NCBI GenBank assembly: GCA_947632155.1
Contig: CANROF010000015.1
Coordinates: 1 to 44,679 of the forward strand
Source: an uncultured Oscillospiraceae bacterium
GTDB lineage: Bacteria; Bacillota; Clostridia; Oscillospirales; Oscillospiraceae
Length of the DNA stretch: 44,679 nt
Direction of reading: 5' to 3'
Below, piece after piece: positions 1 to 44,679 of the stretch (its first letter is position 1; the number at the start of each line of letters is the position of its first letter). The notes below the pieces were generated by a model. The model did no database searches. It had not been told where the DNA came from and saw only the letters and a list, made by a program, of their open reading frames with translations. The translations under genes and the position numbers were made by a program.

Positions 1-61
1 CTTACATTGTTTAATTCGCAAGGTGCATTCCCGCGGGCCCTAAAAGGCTCAGCGGACTTTT

Positions 62-90
62 AGATTACCACATCCGAACCCCCTTGTCAA
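62..90 (-). promoter_or_regulatory. Proximal sigma-A promoter, probably of an rRNA operon
   Basis: On the minus strand a TTGACA -35 box (85-90) is followed after exactly 17 bp by TAATCT (62-67). Transcription would leave the window leftward. The short transcribed part (61 to 1) ends with a stretch, CCTTGCGAATTAAACAATG, resembling the leader that precedes 16S rRNA in many Clostridia. The rRNA assignment is inference because no rRNA base is inside the window. Confidence 0.6.
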
Positions 91-155
91 GTGTTTTTTT
101 CACTTTCTCAAGGTTTTTTTCGAATCTGGTCACTGTCGTTCGCGACAGCTTGATT

Positions 156-184
156 AATATACCTCAACGCCGCGGATTTGTCAA
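156..184 (-). promoter_or_regulatory. Distal sigma-A promoter, tandem with the one at 62-90
   Basis: On the minus strand TTGACA (179-184) and TATATT (156-161) are separated by 17 bp. Together with the promoter 94 bp further on it forms a tandem pair, the arrangement typical of rRNA operons. The 185-300 stretch upstream is rich in A and T runs and could act as an UP element. It also holds a small GGGGC/GCCCC hairpin. Confidence 0.6.
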
Positions 185-307
185 CACCTTTTTTCAAAAA
201 ATCCGAAAAATTTTTTGAGGGGCCATTTTGCCCCAAGATTCGCGCTATACATTATAATATATACATACGCATAAACCACGGGTTTACCGCAAAAGTCCCC
301 GTCCGTC

Positions 308-336
308 TTGACTTTGGCCGCGGCTTTTACTATAAT
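308..336 (+). promoter_or_regulatory. glnS promoter
   Basis: TTGACT (308-313), a 17-bp spacer and a perfect TATAAT (331-336) lie 31 bp before the glnS start. Transcription should begin near 343, leaving a leader of about 25 nt. That leaves no room for a T-box riboswitch. Confidence 0.85.
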
Positions 337-367
337 TATCTTCACTTGAATTGAAAGGACGACGCGT

Positions 368-2035
368 ATGGCTGACACTGACAGCAGGAATTTTATCGAG
401 GCCTTCGTTGAGGAGGACATCGCCCCCGGCGGGCGGTTCGAGGGGATGCAGGTCCACACCCGTTTCCCGCCGGAGCCCAACGGGTATCTCCACATCGGCC
501 ACTGTAAGGCCCTTTGCATCGACTTCGGCACCGCGGAGCGCTTCGGCGGCATCTGCAACCTGCGCATGGACGACACCAACCCCGCGAAAGAGGACACAGA
601 GTATGTGGACGCCATCAAGGAGGACATCCACTGGCTGGGCTTCGACTGGGACAACCGGTTCTTCTACGGCTCGGACTACTTTGAAAAGACCTACGAGCTG
701 GCGGTGGGGCTCATAAAAAAGGGCCTGGCCTACGTCTGCGAGCTGACGCCGGAGGAATTCAAGGAGTACCGGGGCGACACCAACGTCCCCGCCCGCTCCC
801 CCTGGCGCGACCGGCCCGTGGAGGAGTCTCTGGACCTCTTTCAGCGGATGAAAAACGGGGAATTCCCTGAGGGGAAGTACACCCTCCGGGCAAAGATAGA
901 CCTGGCCTCCGGGAATTTCAACATGCGCGACCCGGTGCTCTACCGCATCCGCTACATTGAGCACCACCGCCAGGGCACAAAGTGGTGCATCTTCCCCATG
1001 TACGACTTCGCCCACCCCATCCAGGACGCCTTAGAGGGCATCACCCACTCCCTGTGCTCCCTGGAGTACGAGGACCACAGGCCCCTTTACGACTGGGTGA
1101 TCAACAACGTGGACGTGCCCTCCAGGCCCCGGCAGATCGAGTTTGCGCGCCTCGGCATCACCAACACCGTGATGAGCAAGCGCAAGCTCCGCCGGCTGGT
1201 GGAGGAGGGCTATGTCTCCGGCTGGGATGACCCCCGGATGCCCACCCTGTGCGGCCTTCGGCGGCGGGGCTACACCCCGGCGTCCATTCGGACCTTCACC
1301 GACAAGATCGGCGTGGCCAAGGTGACCTCCACCGTGGAGTACGCCTTTTTGGAGTCATGCCTGCGGGACGACCTCAACGCCCACGCCCCCCGGCGCATGG
1401 CGGTGCTGCGCCCGGTGAAGCTGGTCATCGACAACTACCCCCAGGGCCAGATCGAGGAGGTGGAGGTGGAAAACAACCCCAACGACCCGGCCGCCGGCGT
1501 CCGTAAGGTCAGCTTCTCCCGGAATCTCTGGGTGGAGGCGGAGGATTTCATGGAGGTCCCCGCCCCCAAATACAAGCGCCTGACGCCGGGAGGCCCGGAA
1601 TGCCGCCTGAAGGGCGCGTATCTCGTGACCTGCACCGGCTGCGACAAGGACGAGGCCGGAAACGTCACCGCCATCCACTGTACCTACGACCCGGACTCCC
1701 GGGGCGGCGACCCCGCCGACGGCCGGAAGGTCCGCGGCGCCACGCTCCACTGGGTGGACGCCGACGACTGCGCGGACGCGGAGGTGCGGCTGTACTCAAA
1801 CCTCTTCCTGGACCCGGACCCCGACTCCTTCGGCGACGCCTACGTGGAGCATATAAACCCGGACAGCCTCCAGACCGTCACCGGCTGCAAGGTGGAGAGG
1901 GCCCTCCAGGACGCCCGGCCCACGGACTCCTTCCAGTTTTTGCGCCTGGGCTACTTCGCCGCCGACAGGGACTCCGCCCCGGACAAGCTCGTTTTCAACC
2001 GCGCCGTGGCGCTGAAGGACGGATTTAAAAAGTAA
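368..2035 (+). CDS. glnS: Glutaminyl-tRNA synthetase
   Basis: Class I aminoacyl-tRNA synthetase that charges tRNA-Gln with glutamine in the cytoplasm. The 555 residues match the usual length of about 550. The ATP-binding HIGH motif is seen in PPEPNGYLHIGHCKA near residue 38, and the KMSKS equivalent is VMSKRKL near residue 268. The C-terminal half has the two beta-barrel anticodon-binding domains typical of GlnRS rather than GluRS. The ATG at 368 follows GAAAGGAC at a good distance and is driven by a strong promoter at 308-336. The gene stands alone and is divergent from the putative rRNA promoters. Having GlnRS implies direct charging of tRNA-Gln, not only the GatCAB route. Confidence 0.97.
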   Translation: MADTDSRNFIEAFVEEDIAPGGRFEGMQVHTRFPPEPNGYLHIGHCKALCIDFGTAERFGGICNLRMDDTNPAKEDTEYVDAIKEDIHWLGFDWDNRFFYGSDYFEKTYELAVGLIKKGLAYVCELTPEEFKEYRGDTNVPARSPWRDRPVEESLDLFQRMKNGEFPEGKYTLRAKIDLASGNFNMRDPVLYRIRYIEHHRQGTKWCIFPMYDFAHPIQDALEGITHSLCSLEYEDHRPLYDWVINNVDVPSRPRQIEFARLGITNTVMSKRKLRRLVEEGYVSGWDDPRMPTLCGLRRRGYTPASIRTFTDKIGVAKVTSTVEYAFLESCLRDDLNAHAPRRMAVLRPVKLVIDNYPQGQIEEVEVENNPNDPAAGVRKVSFSRNLWVEAEDFMEVPAPKYKRLTPGGPECRLKGAYLVTCTGCDKDEAGNVTAIHCTYDPDSRGGDPADGRKVRGATLHWVDADDCADAEVRLYSNLFLDPDPDSFGDAYVEHINPDSLQTVTGCKVERALQDARPTDSFQFLRLGYFAADRDSAPDKLVFNRAVALKDGFKK

Positions 2036-2042
2036 AGCATCT

Positions 2043-2068
2043 ATGCCCGCCGCTTTCGCGGCGGGCAT
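2043..2068 (+). terminator. Hairpin after glnS
   Basis: A perfect stem ATGCCCGCCGC/GCGGCGGGCAT with a 4-nt loop starts 7 nt after the glnS stop. No T-run follows, so it may be a weak or factor-assisted terminator or an mRNA 3' stabiliser. A family B hairpin arm begins 7 nt later. Confidence 0.5.
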
Positions 2069-2075
2069 ACCAACC

Positions 2076-2104
2076 TGTCGAAAAAGCCCTGACGGGCTTT
2101 TCCC
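2076..2104 (+). repeat. Family B repeat, fragment B1 (hairpin 1 only)
   Basis: This is the first hairpin of the family B repeat: TGTCG, then AAAAGCCC, loop TGAC, GGGCTTTT. It matches the copy at 25047 base for base up to the distal arm. The distal CGACA is missing and the sequence runs straight into the remnant of a helix-turn-helix gene. The repeat arm and the gene share the bases for L-T-G-F, so this is either a recombination junction or chance similarity at the join. Confidence 0.55.
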
Positions 2105-2460
2105 AGGAGGAGCTGGCGGTGCGGCTCCACGTGGTGCGGCAGACCGTCTCCAAGTGGGAGAAAAACCTGTCCGTCCCCGACGCGGACACGCTCATTAATA
2201 CGAATCCCTGATTAAAAGCTCAAACCGAGCGGCGAGGATTTTTCGCGTCAGACGAGGAAGAGCGCGCAGGGAATACTTTCGTATTTCCAAGCAGGCTGAC
2301 GAAGTATGGCGCGAAAAAGACCGCCGCGAATTTGAGATTTTGATCAGGGATTAGTATAAGCTTTCCGAGGTGCTGGAGGTCAGCGTCAGCGGCCTTTTGG
2401 GCGGGCGGGTGGACGGCGGCCCCTACGGCGGGGTCGAGAGTTTCGCGTTTGCCGGAAGGC
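2089..2460 (+). pseudogene. XRE-type helix-turn-helix regulator, 5'-truncated and split by a MITE
   Basis: The first fragment (2089-2198) encodes LTGFSQEELAVRLHVVRQTV and then SKWEKNLSVPDADTLI, the core of an HTH_3 DNA-binding domain. It is cut by the 158-bp element at 2199-2356. Deleting that element and one copy of its TAA duplication joins the halves in frame, giving DTLI-KLSEVLEVSVSGLLGG, exactly as in intact XRE regulators. The start codon and first helix are missing at the B1 repeat boundary, and the C-terminal part runs into repeat B2 near 2461. The gene is non-functional. Its original target is unknown. Confidence 0.8.
2199..2356 (+). mobile_element. Family A MITE, copy A1 (short form, 158 bp)
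   Basis: The ends are TACGAATCCCTGAT at left and its imperfect complement ATCAGGGATTAGTA at right. A TAA target duplication flanks it (2196-2198 and 2357-2359). Interior blocks such as CGAGCGGCGAGGATTTTTCG and GCAGGGAATAC are shared with the other three copies. It is the most divergent copy and its termini differ (CCCTGAT instead of ATCCATT), so it is probably older. It interrupts an XRE regulator gene. It has no transposase, so movement would need one in trans. Confidence 0.85.
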
Positions 2461-2575
2461 GCGGGCCGTGCGCGGAGCAAAACAGCAGGAGACGGCCTCT
2501 CGAATTCCGCGGAATTCGAGAGGCCGTCTCCGCACGTATCCCCTTGGCATTGAAAGGCGTCAGCCTTTCAAGCCA
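2461..2575 (-). repeat. Family B repeat, copy B2 (hairpins 1, 2 and half of 3)
   Basis: Read on the minus strand, 6 nt after the GH105 stop. Hairpin 1 is TGGC-TTGAAAGGC, loop TGAC, GCCTTTCAA-T-GCCA. Hairpin 2 is a perfect 42-nt palindrome (2489-2530). Only the left arm of hairpin 3 (TGTTTTGCT) remains before the copy ends near 2461. The stems differ from those of the other copies yet still pair. It may act as a terminator or mRNA-stabilising 3' end for the GH105 operon. Confidence 0.75.
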
Positions 2576-2581
2576 GTGCCT

Positions 2582-3724
2582 TTACTCCTCGTCCAGCTCG
2601 CGGCTTAAAAGGTGCTCGGTGTAGCACATCAGGAACGGGGCCACGCCCTTGGCGTCGTTCTCCACCACGGGCTCGGAGATGTAATACTCGTAAGACCCGT
2701 CGCGGCGGCGGTTGTTCTCCGGGCCCAGGCCGGCCACCAGGCATATGCCGCCCAGGTTCAGCTTGCCGTCCCGCTCGGTGAGGTAGCGGTCGCAGATGGA
2801 GCGGAAAATGACCTCGCCGCGCGGGCAGCAGTTGTACTCCAGGATTCCCAGGCGCGCGCCCTTCAGGAAGAAGTAGGCCACCATGGCGCTGCCGGAAGTC
2901 TCCGGGTAGTTGCCCTCCCGGCCGATCTGATTGGGGACCTGGAAGAGCATACCGGTGTCCGGGTCCACATACTTGATGAGGCTGTGGGCCAGCTCCCGGG
3001 CGATGGAGATCATCTCGTTTTTGAAGTCCTCGTGCCCCGGGGCGATGTAGCCGATGACGTCCACCAACGCCGCCGCAAACCACCCCAGGGACCGGAGCCA
3101 CGGATTTTTGCTCTTGCCGTCCTCCCCGGCCCAGAAGGCCTTTTTGGAGGCGTCGTAGCCGTGGCGGTAAAGGCCCGTCTCCGGGTCGAACATCTTCTCG
3201 TGGACGGTGCGGAATTGGCTGCGGATGTCGTCGTAGCCGGCGCAGTTTTCAAATTCCGTGGTGTAGCGGGTGTAAAACACCTGGGCCATATAGAGGCCGT
3301 CCAGCCACACCTGATTGGGGTAGATGGCCTTGTGCCAGAAATTGCCTTCCTCTGTGCGGGGCTGGCGGAGGATCTGGCCGTGGAGGACCTCGATGGCCTT
3401 GCGGTACTTCTCCTTGCCCGTGGCGGCGTAGAGGTCAAAGAGGACCCGGCCCTCGCAGATGTTGTCCAGGTTATAGTCCTCCTCGCTGTAGCCAAGGAGC
3501 GTTCCGTCCTCGTGAACGTAGAAGTCGATGAAATTGTCCACGAAGTCAAAATACCGCTTCTCACCGGTGATGTTGTAGAGATTGAGCAGCGAGATCATCA
3601 TGCAGCCGTCGATATAGTTCCAGCCGTTGATCTTGCCGTCCTTTATCTTCTCAATGTTCCAGAGGGGGGTGCTGGGGGTGGATTCGGCCATGACCCGCTC
3701 TACGTAGCGCTCGATGGTGTTCAT
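2582..3724 (-). CDS. Glycoside hydrolase family 105 (unsaturated rhamnogalacturonyl/uronyl hydrolase)
   Basis: Family GH105 enzymes (YteR/RhiN type) remove the 4,5-unsaturated uronic acid that lyases leave at the non-reducing end of pectin fragments. The 380-residue protein is an (alpha/alpha)6 barrel by homology. The proton-donating aspartate of YteR (Asp143) matches D142 in NQVWLDGLYMAQ. D87 in YNLDNICEGR and H188 in YRHGYD fit other conserved active-site positions, and YPETSGSAMVAY is a family hallmark. The usual WxRGNGW block is altered to NPWLRSLGW, which may shift substrate choice. There is no signal peptide, so it acts in the cytoplasm on imported oligosaccharides. It is the last gene of the kduI operon. 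Exact substrate unknown. Confidence 0.88.
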   Translation of the reverse strand: MNTIERYVERVMAESTPSTPLWNIEKIKDGKINGWNYIDGCMMISLLNLYNITGEKRYFDFVDNFIDFYVHEDGTLLGYSEEDYNLDNICEGRVLFDLYAATGKEKYRKAIEVLHGQILRQPRTEEGNFWHKAIYPNQVWLDGLYMAQVFYTRYTTEFENCAGYDDIRSQFRTVHEKMFDPETGLYRHGYDASKKAFWAGEDGKSKNPWLRSLGWFAAALVDVIGYIAPGHEDFKNEMISIARELAHSLIKYVDPDTGMLFQVPNQIGREGNYPETSGSAMVAYFFLKGARLGILEYNCCPRGEVIFRSICDRYLTERDGKLNLGGICLVAGLGPENNRRRDGSYEYYISEPVVENDAKGVAPFLMCYTEHLLSRELDEE

Positions 3725-3751
3725 CAGTGGTCCTCCTTGTAAAAATCCTTA

Positions 3752-3880
3752 TATTCAATATTTTTCCCGGCGGCACGCGCAGGGCGACAGCAGGGTAAAA
3801 ATTCTGAATTTCGCAAAATTCAGAATTTTTACCCGCACGTTCCCCATTGGCATTGAAAGCCCATCAGGGCTTTCAAGCCA
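3752..3880 (-). repeat. Family B repeat, copy B3
   Basis: On the minus strand it starts at the kduI stop codon itself, since the TGA lies within hairpin 1 (TGGC-TTGAAAGCCC, loop TGAT, GGGCTTTCAA-T-GCCA). Hairpin 2 spans 3793-3834 (42 nt, GGGTAAAAATTC pairing with GAATTTTTACCC). Hairpin 3 keeps only its left arm TGTCGCCC before a shortened end, GGGAAAAATATTG. It fills the kduI-GH105 spacer, where it could protect or terminate part of the transcript and so set the ratio of the two products. Confidence 0.75.
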
Positions 3881-4715
3881 GTTCGTTTGTGGGGATGCCG
3901 TCCATGTCGTCGAAGTCCTGATTTTCGCCGCACATGCCCCAGATAAAGGTGTAATTGGCGGTGCCCACGCCGGTGTGGATAGACCAGCTCGGGGAGATGA
4001 CGGCCTCCTCGTTGTGCATGACGATGTGGCGCGTCTCCTGGCCGGTGCCCATCATGTGGAATACCGCCTGATCCGGGGCCACCTCGAAATAGAGGTAGAC
4101 CTCCATCCGGCGCTCATGGGTGTGGCAGGGCATGGTGTTCCAGACGTTGCCCGGGAGGAGCGCCGTCATGCCCATGGAAAGCTGGCAGCTCTCGCACACC
4201 GCGGGGTGGATGTACTGGCGCAAAATGCGCTCGTTCACCGTCTCCTGGCTGCCCAGGTGGTTGTAGCGGGCCTTCTCCATGGGGATGAGCACGGTGGGGC
4301 AGGTGCGGTGGGCGGGGCTGGAATTTACGTAGAATTTCGCGGGGTCAGACTTATCCTCGGACTTAAAGACCAGCTCCTTGGTGCCCATGCCCACGTAGAT
4401 GCCGTCCTTGGTGCCCACCTTGTATTCCACGCCGTCCAGCACCATGACGCCGGGGCCGCCGATGTTGATGGCGCCCAGCTCCCGGCGCTGGAGGAAATAG
4501 GGGGCCGCCAGCTCCTTAAAGGAGCCCAGGACCAGGTCCTCCTCCACCGGCATGATGCCGCCGGCGATGATGCGGTCCTGGTGGGAGTAGGTGAGGTTGA
4601 TGGAGTCGGGCTCGAAGATGTTGGTGATGAGGTAGTGTCTGCGCAGCTCCGCGGTGTCGTAGCGCTTGGAGTCGTCGGGGTGGTTGGCGTAACGGACGTC
4701 AAAATTGATTTTCAT
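3873..4715 (-). CDS. kduI: 5-dehydro-4-deoxy-D-glucuronate isomerase
   Basis: KduI converts 5-keto-4-deoxyuronate, formed spontaneously from unsaturated uronic acid, to 2,5-diketo-3-deoxygluconate in pectin and glycosaminoglycan catabolism. The 280 residues match the family (about 278). The cupin zinc ligands of the E. coli enzyme (H196, H198, E203, H245) correspond to H198 and H200 in CHTHERRMEVY, E205, and H247 in SIHTGVGT. It is placed directly before GH105, whose product it would consume. Its stop codon is embedded in family B repeat B3. No kduD, kdgK or kdgA homologue lies in this window, so the later steps must be encoded elsewhere. Confidence 0.95.
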   Translation of the reverse strand: MKINFDVRYANHPDDSKRYDTAELRRHYLITNIFEPDSINLTYSHQDRIIAGGIMPVEEDLVLGSFKELAAPYFLQRRELGAINIGGPGVMVLDGVEYKVGTKDGIYVGMGTKELVFKSEDKSDPAKFYVNSSPAHRTCPTVLIPMEKARYNHLGSQETVNERILRQYIHPAVCESCQLSMGMTALLPGNVWNTMPCHTHERRMEVYLYFEVAPDQAVFHMMGTGQETRHIVMHNEEAVISPSWSIHTGVGTANYTFIWGMCGENQDFDDMDGIPTNELA

Positions 4716-4739
4716 TGTGTGTCCTCCTATATGAAAATG

Positions 4740-5597
4740 TTAAACGGTTTTCCAAATCTCTCTCACGGTCTTCACAGCAAAGGGGATGTCCTCGCCGGTG
4801 GTGCCCTCCAGCACTAATATGGCGTTGGGATCGGAGGCCTTGATGCGCCGCAGGATCTCCACTTTGTCAAGGTCGCCCTTGCCGAAGCCCACCTGCTTGG
4901 GCGCCGCGCCGCCGGAGCCCAGCACGCAGTCCTTCATGTGGAAGAACTTGATTCGCCGCCCGAAGAGCTCCAGCCCCCGGTCAAGGATGTCCAGGTACTG
5001 GCGCTGATTGCCGGCGTCCATGTAGTTATATAGGTCAAAGGTGACGTAGACATTGGGCCGCCCCATGCGCCCGATGACCTCGTTCAAGATGTCCGGGCTC
5101 CAGCAGACGTGGCCCGCCGCGCCCTCCATGGCGATGTTGACCCCGTTCTCCGCGGCGATGTCCGCCAGGCGCCCGAAGGTGTCCGCGACTTGCGCGTAGG
5201 CCTCCTCCGTGCGGTTTTTGGGGTTGTAGGTCCACTTGTCGTCGTTATAGGAGCCCGTCTCGCTGCCCACGTACATACAGCCGAAATTGCGGGCCACGCG
5301 AAGGTAGTCCGCGAAAATATCGAAGCACCGCTGCGCCTTGGCGCGGTCGGAGTGTACGGGGTTGAAGTAGGCCCCCAGCAGCAGCGGCGAGGCGTGGCCC
5401 AAATTCAGGGCCGTCCCGATCTCCCGCGCCCGCTCCGGCGTTATGGCCCCGGGGGCGTAGGGGATGTCGTCATAGGACTTGTAGCACACAAGCTGCAGGC
5501 CGTCAAGGCCCAGCTCCCGGACTCTGGCGATGATGCCCTCCGTGCCCCGGACCCCCAGGTCGTGGCCCCGGATGCAGAGGGTGCAGTCAGCTTCCAT
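4740..5597 (-). CDS. Sugar phosphate isomerase/epimerase family (TIM barrel)
   Basis: The protein belongs to the AP-endonuclease-2-like TIM-barrel superfamily, which includes xylose-isomerase-like and IolE/IolI-type enzymes. I see its pattern of metal-ligand regions: an acidic EGAAGHVCWSP segment in the middle, VTFDLYNYMDAGNQ, KFFHMKDCV and a C-terminal VLEGT. The start is the ATG at 5597 (MEADCTLCIRGHD), 7 nt after GAGGAGGG. An upstream in-frame codon at 5645 lacks a binding site and would overlap the operator candidate. The product is 285 residues. It is first in the operon with kduI and GH105, so a role in handling a uronate or ketose is likely, but the reaction cannot be named. Confidence 0.8.
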   Translation of the reverse strand: MEADCTLCIRGHDLGVRGTEGIIARVRELGLDGLQLVCYKSYDDIPYAPGAITPERAREIGTALNLGHASPLLLGAYFNPVHSDRAKAQRCFDIFADYLRVARNFGCMYVGSETGSYNDDKWTYNPKNRTEEAYAQVADTFGRLADIAAENGVNIAMEGAAGHVCWSPDILNEVIGRMGRPNVYVTFDLYNYMDAGNQRQYLDILDRGLELFGRRIKFFHMKDCVLGSGGAAPKQVGFGKGDLDKVEILRRIKASDPNAILVLEGTTGEDIPFAVKTVREIWKTV

Positions 5598-5626
5598 TCG
5601 GTTTCCCTCCTCTTGATGCGGGCGGT

Positions 5627-5647
5627 TTTTGTGCTCTTTGCACAAAA
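5627..5647 (-). promoter_or_regulatory. Palindromic operator candidate of the uronide operon
   Basis: TTTTGTGC-AAAGA-GCACAAAA is a perfect inverted repeat with 8-bp arms. It lies between the -10 box and the ribosome binding site, where a bound repressor would block elongation. The regulator is unknown. The AraC protein encoded nearby is one possibility, but AraC sites are usually direct repeats, so a LacI/GntR-type repressor encoded elsewhere may fit better. Confidence 0.55.
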
Positions 5648-5665
5648 TTAGCCCATTATTTTATA

Positions 5666-5694
5666 ATTATACCGCCACAATACATATTAATCCA
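5666..5694 (-). promoter_or_regulatory. Promoter of the isomerase-kduI-GH105 operon
   Basis: On the minus strand there is a perfect TATAAT (5666-5671). A poor -35, TGGATT (5689-5694), lies 17 bp upstream. The weak -35 suggests dependence on an activator, such as the nearby AraC-type protein. The start of transcription would be near 5659, just before the palindrome at 5627-5647. Confidence 0.6.
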
Positions 5695-5733
5695 TAGCTT
5701 TTTCGATACTGCTTATTCACAAAACGGACCTGA

Positions 5734-5992
5734 TACGAATATCCATTTAAAATGAGACACCGAGCGGCGAGGATTTTTCGTGTCAGGCAAGGAAGACGCC
5801 GCAGGGAATACCCATTGGTATTTCCAAGGCGGCTGACGCATCCGGGGTCCCCGGCGGGCAAAGCCCGCTGGGGAGAGGAGGAGCGATGCCAGCGCCTGAG
5901 GGCGAATACTTGGAGCCCGAGGCAAAGCGGCATCAGCGACGACGACGTGAAAAAGTCCGGCGCGAATGTCTTTTTTTAAGTGGATATTCGTA
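5734..5992 (+). mobile_element. Family A MITE, copy A2 (long form, 259 bp)
   Basis: The ends are TACGAATATCCATTTAAA and TTTAAGTGGATATTCGTA. A TGA duplication flanks it (5731-5733 and 5993-5995). It carries an extra 101 bp relative to the short form, inserted after GGCGGCTGACGC. It lies 3 bp past its duplication from the araC stop and upstream of the promoter of the uronide operon. Copy A3 at 7637-7895 is its near-identical inverted partner, also 259 bp. Confidence 0.9.
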
Positions 5993-5998
5993 TGAGAG

Positions 5999-6763
5999 CT
6001 ACACCGTCCTGGTTTTCTCCGCCCGGTTGCGCTTGGCGAAGGCCGAGGGCGAACAGCCGAAGTGCTTATTGAAGACCCGGGAGAAGTAGAGGGGGTCCGA
6101 GTAGCCGCACATCTCCGCCACCTCCGCCACCGAGTAGTCCCGGCTCCAGGAGGAGGAGAGCATACTCTCCGCCTTCTTCATCCGAAGGCCCGTCATGTAC
6201 TCCAGGGGGGTGACGCCCACCTCCTTTTTGAAGAGCTTCCTGAGGTAGTCGTAATGGAACGGAAGCTGGCGGATGGCGGCGTCCAGCGCGAAGTCCGGCT
6301 GGGTGTAGCTGTGCATGATCTTTACGCGTATCTGCTCCACGGGCTCGGAGAAGCCGGAATTGGAGAGATATACCATGAGGTAGCTTGCGATGAGGTCCCC
6401 CAGGGCCTCCAGCACCAGCTCGCGTTTTGTGATGTCGGCCTGGTAGTAATAACGGGCCTCGCTGAAGGTGAAGCGGAAACGGCCGTCGGCGGAGTCGGAC
6501 ACCCGGAACGGGCTCTTGGAGTGAAAGGCCGTGGCGTCCATGCGCATGTGGATATTCGTAAAGCCGTCGGTGGAGGAGTTGGCGTGTAGGGCCCTGGGCG
6601 GGATGGCCACCACGTCCCCCTCCTTATAGTTGATGGTGGAGCCGTTCTCGAATTTGAAGGCCCCCTCGCCACCGGTGCAGTACACCAGCTCCCACTCCTC
6701 GTGGGTGTGCCACACCACGTCGTAGGTCTTGGCGTGCTCGCCCACATAGAGGACTGAATTCAT
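5999..6763 (-). CDS. AraC family transcriptional regulator with cupin sensor domain
   Basis: The N-terminal half (about residues 1-90) is a cupin-type sugar-sensing domain (HTHEEWELVYCTGGEGAF, then GDVVAIPPRALHAN). The C-terminal 100 residues carry two helix-turn-helix motifs of the AraC/XylS family, including EVAEMCGYSDPLYFSRVFNK and FGCSPSAFAKR. The start is the ATG at 6763, 7 nt after GGGAGG, giving 254 residues. The longer open frame upstream reads through the esterase gene. The ATG overlaps the esterase stop as ATGA, so the two are translationally coupled. It probably activates one or both carbohydrate operons here in response to a uronide or sugar. Confidence 0.9.
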   Translation of the reverse strand: MNSVLYVGEHAKTYDVVWHTHEEWELVYCTGGEGAFKFENGSTINYKEGDVVAIPPRALHANSSTDGFTNIHMRMDATAFHSKSPFRVSDSADGRFRFTFSEARYYYQADITKRELVLEALGDLIASYLMVYLSNSGFSEPVEQIRVKIMHSYTQPDFALDAAIRQLPFHYDYLRKLFKKEVGVTPLEYMTGLRMKKAESMLSSSWSRDYSVAEVAEMCGYSDPLYFSRVFNKHFGCSPSAFAKRNRAEKTRTV

Positions 6764-7617
6764 ACGTTTACCTCCCCGTCGTGTATCGCAAGTCCCATCT
6801 CGTTGAAAAAGCCCATCATAAGCTCCGGCCAGCCCGTGACGCCGCCGCTGACCGCGGGCAGATCGCCCTGGACGTTGGTGATGATGTCCGCGGTGGCCAG
6901 CCCGTGGCGCCCGTGGGGGAAAATATGGAGGGCAAAGGGCACTCCGGCATCCTCCAGGGCCTGCGCCAGCACGAGGCTGTTGCGGCAGGGCACGGCCCGG
7001 TCGTCCCGGGTGTGCCACAAAAACACGGGACACATATCCGGCCGGACCAATTTGTCTATACTCAGCCTTTCCCAAAGCGCGCTGTCGCCGCCGGTGAGAT
7101 TTTGAAAGCTCCCGGCATGGGTCCGGCCGTGGCTCACCGCCACGGGGTAGCACAGCCCCAAAGCGTCGGGCCGTATGAGCTCCGGGGCGGCGATATCCGA
7201 CACCTCCGGCGCGTCAAACAGCGTCCCCAGCGTCCCGGCCAGGTGCCCGCCCGCCGAAAAGCCCACGGCCGCCAGCATGTGCGGGTCCACCCCCATGTCC
7301 GGGGCGTTTTTCCGCAGGTGCGCCATGGCCGCCGCGGCCTCCCGCAGGGCCGTGGGGAACAGGTGGGGCGCGCAGGAGTACTCCAGCACGAAGGCCGCCC
7401 AGCCCATGGCGCAGAATTTCAGGGCGATGGGCTCCGCCTCCCTGGGGGAACAGTGGGTGTAGCCCCCGCCGGGGAGTATCAGCGCCCCCGGCCGCAGCCG
7501 CCCTCCGGCGCCCGCCATGTCCGGCCCCTCCGGCACGTATGCCGTCAGCGTCCCGGCGGCGCCCCGGGGTCTTGGCAGCCCCGTCAAGTCGTAAATATCC
7601 CGTTTCCCAGTCCTCAT
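6760..7617 (-). CDS. Alpha/beta-hydrolase esterase (acetyl-xylan/BD-FAE type)
   Basis: A 285-residue alpha/beta hydrolase of the Aes/BD-FAE group, which removes acetyl or feruloyl groups from plant oligosaccharides. Visible features are the oxyanion-hole PGGGY near residue 50, the nucleophile elbow GFSAGGH (Ser121), an aspartate in HTRDDRAVP (about 205) and the histidine in FPHGRHGLA (about 238). No signal peptide is present, so it acts inside the cell. The start is the ATG at 7617, preceded by AAGGTGAG with 8 nt after the AGG. The GTG at 7626 has no binding site. It is coupled to araC and lies only 19 nt from the end of MITE copy A3. Its substrate is inferred from the pectin-type neighbours. 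Confidence 0.82.
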   Translation of the reverse strand: MRTGKRDIYDLTGLPRPRGAAGTLTAYVPEGPDMAGAGGRLRPGALILPGGGYTHCSPREAEPIALKFCAMGWAAFVLEYSCAPHLFPTALREAAAAMAHLRKNAPDMGVDPHMLAAVGFSAGGHLAGTLGTLFDAPEVSDIAAPELIRPDALGLCYPVAVSHGRTHAGSFQNLTGGDSALWERLSIDKLVRPDMCPVFLWHTRDDRAVPCRNSLVLAQALEDAGVPFALHIFPHGRHGLATADIITNVQGDLPAVSGGVTGWPELMMGFFNEMGLAIHDGEVNV

Positions 7618-7636
7618 GTCTCTCACCTTATACTAA

Positions 7637-7895
7637 TACTAATATCCAATTAAAATAAGCCATTCGCGCCGGACTTTTTCGCGTCGTCGTCGCTGATGCC
7701 GCTTTGCCTCGGGCTCCAAGTATTCGCCCTCAGGCGCTGGCATCGCTCCTCCTCTCCCCAGCGGGCTTTGCCCGCCGGGGACCCCGGCGGCGTCAGCCGC
7801 CTTGGAAATACCAATGGGTATTCCCTGCGGCGTCTTCCTTGCCTGACACGAAAAATCCTCGCCGCTCGGTGTCTCATTTTAAATGGATATTAGTA
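7637..7895 (-). mobile_element. Family A MITE, copy A3 (long form, 259 bp, inverted relative to A2)
   Basis: The ends are TACTAATATCC and GGATATTAGTA with longer imperfect arms. A TAA duplication flanks it (7634-7636 and 7896-7898). It is nearly identical to A2 along its whole length but in the opposite orientation, 1,644 bp away. It is inserted between the promoter at 7952-7980 and the esterase ribosome binding site, so it forms most of the 5' leader of the esterase-araC mRNA. Confidence 0.9.
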
Positions 7896-7951
7896 TAATA
7901 TTCCCGGCCAATTTATCCATGTTGCTTTTCCAAAACGTCCATTCTGTCCCT

Positions 7952-7980
7952 ATAATAACGCATTATTCCTTTCAAGTCAA
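7952..7980 (-). promoter_or_regulatory. Promoter of the esterase-araC operon
   Basis: On the minus strand TTGACT (7975-7980), 17 bp, TATTAT (7952-7957). Transcription starting near 7945 has to pass through the 259-bp MITE before reaching the esterase at 7617. No better promoter is visible in the 19 bp between the MITE and the gene. Confidence 0.65.
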
Positions 7981-7998
7981 CGCTAAATTTGCCATTAC

Positions 7999-8030
7999 GC
8001 AAAAACCGCCCGATTTCGGGCGGTTTTTGC
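7999..8030. terminator. Bidirectional rho-independent terminator after the rluD-like gene
   Basis: The stem CCGCCCG/CGGGCGG with loop ATTT is flanked by AAAAA on one side and TTTTT on the other, so it can work on both strands. It lies 3 nt after the stop codon of the pseudouridine synthase gene and ends the ileS-lspA-rluD transcription unit. Confidence 0.9.
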
Positions 8031-8033
8031 AAA

Positions 8034-8948
8034 TTACTGGGATTTCTCCCGCAGTTTTCGCAATATTTCGGTAAAATATTCCGGCAGCGGGGCCTCCGCC
8101 TCCATCTCAAGGCCGGTGGCCGGATGGACGAACCGGAGCTTCCGGGCGTGGAGGCACTGGCCCTCCAGTCCCGGCCAGGGCTTTTTCGCGCCGTATACCG
8201 TGTCCCCCAAAATCGGGTGGCCGATGTGGGCCATGTGGACCCGGATCTGGTGTGTGCGGCCCGTCTCCAGACGGCACTCGATGTGGGTGTACCCGGGAAA
8301 ACGCTCCAGCACCCGCCAGTGCGTCACGGCGGGGCGGGAGTTTTTGTCGGTGACGCACTGTTTTTTTCTGTCCGTGGGGTGGCGGCCGATGGGGGCGTCC
8401 ACGGTGCCCGCGTCCTCCCGGAGAGTCCCCACCACCACCGCCTCATACGTCCGGGACAGGGTGTGTCCGGCAAGCTGAGCGGCCAGAAATTTGTGGGCGG
8501 CGTCGTTTTTCGCCGCGATGAGCAGGCCGGAGGTGTCCTTGTCTATCCGGTGGACGATGCCCGGACGGGTGACGCCGTTGATGCCGGACAGCTCCTCCCC
8601 GCACCGGGCCATCAGGGCGTTCACCAGCGTGCCCCCCGGATGCCCGGGGGCGGGGTGGACCACCATGCCCTTGGGCTTGTTGACGACGATGACGTCCCGG
8701 TCCTCATACACCACGTCCAGGGGGATGTCCTCCGCCGTGACCTCCGGGGGCTCCGGCTCCGGGACGTCCACCTCTAACGTGTCCCCCGGCTCCGGCCGGA
8801 AGCTCTTTTTCACCGGCTTCCCCCGGCAGGTGACGCGCCCCTCCTCCAAAAGCTTCTGGACGAAGCTGCGGCTGAGCTCCGGCATGCGCCCGGCGATGAG
8901 GGCGTCCACGCGCCCCCCCGCCTCAGCCGCGGTCAACGTCACTGTCAT
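8034..8948 (-). CDS. RluA/RluD family 23S rRNA pseudouridine synthase
   Basis: The enzyme isomerises specific uridines of 23S rRNA to pseudouridine. The 304-residue protein has an N-terminal S4 RNA-binding domain (about residues 10-70: RVDALIAGRMPELSRSFVQK) and the RluA catalytic domain. The catalytic aspartate is in GIVHRIDKDTSGLL near residue 142, and the ETGRTHQIRVH motif is present. The start is the ATG at 8948, 9 nt after GGAGG, overlapping the end of lspA by 26 nt. The lspA-rluD pair is conserved in Firmicutes (B. subtilis ylyB). Family is certain, exact uridine targets are not. Confidence 0.93.
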   Translation of the reverse strand: MTVTLTAAEAGGRVDALIAGRMPELSRSFVQKLLEEGRVTCRGKPVKKSFRPEPGDTLEVDVPEPEPPEVTAEDIPLDVVYEDRDVIVVNKPKGMVVHPAPGHPGGTLVNALMARCGEELSGINGVTRPGIVHRIDKDTSGLLIAAKNDAAHKFLAAQLAGHTLSRTYEAVVVGTLREDAGTVDAPIGRHPTDRKKQCVTDKNSRPAVTHWRVLERFPGYTHIECRLETGRTHQIRVHMAHIGHPILGDTVYGAKKPWPGLEGQCLHARKLRFVHPATGLEMEAEAPLPEYFTEILRKLREKSQ

Positions 8949-9489
8949 GAGCGGTGTCCTCCGTGGAGCGGTCCTCCGGCGTCCCCGTCTCCGGGCTGTC
9001 CTCCGCCGCGGCTGACGCGGCGGCCGCAGCCGCCTTCCTCGCCCGGTCCTCCCGGACCGCGCGGAGGATGTACAAAACGCAGAAGAGCGCCGCGCCCACG
9101 TCGATAAAGGCGTCGGCCAGGTTGAAGACCGCGAAATCCACAAATAGCGTCTCGAACATGTCCACCACGTAGCCCAGCCGCGCCCTGTCGATGAGATTCC
9201 CCACGGCTCCCCCCAGCACCAGCGCCATGGCGAGCTTCTCCCACCGCGGGAATTTGCCCCGCAGAAGGAGCGCGATGAGCGCGCAGGCCACCGCGGCGGA
9301 AACCAGCGCCAGCACCCAGGTGTGCCCGGCCAGCATGGAGAAAGCCATCCCGGTGTTGCGCACATGGGTGAGCCCCAGCACGCCGGGTATGAGGTCCATG
9401 GTCCCGCCGAAAGCGATGCGGCGGACGACCCAATATTTTAAAAGCTGGTCCGCCGCGCAGACCGCGGCGGCAATGAGAAGATAGAGCAT
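8923..9489 (-). CDS. lspA: Lipoprotein signal peptidase (signal peptidase II)
   Basis: LspA is a membrane aspartyl protease that cleaves the signal peptide of prolipoproteins after lipid attachment. Four hydrophobic segments are visible in the first 150 residues. The catalytic aspartates lie in GNLIDRARLGYVVDMF and VFNLADAFIDVG. The 188-residue length exceeds the usual 150-165 because of a charged, alanine-rich C-terminal tail (about residues 148-188) that reaches into the overlapping rluD-like gene. It sits between ileS and rluD, a common arrangement. Confidence 0.95.
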   Translation of the reverse strand: MLYLLIAAAVCAADQLLKYWVVRRIAFGGTMDLIPGVLGLTHVRNTGMAFSMLAGHTWVLALVSAAVACALIALLLRGKFPRWEKLAMALVLGGAVGNLIDRARLGYVVDMFETLFVDFAVFNLADAFIDVGAALFCVLYILRAVREDRARKAAAAAASAAAEDSPETGTPEDRSTEDTAHDSDVDRG

Positions 9490-9505
9490 TCCTGTCTCCT
9501 AAAGC

Positions 9506-9531
9506 ATGAGGGCAGCGTCGGCTGCCCTCAT
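9506..9531 (-). terminator. Hairpin between ileS and lspA
   Basis: A perfect 11-bp stem ATGAGGGCAGC/GCTGCCCTCAT with a 4-nt loop lies 12 nt after the ileS stop. It is not followed by a U-run on the minus strand, so it is more likely a processing or mRNA-stability element within the operon than a full terminator. Confidence 0.45.
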
Positions 9532-9542
9532 TGAAAAAACCG

Positions 9543-12353
9543 TTAATGTCCCCTGACCACCTGGGCGCAGCGCCGGCAGAGGTCGGGGCGCTGGTGGTCC
9601 GCGCCAACGGACTCGGCCCTGTTCCAGCAGCGCAAACACTTGGGGGCGTCGCAGGGCTCCACGCGGACGGTGACGCCGGGGAAGCTCTCCCCGGGAAGTC
9701 CCTGGCCCTCGCCGTAGACGACGCTGACACGGGAGACGATGAACATCTGCGCAAGGTCCATATCCGCCACCCTGGCAAAGCCGTCCCTGGCGCCGTCGGA
9801 GACATACAGCGTCACCTGGGCGTCCAGAGGCTTTCCGATGGACTTGTCGGCGCGCTTTGTCTCCAGCGCCTTCAGCACGTCGGCCCGGAGCGCGATGAGC
9901 TTATCCCAGCGCTCCGCCGCCTCGGCGTCAAAGGCGTACCGGGCGTCCGCCCGGGGCATGTCGTTCAGCATCACGTGGCGGGGGTCGGCGCTCCTGTCAT
10001 GAGGCATGGCCTGCCAGATCTCGTCGGAGGTGAAGGCCAGAATGGGCGCCAAGAGCCGCACCATGGCGTCGAGAATGGCATAGATGGCGCTCTGGGCGCT
10101 GCGGCGGGAGCGGCTGTCCGGCGCGTCGCAGTAGAGCCGGTCCTTGATGATGTCCAGATAGAAGCTGGACATCTCCACCACGCAGAAGTTGTGGATGGCG
10201 TAGCTCACCTGGTGGAACTCGTAGCGCTCGTAGGCCGCCAGGCACTTCTCCACCAGGGCGTTGAGCTGTACCAGCGCCCACTGATCCAGCGGCAGCATAT
10301 CCGCGAAGGCCACGGGGGCGTCCGGGTCGAAGCCGTTGAGATTCCCCAGGATATACCGGGCGGTGTTGCGGATCTTCAGATATTTGTCGGAGAGCTGCTT
10401 GAAGATGTTCTCCGAGCAGCGCATGTCGTTGCGGTAGTCGGCGGAGGCGGCCCAGAGCCGCACCAGGTCCGCGCCGTACTTTTTCACGATGTCCTCCGGG
10501 GAGATGCCGTTGCCCAGGGACTTGTGCATGATCTTCCCCTCGCCGTCCACGGTCCACCCGTGGGTGAGGACGGTCCTGTAGGGGGCCGCGCCCTTCACGG
10601 CCACGGCGGTGAGGAGGCTGGACTGGAACCAGCCGCGGTACTGGTCGTTGCCCTCCATGTACATATCGGAGGGCCAGCATTTGGGGGCGTCCAGCTCCAT
10701 ACTGGCGATGTGGGTGGAGCCGGAGTCGAACCAGCCGTCCAGGGTGTCCGTCTCTTTTTCGAAGTGATGGCACCCGCACTCCGGGCAGGCGAAGCCCTGG
10801 GGGACGAGCTCGTCGGCGGAGAGCTCAAACCAGGCGTTGGAGCCCTTTTCACGGAATATATTGGAAATTTTCTCTATCGTCTCCGGCGTGCAGATGGGCT
10901 TTCCGCACTCCTTGCAGTAAAAGACCGGGATGGGCAGGCCCCAGTGGCGCTGACGGGAGATGCACCAGTCGGCGCGCTCGCGGATCATGGAGGCGATGCG
11001 GTCGCGCCCCCAGTCGGGTATCCAGGTGACGTCCCCGGCGGCCCGGACGGCCTCCTCCTTGAAGGCGTCCACGGAGCAGAACCACTGGTCGGTGGCCCGG
11101 AAGATGATGGGATTCTTGCACCGCCAACAGTGGGGGTAGGAGTGGGTGATGTTCTCGGAGGCCAATATGGCGCCGCAGGCCACGAGGTCGTTGAAAATGG
11201 GCTCGTGGGCGCGCAAAACGCTGAGGCCCTCGTACTTCCCGGCGTCCGCCGTGAAGCGGCCGGAGTCGTCCACGTTCACGACCAGGTCCCGCCCGGAGGG
11301 GATCTGGGGGTACTTCTGGCAGACGAAGAAATCGTCGGCGCCGTAGGCCGGGGCGGTGTGTACGCAGCCCGTGCCGGCGTCCAGGGTGACGTGGTCGCCC
11401 AAAATCACCAGGCTCGTCTGGTCAAAGAGGGGGTGCTTCGCGGTCATCAGCTCCAGGTCCGCGCCCTTGAAGGTGGCCAGGACCTCGACGGCCTCCAGGC
11501 CGGCCTTTTTGAGGACGGACTCGGCAAGCTCCTTTGCCATGATATAGACCTCGCCGTTGGAGGCGCGGGTCAGGGTGTATTCGTAGCCGGGGTTGAGGCA
11601 TATGGCCAAATTCCCCGGGATGGTCCAGGTGGTGGTGGTCCATATGACGAAATAGATATTGTCAAGAGGCGCGTAGGCGGCCAGCTTCCCCAGGTCGTCC
11701 TCCACCCGGAATTTCACGAAGATGGTGGTGACGGGGTCCTCGGAATATTCGATCTCCGCCTCCGCCAGGGCCGTCTCGTCGTGGGGGCACCAGTAGACGG
11801 GCTTTTTGCCCTTGTAGATGTAGCCCTTCCGGTACATCTCCCCGAATACCTTGACCTCCTCGGCCTCGAATTTCGGGTCCATGGTGAGGTAGGGGTGGTC
11901 CCAGTCGCCCAGATACCCCAGGCGCTTGAACTCATCGCGCTGGATGTTCACGAAATTCTGGGCGAATTCCTGGCACGCGGAGCGGAACTCCGGGACGGAC
12001 ATGGCCTTGCGGTTCAGCTTCTGCTGCTTGATGATGGCGGACTCGATGGGCATCCCGTGGTTGTCCCAGCCGGGGGTGAAGGGCGTGCGGTAGCCCGTCA
12101 TGGACTTGTAGCGGACGATGAAGTCCTTGATGGCCTTGTTGAGGGCGTGGCCCATGTGCAGGTGCCCGTTGGAGAAGGGAGGCCCGTCGTGGAGCACAAA
12201 GAGGGGCTTGTCCTGATTGCGCTTGAGCATCTCATGGTAGAGGTCCAGCTCATTCCAGCGCTCCAGCATCGCCGGCTCCCTGGCCGGGAGGGACGCGCGC
12301 ATGGGGAAATCGGTCTTGGGGAGATTGACCGTGGCGTTATAATCCTGTGGCAT
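9543..12353 (-). CDS. ileS: Isoleucyl-tRNA synthetase
   Basis: Class Ia synthetase that attaches isoleucine to tRNA-Ile and edits valine. The 936 residues match the bacterial form. HIGH appears as HMGH (residues 66-69, in SNGHLHMGHA) and KMSKS as MHKSLGN. The editing (CP1) domain is present between them. The C-terminal zinc-binding module is visible as CLRCWNRAE and LCRRCAQVV. It starts 19 nt after divIVA with no leader, so the T-box riboswitch that controls ileS in many Firmicutes is absent and expression follows the division-gene operon. Confidence 0.98.
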   Translation of the reverse strand: MPQDYNATVNLPKTDFPMRASLPAREPAMLERWNELDLYHEMLKRNQDKPLFVLHDGPPFSNGHLHMGHALNKAIKDFIVRYKSMTGYRTPFTPGWDNHGMPIESAIIKQQKLNRKAMSVPEFRSACQEFAQNFVNIQRDEFKRLGYLGDWDHPYLTMDPKFEAEEVKVFGEMYRKGYIYKGKKPVYWCPHDETALAEAEIEYSEDPVTTIFVKFRVEDDLGKLAAYAPLDNIYFVIWTTTTWTIPGNLAICLNPGYEYTLTRASNGEVYIMAKELAESVLKKAGLEAVEVLATFKGADLELMTAKHPLFDQTSLVILGDHVTLDAGTGCVHTAPAYGADDFFVCQKYPQIPSGRDLVVNVDDSGRFTADAGKYEGLSVLRAHEPIFNDLVACGAILASENITHSYPHCWRCKNPIIFRATDQWFCSVDAFKEEAVRAAGDVTWIPDWGRDRIASMIRERADWCISRQRHWGLPIPVFYCKECGKPICTPETIEKISNIFREKGSNAWFELSADELVPQGFACPECGCHHFEKETDTLDGWFDSGSTHIASMELDAPKCWPSDMYMEGNDQYRGWFQSSLLTAVAVKGAAPYRTVLTHGWTVDGEGKIMHKSLGNGISPEDIVKKYGADLVRLWAASADYRNDMRCSENIFKQLSDKYLKIRNTARYILGNLNGFDPDAPVAFADMLPLDQWALVQLNALVEKCLAAYERYEFHQVSYAIHNFCVVEMSSFYLDIIKDRLYCDAPDSRSRRSAQSAIYAILDAMVRLLAPILAFTSDEIWQAMPHDRSADPRHVMLNDMPRADARYAFDAEAAERWDKLIALRADVLKALETKRADKSIGKPLDAQVTLYVSDGARDGFARVADMDLAQMFIVSRVSVVYGEGQGLPGESFPGVTVRVEPCDAPKCLRCWNRAESVGADHQRPDLCRRCAQVVRGH

Positions 12354-12372
12354 CTTACGTGTCCTCGCTTAG

Positions 12373-13320
12373 TTATTTATCTTTATCTTTTTTGCTCTTT
12401 TTGCCCTCGTCGGCGTAGTTGGCGCCGAAGCGCAGGTCGGAAAAGTCAAATTTCGGCCGGGGGGTGGCCAGCTCGTCCTCCTCGTCCCAGGCCCGCTTTG
12501 AGTCGCCCTTGCCGGAGTAGATGCGGCGGACGGCCTCAATATCTATCCGGCGGGTGCCGGCGTCCGGGTCGTACCGGCGGACGTTGTCCTCCGGCTCGGG
12601 CTGGGCGTCCACGTTCTGGGGCGCGGGGGGCTCATTGTCCTGGGGCGTCTCCTGGGGCGTCTCCTGGGGCTCCTTCGCCGGCGCTTCGGGCTCGGGCTCC
12701 GGCTCCGGGGCCGGGGCCGGCTCCGGGGCGGCGGCTGTCCGCACCCGCTCGGGCTCGGGGGACACCACGCCCTCCTGGGCGGGCTCCTCGGCCTCCCCGG
12801 GCGCCTCCGGCTCCTCCCGCGCGCCGCCGTACTCGGCGGTGGCCGTCTCCAGCTTTGTGAGGAACGCCCCGTACTGGTCCACGATCTGGCGGGAGGCGGC
12901 CACGAAGGCGGCCGTCTTGACCTTGGCGGCCTCGAGCTTCATGTCCTCGTGGGAGATGTCCTCCTCCACCTGGGCGCGGGATTCCTCGGATGCCCTGGAT
13001 GCCTCGGCCAGCATGTCGTCGCACTTTTTCTGGGCCTCGGCCACCATGGCGTCGCACTTGGCCTGCGTCTCGGACAGCATGTCGTCGCTCATCTTCTGGG
13101 CGGTGAGGAGGGCCATACGCATGGCGTCCTCGGTGGAGCGGTACTCCTCCACCTTCTCCACCAGGACCTTCAGCTTGCCCTTCAGGACCATGTTGTCCTT
13201 GTAAAGCGCTGTGTAATCCGCCGTGAGCTGCTCCAGAAAATCGTCTACGGCGGCCATGTCATAGCCGCCGAATACGGCCTTGGCAAATTCCTGATTTTGA
13301 ATATCCTGAGGTGTCATCAT
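12373..13320 (-). CDS. divIVA: DivIVA-domain cell division/polar growth protein
   Basis: The first 60 residues (MTPQDIQNQEFAKAVFGGYD, then DDFLEQLTADY) are the membrane-binding DivIVA motif, followed by a coiled coil to about residue 165. DivIVA senses negatively curved membrane at septa and poles and recruits partners. The rest is a long low-complexity tail rich in Pro, Glu and Ala (EPAPAPEPEPEPEAP) and a conserved-looking end (FDFSDLRFGANY). At 315 residues it is about twice the B. subtilis length (164). An ATGATG pair allows a start one codon later. It is downstream of sepF, as in many Gram-positives. Confidence 0.92.
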   Translation of the reverse strand: MMTPQDIQNQEFAKAVFGGYDMAAVDDFLEQLTADYTALYKDNMVLKGKLKVLVEKVEEYRSTEDAMRMALLTAQKMSDDMLSETQAKCDAMVAEAQKKCDDMLAEASRASEESRAQVEEDISHEDMKLEAAKVKTAAFVAASRQIVDQYGAFLTKLETATAEYGGAREEPEAPGEAEEPAQEGVVSPEPERVRTAAAPEPAPAPEPEPEPEAPAKEPQETPQETPQDNEPPAPQNVDAQPEPEDNVRRYDPDAGTRRIDIEAVRRIYSGKGDSKRAWDEEDELATPRPKFDFSDLRFGANYADEGKKSKKDKDK

Positions 13321-13385
13321 ATCCCTGTAAACCCCTTTCCCGCCGGACGGCGGTTCTCTCTAATGGTCTATTTTTACGCGGCGGC

Positions 13386-13856
13386 TCAGAAATAGAGCCC
13401 GTTGTTCTCCAGCTCGTCGATGAGGTCCCCCATCAGGTCCACGTTGTAGGGGGTGATGAGGTATGTGTTCACGGCGACCTTTTTGACCTTGCCGTCCTGG
13501 GCGTAGGCCGCCCCCGAGAGGAAGTCCAAAATTCGGCGGGAGATGTCCTTGTTGGTCTGCTCCAGGTTCAGCACCACCGTGCGCTTCTCCTTTAAGTGGT
13601 CGGCGATCTCCGCGGCGTTTTCAAAGCGCTCGGGCTTTACCAGGACCACCTGGAGCTGCGTGGTGGCGTGGATGTTCACCACGCGGTTGGAATCCCTGCG
13701 CTCCTCAAAGGAGCTGCCGGTGGGGACCCTGGTGGGGGCCGCCGTCCGGGGGGTCACGGGGATCTTCTCCGGTGCCCGGGGGGTAAAGTCCTCGAATTCG
13801 TCCTCTTCGTCGTCGTAGGGTCTTGTCAGTTTCTTGAGCTCATTGAGAAATCCCAT
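13386..13856 (-). CDS. sepF: Cell division protein SepF
   Basis: SepF polymerises into rings that anchor and bundle FtsZ at the division site. The 156-residue protein has the N-terminal amphipathic membrane helix (MGFLNELKKLT), an acidic and proline-rich linker to about residue 60, and the DUF552 core (VVNIHATTQLQVVLVKPERF, then VVLNLEQTNKDISRRILDFL). It lies between the yggS-like gene and divIVA, the same order as ylmE-ylmF-divIVA in B. subtilis, but without ylmG and ylmH. Confidence 0.95.
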   Translation of the reverse strand: MGFLNELKKLTRPYDDEEDEFEDFTPRAPEKIPVTPRTAAPTRVPTGSSFEERRDSNRVVNIHATTQLQVVLVKPERFENAAEIADHLKEKRTVVLNLEQTNKDISRRILDFLSGAAYAQDGKVKKVAVNTYLITPYNVDLMGDLIDELENNGLYF

Positions 13857-13886
13857 ATCGCTTGCCTCCTGGAGTTTTATATATTT

Positions 13887-14585
13887 TCATTTCACGGGGT
13901 AGGCGCGCCGGCCGAATATGGCGGACCCCACGCGGACCGTGTTGGCCCCGCAGGCTATGGCGTCCTCAAAATCGGCGCTCATCCCCATGGACAGGATACA
14001 CACATCAACATTATCGTATTTTTTGTCCCGTATGTCAACAAAAAGGTTGTACATTTGGCGAAAATAACCCAGAGTCTCCCGCCGCGGCGCCCCCGCGGGG
14101 GGTATGGCCATGAGCCCCCGGACGCGTATCCCGGGAATTTCAGCGGCCCGGCCCGCCAGCTCGTCCAGCCCCTCCGGCAAAACGCCGGATTTGGCCTCCT
14201 CCCGGCCGATGTTGACCTCCAAAAGGACCTCCTGGACGGTCCCCCGCTCCAGGGCCCGCCTTCCGATGAGCTCCATGAGCTCCGGGGAGTCCACGGACTC
14301 GATGAGGTCCACTCTCCCGGCCACATTTTTCACCTTGTTGCGCTGCAAATGGCCGATGAAGTGGAGCTTCGCCCCCTCATAGGCCCCGGCGGCAAGCTTG
14401 TCCTCCAGCTCCTGGACGCGGTTCTCGCCGAAGGCCCGCACCCCCGCGTCGAAGGCCTCCCGGACCCGGGCGGCGTCATTTTGCTTGGAGGCCGCCACCA
14501 GCGTTATTTTCCCCGCGCCGGCCCTCAGCGCCGCGGCGTCCACGCGCTCCAGGACCCGCTTTACGTTTTCGCCGATGCTCTCCAT
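13887..14585 (-). CDS. YggS/PLPBP family pyridoxal phosphate homeostasis protein
   Basis: A single-domain PLP-binding TIM barrel of 232 residues, involved in keeping free PLP and amino-acid pools balanced. No enzymatic activity is established for the family. The PLP lysine is in ITLVAASKQND and the phosphate-binding end is LSMGMSADFEDAI followed by VRVGSAIFG. It is the counterpart of B. subtilis ylmE, next to sepF. The ATG at 14585 overlaps nothing but follows the HlyD-like stop by 6 nt, with GGAGGG inside the upstream gene end, so the two are probably co-translated. Confidence 0.93.
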   Translation of the reverse strand: MESIGENVKRVLERVDAAALRAGAGKITLVAASKQNDAARVREAFDAGVRAFGENRVQELEDKLAAGAYEGAKLHFIGHLQRNKVKNVAGRVDLIESVDSPELMELIGRRALERGTVQEVLLEVNIGREEAKSGVLPEGLDELAGRAAEIPGIRVRGLMAIPPAGAPRRETLGYFRQMYNLFVDIRDKKYDNVDVCILSMGMSADFEDAIACGANTVRVGSAIFGRRAYPVK

Positions 14586-14591
14586 CTCATT

Positions 14592-15770
14592 TTATCCCTC
14601 CACCACGGCGCCGTCGTAGAGGCTCCTGGCCCGGACGATAACGGTGTCGTCCACCCGAAGTCCCGTGCGCGTCTCCTCCACGATGCAGAAGTCCCCGCTC
14701 TCCGCCAGGATATTCACGGCCACCCGGTTGGCGGTGACGCCCTCAAGGATGTACACGATGGGCTGTTCGCCGTCCAGGTGTATGGCCTCCCGGGGGACGC
14801 TGACGCCCTTTGTGGAGCCGAAGACGATCTCCGCCGTGGCCTCCCGCAGGGCCGCCACCTCGTGGAGGTACTTATCGCAGGAAAAAACCACCGTGCAGAA
14901 GCCGTTCTCCGGCTGGCTCACCTGCTCGATGAGCATCCCGAGCTCCGCGGAATAGGTCCGGCTGAAGATGAGCTTCACGGTGCTGCCGTGGGTGAGCTTC
15001 AGGGCGGACCGCTCGTCCACCTTTGTGACGTAATACCACTTTATGCCCCGGACCAGCCGCCCCAGGGCGTCCGCCGGAGGCTCGGCGCGGACCGCGAAGA
15101 GCCCGTCGTACTTCTCCGGGGTCATGTTCTGCAGATCCCCGGGGCCAATGCCCTCGTAGCCGTCCGTGGCGAAGGAGAACGTCCCGGATATGGGCGCCTC
15201 CACGTGGACGGTGTCGGAGGACGAGTCCTGGGAGAGCTGCCGCAGCTCCTCCTCCAGGGCGGCGATGCGCTGGGCCTCGTCCCCGGCGGCCAGGGCGCTG
15301 CCGGTGATGATGTACGCGTCCAGGTCCTGCTCCAGGGAGTAAAGCTCCGATAGGTCCCTGTCCGCCACGGCAAAGGCCAGGGACAGCACCGCGGCGTCGG
15401 CAAGCTCGTCGCCGCTCTTGCCGTTTTTGAGGGCCGTGAGCTGGCGGATGGTCATCTGGATCTCGCTTATGCGCTGGGCCCGCTCCATGGCGGTGGAGCC
15501 CACGTACCGGACGGCCAAAGTCTCGCCGTAGGCCACCTTGGCCCCCTCCGTCACCGTCACGGCAAGGTTGCTGCCGGAGGCCGTGACGATCTGCTCGTCA
15601 CGGACGATGAAGCCGGAAGTCTCAAGGCCGTCGCGCTTCTCCATCCCCGTGGCGGAGACGGTCCGCAGGGGGTCGGAGTAGCTGCTCCAGAAGGACACGC
15701 CCAGGCACACCATGACGGCCACAAAGACCAGCACGGACACGAATTTTATAAGCGCGTCGCTTCTCTCCAT
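14592..15770 (-). CDS. HlyD-like membrane-anchored protein
   Basis: This 392-residue protein has one N-terminal membrane segment (about residues 8-29, FVSVLVFVAVMVCLGVSFW) and an extracellular part. It has the lipoyl/barrel-sandwich hybrid halves of HlyD adaptors: SGFIVRDEQIVTASGSNLAV with EGAKVAYGETLAV, then EAPISGTFSF after a helical region. No ABC or MFS transporter gene is next to it. It is the first gene of the yggS-sepF-divIVA operon, and its position suggests a cell-envelope or division role rather than classical efflux, though this is inference. A strong promoter with a palindrome precedes it. Confidence 0.75.
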   Translation of the reverse strand: MERSDALIKFVSVLVFVAVMVCLGVSFWSSYSDPLRTVSATGMEKRDGLETSGFIVRDEQIVTASGSNLAVTVTEGAKVAYGETLAVRYVGSTAMERAQRISEIQMTIRQLTALKNGKSGDELADAAVLSLAFAVADRDLSELYSLEQDLDAYIITGSALAAGDEAQRIAALEEELRQLSQDSSSDTVHVEAPISGTFSFATDGYEGIGPGDLQNMTPEKYDGLFAVRAEPPADALGRLVRGIKWYYVTKVDERSALKLTHGSTVKLIFSRTYSAELGMLIEQVSQPENGFCTVVFSCDKYLHEVAALREATAEIVFGSTKGVSVPREAIHLDGEQPIVYILEGVTANRVAVNILAESGDFCIVEETRTGLRVDDTVIVRARSLYDGAVVEG

Positions 15771-15805
15771 CTCGCGTCTTCCTCCCGGGAATCCTTAACC
15801 TATTG

Positions 15806-15834
15806 ATTATATCACAAACCGTTCAGTTTGTCCA
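15806..15834 (-). promoter_or_regulatory. Promoter of the HlyD-yggS-sepF-divIVA operon
   Basis: On the minus strand TGGACA (15829-15834) and TATAAT (15806-15811) are 17 bp apart. It lies 36 bp before the HlyD-like start codon, in the 90-bp spacer after hfq. Confidence 0.75.
15814..15831 (-). promoter_or_regulatory. Palindromic operator candidate inside the HlyD promoter
   Basis: ACAAAC-TGAACG-GTTTGT is an inverted repeat with perfect 6-bp arms that occupies the spacer between the -35 and -10 boxes. A protein bound here would exclude RNA polymerase. Its form resembles operators of TetR-family repressors. No such regulator is encoded in the window. Confidence 0.5.
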
Positions 15835-15860
15835 ATCTATTTTACCTTTTGCCCGCGGCC

Positions 15861-16133
15861 TCATCTGAAGGCCAGCTCCCGCTCCTGGAGCTCCGGGGCG
15901 TCGGCGTCCAGGTCCGGTATGGGGAGGGTCCTCACCGGGGCGATGGTGGAGATGGCGTGCTTATAGACCATCTGCTGACGGCCCTCGCTCTCCAGCAAAA
16001 CGGTGAAGCTGTCAAAGCCCATGACCGTCCCGCGCATCTGAAAGCCGTTGACCAGGAACACCGTCAGCGGCGCCCGCTTTTTCCGGGCCTCGTTCAAAAA
16101 GGATTCCTGTAAATTGAGTGGTGCTTTTATCAT
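15861..16133 (-). CDS. hfq: RNA chaperone Hfq
   Basis: Hfq forms a hexameric Sm-like ring that binds U-rich small RNAs and A-rich mRNA. The 90-residue product has the Sm1 region ([20 protein letters not shown] then [19 protein letters not shown]) and the Sm2 signature [10 protein letters not shown]. The start is the ATG at 16133 (MIKAPLNLQ), 8 nt after AAAGGCGG. An in-frame start nine codons upstream lacks a site. The C-terminal tail is longer and more acidic than in B. subtilis Hfq (73 residues). It lies after miaA, the near-universal order. Confidence 0.96.
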
Positions 16134-16188
16134 ATGTAAGCCGCCTTTCCCGCGGGTCACGCCCGCGTATATATTTTGCGTCTTACAT

Positions 16189-16194
16189 ATTATA
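16189..16194 (-). promoter_or_regulatory. Possible -10 box for hfq
   Basis: A perfect TATAAT on the minus strand overlaps the miaA stop codon, 56 nt before the hfq start. A clear -35 at 17 bp is missing (TCGACA is 19 bp away). A GCGGG/CCCGC hairpin lies in the leader between it and hfq. It may give hfq extra expression beyond read-through from miaA. Confidence 0.4.
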
Positions 16195-17128
16195 CCGGCC
16201 CGGCCAAGAATTCTGTCGAAAGTTGAAGGGCTTTTCCAAAATCAGGGGTTTTTTCAAAGTCTATCCTCAGCGCCCCCGGATACCGCCCGCACCAGCTTAT
16301 CTGGCGTTTGGCGTAGCGCCGGGACTCCCTCTTCACCGTCTCCACCGCCTCGGGGAGGGTGGTCCTCCCCTCCAGGGCGGCGCAGATCTCCTTATACCCG
16401 ATGGCCTGCATGGCGGTGTGGCCCGGGGTGAGGCCCATTTTCAAAAGCGCCTCCACCTCCCGGACAAGGCCCGCCTCCAGCATGGCGTCCACCCGGGCGT
16501 CGATGCGGTCATAGAGGTCCTGCCGGTTTTTGAAGCCCAGGACGACGGTTTTCGCGTCAAAGCGCGGCTCGGCCTCCCGCGTCCGCCTGTCGTGCTGGGA
16601 GATGCTCTCCCCCGACAGGGCTGCCTCCAGCGCCCGGACCACCCGCTTTTTGTCGTTGGGGTGGAGCTTTTGGGCCCTCTGGGGGTCCATCTCCGCGAGC
16701 CTGCGGAGCATGGCCTCCCCGCCCGACCCGTCATACTCCCGGGAGAGCTCCTCCCGGAGCTTCCGGTCCTCCGGCGCGGCGCAGAAATCCCGGCCGGAGA
16801 TCAGCGACTCGATGTACAGCCCCGTGCCGCCCACGATCACCGGGGTCTTCCCCCGGCGCAATATGTCCTCGCAGCACGCCGCCGCGTCCCGGACGTAGAG
16901 GGAGACGGAGTAGGACTCAAAGGGGCTGACGCAGTCCACCATATGGTGGGGGACGCCCCCCATCTCCTCCGGCCCGGGCTTGGCGGTGCCGATGTCCATG
17001 TATTTATAGATCTGCATGGAATCGGCGGAGACGATCTCCCCGCCCAGCGCCCCGGCCAGCATCACGCCTAACTTTGATTTCCCCGTGGCGGTGGGGCCGG
17101 TTATGACGATGACCTTCCCGCCGCTCAT
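16190..17128 (-). CDS. miaA: tRNA dimethylallyltransferase
   Basis: MiaA transfers a dimethylallyl group to N6 of A37 in tRNAs that read UNN codons. The product is 312 residues, normal for the family. The P-loop [11 protein letters not shown] is near residue 11, followed by [18 protein letters not shown] and the tRNA-binding insert. Its ATG overlaps the mutL stop as ATGA, so the two are coupled. MiaB, encoded divergently at 20271, adds the methylthio group to the MiaA product. Confidence 0.97.
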
Positions 17129-19077
17129 GCCCTTTTAAAGCTCCTGTCCAGCATGTTTTTCGTAAGCTCCGCCATGACGGGCCGGCCGTGGGGGCAGTAG
17201 CGCACCCGGCCCGTGAGCACCGCCTCGATAAGCCCCGTGAGCTCCCCGGGGTCCGTGCGGCGCCCCGCCTTGATGGCGGCCTTGCAGGCCACGGTGTGCA
17301 GGACGTCGTCCCGCATGGCCTCCACGTCCCGGCGGCCGCCGGAGGCCAGCTTGTCCGCGATCTCCTCCAAAAGTCCCCCGGGGTCGGAGAGGTCCATGTC
17401 GATGGGCGTCGCCCGCAGGGCTATGCTCCCGCCGCCGAAGTCGGAGAGCTCAAAGCCCAGCTCCTCCAAAAATTCCCGGTTCTCCATGACGGTCCCGGCG
17501 GCCTCCTCCCCCAGCTTGCAGACCACCGGGGTCAGCAGGAGCTGCGAGGCGTTTTCGTATTTCCGGCTCCTGAGCCCGTCAAACAGCATCCGCTCGTGGG
17601 CGGCGTGCTTGTCGATGAGGATAAGGCTCTCCCCCCGCTCCACGATGATGTACGTGTCCAGCGCCTCGCCCACGTACCGCCAACCGTCGCCCCGGGGGGC
17701 GGCCTCCGGCTCCGGCCCGGCGGCCGGCCGCTCCGGCAGGTCCATGCCTGTCTGCTCCGGCTCCGCCGCCACGTCCCGGAAGGTCACCGTGACGGGCTTT
17801 GGGGCGGCCTGGGTCTTCGGCCCGGTCGCCCGGGCCGCGGCGGGATCTTCACGGGCCCCCGCGGGCCTGGATGGCGGCCTGTCGCCGGAGGGCCTGTACT
17901 CCCCCGCCGGGACGCTCTTGAAAAAGTCCCCGCCGCCGGAGGCCCGGCCCTTCATAAAGCCCCCGGCGGGGGCCGCCGCGGCCGCCCGCCCGGAGGGCGC
18001 GAAGAGCTTATTGCCCGGTATGTCCCCGGCATCGACGCCCCGGGTCACGCTGAGGGTGCTTTTGGAGATCGTCAGCTCCCTGGGGGCCTCCTCCCGGTCC
18101 AGCGCGCCGCGGACGGCCCAGTATACCGCGTCGAAAACCGCCCGCTCGTCGGCGAAGCGGACCTCCAACTTCGTGGGGTGGACGTTGACGTCCACCGCCG
18201 CGGGGCTCATGGCGACGTCCAAAAGGCACACCGGGAAGCGGCCCGTGAAGAGGCTGTTTTTATACGCCTGCTCCACCGCCGCCTGTAAAAGCTTTGACTT
18301 TATAAATCTGCCGTTCAGGAAGAAAAACTGCCAGGCCCTGTTGCCCCGGGCCGCCGCGGGGGTGGAGACGAAGCCGGAGACGCCGATGCCGTCCACGGTG
18401 TTCTCCGCCGTCAGGAGCCCCCGGGCAAACTCCCGGCCCAGGGTGGTGTAGGCCGCGGACTGGAGGTTCCCGTCCCCCGGCGTGTGGTACTCCTCCTTGC
18501 CGTCCCGGATGTACCGGACGGAGATCTCGGGGTGGGACAGCGCCAGCCGCACCACCGCCGTGGTGACGGCGGAGCCCTCGGCCCTGTCGTTTTTCATGAA
18601 TTTCTGCCGGGCCGGGGTGTTGAAAAAGAGGTCCCGGACGTACACCGTGGTCCCCTCCGGCACCCCCGCCGGGGCCCGGTCGGTCTTTACCCCCGCCTCC
18701 AATTTAAGGCGCGTGCCCTCCGCCGCGCCCCGCTCCCGGGTCAGGAGCTCAATACGCGAGACACTGGCGATGGCCGCCAGCGCCTCGCCCCGAAAGCCCA
18801 GGGTCCCGATGGCCTCCAGGTCCCGCTCCGTGCGCAGCTTGGAGGTGGCGTGGCGCAGAAAGGCCGTCTCCACGTCCTCCGCGGCGATGCCGCAGCCGTC
18901 GTCGGTGACGCGAATCTCCGCCATGCCGCCGGACTTTATCTCCACCGTTATGCTCCCCGCCCCGGCGTCCACGGAGTTTTCCGTCAGCTCCTTCACCACG
19001 CTGGCCGGCCTCTCCACCACCTCGCCGGCGGCGATGAGGTCCGCAAGATGCGGGGACATCTCGTAAATCTTAGGCAT
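17125..19077 (-). CDS. mutL: DNA mismatch repair protein MutL
   Basis: MutL links mismatch recognition by MutS to strand incision. The GHKL ATPase motifs are visible: ELTENSVDAGA (about residue 31), DDGCGI and GFRGEAL. A Pro/Ala/Gly-rich linker spans about residues 345-460. The C-terminal domain has DKHAAHERMLFD, matching the metal-binding endonuclease motif DQHA(X)2E(X)4E except that the final Glu is Asp, and also ACKAAIKAG and CPHGRP. So it is an endonuclease-type MutL, as expected in a bacterium without MutH. Length 650 residues. It is followed at a 4-nt overlap by miaA. Confidence 0.97.
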   Translation of the reverse strand: MPKIYEMSPHLADLIAAGEVVERPASVVKELTENSVDAGAGSITVEIKSGGMAEIRVTDDGCGIAAEDVETAFLRHATSKLRTERDLEAIGTLGFRGEALAAIASVSRIELLTRERGAAEGTRLKLEAGVKTDRAPAGVPEGTTVYVRDLFFNTPARQKFMKNDRAEGSAVTTAVVRLALSHPEISVRYIRDGKEEYHTPGDGNLQSAAYTTLGREFARGLLTAENTVDGIGVSGFVSTPAAARGNRAWQFFFLNGRFIKSKLLQAAVEQAYKNSLFTGRFPVCLLDVAMSPAAVDVNVHPTKLEVRFADERAVFDAVYWAVRGALDREEAPRELTISKSTLSVTRGVDAGDIPGNKLFAPSGRAAAAAPAGGFMKGRASGGGDFFKSVPAGEYRPSGDRPPSRPAGAREDPAAARATGPKTQAAPKPVTVTFRDVAAEPEQTGMDLPERPAAGPEPEAAPRGDGWRYVGEALDTYIIVERGESLILIDKHAAHERMLFDGLRSRKYENASQLLLTPVVCKLGEEAAGTVMENREFLEELGFELSDFGGGSIALRATPIDMDLSDPGGLLEEIADKLASGGRRDVEAMRDDVLHTVACKAAIKAGRRTDPGELTGLIEAVLTGRVRYCPHGRPVMAELTKNMLDRSFKRA

Positions 19078-19083
19078 ATTCCC

Positions 19084-20139
19084 TCACCTGTATATCCTAT
19101 GTAATCCCTTGACGTTCACCGGGTCCACGTCCATGGTCACCACGTCCCCCACCCGGCACGGAAGGTCCGTCACGTCCAAAATGGTGTGCATCATGCCGAT
19201 CTCGCCCACGATCTTCACCCGCTGGGCGCCGATCTTCACCGCGGGCCGCCGCCGCCAGGAGCGTATGTGGTCCCAGAGGCCCTGGCCCTGCTCCTGCCGG
19301 GCGATGCCGAAGCCGTGGTAGTACCCCACGGACACCACCGCCAGCCGCGCCGGCTTTTTCAGCACCGCGGAGCCTATCCGGTGGCCCTTGGGGAACCAGC
19401 CCACCTCCTCGATGCCGGCCTCGATGTAGCCCACCTTGGAAAGGCCCTGGGCCGCGCCTCCCGCCACGCGCCCGGAGAAGGCGGTCCCCACCCGGACGGC
19501 GTCCAAAAGGTCGAAATCGTACAAAAAGAGCGCCGCCGAGTCGCATATGTGCGCCATGCCCGTCTCAAAGCCCCGGCTGTGCAGGCCCTCCAGCACGGTC
19601 TTCAGGGAATCCAACTGCTGCAGGGTGGCCTTCCGGCTCTTCCACGACTGGGAGTACGTGGAAAAGACGCCCACCACCGCCAGATTTTGCATGTACCGGT
19701 ATATCGAGATGATCTTGTCCGTCTCCGTGGGCATGAAGCCGTAGCGCCCGAGGCCCGTGTCGATCTTTATCTGCACCTCGCACACCGTTTTGCGCTCCTC
19801 CGCCAAACCGTTGAGCGCCACCGCCGCCTCGTAGGAGCCCACGGTACACACCACGCCCAGGTCGATGAGCTGGCGAAGCTCCTCCTCGTCCGCCGTGGAG
19901 CGCAGCATCATCAGCGTCTCCTCCGTAAAGCCGGCGGAGCGCAGGATCTCCGCGTCCCTGGGGTCGGAAACGGCGAAGGTGTGTATCCCCTCCTCCCGCA
20001 GGAGCTTCGCGGTGGTGAGAAGTCCCAGCCCGAAGGCGTCCCCGGTGAGATCCGCCCAGATCTGGACGCCCCGGGCCCTGGCCTTCACGGCCGACACGTT
20101 GTCCTTTATGGCCTTTTTGTCTATTACCAGGTTTTTCAT
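19084..20139 (-). CDS. Alanine-racemase-like protein lacking the catalytic residues
   Basis: The 351 residues align with alanine racemase from the N-terminal TIM barrel (IDTGLGRYGF corresponds to KVDTGMGRLGF; VGYYHGFG to IGYADGY) to the C-terminal barrel (VGEIGMMHTILDVTDL to VGRICMDQ...D). However, the PLP-binding motif VKANAYGHG reads LTGDAFGLG here, so the Schiff-base lysine is threonine. The VSYG tyrosine that is the second catalytic base aligns with RIGS, so it is missing too. The protein can hardly racemise alanine. A PLP-independent binding, sensing or structural role is possible. It heads the mutL-miaA operon, 6 nt before mutL. Alignment was made by eye. Confidence 0.8.
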   Translation of the reverse strand: MKNLVIDKKAIKDNVSAVKARARGVQIWADLTGDAFGLGLLTTAKLLREEGIHTFAVSDPRDAEILRSAGFTEETLMMLRSTADEEELRQLIDLGVVCTVGSYEAAVALNGLAEERKTVCEVQIKIDTGLGRYGFMPTETDKIISIYRYMQNLAVVGVFSTYSQSWKSRKATLQQLDSLKTVLEGLHSRGFETGMAHICDSAALFLYDFDLLDAVRVGTAFSGRVAGGAAQGLSKVGYIEAGIEEVGWFPKGHRIGSAVLKKPARLAVVSVGYYHGFGIARQEQGQGLWDHIRSWRRRPAVKIGAQRVKIVGEIGMMHTILDVTDLPCRVGDVVTMDVDPVNVKGLHRIYR

Positions 20140-20193
20140 CTATTCAAGCCCCCTTAAGCGGCGCCGGAATCCCTTTAAAGGATAATTAAATTT

Positions 20194-20199
20194 ATTATA
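20194..20199 (-). promoter_or_regulatory. -10 box of the alr-like/mutL/miaA operon
   Basis: A perfect TATAAT on the minus strand lies 55 nt before the alr-like start. The -35 is unclear: TGGAAT at 17 bp or TTTACA at 12 bp. It is back to back with the miaB promoter. Confidence 0.5.
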
Positions 20200-20210
20200 C
20201 ACGATTACCA

Positions 20211-20239
20211 TTGTAAATTCCACAAAAATTTGTTAAAAT
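20211..20239 (+). promoter_or_regulatory. Promoter of the miaB-mutS operon
   Basis: TTGTAA (20211-20216), 17 bp, TAAAAT (20234-20239), followed 32 nt later by the miaB ATG. The region is far richer in A and T than its surroundings. Confidence 0.65.
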
Positions 20240-20270
20240 AGCGTTGCAATCATAAAAATATCGGAGAGCA

Positions 20271-21680
20271 ATGAAAGTGAGCTACACAAGACGCGAGATA
20301 AGTAAAGACGAGCTTATGCTCCAGGAGCGCTTCATGGCCGAGGCCGCCGAGCTCAACGCCGCCCGCGGCGCCCCGCCCCTGGCTTTGGTGGACACCTACG
20401 GCTGCCAGCAGAACGAGGCCGACAGCGAAAAGCTCCGGGGGATGCTGAAAAAAATGGGCTATGAGATGACCGCCAGCGAGCAGGAGGCCGACGTCATCGT
20501 CATCAACACCTGCGCCGTCCGGGAGCACGCCGAGCAGCGGGTCCTGGGCAACGTGGGGGCGCTGACCCACACGAAAAAGGCGAAGCCCTCCCAGATCATC
20601 TGCCTTTGCGGCTGTATGATGCAGGAGGCGGGGATGGCGGAGAAGATCAAAAATTCCTACCGCCACGTCTCCCTGGTCTTCGGGCCCCACGAGCTCTGGC
20701 GCTTCCCGGAGTTTTTGCTGAAGCTCCTGCGGGGCGGCAAGCGCATCTTTGAGACGTCCCCCTCCGACGGCTGCGTCACCGAGGGGCTGCCCTCGGCCCG
20801 GGACAGCTCCGTCAAGGCGTGGCTGCCCATCATGTACGGCTGCAACAACTTCTGCTCCTACTGCGTCGTCCCCTACGTCCGGGGCCGGGAGCGCTCACGC
20901 CGGGCGGAGGACGTCCTGCGGGAGGCGCGGGCGCTGGTGGAGGCCGGGTATAAGGACATCACGCTCCTGGGGCAGAACGTCAACTCCTACGGCAAGGACC
21001 TGCCGGGGGAGCCGGATTTTTCGGACCTCCTGGCCGAGATAAACCGCATCCCCGGGGATTTCCTCATACGCTTCATGACCAGCCACCCCAAGGACGCCGG
21101 GGAGAAGCTCTTTTCCACCATGGCAAAATGCGAAAAATGCGCCCGGCACATCCACCTGCCCTTCCAGTCCGGGTCAAACCGGGTCCTGTCGGCCATGAAC
21201 CGCCGCTACACCCGGGAGAGCTACCTGGAGCTCACGGACATGGCGCGGGGGTATATGCCGGATCTGGTCCTCACCAGCGACGTCATCGTGGGCTTCCCCG
21301 GGGAGACGGAGGCGGAATTTGAGGAGACGCTCTCCTTAGTTGAACGGGTGCGCTTTGACGCCCTCTTCACTTTCATCTTCTCCCCCCGCCGGGGCACGCC
21401 CGCGGCCTCCATGCCGGACCCGGTGAGCCGGGAGGAGAAGCAGCGGTGGTTTGACCGGCTCATCGCCCTTCAAAACGCCGTCTCCGAGGAAAAGCACGCC
21501 GCCTATGTGGGGTCCGTCCACCGCGTCCTCATCGACGGGGAGGACGGCGAGTACCTGACGGCCCGGACCTCCGGCGGGCGGCTGGTGCGGGTCTTGGGCA
21601 GCCGGGCGCTTTACGGTTCCTTCCAAAGGGTCCGCGTCACCGGCAGCAACACCTGGGCGCTCTACGGAGAGCTTTTGTAA
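20271..21680 (+). CDS. miaB: tRNA-2-methylthio-N6-dimethylallyladenosine synthase
   Basis: MiaB is a radical SAM methylthiotransferase that modifies i6A37 in tRNA. The three cysteines of the auxiliary cluster are C45 (DTYGCQQNEAD), C81 (INTCAVREHAEQ) and C115 (LCGCMMQEA). The radical SAM cluster is C191, C195 and C198 in GCNNFCSYC, followed by VVPYVRGRERSR. A TRAM domain for tRNA binding closes the 469-residue protein. The ATG at 20271 follows GGAGAG closely. It is 17 nt upstream of mutS, as in B. subtilis where ymcB and mutS are near neighbours. Confidence 0.97.
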   Translation: MKVSYTRREISKDELMLQERFMAEAAELNAARGAPPLALVDTYGCQQNEADSEKLRGMLKKMGYEMTASEQEADVIVINTCAVREHAEQRVLGNVGALTHTKKAKPSQIICLCGCMMQEAGMAEKIKNSYRHVSLVFGPHELWRFPEFLLKLLRGGKRIFETSPSDGCVTEGLPSARDSSVKAWLPIMYGCNNFCSYCVVPYVRGRERSRRAEDVLREARALVEAGYKDITLLGQNVNSYGKDLPGEPDFSDLLAEINRIPGDFLIRFMTSHPKDAGEKLFSTMAKCEKCARHIHLPFQSGSNRVLSAMNRRYTRESYLELTDMARGYMPDLVLTSDVIVGFPGETEAEFEETLSLVERVRFDALFTFIFSPRRGTPAASMPDPVSREEKQRWFDRLIALQNAVSEEKHAAYVGSVHRVLIDGEDGEYLTARTSGGRLVRVLGSRALYGSFQRVRVTGSNTWALYGELL

Positions 21681-21697
21681 AGAAAGAAGGCTTGAAC

Positions 21698-24295
21698 ATG
21701 GCGGAAATAACGCCCATGATGAGGCAGTACCGGGCCATAAAGGCCGAACACGGCGACTGTATCCTTTTTTTCCGTCTCGGGGATTTTTACGAGATGTTCG
21801 ACGAGGACGCCCGCACGGCCTCCCGGGAGTTGGACCTGATGCTCACCACCCGCGACCGGAGCAAGGCCAAGGAGGAGCAGGTCCCCATGTGCGGCGTGCC
21901 CTACCACTCCAGTGAGGCGTACATCGCCCGGCTCATCCAGAAGGGCTACAAGGTGGCCATCTGCGAGCAGATGGAGGACCCGGCCCTGGCCAAGGGTCTG
22001 GTGGACCGGGACATCGTCCGGGTCATCACCCCCGGCACCGTGGTGGACTCCTCCATGCTGGATGAGACGAGCTCCAACTACCTTTGCGCCATATGCGAGG
22101 AGCCCCAGGGGGCGGGCGTCTGCTTCGCGGACGTCTCCACCGGCGAGGTGGTCGCCCGCGCCTTTCTCCCCGGGGAGCGGCTTCGCATTTTGAACGAGCT
22201 CGGCCGCTTCACCCCCGTGGAGGCCGTGCTCTCTCAGGACGCCGCGGCGGACGACGACATCATGGCCTCCCTCAACACCCGCATGAAGTGCATGAGCCGC
22301 GCCCGCCAGGATCTCTTCGACTACGCCGCCTGCGCCCAGCGCGTCCTCCGGCAGTTCGGGAAATCGGACCTTTCGGAGCTGGAGCTTTTGGACGCGCCCC
22401 AGACCGTCCAGGCCATCGGCGCGCTGCTAACGTACATCGCCGAGACGCAGAAGACGGACATCTCCTACATAAACAAGCTGGAGCTCTATTCCGACGGGAA
22501 GTACATGGAGCTGGATTTTGAGACGTCCCGGAGCCTGGAGCTCACCTCCGCCATGCGGACCCGGGAAAAGCGCGGGAGCCTCCTGTGGGTGATGGACCGC
22601 ACCCGGACGCCCATGGGCGCCCGGCTCATGCGCTCCTTCGTCTCCCGGCCGCTTCTCTCCCCCGCCGCCATCGGCCGCAGGCTCTCCGCGGTGGAGGAGC
22701 TTTATTCCGACAGCGTCAAGCGCGGGGAGATCATGGAGGAGCTGCGGCATGTGGGCGACATGGAACGGCTCATCGGCCGCACCGTCTACGGCACCGCCAA
22801 CCCCCGGGACATGCTGGCCCTGGCCAATTCCGCCGCGGCGCTGCCGGATGTGCTGTGCGCCCTCCGGGACAGCGTCTCCCCGCTTTTGCAGGACATCTAC
22901 GCCACGGACCCCATCGCCGACGTGGCCAACACCATCCTGGACGCCATCTCCGACGAGCCCCCCATCTCCGTCCACGACGGCTACATCCTCCGGGAGGGCT
23001 TCGACCCGGAGGTGGACCGGCTCCGGGGCCTTTTAAAGGGCAGCAAGCAGGCCATGATAGACATCGAGGCCCGCGAGCGGGCCCGCACCGGCAAAAAGCT
23101 GCGCGTCAGCTACAACAAGGTCTTTGGCTACTACATCGAGATTCCCCGCTCCCAGTCCGAGGACGTACCGGAGGACTACATCCGGAAGCAGACCCTGGTG
23201 AACACGGAGCGCTTCGTCACCCAGGAGCTCAGCGACCTGGAAAACGAGCTCCTGACCGCCAGCGACAGGCTGACGGAGCTGGAGTACCGGCGCTACAACG
23301 AGCTTCGGGAGTGGGTATCCGGGCAGCTCCTCCGGGTCCAGGCCGCCTCCTCCGCCGTGGCGCTCCTGGACGTGCTGTGCTCCCTGGCCCAGTGCGCCGT
23401 GGACTACGCCTGGGTAAAGCCGGAGATCGCCCTGGACGGCGTCATTGACATCAAGGACGGCCGCCACCCGGTGGTGGAGCGGACCCAGACGGACACCCTC
23501 TTCGTCCCCAACGACACCTACCTCGACCTCGCCGGCTCCACCTGCGCCATCATAACGGGCCCCAATATGGCCGGCAAGTCCACCTATATGCGCCAGACGG
23601 CCCTCATCGTCCTCATGGCCCAGATGGGCTCCTTTGTCCCGGCCAGGTCCGCCCGGGTGGGCATCGTGGACCGGGTCTTCACCCGCATCGGCGCCTCCGA
23701 CGACCTGGCCGCCGGGAGGTCCACCTTCATGGTGGAGATGAGCGAGGTCGCGGCGATCCTGAAAAACGCCACCTCCCGGAGCCTCCTGATCCTGGACGAG
23801 ATTGGCCGCGGCACCTCCACCTACGACGGCATGGCCATCGCCCGGGCGGTGCTGGAATACTGCGCCGACAAGCGAAAGCTCGGGGCCAAGACCATGTTCG
23901 CCACCCACTACCACGAGCTGACGGCCCTGGAGGGGCAGGTCCCCGGCGTCAAAAACTACAACATCACCGCCAAAAAGCGGGGCGGGGACCTCATCTTCCT
24001 CCGGAAGATCGTCCCCGGCGGCGCGGACGACAGCTACGGCGTGGAGGTCGCGAAATTGGCCGGCGTCCCCGAGTCCGTCATCCGCCGGGCCAACGCGGTC
24101 CTGGCGGAGCTCACCCGCGCCGGCGCTCCGGCCCCCGCGGCGGGGCGCGCCCCGGAGGGCGAGGGCCAGGTGTCCCTGGAGTCCATGGCCGGAGACGAAG
24201 TCTCCCGGCGGCTCCGGGACTTGGACATCAACACCCTGACCCCCCTGGAGGCGCTGAATCTCCTCTACGAGCTTAAAAAGAAGGTGTCCAATTGA
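21698..24295 (+). CDS. mutS: DNA mismatch repair protein MutS
   Basis: MutS recognises mismatches and small loops. The N-terminal mismatch wedge is in FRLGDFYEMFDEDA (the Phe-X-Glu motif). The ABC-type ATPase has Walker A GPNMAGKSTYMRQT (from residue 621), a Walker B LLILDEIGRGTSTYDG and the ATHYHEL histidine. The 865 residues match the family. The start is the ATG at 21698, 7 nt after AGAAGG. A TTG two codons upstream is too close to that site. It is in one operon with miaB and is divergent from mutL. Confidence 0.98.
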   Translation: MAEITPMMRQYRAIKAEHGDCILFFRLGDFYEMFDEDARTASRELDLMLTTRDRSKAKEEQVPMCGVPYHSSEAYIARLIQKGYKVAICEQMEDPALAKGLVDRDIVRVITPGTVVDSSMLDETSSNYLCAICEEPQGAGVCFADVSTGEVVARAFLPGERLRILNELGRFTPVEAVLSQDAAADDDIMASLNTRMKCMSRARQDLFDYAACAQRVLRQFGKSDLSELELLDAPQTVQAIGALLTYIAETQKTDISYINKLELYSDGKYMELDFETSRSLELTSAMRTREKRGSLLWVMDRTRTPMGARLMRSFVSRPLLSPAAIGRRLSAVEELYSDSVKRGEIMEELRHVGDMERLIGRTVYGTANPRDMLALANSAAALPDVLCALRDSVSPLLQDIYATDPIADVANTILDAISDEPPISVHDGYILREGFDPEVDRLRGLLKGSKQAMIDIEARERARTGKKLRVSYNKVFGYYIEIPRSQSEDVPEDYIRKQTLVNTERFVTQELSDLENELLTASDRLTELEYRRYNELREWVSGQLLRVQAASSAVALLDVLCSLAQCAVDYAWVKPEIALDGVIDIKDGRHPVVERTQTDTLFVPNDTYLDLAGSTCAIITGPNMAGKSTYMRQTALIVLMAQMGSFVPARSARVGIVDRVFTRIGASDDLAAGRSTFMVEMSEVAAILKNATSRSLLILDEIGRGTSTYDGMAIARAVLEYCADKRKLGAKTMFATHYHELTALEGQVPGVKNYNITAKKRGGDLIFLRKIVPGGADDSYGVEVAKLAGVPESVIRRANAVLAELTRAGAPAPAAGRAPEGEGQVSLESMAGDEVSRRLRDLDINTLTPLEALNLLYELKKKVSN

Positions 24296-25002
24296 AAAAG
24301 AAAGGCTTCCTCCACCCCATGAATCAGGTGGAGACTATCGTGGGCTGGGTCTATGTATTCGTCCACATGTTCGCCATGGTGTTCATCCTCTCCGCCCTCA
24401 ACTCCCACGTTTTCCCCGGGCTGGGGTTTCAGCTCAGCTCCACATGGCTCAATCTTCTCTACTACGCCGTGGGATTTTTCTTCCTCCTGGGCTTCCTCTT
24501 CCACTTCCTCCGGGAGTCCTTCGCGGACATGTGCGGGAACATCATGAATACCTTAGTGGCCGTGCTGGCGGGCTTTGTGGCGTATATTTTCCTGTCGGGC
24601 CTGGTAAACTACCTCCTGAGCTTCTTCCTTTCCGACCTCACCAACCCCAACACTGAGGCGGTAAATCAGGTGACGAAGCTCAACCCCAACAAGATGCTGG
24701 TCATCGGCGTCCTCCTGGCGCCGGTGGTGGAGGAGACGCTTTTCCGCGGCGTCGTCTTCGGCTCCCTCCGCCCGAAAAACGCCGTTTTGGCGTATCTCAT
24801 CTCCACCCTCATGTTCTCCTTTTACCACCTGTGGCAGAGCCTGGTCTTCTCCTTCTCCCCCCAGACGCTCCTCTACCTCCTCCAGTACGTCCCCGCGGGC
24901 CTGGTCTTAGGCTGGTGCTACGACCACGGCCGCTCCGTCTGGGCCCCCGTTTTCCTGCACATGATCATAAACTACGTCTCCATCACAGTGACGATAGGCT
25001 GA
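24292..25002 (+). CDS. CPBP family intramembrane glutamic protease
   Basis: An integral membrane protein of 236 residues with about seven hydrophobic segments. The three CPBP (Abi/Rce1-like) motifs are present: EETLFRG (E147, E148, R152), FSFYHL (H179) and HMIIN (H223, N227). Family members cleave membrane-embedded substrates or process peptides. The substrate here is unknown. The start is a TTG at 24292 that overlaps the mutS stop as TTGA, 8 nt after GAAGG, so it is translationally coupled to mutS. No bacteriocin or toxin gene is nearby, and a link to mismatch repair is not evident. Confidence 0.85.
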   Translation: MKKKGFLHPMNQVETIVGWVYVFVHMFAMVFILSALNSHVFPGLGFQLSSTWLNLLYYAVGFFFLLGFLFHFLRESFADMCGNIMNTLVAVLAGFVAYIFLSGLVNYLLSFFLSDLTNPNTEAVNQVTKLNPNKMLVIGVLLAPVVEETLFRGVVFGSLRPKNAVLAYLISTLMFSFYHLWQSLVFSFSPQTLLYLLQYVPAGLVLGWCYDHGRSVWAPVFLHMIINYVSITVTIG

Positions 25003-25046
25003 AGCCAAATGGCCCCGCCCCGCCGTCCCCCAAAGAGCATTCAGCC

Positions 25047-25218
25047 TGTCGAAAAAGCCCTGACGGGCTTTTCCGACAAGGGGGACGTGCGGGAAATTTT
25101 CGCTGAATTTTGCGAAATTCAGCGAAAACTTCCCTGCTGTCGCCCTGCGCGCGCCCCACAGGGGCACACTTGGGCGACAAAAGGGATTTTTTTCAAGGCA
25201 CATGTCCTTGAAAAAAAT
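25047..25218 (+). repeat. Family B repeat, full copy B25
   Basis: It starts 45 nt after the CPBP stop. Hairpin 1 is TGTCG-AAAAAGCCC, loop TGAC, GGGCTTTT-C-CGACA. Hairpin 2 spans 25091-25134. Hairpin 3 has outer stem TGTCGCCC/GGGCGACA enclosing a CCCC-ACA-GGGG stem. Hairpin 4 is ATTTTTTTCAAGG, loop CACATGT, CCTTGAAAAAAAT. A MITE (A4) follows 72 bp later. The 25003-25518 interval contains no gene. Confidence 0.8.
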
Positions 25219-25290
25219 ATTGAATTTGAGTTTTTTGACAAACTGGAGCATTTCCGTTGGTCACGAGTACAGCGAGATCACCGGTTTTCA

Positions 25291-25448
25291 TACTAATATC
25301 CATTTAAAATGAGACACCGAGCGGCGAGGATTTTTTGTGTCAGGCAAGGAAGACGCCGCAGGGAATACTTTATGTATTTCCAAGGCGGCTGACGCAGCCG
25401 GGCGCGAAAAATCCGGCGCGAATGGCTTATTTTAATTGGATATTAGTA
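25291..25448 (+). mobile_element. Family A MITE, copy A4 (short form, 158 bp)
   Basis: The ends are TACTAATATCCATTTAAA and AATTGGATATTAGTA. A TCA duplication flanks it (25288-25290 and 25449-25451). It has the same length as A1 and lacks the 101-bp block of A2 and A3, with GGCGGCTGACGC joined to GCCGGGCGCGAAAAA. Its sequence is close to A2 and A3, so the short and long forms look recently related. Confidence 0.9.
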
Positions 25449-25463
25449 TCACATCGATATTTG

Positions 25464-25508
25464 CAAAAAAAATAAACCCCCGGGGCCCCGGGGGTTTATT
25501 TTTTTTGA
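25464..25508. terminator. Bidirectional terminator after rplQ
   Basis: A perfect 30-nt palindrome (25471-25500, AATAAACCCCCGGGG and its complement) is bordered by A7 on the left and a T-run on the right, so it can stop transcription from both sides. It ends the leftward S10-spc-alpha cluster 18 nt after rplQ and the rightward miaB-mutS-CPBP operon. Confidence 0.92.
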
Positions 25509-25518
25509 ACGTATCGGC

Positions 25519-25860
25519 TCACACGAGCTCGATGATTGCCATCTCGGCGGCGTCGCCGCGGCGGCTGCCGGTGCGGGTGACGCGGGTGTAGCCGCCCTGG
25601 CGGGTGGCGTACTTGGGCGCCAGATCCTTGAATACCTTGGTCACCACGTCCTCACGGGTGATGAACTCCAGGGCCTGACGGCGGGCGGCAAGAGTGTCCT
25701 TCTTGCCGAGGGTTATCATCTTCTCGGCCAGGGGCGCGATCTCGCTGGCGCGGGTGAAGGTCGTCTCCATCTTTCCCTTGTCCAGGAAATCTGTGACCTG
25801 CTGCCTGAGCATCGCGCGGCGCTGATCGGTGGTCCTGCCGAGCTTACGGGTTCCGGGCAT
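25519..25860 (-). CDS. rplQ: 50S ribosomal protein L17
   Basis: L17 lies near the peptide exit tunnel of the large subunit. The 113 residues match the family, with the signature beginning [20 protein letters not shown] and the C-terminal [21 protein letters not shown]. It is preceded by AAGGAGGA and is the last gene of the alpha operon, directly after rpoA. Confidence 0.98.
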
Positions 25861-25902
25861 AACTTTGTCCTCCTTCTTTGAGAGAATCCTCTGGAAATAG
25901 TA

Positions 25903-26859
25903 TCAGTTGTTATCGTCGCTGGCCAGGGACAGACCCATCATTGCCAGTTTGTGGATGACCTCCTCCAGGGACTTGTGGCCCAGGTTGCGGACCTTTATCA
26001 TCTCGGCCTCGGTCTTGGAAATCAGCTCCTCCACTGTGTTGATATTGGCGCGCTTGAGGCAGTTGAAGCTGCGGACCGAGAGGTCCAGCTCCTCGATTGT
26101 CATCTCCAGCACCTTGTCGCGCTGAGTCTCATTCTTCTCCACGATGAGGGACTTGGACCCCGCGGACTCGGAAAGATCGGTGAACAGTGTGAAGTGGTCG
26201 CAGAGTATCTTCGCGCCCATGCTGACGGCGTCCCGGGCGGAGATGGTCTTGTCCGTCCAGACCTCTAAGGTCAGCTTGTCAAAGTCGGTCATGTTGCCCA
26301 CGCGGGTATTTTCCACCGCGTAGTTGACCTTCAGGACAGGCGTGTAGATGGAGTCGATGGGGATGACGCCGATGACCTGCTGGTTCTGGCTGGCCTTATT
26401 GCGCTCGGCGCTGACATAGCCGCGGCCGTGGTTCATCGTGAGCTCCATGCGAAGCTGGGCGTCGGGGCCCAGGGTGGCGATGTGCAGGTCGGGGTTCAAT
26501 ATCTCCACCTCGCCGTCGGCCTTGATGTCGCCGGCGGTGACCTCGCCCTCGCCGATGGCCTCGATATAGACGGTCTTTTCACCCTCGCTGTGGAGCTTGG
26601 CGATGATGCTCTTGAGGTTGAGGACGATCTCGGTCACGTCCTCCTTGACGCCGGGTATGGTGCTGAACTCATGCTGGACGCCGGAGATCTTCACGCTTGT
26701 AACCGCCGTCCCGGGGAGGGACGAGAGGAGTATCCTTCTCAGAGAGTTGCCCAGGGTTATGCCGTAGCCGCGCTCCAACGGCTCTACGACATACTTGCCG
26801 TAGGACTCGTCTTCCGGGGATTCGATGCATTCGATGCGCGGCTTCTCAATTTCGATCAC
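25903..26859 (-). CDS. rpoA: RNA polymerase alpha subunit
   Basis: The alpha dimer nucleates RNA polymerase assembly. The N-terminal domain contains [17 protein letters not shown], and the C-terminal domain (about residues 250-318) has the UP-element/activator-binding helices ([28 protein letters not shown]). It begins with GTG at 26859, 9 nt after GGAGGG, and is 318 residues long. It is in the alpha operon between rpsD and rplQ. Confidence 0.98.
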
Positions 26860-26928
26860 TAATAAATACCCTCCTTTAAAGTTTAGCGCTTTTGACGCGG
26901 TTGCGGATCTCGAATGAGGGCTTAGGGA

Positions 26929-27540
26929 TTACTTGGAATAGAGCTCGACGATGAGCTGCTCCTCGACGGGCAGGTCGATGTCCTCGCGGGCGGGCATGGT
27001 GACGACCTTGCCGGTGAGCTTCGTGAGATCCTTTTCAAGCCACTTCGGGGGGGTGACGATAACGGCGTCCTCGCCGGTGAGGCGCTTGAACATCTGGGAA
27101 GAACGGCTCTTCTCACGGACCTCGATGACGTCGCCGGGCTTCACAAGGTAGGAGGGAATGTCCACCCTGCGGCCGTTGACGTTGAAGTGCCCGTGGTTGA
27201 CGGCCTGACGGGCCTCGCGGCGGGTCATGGCAAAGCCCAGGCGGTAGATGACGTTGTCAAGGCGGCGCTCGATGGTGGTGAGCAGCACCTCGCCGGTTTG
27301 GCCGGGGGCCTTGGCGGCCTTCTCATAGTAGCCGCGGAACTGTTTCTCAAGGATGCCGTAGACGAACTTGACCTTCTGCTTCTCGTTGAGCTGGAGGGCA
27401 TACTCGCCCTGCTTGCGGCGGATCTGGCCCTTGGGGTCGCGGATGGTGTTGGACTTCGTCTTGGCGGTATAGCCCATGTAAGCAGGAGAGATGCCCAGCG
27501 CCTTGCAGCGCTTTACGATGGGCTGCATATTCTTAGCCAT
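26929..27540 (-). CDS. rpsD: 30S ribosomal protein S4
   Basis: S4 is a primary 16S rRNA binder that starts assembly of the small-subunit body. Its S4 RNA-binding domain is visible ([20 protein letters not shown], then [20 protein letters not shown]). At 203 residues it is the form without the N-terminal zinc cysteines. In many bacteria S4 represses the alpha operon through a leader structure. No such structure was identified by eye here. The 69-nt gap to rpoA is the longest in this operon. Confidence 0.98.
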
Positions 27541-27564
27541 AGTAAAATATCCTCCTTCTTTCGA

Positions 27565-27969
27565 TCAAACGCGGCGGCGCTTGGGCGGGCGGCAGCCGTT
27601 GTGGGCGATGGGGGTAACGTCCTTGATCATCGTTACCTCAAGACCCACGGTCTGGAGGGCGCGGATGGCGGCCTCACGTCCGGAGCCGGGGCCCTTCACA
27701 AAGACCTCGACGGTCTTCAGGCCATGCTCCATGGCGGCGCGGGCGGCCGTCTCGGCGGCGGTCTGCGCGGCGAAGGGCGTGCTCTTCTTGCTGCCGCGGA
27801 AGCCCATCCCGCCGGCGGAGGCCCAGCTAAGGGCGTTGCCGAAGGAGTCGGTCACGGTGACCATGGTGTTGTTGAAGCTGGAGCTGATATGCACCTGGCC
27901 CTTTTCTATGTTCTTACGCTCGCGGCGGCGGGTGCGGACGACCTTGCCTTTTTGGTTGTTTCCTGCCAT
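27565..27969 (-). CDS. rpsK: 30S ribosomal protein S11
   Basis: S11 forms part of the platform near the mRNA exit. The 134 residues include [18 protein letters not shown] and the highly conserved [14 protein letters not shown], ending in [11 protein letters not shown]. It lies between rpsM and rpsD in the alpha operon and has a GGGAGG binding site. Confidence 0.98.
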
Positions 27970-27984
27970 AGTGATATCCCTCCC

Positions 27985-28353
27985 TTACTTCTTCTTGTTG
28001 GCGATGGTACGCTTCGGGCCCTTGCGGGTACGGGCGTTGGTCTTGCTTCTCTGGCCGCGGACGGGCAGGCCCCTTCTGTGGCGGGTGCCGCGGTAGCAGC
28101 CGATCTCGGTGAGGCGCTTGATGTCCAGTGCCACCTGGCGGCGAAGATCGCCCTCCACCACATAGTGGTGGTCGATGCACTCACGAAGAGCGGCCTCCTG
28201 AGCCTCGGTCAGGTCCTTGACGCGGGTGTCGGGGTTGATGCCGGTCTGCTCCAAAATCTTTTTCGCGCTGGTCCTGCCGATACCGTAGACGTAGGTGAGG
28301 CCGATCTCGATCCTCTTGTCGCGGGGCAGGTCAACGCCGGAAATTCTTGCCAT
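27985..28353 (-). CDS. rpsM: 30S ribosomal protein S13
   Basis: S13 sits at the head of the small subunit and contacts the P-site tRNA and the large subunit. The 122-residue product has [20 protein letters not shown], the helix-hairpin-helix [10 protein letters not shown], and the basic C-terminal tail [18 protein letters not shown] that reaches the tRNA. It is placed after rpmJ, as expected. Confidence 0.98.
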
Positions 28354-28377
28354 ACTTTACGACCAATCCTTTCTCAA

Positions 28378-28744
<367 letters not shown>

Positions 28745-28747
28745 GCT

Positions 28748-29026
28748 TCATACCTCCTTATTTTCACTGCCGGCCTTGCCGGCCAGCGCGCGCCGAAGCT
28801 CGCTGTTGGTCACCTTTTCGCCCTCCCGCAGCTTCCGGTCCGTCCGGTCGTCGCCGCGTTCAACGAATTCCAGGTGCTTGAGCTTCTTTTTCTTTGGCTT
28901 GTCGATCCGGCGCTCCCTGCCGTTGACGATCTGGGCGTAAACGCCGTCGGTGGAGCTGACGTAAAAGAGCTCCCCCGCGTCCCGCCCCCGCAGGGACCGG
29001 ACCACGTCGGCCTTCCGGATGTCCAT
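28748..29026 (-). CDS. KOW-domain RNA-binding protein
   Basis: A 92-residue protein whose N-terminal half has a KOW/SH3-like barrel (VVRSLRGRDAGELFYVSS), followed by a lysine-rich stretch (RRIDKPKKKKLKHLEF). Homologues at this place, between map and infA, are a hallmark of Firmicutes and resemble the L14e/L27e fold. A ribosome-associated or RNA-binding role is inferred from the fold and position. Its ATG is 1 nt from the map stop and its binding site, GGAGGT, lies in the last map codons. Confidence 0.85.
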   Translation of the reverse strand: MDIRKADVVRSLRGRDAGELFYVSSTDGVYAQIVNGRERRIDKPKKKKLKHLEFVERGDDRTDRKLREGEKVTNSELRRALAGKAGSENKEV

Positions 29027-29027
29027 C

Positions 29028-29789
29028 TCACACCTCCGGCTCCGGGACCGTCAGGATCTCGGGCTCTCCGTCGGTGATGAGGACGGTGTTCTCGTAGTGA
29101 GCGGCCATGGACCCGTCCCGTGTCACCACGGTCCAGTCGTCGTCAAGGACCCTCACCGGCCACCCTCCGGCGGCCACCATGGGCTCGATGCAGATAGTCA
29201 TGCCCCGCAGGAGCCGGGGCCCGTGGCCGGGCTTTCCGAAATTCGGGACCTCCGGGTCCTCGTGCATCTCGGAGCCTATCCCGTGGCCCACATAGTCGCG
29301 GATGACCGAAAAGCCGTTTTCCTCCACAAACTGTTGGACGGCCGCGCTGATGTCGGATACCCGGAAGCCGGGCCGGGCGTATTTCAGCCCCTCGTAAAAC
29401 GCCTGCCTAGTGATTGACAGGAGCTTCACGTCCTCGTCGCGCCTTGCCTTTCCCGCTATGAAGGTCGCCGCGCAATCCCCGATGTAGCCCTCAAATCCGG
29501 CGCACAGGTCGATGCTGACCAGGTCGCCGTCCCTGATGACCCGCTTGCCCGGTATGCCGTGTATCACCTCGTCGTTCACCGAGATGCACACGCTGGCCGG
29601 AAAGCCCCCGTAGCCGAGGCAGGAGGGGACCGCGTGCTTTGAGCGGATAAAATGTTCTGTCGCTTTGTCGATTTCCTGGGTTGTTACGCCGGGGACTACC
29701 ATTTTTCCCGCGAATTCGCGGGCAGCCGCGGTAATTTGTCCCGCGAGACGCATCTTATCGATTTCCCGGGGAGTCTTGATCTTTATCAT
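29028..29789 (-). CDS. map: Methionine aminopeptidase, type I
   Basis: Map removes the N-terminal methionine from nascent proteins. The five metal ligands are seen in SIDLCAGFEGYIGDCAATF (two Asp), GHGIGSEMHEDPE (His), CIEPMV (Glu) and YENTVLIT (Glu). The 253 residues match the short type Ia form without an N-terminal extension. It starts 4 nt after adk and its binding site is inside that gene. Confidence 0.97.
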   Translation of the reverse strand: MIKIKTPREIDKMRLAGQITAAAREFAGKMVVPGVTTQEIDKATEHFIRSKHAVPSCLGYGGFPASVCISVNDEVIHGIPGKRVIRDGDLVSIDLCAGFEGYIGDCAATFIAGKARRDEDVKLLSITRQAFYEGLKYARPGFRVSDISAAVQQFVEENGFSVIRDYVGHGIGSEMHEDPEVPNFGKPGHGPRLLRGMTICIEPMVAAGGWPVRVLDDDWTVVTRDGSMAAHYENTVLITDGEPEILTVPEPEV

Positions 29790-29793
29790 AGAT

Positions 29794-30429
29794 TCAGCAG
29801 ATTCCCAGGGCCTCGAAAACCTTTTGAGAGGTGGCCTCGATGGTGGCCTCCCCCTTCACCGTCACCAGCTTTCCCCGCTTCTCGTAGTAGGCGAGCAGCG
29901 GTTCGGTCTGGGCGTGGTACACCGAGAGGCGGTTCTTCACCGTCTCCGGCATATCGTCGGGTCGTGTGATGAGCGCCCCGCCGCAGGCGTCGCAGACGCC
30001 CTCCACCTTGGGGGGATTGCTCTCCACGTGGTAGGTGGCGGAGCAGACGCTGCAGGTCCGGCGTCCGGACATGCGCTTCTCGATGACCTCGTCGGGCACG
30101 TCGATGCAAAGCGCCTTGTCAACAAGGATGCCGTTTGCCTCCAGGGCGTCCGCCTGGGCGGTGTTCCGGGGAACGCCGTCCAGGATATAGCCGTTTTTGC
30201 AGTCATCCCGGGCCACGCGCTCCGCGACGATGCCGATGATGACGTCGTCGGGGACGAGCTGGCCGGCCTCGATGATGGCCTTGGCCTGGAGCCCCACGGG
30301 AGTGCCCTCCCGGATGGCGGCGCGCAGGATGTTGCCGGTGGAGATGGTGGGAATTTCAAGCTTGCGGGAGATGATGTCCGCCTGTGTGCCCTTTCCGGCG
30401 CCAGGGGCCCCCAAGAGAATGAGCTTCAT
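29794..30429 (-). CDS. adk: Adenylate kinase
   Basis: Catalyses ATP + AMP to 2 ADP. The P-loop GAPGAGKGTQAD is near residue 7. The LID domain carries four zinc cysteines (CSVCSATYHV and CDACGG), the structural zinc typical of Gram-positive adenylate kinases. The 211 residues are the long form. It lies between secY and map, as in B. subtilis. Confidence 0.98.
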   Translation of the reverse strand: MKLILLGAPGAGKGTQADIISRKLEIPTISTGNILRAAIREGTPVGLQAKAIIEAGQLVPDDVIIGIVAERVARDDCKNGYILDGVPRNTAQADALEANGILVDKALCIDVPDEVIEKRMSGRRTCSVCSATYHVESNPPKVEGVCDACGGALITRPDDMPETVKNRLSVYHAQTEPLLAYYEKRGKLVTVKGEATIEATSQKVFEALGIC

Positions 30430-30446
30430 AAGGCTTACTCCTTTAA

Positions 30447-31757
30447 TTATTCAAGAAATCCCTTGTAGTTGCGCATGACCAGTTGAGCCTCAAGGCCGCG
30501 GACCGTCTCCAGCGCCACGCCCACCACGATGATGAGGGAGGTGCCGCCGACGCTGATGCCGGTGTTGGAGGCCGTCTCAGAGATGGCGCCCACGATAAGC
30601 GGCACGAGCGCGATGATGGCAAGGTAAATGGCGCCGAAGAGCGTCACCTTATTGAGGACCTTGGAGATGAAGGCGCTGGTGGGCTTGCCGGGACGGAAGC
30701 CGGGGATATATCCGCCGTTCTTCATGAGGTTATTGGAAACCTCGATGGGGTTGAACTGGATGGTGGAGTAGAAATAGCTGAAGAAGATGATGAGCAGGAA
30801 GTAGAGCACCATATAGAGCACGCTGGTCTGGCTGAACAGTCCCAGGAAGGTGCCCCAGCCGCCGGAGCTCTCGGCGGTCTTGCCGAAGAACATGCCCACG
30901 GTGGCGGGAAGGCTGGCGATGGAGCCGGCGAAGATGACGGGCAGCACGCCGGACATGTTGACCTTCAGGGGCAGATGGGTGCTCTGGCCGCCGTAGACCT
31001 TCCGGCCCACGACGCGCTTGGAGTACATCACGGGGATGCGCCTCTCGGCGTTGGTGACGATGACGATAAGGACGATCATCACAAGGCCGCCCAGGATCAT
31101 CAGCGGATAGACAACGTAGATCTTCCAGTTGCTGCCGGCGCTCAGGAGCGTGTTCACCATGTTCACAAAGGTCACGGGGACCCGGGCGATGATGCCGGCG
31201 AAGAGGATGATGGAGATGCCGTTGCCGATGCCGAACTCCGTGATCTGCTCGCCCATCCACATAACGAGGCAGGAGCCTGCCACTAAGGTGGCGATGACGA
31301 TGATGGCGGGCCAGACGCCGGTCTGGGAGAGGATGTTGTTGGTCTTGAGGATCACATAGTAGCCGTAGCTCTGGAGCAAAGCGATGCCCACGGTGGAGTA
31401 GCGGGTGATGTTCTCAAGCTTCCGCTTTCCCTCCTCGCCGCCCTCCTTGGACATGCGCTCCAGGGCGGGGATGGCGATGGTCAAAAGCTGGATGATGATG
31501 CTGGCGTTGATATAGGGCTGTATCGACAGGGCGAAGACCGTTCCCATGGAGAAGGCCGAGCCGCTCATGACGTTGTAGAGCCCCAGGATGGTGTTGTTGA
31601 TACGTGAGGAATTGAAGTACTGCCCCAGAAGGACCGTGTTGATATAGGGCGTGGGGATGGCGTTGCCCAGCCGGAAGAGCAGTATCATAAAGAGCGTGAA
31701 CAGTATCTTCCTGCGAATCTCCTCGACCCGCCACGCGTTCTTTAAAGTCTGCAGCAC
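30447..31757 (-). CDS. secY: Protein translocase subunit SecY
   Basis: SecY is the channel of the Sec translocon in the cytoplasmic membrane. Its 436 residues form ten membrane segments. Conserved parts include FRLGNAIPTPYIN at the N-terminus, the plug-side SGSAFSMGTVFALSIQPYIN and GYIPGFRPGKPT in the cytoplasmic loop before segment 9. The start is GTG at 31757, one base after the rplO stop, with GAGGTGAT at the end of rplO serving as binding site. Confidence 0.98.
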   Translation of the reverse strand: MLQTLKNAWRVEEIRRKILFTLFMILLFRLGNAIPTPYINTVLLGQYFNSSRINNTILGLYNVMSGSAFSMGTVFALSIQPYINASIIIQLLTIAIPALERMSKEGGEEGKRKLENITRYSTVGIALLQSYGYYVILKTNNILSQTGVWPAIIVIATLVAGSCLVMWMGEQITEFGIGNGISIILFAGIIARVPVTFVNMVNTLLSAGSNWKIYVVYPLMILGGLVMIVLIVIVTNAERRIPVMYSKRVVGRKVYGGQSTHLPLKVNMSGVLPVIFAGSIASLPATVGMFFGKTAESSGGWGTFLGLFSQTSVLYMVLYFLLIIFFSYFYSTIQFNPIEVSNNLMKNGGYIPGFRPGKPTSAFISKVLNKVTLFGAIYLAIIALVPLIVGAISETASNTGISVGGTSLIIVVGVALETVRGLEAQLVMRNYKGFLE

Positions 31758-31758
31758 C

Positions 31759-32199
31759 TCAGATCACCTCAGCCTTTCCGCCAGCAGCCTCGATCTTCGC
31801 CTTGGCCGACTCGGAAAAAGCAGAGGCTTTCACAGTCAGTTTCTTTGTGAGCTCACCGTTTCCGATGACCTTGACGCCGTACTTGACGCCGGAGAGGATA
31901 CCGGCCTTCTCAAGGGCCTCAACATCAACGACGGCGCCGTCCTCAAAGCGGTCGAGCATGGTGATATTCACCGCGTCCAGGGGCTTGGCGAAGATGTTGT
32001 TGAAGCCGCGCTTGGGGATGCGGCGGGCCAGAGGCATCTGGCCGCCCTCAAAGCCGACGCGGACTCCGCCGCCGGAACGGGCCTTCTGGCCCTTGTGGCC
32101 GCGGCCGCCGGTCTTGCCGTTGCCGGAGCCGATACCGCGGCCCTTCCTCCAGGCCTTGGCGGTGGAGCCGGCAGCGGGAGACAGATCGTTTAATTTCAT
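31759..32199 (-). CDS. rplO: 50S ribosomal protein L15
   Basis: L15 is a late-assembly 23S rRNA binder. The glycine- and lysine-rich N-terminus ([20 protein letters not shown]) and the C-terminal domain ending in KAEVI are typical. Length 146 residues. It precedes secY with almost no gap. Confidence 0.98.
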
Positions 32200-32212
32200 T
32201 CCGCAAACCTCC

Positions 32213-32395
32213 TTATTTCTCTTCCGTGACCTGGAGGAGGTAGCCGATCTTGGCGATCTTGCCTCTGGTCTGCGGATTGTCGGGCTGGGTGGTGGTGTCG
32301 CCGATCTTGTGGAGTCCCAGGGACTCGGCGGTGGCGATGTGCTTGGCGATCCTGCCGTTGAGGCTCTTGACGAGCTTGATGTTCATGTTAGCCAT
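32213..32395 (-). CDS. rpmD: 50S ribosomal protein L30
   Basis: A 60-residue protein with the L30 fold ([20 protein letters not shown], then [20 protein letters not shown]). It lies between rpsE and rplO with the binding site AAGGAGGG. Confidence 0.97.
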
Positions 32396-32407
32396 TTTGT
32401 GCCCTCC

Positions 32408-32929
32408 TTAGCCCAGTATCTCTTCGGGGGCCTTGCCGCGGGTGGCCGCGACCTGCTGAACGTCGCGAAGGGACTTAAGGCCCCTCATGGTGGCGGCGAC
32501 AACATTGGCGGGGTTGTTGGACCGGAGGCACTTGGTACGGATGTCCGTGATACCGGCGGCCTCGACTACCGCGCGGACGGCGCCGCCGGCGATAACGCCG
32601 GTACCGGCGGGGGCGGGCTTCAAAAGGACCCGGCCGGCGCCGAATTCGCCGATGACCTCGTGGGGGATGGTGCCGCCCTTGAGGGTGATGTTGGTGAAGT
32701 TCTTCTTGGCGTCCTCGATGCCCTTGCGGATGGCCTCGCTGACCTCGGCGGCCTTGCCAAGGCCGAAGCCGACCTTGCCCTTCCCGTCGCCCACCACCAC
32801 GAGAGCGGAGAATTTCATGACGCGTCCGCCCTTGACGGTCTTGGAAACACGGTTGAGGGAGACGACCTTTTCGATATACTCGCTCTTGACTTCTTCTCTG
32901 CGGCTGCTTCTTGAATTGTTATAAGGCAT
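32408..32929 (-). CDS. rpsE: 30S ribosomal protein S5
   Basis: S5 contributes to decoding accuracy and mRNA unwinding at the entry channel. The N-terminal double-stranded-RNA-binding domain is visible ([20 protein letters not shown], then [19 protein letters not shown]), and the C-terminal half has [19 protein letters not shown]. Length 173 residues. Residues around VSKTVKGGR are where spectinomycin-resistance changes map in other species; nothing unusual is seen there. Confidence 0.98.
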
Positions 32930-32947
32930 ATTCGTTCCCTCCCTGCG

Positions 32948-33307
32948 TTAAAAGTTGAGTCCGCCCTCGCGGGCGCCCTCGGCCAGCTCCTGGACGCGGC
33001 CGTGATAGATATAGCCGCCGCGGTCAAAGACCACGTCCTCTATCCCCTTGGCGCGGGCGCGCTCGGCGATGAGCTTGCCGACCTTGCGGGCGCCCTCCTT
33101 GTTGGAGCCGGAGCCCTCGAAGTCCTTTTCAACGGAAGAGGCGGCGCAGAGCGTCACGCCCTTGGTGTCGTCGATGAGCTGCGCGTAGATGTTCTTCTCA
33201 CTACGGAAAACGTTGAGTCTGGGGCAGTCCGGCGTGCCGGAGATCTTGGCCCTTACTCTCTTATGTCTCTTCAAACGCTGAGCGTTGGTATCAGGTCTTT
33301 TAATCAT
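32948..33307 (-). CDS. rplR: 50S ribosomal protein L18
   Basis: L18 binds 5S rRNA and links it to the central protuberance. The 119 residues show the basic N-terminus ([20 protein letters not shown]) and [17 protein letters not shown] and the end [13 protein letters not shown]. Placed between rplF and rpsE. Confidence 0.98.
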
Positions 33308-33323
33308 TTAGGCACACCTCCTT

Positions 33324-33863
33324 TTATTTACCAGTCTTGCCTTCTTTGCGGCGAATGACTTCGTCTGCGTACTTGATGCCCTTGCCCTTATACGGCTCCG
33401 GGGGCCTCTTGTTCCGAACGTCCGCGGCGAACTGGCCCACGAGCTGCTTGTCAACGCCGTGGATCACCACCTGGTTGGGATTGGGAACGTCGATGCCGAT
33501 GCCGTCTATCTCGGGGACGATGACCTGATGGGAGTAACCAAGGTTCATCACCAGGTTCTTCCCCTCCTTGGCCGCGCGGTAGCCCACGCCGTTGATCTCC
33601 AGGGTCTTGGAGAACTCGTGTGTGACGCCCTGGACCATGTTGTTGAGGAGCGTGCGGGTGAGGCCGTGGACGCTGCGCTCGAACTTCTCGTCGTTGGGGC
33701 GCTTTACGTGGATAACGGCTCCGTCCTTTTCAATGGTCATCTCCGGGCGGAGGGTCTTTGTGATGGTCCCCTTGGGGCCCTTGACGGTGACGACGTTGCC
33801 CTCGGCGACCGTCACCTCAACGCCGGCGGGGATGGTAATGGGGGCTCTACCAATTCTTGACAT
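33324..33863 (-). CDS. rplF: 50S ribosomal protein L6
   Basis: L6 has two similar domains near the factor-binding region of the large subunit. The 179 residues begin MSRIGRAPITIPAGVEV and end with the conserved PPEPYKGKGIKYADEVIRRK followed by EGKTGK. Normal length and position in the spc operon. Confidence 0.98.
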   Translation of the reverse strand: MSRIGRAPITIPAGVEVTVAEGNVVTVKGPKGTITKTLRPEMTIEKDGAVIHVKRPNDEKFERSVHGLTRTLLNNMVQGVTHEFSKTLEINGVGYRAAKEGKNLVMNLGYSHQVIVPEIDGIGIDVPNPNQVVIHGVDKQLVGQFAADVRNKRPPEPYKGKGIKYADEVIRRKEGKTGK

Positions 33864-33878
33864 TGTTCCGTACCTCCC

Positions 33879-34274
33879 TTACCACACGAACGCCAGGACC
33901 TCGCCGCCGACGTGCTCGCGGCGCGCCTGCTTGTCGGTCATGATGCCCTTGGACGTTGAAACGATGGCGGTGCCCAGTCCCTTGAGGACGTAGGGGATCT
34001 CGTCGGTGCCGGCGTAGACGCGAAGTCCCGGCTTGGACACCCGGCGCAGGCCCTGGAGGACCTTCTCGTTGCCGTTGTACTTGAGAGTCACCTTGATGAC
34101 TCCCTGGCCGCCGTCCTCTACTATCTGGAAGCTCTTGATGTAGCCCTCGTCCAGAAGGATCTGGGCAATGGCCTTCTTCATGTTGGAGCAGGGGATGTCA
34201 ACGGTGGCGTGCTTCGCGGAGTTGGCGTTCCTTATGCGGGTCAGCATATCCGCAATGGGGTCTGTTACTTGCAT
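33879..34274 (-). CDS. rpsH: 30S ribosomal protein S8
   Basis: S8 binds the central domain of 16S rRNA and is the autogenous repressor of the spc operon in E. coli. The 131-residue protein has the family pattern ([20 protein letters not shown], later [20 protein letters not shown]). A structured 122-nt spacer separates it from rpsN, unusual in this tightly packed operon. Confidence 0.98.
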
Positions 34275-34322
34275 GTTTTTCTTTTCCTCCTTGATCAGAG
34301 TTACCGCGTTGGCGGTTCAGGC

Positions 34323-34367
34323 GGCGAGGTATCCACGGCAATGCTGGATTGCCGCGGACCTTTCGCC
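34323..34367 (-). promoter_or_regulatory. Structured spacer between rpsN and rpsH
   Basis: On the minus strand GGCG-aaa-GGT-CCGCGGCAAT, a 5-nt loop, ATTGCCGTGG-at-ACC-t-CGCC forms one long interrupted helix with ten contiguous pairs (one G-U). A small CCGC/GCGG hairpin follows before the rpsH binding site. The position suggests a control element for rpsH, perhaps a binding site for S8. This is inference. Confidence 0.5.
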
Positions 34368-34396
34368 ATCCTATTTACAAAATTAAGTCGCGGGAG

Positions 34397-34582
34397 TTAC
34401 CAAGACGCTTTCTTGACTCCGGGAATCTCGCCCTTATAGGCCAGCTCCCGGAAGCAGATGCGGCAGATGCCGTAGTTTCTGAGGTAGGCGTGGGGGCGGC
34501 CGCAGATCTTGCAGCGGTTGTACTTGCGGGTGGAGAACTTGGGGTCGCGCTGCTGCTTGAGCTTCATTGATGTCTTAGCCAT
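34397..34582 (-). CDS. rpsN: 30S ribosomal protein S14, zinc-binding type Z
   Basis: A 61-residue S14 of the short zinc-binding type, with [20 protein letters not shown] supplying four cysteine ligands and the end [12 protein letters not shown]. It helps fold the 30S head. It follows rplE in the spc operon, the usual place for the primary S14 of Gram-positives. Confidence 0.97.
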
Positions 34583-34598
34583 TTAATTTCTCCTCCCT

Positions 34599-35141
34599 TC
34601 AATTCCTGTAAAACGGGGCGCCCAGCATGGTGAGAAGCTCGCGGGCCTCCTCGTCGGTGTTGGCGGTGGTGCACATCACGATGTCCATACCGCGGATCTT
34701 GTCGATCTTGTCGTAGTCGATCTCGGGGAATATGAGCTGCTCCTTGATGCCCAGGGCGTAGTTGCCGCGGCCGTCAAAGGAGTTGGGGTTGATGCCGTGG
34801 AAGTCGCGCACACGGGGCAGGGCCACGTTGAAAAGGCGGTCCAAAAACTCCCACATGCGGTCCCGGCGGAGGGTGACCTTCACGCCGATGTTCATACCCT
34901 CGCGGATCTTGAAGTTGGCCACGGACTTCCGGGCCTTGGTGACCACGGCGTGCTGGCCGGCGATGGCGGAGATCTCCTTCACCACGTTCTCGGTGACCTT
35001 GGCGTTGTCGCGGGCGTCGCCGCAGCCAACGTTGATGACGATCTTCTCAAGGCGGGGGATCTGCATGACGCTCTTGTAGCCGAACTTCTTCATGAGGGCG
35101 GGAGCGATCTCGTCCTGGTATCTGGTTTTAAGTCTGGGCAT
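34599..35141 (-). CDS. rplE: 50S ribosomal protein L5
   Basis: L5 binds 5S rRNA and contacts the P-site tRNA. The 180 residues contain [20 protein letters not shown] (usually NxGxGEA), [40 protein letters not shown] and the end [10 protein letters not shown]. Standard position between rplX and rpsN. Confidence 0.98.
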
Positions 35142-35155
35142 GATCTATCCTCCCT

Positions 35156-35461
35156 TTATATGGCGGCGCCGCACTTTTTGCAGGCGCGGACCTTTTTGTC
35201 GCCGTCCATCTTGTGGCCGACGCGGGTGGGCTTGCCGCACTTGGGGCACACGAGCATGACCTTGGAGACATAGATGGGCGTCTCCTTCTTGATGATCTCG
35301 CTCTGCTCCTCCTGACGGCGGGCCTTCTGATGGCGCTTGGCAACGTTGACTCCCTGGACGATGACCTTGCGGCCCTCGGGGTCCGCGGAGAGGACCTTGC
35401 CCTGCTTGCCCTTGTCCTTACCGGACAGGACGACGACTGTGTCGTTGGTTCTTATTTTCAT
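35156..35461 (-). CDS. rplX: 50S ribosomal protein L24
   Basis: L24 starts large-subunit assembly. The KOW motif is in VVVLSGKDKGKQGKVLSADP. The C-terminal part carries two CxxC pairs (CPKCGKPTRVGH and CKKCGAA), which could hold a zinc ion, as in a subset of bacterial L24 proteins. Length 101 residues. Confidence 0.97.
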   Translation of the reverse strand: MKIRTNDTVVVLSGKDKGKQGKVLSADPEGRKVIVQGVNVAKRHQKARRQEEQSEIIKKETPIYVSKVMLVCPKCGKPTRVGHKMDGDKKVRACKKCGAAI

Positions 35462-35474
35462 TGTTCGGACCTCC

Positions 35475-35843
35475 TCATATGACTTCGGGAGCCAGGGACA
35501 GGATCTTCATGTAGTCCTTGTCGCGGAGCTCTCTGGCCACCGGCCCGAAGATGCGGGTGCCCACGGGGTTCTTGTCGTCGCGGATGAGCACCGCGGCGTT
35601 CTCGTCGAAGCGGACGTAGGTACCGTCGGCGCGGCGGACGCCCTTGGCGGAGCGGACGATGACGGCCTTCACCACGTCGCCCTTCTTCACCTGGCCGCCG
35701 GGGGACGCCTTGCGGACGGAGGCCACGATGACGTCGCCTATGTTGCCCCACTTGCGCTTGGCGCCGCCAAGCACGCGGATGCACTTGATCTCCTTGGCGC
35801 CGGTATTGTCGGCGACCTTCAGATAAGTTTCCTGCTGTATCAT
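35475..35843 (-). CDS. rplN: 50S ribosomal protein L14
   Basis: L14 lies at the subunit interface and forms bridges to 16S rRNA. The 122-residue sequence starts [20 protein letters not shown] and has [20 protein letters not shown] and [12 protein letters not shown]. It matches the family length exactly. Confidence 0.98.
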
Positions 35844-35856
35844 TTATGCCGCCTCC

Positions 35857-36120
35857 TTACTTCGCCTTTTCTACGATCTCAACAAGGCGCCATCTCTTGT
35901 CCTTTGACAGGGGGCGAGTCTCCATGACGCGGACGGTATCGCCGACGCCGCACTCATTGTTCTCGTCATGGGCCTTGAGCTTGTAGGTTCTCTTGACTAT
36001 CTTCTTGTAGAGGGGGTGGGCCACACGGTCGGCAATGGCCACAACGATGGTCTTGTCCATCTTGTCGGATACGACCTTGCCCACCAGAGTCTTCCGGGAA
36101 GACGTTCTAACTTCACTCAT
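35857..36120 (-). CDS. rpsQ: 30S ribosomal protein S17
   Basis: S17 is a small OB-fold protein that organises 16S rRNA at the base of the body. The 87 residues have the signature [20 protein letters not shown] and the [20 protein letters not shown] motif. Located between rpmC and rplN with AGGAGGAA in front. Confidence 0.98.
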
Positions 36121-36134
36121 TTAAGCTTTCCTCC

Positions 36135-36329
36135 TCACTGCTCCAGCTCGTGCTGGCGGATGACTGTCTGGACACGGGCAATGTCCTTTTTGACCTGAGA
36201 GATCCTGATGGGGTTGTCGAGCTGGTTGGTGGCGTGCTGCATCCGGAGCGTGAACAGGTCCTTTTTAAGGTCAACGAGCTTGGCCTGGAGCTCCTCAGCG
36301 CTCATCTTTCTGACTTCTTGTGCCTTCAT
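36135..36329 (-). CDS. rpmC: 50S ribosomal protein L29
   Basis: L29 lies at the polypeptide exit. The 64-residue helical hairpin is MKAQEVRKMSAEELQAKLVD followed by LKKDLFTLRMQHATNQLDN. The start is the ATG at 36329, 8 nt after AGGAGGG, one base before the rplP stop. An in-frame codon eight residues upstream lies within rplP and lacks a site. Confidence 0.97.
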   Translation of the reverse strand: MKAQEVRKMSAEELQAKLVDLKKDLFTLRMQHATNQLDNPIRISQVKKDIARVQTVIRQHELEQ

Positions 36330-36330
36330 C

Positions 36331-36753
36331 TCATTCACCCTCCTCGATCTCACGGGCGACTATCTTGGTCTTGCAGGGCAGCTTGTGGGCGCCAAGGCGC
36401 AGGGCCTCGTGGGCGTCCTCAGCGGAAACGCCGGCGATCTCGAAAAGGACCCTGCCGGGCTTGACCACGGCCACCCAATATTCGGGCGCGCCTTTACCGG
36501 AACCCATACGAGTCTCGGCGGGCTTGGCGGTGACGGGCTTGTCGGGGAATATCTTTATCCACACCTTGCCGCCGCGCTTGTTGTAACGGGTGATGGCCAC
36601 ACGGGCGGCCTCGATCTGGTTGGAGGTGATCCACGCCGGCTCCGTTGCCACCAGGCCCCAATCGCCGTAGGTGACGGTGTTTCCGCGGGTAGCCACGCCG
36701 GTCATGCGGCCGCGCTGCTGCTTGCGGTACTTTACTCTCTTAGGTAACAGCAT
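36331..36753 (-). CDS. rplP: 50S ribosomal protein L16
   Basis: L16 contacts the A-site tRNA elbow and is needed for the peptidyl-transferase centre to mature. The 140 residues include [40 protein letters not shown] and the end [13 protein letters not shown]. Its ATG overlaps the rpsC stop as TGATG, indicating coupled translation. Confidence 0.98.
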
Positions 36754-37586
36754 CAGTTAGCTCCTCCTTCTCTGGGAGTGTTGCCCTGGGGACGCGGGCC
36801 CCTGGACGGATAGCCGCCCTGGGGGCGCGGGCCGCTCTGCCGGTCGCGGTTGTAGCCCTGGCCCTGGGGACGGGGACCCCGGCGGTCGTCCCGGCGCTCG
36901 CGGCGCTCACGGGGGGGACGGCTGGTGTCCATGGTGCGGGGCGTGGTACGGAGGGTCTGGGAGAGGATCTCGCCCTTGTAGATCCACACCTTGACGCCGA
37001 TGCGGCCGTAGGTCGTGGCGGCCTCGGCAAAACCGTACTCGATGTCGGCGCGGAGGGTCTGCAGGGGGATGGTGCCCTCGTGATAGCTCTCGTTGCGGGC
37101 GATCTCGGCGCCGCCGATACGGCCGGAGAGCTTGACCTTGATGCCGCGGACGCCCAGGCGCATGGCGCGGGACATGGCGTTCTTCATGGCGCGGCGGTAG
37201 CTGGCGCGCTTCTCAAGCTGCGCGGCGATGCTCTCAGCCACGAGCTGGGCGTCGGAGTCGGGATTCTTGACCTCGATGATGGAGATGTCCACCTTCTTGC
37301 CAAGCATCTTCTCCATGTCGGCGCGGAGCTTCTCGATCTCCTGGCCGCCCTTGCCGATGACAAGGCCGGGACGGGAACAATGCAGGAAGATCTTGACCTT
37401 GGCGCTGTCGCGCTCGATCTCGATCTTGGGCACGCCGGCGTCATAGAGGCGCTTTTTCAGGTATTTACGGATCTTGTGGTCCTCGACGATGAGGTCGCCG
37501 ACCTTGTCGTCTCTGGCGTACCAGCGGGAATCCCAGTCCTTGATAACGCCCACGCGAAGTCCGTGAGGATTAACTTTCTGTCCCAT
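36753..37586 (-). CDS. rpsC: 30S ribosomal protein S3 with extended C-terminal tail
   Basis: S3 lines the mRNA entry channel. The KH domain ([20 protein letters not shown]) and the C-terminal domain ([20 protein letters not shown], then [16 protein letters not shown]) are normal to about residue 217. The 277-residue protein then continues for some 60 residues with a low-complexity Arg/Gly/Pro/Gln tail ([20 protein letters not shown] and repeats of GPRPQG). Typical Firmicutes S3 ends near 218-220. The tail is in the same frame, uses ordinary codons and ends exactly where rplP begins, so it is not a sequencing frameshift. Confidence 0.97.
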
Positions 37587-37588
37587 GC

Positions 37589-37927
37589 TTACGCCTCCCT
37601 TTCCTTAAGAACGATGGTGATGTGGCTTGTGCGCTTGTTGATCCTGTAGCCGCGGCCCTTGGAGACAGGCTGCATCCTCTTGAGGATGGGTCCGGGGTTG
37701 GCGTAAGTCTCACTGACGTAGAGCTTCGCCGGGTCCATGCTGAAGTTGTTCTCGGCGTTGGCAATGGCGGAGTTCAGGACCTTGACCATGATCTCGCTGG
37801 CGGCCTTGGGGGTGTTCATCAGAATGGCGCGGGCCACATTGGCGTCCTTGCCCCGGATGAGATCGCAGACGATCGTGCATTTGCGGGGGGAGATACGCGC
37901 GTATTTGATCTGTGCTCTTGCTTCCAT
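37589..37927 (-). CDS. rplV: 50S ribosomal protein L22
   Basis: L22 lines the exit tunnel with its long beta-hairpin. The 112 residues include [20 protein letters not shown], the [20 protein letters not shown] block, and the tunnel hairpin [20 protein letters not shown]. The rpsC ATG follows 2 nt after its... its own stop precedes nothing else: rpsC starts downstream at 37586. Confidence 0.97.
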
Positions 37928-37938
37928 GTCTGTCCTCC

Positions 37939-38217
37939 TTATTTCGCCGCGGCGGTCTTGCTGCCGGAGTGCCCGCGGAAGGTCCGCGTCGGGGCGAACT
38001 CGCCCAGCTTGTGGCCCACCATGTCCTCGGTGACGTACACGGGGATGTGGCGGCGGCCGTCGTGGACGGCGATGGTGTGTCCGACGAAGGAGGGGAATAT
38101 GGTGGACGCCCGGCTCCAGGTCTTCAGGACCTTCTTCTCGCCGGTCTTGTTCATCTCGTCAACTCTCTTCAAAAGCTCAGGAGCCGCGAAGGGTCCCTTT
38201 TTGATACTTCTGCTCAT
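37939..38217 (-). CDS. rpsS: 30S ribosomal protein S19
   Basis: S19 forms a complex with S13 in the small-subunit head. The 92 residues match the family ([20 protein letters not shown], then [38 protein letters not shown]). It lies between rplB and rplV with AAGGAGGG. Confidence 0.98.
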
Positions 38218-38232
38218 TTATTCAGTCCCTCC

Positions 38233-39069
38233 TTACTTCGAGTTGCGGCGCTTGACTATGAACTTATCTGTGCGGTTCTTAGTCTTGCGGGTCTTATAGC
38301 CCAGAGCCGGCTTACCCCAGGGGGTAACGGGGCCGGGACGGCCAACGGGCGCCTTGCCCTCGCCGCCGCCGTGGGGGTGGTCAACGGGGTTCATGACGGA
38401 GCCGCGGACGGTGGGCCGGATGCCCATGTGGCGGACGCGGCCGGCCTTGCCCAGATGGACGTTGGCGTGGTCGATGTTGCCCACCTGGCCGATGCTGGCC
38501 ATGCAGTCGAGCCGGATATACCGGTACTCGCCGGAGGGGAGCCTCACCTGAGCCATGCCGTTCTCCTTGGCCATGAGCTGGGCGGCGGAGCCGGCGGAGC
38601 GCACGAGCTGCGCGCCGCGTCCGGGGTAGAGCTCGATGTTGTGGACGACGGTGCCCACGGGGATGTTGGCAAAGGGCAGGGCGTTGCCGGGCTTGATGTC
38701 GGCGTTGGGGCCGCTCATGACGGTGTCGCCGGCCTTGAGGCCCACGGGAGCCACGATGTAGCGGTGCTCGCCGCCCTCAAACTCCACCAGCGCGATGTAG
38801 GCGGAGCGGTTGGGGTCGTACTCCAGTCTGAGGACGGTGCCGGGGACGTCAACGTTCTCGCGCTTGAAGTCGATGACGCGGTACTTCCGGCGGTTGCCGC
38901 CGCCCTTGTGGCGGACGGTGATGTGGCCGTAGCTGTTGCGGCCGGAGTGCTTCTTCAGCACCTCGGTGAGGGCCCGCTCGGGCTTTGCCTTCTTATCGAC
39001 TCCGTCAAAGCCGGAGACGGACATGTGCCTTCTTGACGGAGTGGTGGGTTTATAGAATTTTATAGCCAT
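38233..39069 (-). CDS. rplB: 50S ribosomal protein L2
   Basis: L2 supports the peptidyl-transferase centre and subunit joining. The 278-residue product carries the conserved [20 protein letters not shown] loop with the key histidine, and the N-terminal [20 protein letters not shown]. Length and position are standard. Confidence 0.98.
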
Positions 39070-39085
39070 TTTCTCTTATCCTCCC

Positions 39086-39382
39086 TTATACCATTCCCTC
39101 AAAGAATTCGATGGCCTTGGAGTCTTTTGTGAGCCGGACCACGGCCTTTTTCCAGGTGCGGGTCGTCCCCTCGGGGTAACGGCCGGTGCGCTTGGCCTTG
39201 CCGTGGACGTTCAGCGTGTTCACGCTGTCAACCTTGACGCCGAAGATCTCCTCGACAGCCTTTTTGACGTCGGCCTTTGTGGCGTCCTTTGCCACCTCAA
39301 AGGCGTACTTCTTGAGGTCGATGGCCTCCATGGACTGCTCGGTGATGATGGGGCGAAGGATAATATCATAAGAGGTCTTCAT
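39086..39382 (-). CDS. rplW: 50S ribosomal protein L23
   Basis: L23 surrounds the tunnel exit and is the docking site for trigger factor and SRP. The 98 residues have [20 protein letters not shown] and [20 protein letters not shown] and [20 protein letters not shown]. Its ATG overlaps the rplD stop by 4 nt (ATGA). Confidence 0.98.
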
Positions 39383-40005
39383 CTGGCATATACCTCCTCG
39401 ATTTTCTCGAGAGCCGCCTTGTCAACGACCAGCTTGTCGGCGTTGATGAGGTCGTAGGCGCTCAGGATGTTGGCGGGAGTGGTCACCACGCCGGGGATGT
39501 TCCTGGCGGAGAGGACCACGTTCTTATCGACCTCATTCGTGACGACGACGGCCTTTTTGGAGGCGCCGACCTTGTCCATGAAGGTCTTGAAGGTCTTGGT
39601 CTTGGGCTCGCTCATGGAAAGTCCGTCCACCACGATGACGTTCTCCCCATTGGCCTTGTCGGAAAGAGCGGAGAGGATGGCGAGGCGCCGGACCTTCTTG
39701 TTGACGGAGAAGCCGTAATCCCGGGGCTTGGGGGCGAAGGCCACGCCGCCGTGGGTCCAGTGGGGGTTGCGGGTGCTGCCCTGACGGGCGCGGCCGGAGC
39801 CCTTCTGGCGCCAGGGCTTGATGCCGCCGCCGCTGACCTCGGCCTTGGTGAGGGAGCTCTGGGTCCCCTGACGCAGGTTGGCCAAGTGGCTGCGGACTAC
39901 GGTGTGCATGGCGGGGACGTTGGGCTCAACGCCGAAAACGGCCTCGGAGAGCTCGATCTGCCCTGTGACCTCTCCGGCCATGTTGTAAACATTTGCTTTA
40001 GGCAT
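39379..40005 (-). CDS. rplD: 50S ribosomal protein L4
   Basis: L4 extends a long loop into the exit tunnel ([20 protein letters not shown], then [18 protein letters not shown]). The 208 residues match the family. In E. coli L4 also represses the S10 operon; whether this happens here cannot be judged from sequence alone. It is translationally coupled to rplW. Confidence 0.98.
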
Positions 40006-40023
40006 ATTTCAATCTCTCCTTTC

Positions 40024-40728
40024 TCAGCCACGGGCGGACCGCTTCTGCGGGTTGGAGCTGACGGTCTGGGCCGGGCCCTTGACCTTGCTGCGGTTGATGA
40101 CCGTGTTCTTCAGGTACACGATGCCGCCCTTGGGGCCGGGCACCGCGCCGCGGACGGCGATCATGTTGAGCTCGGGGTCGATGTGGACGATGTCCAGATT
40201 CTGGACGGTGACCTGCTCCGCGCCCATGTGGCCGGCGCCGATCTTGCCCTTGTAGATGCGGGAGGGGGTGGAGGTGGAGCCCATGGAGCCGGCGTGACGG
40301 TGAACGGGGCCGCCGCCGTGGCTGGTGGGGGTCCGCTGGGCGTTGAAGCGCTTGATGGCGCCCTGGTAGCCCTTGCCCTTGCTGACGCCGGTGATATCGA
40401 CCTGATCGCCCTTCTGGAACATATCGGCCTTTATCTCGTCGCCGACCTCGAATTTGGAGCAGTCCGCAAGGCGGAACTCCTTGAGGTGCTTTTTGAGCTC
40501 CGTGCCGGCCTTCTTCAGGTGCCCGGCCTCGGGCTTTGTCAGCTTGCGCTCGGGGACGTCCTCGAAGCCAAGCTGGATGGCGTCATAGCCGTCCTTGTCG
40601 GCGGTCTTGACCTGCGTCACGACGCAGGGGCCGGCCTCGATGACAGTGACGGGAACGACTTTTCCGGCTTCATCGAAGATCTGGCTCATGCCGACCTTTT
40701 TGCCGATGATGACCTTTTGCATTTCCAT
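40024..40728 (-). CDS. rplC: 50S ribosomal protein L3
   Basis: L3 is an early assembly protein that reaches the peptidyl-transferase centre. The 234-residue protein begins [20 protein letters not shown] and has the conserved [20 protein letters not shown] and [15 protein letters not shown]. The length is above the usual 206-210 because of an added segment in the middle (about residues 65-85, [14 protein letters not shown]) and the tail. A second ATG two codons in could also start it. AAGGAAGG lies in front. Unusually, 321 bp separate it from rpsJ. Confidence 0.97.
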
Positions 40729-40759
40729 TGCTATCTATTCCTTCCTTTAAAGGTTATTG

Positions 40760-40836
40760 GTCGGCGGCCTGGGCTCTTAGCAACCGTAAGCTCTTCCGCC
40801 GACTTGACCCTGTGCGCTTAACGCAAGTCGCGCACA
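40760..40836 (-). promoter_or_regulatory. Structured leader before rplC with pseudoknot potential
   Basis: On the minus strand the order is TGTGCGC (P1), GACTTG (P2), GCGCACA (P1'), CAAGTC (P2'), so the two helices interlock as an H-type pseudoknot. Next is a hairpin CGGCGG/CCGCCG that encloses a CTTA/TAAG helix and shares three bases with P2'. The rplC binding site follows. This could be an autoregulatory leader or the remaining part of the original rpsJ-rplC spacer. Confidence 0.45.
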
Positions 40837-40854
40837 ATGGGTGTAAACTTAAAC

Positions 40855-41031
40855 TGTCGAAAAAGCCTTGACAGGCTTTTTCCGACAAGGGGAACGTGCG
40901 GGAATTTTTTCTGAATTTTGCGAAATTCAGAAAAATTTCCCTGCTGTTTTGCTCCGCGCACGGCCCGCAGGGCCGCACACTTAAGCAAAACAAAAGGTAT
41001 TTTTTCCGACGCGCATGTCGCCGGAAAAAAT
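40855..41031 (+). repeat. Family B repeat, full copy B40 inside the S10 operon
   Basis: All four hairpins are present. Hairpin 1 is TGTCG-AAAAAGCCT, loop, AGGCTTTTT-C-CGACA. Hairpin 2 spans 40900-40941. Hairpin 3 has outer stem TGTTTTGCT/AGCAAAACA around GGCCC/GGGCC. Hairpin 4 is ATTTTTTCCG, loop CGCATGT, CGGAAAAAAT. Stems 1, 3 and 4 differ from copy B25 by paired changes. Its orientation is opposite to transcription of the operon. It lies between rpsJ and rplC, adjacent genes that are closely packed in most genomes. Confidence 0.8.
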
Positions 41032-41049
41032 ATTTATTAAAGGTGTCGC

Positions 41050-41364
41050 TCAGAGCTTGATCTCGATCTCCACGCCGGCGGGGAGCTCCAGGCTCATCAG
41101 GGCCTCCACGGTCTTCTGGGTGGGGGCGATGATGTCGATGAGGCGCTTGTGGGTGCGGCGCTCGAACTGCTCGCGGCTGTCCTTGTTGACGTGGGGAGAG
41201 CGAAGGATGGTGACGACCTCTTTCCTGGTGGGCAGGGGGATGGGGCCGGATACCTTGGCGTCGGTCCTCTTCGCCGTCTCGACGATTCTCTCGGCGGTCT
41301 GGTCAATGAGCTGATGGTCGTAGGCCTTCAGTCTGATGCGGATGGTTTTCTTAGCAGGTGCCAT
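41050..41364 (-). CDS. rpsJ: 30S ribosomal protein S10
   Basis: S10 works in the 30S head and, with NusB, in antitermination. The 104-residue product has [20 protein letters not shown] and [20 protein letters not shown] and [20 protein letters not shown]. The start is the ATG at 41364 (MAPAKKT), 8 nt after GGAGG. An upstream in-frame codon overlaps that site. It is the first gene of the ribosomal supercluster and is separated from rplC by repeat B40 and a structured leader. Confidence 0.97.
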
Positions 41365-41776
41365 TTTTCTTTCCTCCATGATCGTACATTTGATAGTACG
41401 GTGAAAAATTTTCTGTAAACTCAGCCGTGCGTATCACTCCCGCCCAGAAACAAAGCCGGAATAACTCCGGCCGAATTTCCGTACAGGCGATATACCCAAT
41501 TGATCGCCCTGTCCCAGTAAATTTCTCAGCCGCCCGATTGCGTCGTCGCGGAAGTCGCGTTATTCGCCGCTCGACGATCGCTTCGCGCTTGTCTCACGGC
41601 TCACACGCTGACTTCGCTCCTCCTTTCCCGTCATGACCGCTTCGCTGGGTCATGCCGGGTTTGCGAGAAGTTCTCACAACGACCGGACATACTCCCCGGA
41701 AGTTACCGCTTTTGGCGCAATCTCCCGGATCATCGCAGTACGCGCAGGGGCAAACCTCGCCCACAGGCGCTTTGAT
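41365..41776 (-). other. Long 5' leader of the S10 operon
   Basis: About 400 nt lie between the promoter at 41777-41806 and rpsJ, with no convincing gene. On the minus strand several hairpins are visible: CATGACC/GGTCATG (about 41634-41658), GCCGGA/TCCGGC (41455-41471) and CGTAC/GTACG close to the rpsJ binding site (41383-41400). A short cysteine-rich frame (VGEVCPCAYCDDPGDC) runs through the first part but has no ATG with a binding site. A regulatory leader is likely by position. The mechanism is unknown. Confidence 0.5.
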
Positions 41777-41806
41777 AGAATACCAAAGACCACCCCTGTT
41801 TGTCAA
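41777..41806 (-). promoter_or_regulatory. Promoter of the S10-spc-alpha cluster
   Basis: On the minus strand a perfect TTGACA (41801-41806), an 18-bp spacer and TATTCT (41777-41782). It is the only strong leftward promoter found between dusB and rpsJ. Confidence 0.7.
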
Positions 41807-41887
41807 GAGAAATTTTAGAATTTTTTTATGTTTTTTTCCGATAATGAACAGCAGGCCCCCTCCCGGACCTCTCTCCCCTCATTTTCA

Positions 41888-41916
41888 TTGACAATCCGGC
41901 TCAAATTTCGTAGAAT
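41888..41916 (+). promoter_or_regulatory. Promoter of the dusB-sigma-anti-sigma operon
   Basis: TTGACA (41888-41893), exactly 17 bp, TAGAAT (41911-41916), 34 bp before the dusB ATG. A housekeeping sigma-A promoter, so the sigma factor gene is expressed at least at a basal level without its own sigma. Confidence 0.85.
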
Positions 41917-41950
41917 ATGCTGTGATCACACGCAAAGGAGGGCGCCGGAT

Positions 41951-42943
41951 ATGCGTATCGGCGACGTCGAAGTAAAAAGCCGCCTTGTCCTGGCGCCCAT
42001 GGCCGGGGTCACGGACCTGGCCTTCCGCGCCGTCTGCCGGGAGCAGGGCGCGGGGCTCACCTGCACGGAGATGATAAGCTCCAGGGCCCTCGCCTACGGC
42101 GACAAAAAGACCCTGAAGCTCATGGAGCTGGGGCGGGACGAGCGCCCCGCCGCCGTGCAGCTCTTCGGCTCCGACCCCATTTGCATGGGGGAGGCGGCGG
42201 CGCGGGTCTGCGGGCTCTCGGATTGCGCCGTCATCGACATCAACATGGGCTGCCCCGTGGGCAAGGTGGTGCGCTCCGGCGACGGCTCGGCCCTGATGCG
42301 CGCCCCGGAGCTGGCGGAAAAGATCATCCGCTCCGTGGTGAAGAGCGCCGACCGGCCCGTCACCGTGAAGATACGAAAGGGCTTCGACGCGGGCAGCGTC
42401 AACGCCGTGGAGTTTGCCCGGATGTGCGAGGCCGCCGGGGCCGCGGCCATAGCCGTCCACGGCCGGACCCGCGTCCAGATGTACTCAGGCCGCGCCGACT
42501 GGGACATAATACGTGATGTGAAGGCCGCCGTCGGCGTGCCGGTGATAGCCAACGGCGACGTGTTCACGGCCTCCGACGCCGTACACATTTTAAAATATAC
42601 GAATGCCGACGCCGCCATGATCGGCCGGGGCGCCATGGGGTATCCGTGGCTCTTCCGGGAGGCCGCCGCGGCGCTGGAGGGCCGGGACGTCCCCCCTCCC
42701 CCGCCCTGGCGGGAGCGGGTGGAGACGGCGGTGAGGCAGTTTGAGCTCGCCGCGGCCGTCCTTGGCGAGAAGAGCGCGTGTCTCGAGGCCCGCAAGCACT
42801 TCGCCTGGTACTTAAAGGGCATGCCCAGGGCCGCGTTTTTCAAAAACCGGATCATGTCCGTCACGACGATGGACGATATATATAATGTATCCCGTGACAT
42901 ACTTGACTTCCTTCACGACGAGGAGAGGAGGGGGAAAACGTGA
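41951..42943 (+). CDS. dusB: tRNA-dihydrouridine synthase
   Basis: A flavoenzyme (FMN, NADPH) that reduces uridines in the D-loop of tRNA. The TIM barrel shows LVLAPMAGVTDLAFR, INMGCPVGKVVRSGDGSALM (with the catalytic cysteine in GCP), VHGRTRVQMYSGRADW and NGDVFTASDA with the FMN phosphate site MIGRGAMGYPWLF. The start is the ATG at 41951, 9 nt after AAAGGAGG, giving 330 residues. The DusB-type assignment is by overall similarity. Its stop overlaps the sigma factor start. Confidence 0.93.
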   Translation: MRIGDVEVKSRLVLAPMAGVTDLAFRAVCREQGAGLTCTEMISSRALAYGDKKTLKLMELGRDERPAAVQLFGSDPICMGEAAARVCGLSDCAVIDINMGCPVGKVVRSGDGSALMRAPELAEKIIRSVVKSADRPVTVKIRKGFDAGSVNAVEFARMCEAAGAAAIAVHGRTRVQMYSGRADWDIIRDVKAAVGVPVIANGDVFTASDAVHILKYTNADAAMIGRGAMGYPWLFREAAAALEGRDVPPPPPWRERVETAVRQFELAAAVLGEKSACLEARKHFAWYLKGMPRAAFFKNRIMSVTTMDDIYNVSRDILDFLHDEERRGKT

Positions 42944-43566
42944 CAGCACAGGAGGAGTCCGCCGTGGTGCGGTCCGCCGCTCGCGGCGACCCGGCAGCCT
43001 TTGAAAAGTTAGTGCTGGAGCACCAGAAGCACGTATACAGCCTGGCGCTGAAGATAACGGGCAGTCCCGACGACGCCCTGGACGCCTCCCAGGAGGCGTT
43101 TTTGAAGGCGTATCAGAATCTCCGGTCCTTCCGGGGCGACAGCCGCTTCTCGGTGTGGCTCTACAGGCTCACCTACAACGCCTGCATGGACATCATAAAA
43201 AGGTCCCGCCGGGACAGGCTGGTCCCCATGCCCACCGACGAGGAGGGCGCGGAGCTGGACCTGCCGGACACGGCCCCCCAGCCCGACGAGGAGCTCCAGC
43301 GCCGTGAGGAGCTGGAGGCCGTCCGCGAGGCCGTCCTGGAGCTGGACGAGGACAAGCGGAGGATCATTCTGATGCGGGAGTACCGGGGCATGAGCTACGC
43401 CGACATCTCCCGGGAGCTGGGCCTGGAGGAGGGCACCGTAAAGTCCCGCCTGGCCCGGGCCCGGGGGGCCCTGGCGGAAAATTTGAAAAAGCGTGGAACT
43501 TTTGGCGCCACGGCACAGTCTAACAATCAGTCCAACAAACGGAAAGGGGGGCGCGACGGTGAGTGA
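42940..43566 (+). CDS. ECF-type RNA polymerase sigma factor
   Basis: Sigma-70 family, extracytoplasmic-function group (SigW/RpoE-like), 208 residues. Region 2 (about residues 20-92) has FEKLVLEHQKHVYSLALKIT, DALDASQEAFLKAYQNL and FSVWLYRLTYNACMDIIKRS. Region 4 (about 129-180) has RGMSYADISRELGLEEGTVK and SRLARARGAL. It starts with GTG overlapping the dusB TGA (GTGA) and ends 8 nt inside the following anti-sigma gene, the usual coupled pair. The signal it answers to is unknown. Confidence 0.93.
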   Translation: MTAQEESAVVRSAARGDPAAFEKLVLEHQKHVYSLALKITGSPDDALDASQEAFLKAYQNLRSFRGDSRFSVWLYRLTYNACMDIIKRSRRDRLVPMPTDEEGAELDLPDTAPQPDEELQRREELEAVREAVLELDEDKRRIILMREYRGMSYADISRELGLEEGTVKSRLARARGALAENLKKRGTFGATAQSNNQSNKRKGGRDGE

Positions 43567-44287
43567 CCGCGACCGTTTATATGAGCTTTTAAGCGACGAG
43601 CTGGACGGCTGTCTCACTGAGGACGGCCGGGCGGAGCTTGCCGCGCGCCTGGAGGCCGACCCGGAGGCCCGGGAGCTGCGGAACGCCCTGACCTCCGCCC
43701 ACGCGGCCCTGGAGCTTGATGTCGAGCCCCCGGCGGAGCTCCTTGCCAACGTCATGGAGGGCGTGGAGCGCGAAAACCGCGCCCGCCGTGCCTCCCGCGT
43801 GAGGACCGTTCGAATCGTCTCCGGCTTTGCCGCCGCGGCGGCGGTGCTGGCCGTGGCCGTTCTCCCCGGCGCTCTGCGCTCCCTGGGCGGCGGCGCGGCG
43901 GAGGACATGTACAGCCTGAACATGGCCTCCGAGGCCCCCGGCGGCAATGACGCCCCGGCCAACGACTCCGGCGCCGTCAGCGGCGGCGCCCAGGAGCCCG
44001 CCTCCTGCTATAACCCCGCGGAAGAGGGCGCTGTCCTCATGGCCCCCGCCGCCCCCCGGAACGAGGCCCTCACCGCCGAGGAGTTCTGCGCCGACTACCT
44101 GGCGGTGCTCTACTTCGACCGGCTCCCGCCGGAGCTTACCGATCCGGACCCCGTCCTCTTCTCCGACGGCACCGCGGGCCACATCATCACCCAGGAGCAG
44201 TTCGAGCAGTACAAGTCCCAGGCCGTCCGCGTAGAGCACCCCAACCCCAACGGCGCCCTCATCATGGCCGTAGCCCCAGCCGAATAA
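43559..44287 (+). CDS. Probable membrane anti-sigma factor
   Basis: The 242-residue protein has a cytoplasmic part with the anti-sigma pattern (LYELLSDELDGCLTEDGRAE, then LAARLEADPEARELRNAL), a single membrane segment (about residues 86-104, rich in Ala and Val) and an extracellular domain of about 135 residues. The HxxxCxxC zinc motif common in ZAS anti-sigma domains is absent: the position usually occupied by CxxC reads DPEAR. Its GTG start at 43559 overlaps the sigma gene by 8 nt and follows AAAGGGGGG. Function is inferred from coupling and architecture. Confidence 0.8.
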   Translation: MSDRDRLYELLSDELDGCLTEDGRAELAARLEADPEARELRNALTSAHAALELDVEPPAELLANVMEGVERENRARRASRVRTVRIVSGFAAAAAVLAVAVLPGALRSLGGGAAEDMYSLNMASEAPGGNDAPANDSGAVSGGAQEPASCYNPAEEGAVLMAPAAPRNEALTAEEFCADYLAVLYFDRLPPELTDPDPVLFSDGTAGHIITQEQFEQYKSQAVRVEHPNPNGALIMAVAPAE

Positions 44288-44293
44288 AATGAT

Positions 44294-44326
44294 CCCCGGG
44301 ACCGACACTTCGGCCCCGGGTTTTTT
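44294..44326 (+). terminator. Terminator of the dusB-sigma-anti-sigma operon
   Basis: The stem CCCGGG-a-CCGA, loop, TCGG-cc-CCGGG is followed by six T, 6 nt after the stop codon. A classical rho-independent terminator. Confidence 0.9.
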
Positions 44327-44340
44327 GCCATCAGAGAGAT

Positions 44341-44362
44341 GGGCCGATGTGGTCATCGGCCC
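44341..44362. repeat. Short REP-like palindrome
   Basis: GGGCCGATG-tggt-CATCGGCCC forms a perfect 9-bp stem. The form resembles the small dispersed palindromes found between genes in gut Clostridia. Only one copy is in this window, so repeat status is inferred. Confidence 0.4.
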
Positions 44363-44441
44363 CTACGGAACGTATTGCGTTTGAGGGAAAACGGGTACTG
44401 AATCGGAGAGACGGGGCTGTGAAAAAAGTCCCGTAAAAAAG

Positions 44442-44487
44442 GAAGAGAGTTACCAAGGAACCCCCTGGTAACTCTCTTCTTTTTTTG
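44442..44487 (+). terminator. Terminator upstream of the transposase gene
   Basis: A perfect 14-bp stem GAAGAGAGTTACCA/TGGTAACTCTCTTC with a 10-nt loop and a run of eight T follows. It ends just before the transposase promoter and would block read-through transcription into the IS from outside. Confidence 0.8.
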
Positions 44488-44494
44488 GTATAAT
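44486..44494 (+). promoter_or_regulatory. Extended -10 promoter of the transposase
   Basis: TGGTATAAT matches the extended -10 form TGnTATAAT. No -35 is visible. Transcription would start at about 44501, at the GTG itself. Confidence 0.55.
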
Positions 44495-44500
44495 TATTTT

Positions 44501-44679
44501 GTGAAAAGAAACCATACCGACACACATTATAGTCCAACGCAGGGAAGATTTCCAGAGTTTTTTGAAGAAAGTTTGGAGATCGGCGATGTGGTTTTTGAAT
44601 TTGACCGGATCATGGAGGAGATCGGAATAGAGCGGTATCTGAAGCCGGAGAAGATAAGCCGTTTGGGCCGGCCGGGGTA
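44501..44679 (+). CDS. IS1182 family transposase, N-terminal fragment (cut by window end)
   Basis: From the GTG at 44501 the frame is open to the edge: VKRNHTDTHYSPTQGRFPEF, then FEESLEIGDVVFEFDRIMEE, ending near KISRLGRPG. This matches the start of IS1182-type DDE transposases (HYSPKQG, then a GRP block that starts the catalytic part). No ribosome binding site precedes the GTG and the -10 box ends 6 nt before it, so the mRNA may be leaderless. Codon use is richer in A and T than in neighbouring genes, consistent with a mobile origin. Confidence 0.75.
   Translation, partial: MKRNHTDTHYSPTQGRFPEFFEESLEIGDVVFEFDRIMEEIGIERYLKPEKISRLGRPG

What the first reader, a model, noticed from the sequence alone, without database searches (positions are those of the whole stretch)
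2076..41031. Family B: a modular four-hairpin repeat whose stems covary between copies
Seen directly in copies at 2076, 2461, 3752, 25047 and 40855. Hairpin 1 stems differ (TTGAAAGGC/GCCTTTCAA, TTGAAAGCCC/GGGCTTTCAA, AAAAGCCC/GGGCTTTT, AAAAAGCCT/AGGCTTTTT) around a TGAC/TGAT loop. Hairpin 3 is TGTCGCCC/GGGCGACA in one copy and TGTTTTGCT/AGCAAAACA in another. Hairpin 4 is TTTCAAGG/CCTTGAAA or TTTTTCCG/CGGAAAAA around a conserved CRCATGT loop. Paired changes on both arms with stable linkers (AACGTGCGGG, CCCTGCTGT) are the mark of selection for base pairing. I do not recognise this as a described RNA or repeat class.
Basis: partly seen in the sequence, partly recalled or inferred. Interest (0 to 1): 0.82.

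Follow-up and report, generated by a model that had tools for sequence, protein, structure and literature searches.

The report
Mobile hairpin element that duplicates terminators
The repeat is a short mobile DNA element of gut bacteria that inserts at hairpins such as transcription terminators, often duplicating the whole hairpin, and its folded core has kept its stems paired while their sequence changed.

Summary
The full copy (window 25042-25245, 204 bp) has imperfect terminal inverted repeats, CAGnnTGTCRAAAAA. This 2.5-Mb genome has 84 exact core copies. Of 69 copies with both ends, 34 have direct repeats within 3 bases of both ends (0 of 1,352 cross-pairings); 26 are 18-34 bp, mostly one whole palindrome, terminator-like by eye, once parS-like. 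A congener carries an IS1182-family insertion sequence with the same ends and a duplicated 31-bp palindrome. So this is an IS1182-type MITE inserting at stem-loops. Inside, 33 of 52 pairs show two-sided changes. A covariance model hits 32 of 34 genus genomes and 35 of 295 order genomes, 20 genera besides its own; no Rfam family matches. What the fold does is unknown; a role in the element's own spread is my guess. Most novel: a DDE transposon family with a conserved structural RNA.

The parts
25035..25041 (.). left target site duplication GAGCATT of the full copy B1
TTTTTTGACAAACTG
25246..25252 (.). right target site duplication GAGCATT of B1
25047..25078 (-). hairpin 1 of B1; its outer arm is also part of the left terminal inverted repeat
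25089..25137 (-). hairpin 2 of B1 (most variable stem; CGCA tetraloop on the RNA-sense strand)
25138..25179 (-). hairpin 3 of B1 with conserved asymmetric internal loop and variable apical mini-hairpin
25186..25218 (-). hairpin 4 of B1 (U-tract/A-tract stem, CATG-type loop)
40852..41033 (+). copy B2 with all four hairpins, right end lost; lies between the ribosomal S10 and L3 genes, RNA-sense strand = operon sense
3752..3882 (-). copy B3: hairpins 1 (3849-3881) and 2 (3790-3836) intact, 3/4 remnants; orthologous copy in a congener (L164) with different but paired stems
2461..2577 (-). copy B4: hairpins 1 (2546-2576) and 2 (2485-2533), partial hairpin 3
2072..2104 (+). copy B5: truncated fragment, left end and hairpin 1 only

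Best explanation
Family B is a non-autonomous transposable element (MITE) moved by an IS1182-family DDE transposase through the ends CAGnnTGTCRAAAAA. The transposase joins the element ends at the 5' feet of a stem-loop in the target, such as a terminator-like hairpin or the parS-like palindrome. Repair then leaves one complete hairpin on each side, which gives long duplications of variable length. Shown: the ends, the copy number, the palindromic direct repeats at the ends, a site empty in two congeners, and an IS1182-type insertion sequence in the genus with the same ends and the same kind of duplication. Inferred: that this transposase moves Family B, and the strand-transfer geometry. The interior is a conserved four-hairpin fold constrained on one strand (the window's minus strand for B1 and B2), most likely as RNA. 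Inferred: the fold serves the element's own propagation, because copies lie at random orientation to neighbouring genes. Its biochemical role is not shown.
For: Copy number and ends. Direct repeats within 3 bases of both ends, up to 12% mismatch: 34 of 69 copies with both ends score >=7, against 0 of 1,352 cross-pairings; in the printed list of 31 with score >=8, 22 sit with no offset. Of the 34, 26 are 18-34 bp with mean stem 8.8 bp against 3.8 in shuffles. Of the 69, 32 have a hairpin of at least 6 bp at both ends (45 left, 44 right; shuffled left flanks 2%). Empty site: parS-like target of L084, element absent in congeners L144 and L195. Partner IS: L272 in the same genus, 477-aa tnp, NF033551 IS1182 at 385 bits (cut-off 270), ends CAGTTTGTCAAAAAA, identical 31-bp palindrome in direct orientation on both sides. 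Distant copies: 20 of 40 fetched have flanking repeats above the shuffled maximum, and by my loose reading 15 of these 20 start with a CAGnnTGTC-type end. Published precedent: IS1272 (IS1182 family) targets stem-loops, and whole-stem-loop duplication is drawn as 'pathway b' (PMC5678879, section 22 and passages read). Fold. Random gene orientation, 61 of the 69 copies scored. Spread: 32 of 34 genus genomes and 35 of 295 order genomes.
Against: No IS with matching ends was found in the window's own genome: six of its seven PF13751 hits belong to an IS with GGGGCTGTGAAAA-type ends, and the seventh starts GGGACTGTGAAAA. The congener G020 has 78 scored matches but no PF13751 hit. Only one partner IS (L272) has a clean duplication. 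L273, in another genus, has the same palindrome on both sides but with the loop inverted, so not a direct repeat; L274, L275 and L276 show no matching palindrome on both sides by eye. 35 of 69 copies show no such repeat; several have two similar but unequal hairpins. Strand bias: in the distant set it is not significant under loose scoring (53 G.U:37 A.C, p 0.11) or at the stricter thresholds 8-10; against the flanking-hairpin control (12 A.C:7 G.T) Fisher p is 0.12; an earlier, cruder count of unpaired columns leaned the same way as the stems (30:18, p 0.11; against the stems Fisher p 0.03). No convincing promoter was found in the one copy scanned (one 9-of-12 match) and no expression data were available.
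Confidence: 0.75

Rival explanations
1. The stems are kept paired by DNA-level processes: template switching that copies one arm onto the other (quasi-palindrome correction), or a need for DNA cruciforms in transposition. No RNA is involved.
For: Many partner changes fall on the same branch (139, out of 234 changes on the left and 202 on the right side). Flanking target hairpins also differ on both arms between the two sides of some copies. The wobble bias against flanking hairpins is not significant. Cruciforms are invoked in the IS1272 model (PMC5678879, passages).
Against: Cruciform needs and arm repair are strand-symmetric, whereas the surviving mismatches are not: A.C 61 against G.T 14, with distinct linker transitions 10:10. 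Unpaired linkers, the internal loop and loop motifs stay largely fixed across species, which arm repair does not predict.
Confidence: 0.25
2. It is a host regulatory or terminator-like RNA element kept for the genes beside it, and the mobile ends are secondary.
For: Hairpin 1 resembles a terminator by eye. Copies lie close to genes (median gaps 37 and 44 bases by a longest-frame rule). One copy beside a GH88-type gene is orthologous between species with paired stems in both.
Against: Orientation to neighbours is random: 18, 17, 13 and 13 in the four classes of 61. Copies carry target duplications, and 19 of 34 genus genomes have 50-78 scored matches.
Confidence: 0.08
3. It is a REP/BIME-type repeat moved by a RAYT (Y1 HUH) transposase.
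For: Imperfect palindromes, intergenic, high copy.
Against: Two-ended inverted repeats and target duplications are not features of RAYT/REP as I recall them. A DDE IS with the same ends exists in the genus. RAYT genes were not searched for.
Confidence: 0.02
4. It is a SINE-like retroelement, inserted by target-primed reverse transcription.
For: Variable-length duplications, and one 5'-truncated copy with a 12-bp repeat (L100).
Against: No RVT_1 hit in the genome; copies truncated at the other end exist too; inverted-repeat ends shared with a DDE IS.
Confidence: 0.02

Closest known systems
IS1272 and the IS1182 insertion sequence family
   Same: Transposase family of the candidate partner (NF033551); targets are stem-loops of unrelated sequence (PMC5678879: abstract, section 22 and passages read).
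   Different: IS1272 is reported to replace the stem-loop, with no duplication. Here the whole stem-loop is duplicated in many copies, a case that paper only draws as a possible pathway. Family B encodes no transposase.
Bacterial MITEs with stable folds: BOX, RUP, SPRITE, QMITE, Nezha
   Same: Short, non-autonomous, intergenic, inverted-repeat ends, target duplications, folded transcripts (passages of PMC10969869 and PMC3049150).
   Different: IS1182, 'covari' and 'RNA secondary' do not occur in the main text of the review PMC10969869. Here stems are replaced while linkers are fixed, with a single-strand bias and whole-hairpin duplications.
MRSC-65-2 and other 'mobile/repeat sequence candidates' (PMC11109978)
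   Same: High-copy structured motif with strong covariation, thought selfish (passages read).
   Different: MRSC-65-2 is one long stem with a UYCCGG repeat from diverse phyla. This is four different hairpins with fixed linkers. Whether it is among that study's 250 mobile/repeat candidates could not be checked (supplements not available).
REP / BIME palindromic repeats
   Same: Intergenic palindromes, high copy; insertion sequences target them (PMC1525189, search listing only).
   Different: About 200 bp with two defined ends, target duplication and a multi-hairpin conserved core.

Membership tests
MITE | short, no transposase gene | tested here: met
   204 bp, no transposase gene; open frames across it exist, but hairpin 2 length variants of 36-38 bases argue against coding
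MITE | terminal inverted repeats | tested here: met
   CAGnnTGTCRAAAAA at both ends, imperfect; also, by a loose reading, at 15 of 20 distant 5' boundaries
MITE | target site duplication | tested here: met
   34 of 69 copies, null 0 of 1,352; empty site
MITE | autonomous partner with the same ends | tested here: inconclusive
   found in congener G117 (L272) but not in the window's genome
IS1182 family (mobilising enzyme) | IS1182-type transposase | tested here: met
   L272 protein, NF033551 385 bits over cut-off 270; for the partner IS, not for Family B itself
IS1182 family (mobilising enzyme) | transposase acts on Family B ends | not testable with these tools
   needs a transposition assay
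Rfam families | score at or above a family's gathering cut-off | tested here: not met
   none on an element in the window or in the 20 fetched loci searched at the cut-off (two hits in L346 lie beside the element); 7 loci at E up to 1 gave nothing near a cut-off
REP/RAYT | no target duplication, Y1 transposase (recalled) | tested here: not met
   target duplications present; RAYT genes not searched
MRSC-65-2 | single long stem with UYCCGG repeat | tested here: not met
   four hairpins; paper passages
retroelement | reverse transcriptase in the genome | tested here: not met
   0 RVT_1 hits, positive in 3 of 14 control genomes

The most novel reading that the evidence does not exclude
An order-wide family of DDE (IS1182-type) transposons carries a conserved structural RNA that takes part in transposition, for example by holding the transposase or helping it find stem-loops. 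This would be RNA-assisted, structure-directed insertion outside the RNA-using families that I recall (IS110, IS200/IS605, CAST).
Probability: 0.15. Interest if true: 0.92.

Novelty: new variant of a known kind. Interest (0 to 1): 0.74.

Why it matters
Dozens of matches per genome in 19 of 34 genomes of a gut genus, and relatives in 20 further genera of its order, make this an abundant structured repeat that no Rfam family covers. Its duplications supply many natural examples of whole-stem-loop duplication, a mode only proposed for IS1182-type transposition, so structure-directed target choice becomes directly testable. Such an insertion doubles a terminator-like hairpin, or even a parS-like site. 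The strand-specific constraint asks whether a DNA transposon family depends on an RNA.

Tried and rejected
Retroelement idea: raised by the variable duplications and a 5'-truncated copy, dropped after no RVT_1 and the shared ends with a DDE IS. Own-genome IS1182 as partner: rejected, ends differ. A first mutation spectrum mixed flanks and mis-folded columns (paired 57:62, unpaired 30:18) and was replaced by linker anchors, first counted per copy (40:37; Fisher p 1.5e-4), then as distinct events, the fairer comparison (10:10, p 0.008). Exact-pattern distribution (7 of 300 genomes) misled: two of the seven were coding-like matches without a hairpin, and it missed most congener matches; the covariance model replaced it. 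The viral scan gave 19 loci; the only one to pass the pairing filter (L228) I judged chance. Peptide reading of the element: considered, disfavoured by 1- and 2-base length steps in hairpin 2. The IS1182-type gene of G118 (L263), a genome placed in the same genus as the Flavonifractor-like G022, had no matching ends. Paper searches listed no description of this element; supplements could not be searched. Corrections: an earlier count said about 22 of 40 distant copies with repeats, the call gives 20; entries 2 and 4 give some duplications before anchoring and call L273's a target duplication, which one search corrects.

Rows dropped: alignment A1 holds 56 of the 70 references listed; I left out 14 own-genome rows by hand to cut redundancy. 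L228 was left out of the counts. Copies lacking a recognisable end were not among the 69; orientation was scored for 61 of 69. Stems were measured without the small offsets allowed.
Full report
Observation. Two are complete in hairpins (25042-25245 and 40852-41033); 2461 and 3752 are inverted and partial; 2076 is a fragment. In the window's own genome (2.50 Mb, 89 contigs) the core pattern occurs 84 times and its reversed control 0 times. Clustering the hits of four searches gave 122 copies or fragments. RNA folding z-scores of the two complete copies are -8.25 and -6.40.

Boundaries. Lining up copies shows an element of about 200 bp: CAG(CC)TGTCGAAAAA, hairpin 1, GGGGAACGTGCG, hairpin 2, TGCTG, hairpin 3, ACAAAAGG, hairpin 4, TATTGAATTTGAG, TTTTTTGACAA(A/C)CTG. 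The two ends form an imperfect inverted repeat, CAGnnTGTCRAAAAA. Copy 25042-25245 is flanked by the 7-bp repeat GAGCATT on both sides.

Target duplications. For 69 own-genome copies with both ends, 34 have a direct repeat lying within 3 bases of both ends and allowing up to 12% mismatch (score >=7), against 0 of 1,352 cross-pairings of flanks; at score >=6 the cross-pairings give 0.4%. Twenty-six are 18-34 bp. Their longest stems average 8.8 bp against 3.8 in letter shuffles, and the hairpin covers 85% of the repeat on average; 21 of the 26 have stems of at least 7 bp, which 1.7% of shuffles reach. They look like terminators by eye; no terminator predictor was run on them. One is a parS-like palindrome (the name parS is recalled). 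At that locus two congeners (L144, L195) have the palindrome(s) but no element: the empty site. The other 35 copies show no such repeat; some have two similar but unequal hairpins.

Enzyme. The genome has no RVT_1 hit but seven PF13751 hits, whose ends start GGGGCTGTGAAAA (six) or GGGACTGTGAAAA (one), not the Family B end. In a same-genus genome (G117, locus L272) a 477-aa IS1182-family transposase (NF033551, 385 bits, cut-off 270) lies in an IS whose ends are CAGTTTGTCAAAAAA on both sides, flanked by the same 31-bp palindrome left and right in direct orientation. In another genus L273 has an IS1182-type gene with CAGACTGTCGAA-type ends and the same palindrome on both sides, but with its loop inverted. 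L274, L275 and L276 have related ends without matching palindromes by eye. IS1272, of the same family, was reported to target stem-loops, and the authors drew whole-stem-loop duplication as one possible outcome of joining at the 5' feet (PMC5678879; abstract, section 22 and passages read). Family B matches that drawn outcome. That this enzyme moves Family B is inference from the shared ends.

Fold. Pairing is 97.6% of cells against 84.0% in shuffles and 40-62% when slid, and no shuffle of 500 reaches the observed covariation; the structure was derived from this same alignment, which favours it over the slid versions. On a FastTree tree there are 130 compensatory same-branch changes, against a mean of 4.1 (maximum 19) for shuffled partners and 6-21 for slid ones; copies may recombine, so the tree is approximate. 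The window copy at 3752 has an orthologue in L164 (80% identity over about 3 kb); both lack the right end, and their stems differ but pair, with one mismatch by eye in hairpin 2 of L164.

Which strand. A.C there is G.U on the other strand, so that strand, as RNA or single-stranded DNA, seems to be the constrained molecule. Stricter scoring gives 29 G.U to 6 A.C in the genus, and 16 to 2 in distant genera at threshold 7 (p 0.001) but 9:2, 6:2 and 3:2 at thresholds 8-10, not significant. Loose scoring of the distant set gives 53 to 37 (p 0.11). The flanking-hairpin control is 12 A.C to 7 G.T, not significantly different from the stems, and a cruder count of unpaired columns leans the same way, 30:18. 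I rate the RNA reading likely, not proven.

Context. Left and right neighbours, scored by the longest open frame on each side, are oriented at random (18, 17, 13, 13 of 61), which argues against a role in the neighbours' mRNAs. The 40852 copy lies between ribosomal S10 and L3 genes, with the constrained sense on the operon strand.

Spread. A covariance model (R1) finds 32 of 34 genomes of the genus at E <= 0.001; 19 of them have 50-78 scored matches, where at most 78 were scored, and some weak matches may be the antisense of the same copy. In the order, 35 of 295 genomes and 21 of 148 genera match; own genus apart, 32 genomes and 20 genera. At most 8 candidates per genome were scored there, E-values are rough, a few genomes have only weak hits (down to E 1e-4), and many matches run over the whole model while skipping parts of it; best outside the genus is 81 bits. 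Of 40 distant copies fetched, 20 have flanking repeats above the shuffled maximum of 12; 17 of these are 26-40 bp and hairpin-like by eye, one is 70 bp and two are 13 bp. By a loose reading 15 of the 20 begin with a CAGnnTGTC-type end. One carrier, G022, has the same match coordinates as Flavonifractor sp. An112. No Rfam family reaches its cut-off on an element tested.

Mechanism. Most likely the IS1182-type enzyme cuts out or copies the element at CAGnnTGTC ends and joins the two 3' ends at the 5' feet of a target stem-loop, so that gap repair leaves a hairpin on each side. The internal fold probably acts for the element itself. The step from fold to function is open: it could bind the transposase, limit it, or serve as an sRNA. 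ISPpu9, another palindrome-targeting IS, is controlled by two sRNAs (PMC8450116, abstract read).

Novelty. MITEs, IS1182 elements and stem-loop targeting are known. This element, its order-wide folded core, its strand-biased covariation and its catalogue of whole-hairpin duplications were not found in the paper searches, which cover one open-access library. PMC11109978 reports 250 mobile/repeat candidates, which I could not check one by one.

Noticed in passing
window 2198-2357, 5733-5993, 7636-7896, 25290-25449: A second repeat of about 260 bp with ends ATACTAATATCC ... GGATATTAGTAT, also in a congener (L154, 85-87% identical); looks like another MITE.
   Followed up: no
L084 around 1278-1520 (G000:C40): A Family B copy has duplicated a parS-like palindrome (ATGTTTCACGTGAAACAT), so the site now has an extra copy; two congeners have the empty site.
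   Followed up: partly
L115, L118 (C35, C41) and L018 (C5:71.9 kb): Another IS1182-type element (GGGGCTGTGAAAA ends) sits at Family B right ends, and in L018 a related end has replaced half of hairpin 1: palindromes of Family B seem to be targets themselves.
   Followed up: partly
L273 at 553-586 and 2107-2140: The palindromes on the two sides of this IS1182-type element are the same except that the loop is inverted (AGAT against ATCT), as if one stem-loop had been flipped.
   Followed up: partly
L014, L056, L085; congeners L125, L144, L150, L174, L194, L205, L217, L288, L289, L299: The apex of hairpin 3 sometimes holds an extra multi-hairpin domain, by my reading about 70-130 nt, recurring between species.
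   Followed up: no
L327, L329, L322 and other Flavonifractor-type copies: An additional 5' hairpin (CTCGGCAGAGTTTTGCCGCCCGCAGGCGGCAAAA in some copies) precedes hairpin 4 on the RNA-sense strand.
   Followed up: no
L290, L300: Subfamily in which both terminal repeats carry TGTCGGCAAAG instead of TGTCGAAAAAG, suggesting adaptation to a different transposase.
   Followed up: no
L041: Fragment of the left end inside a duplicated terminator-like hairpin, joined at a short shared GGCGGGCTTTT stretch; looks like a recombination product.
   Followed up: no
window 25241-25214 (-): Sigma-70-like match TTGTCA-16-TATTTT reading from the right end into the element on the RNA-sense strand (9 of 12); it would start inside hairpin 4, so it is doubtful.
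   Followed up: no
L346 (G080): A 6S RNA and an ssnA motif flank this distant copy.
   Followed up: no
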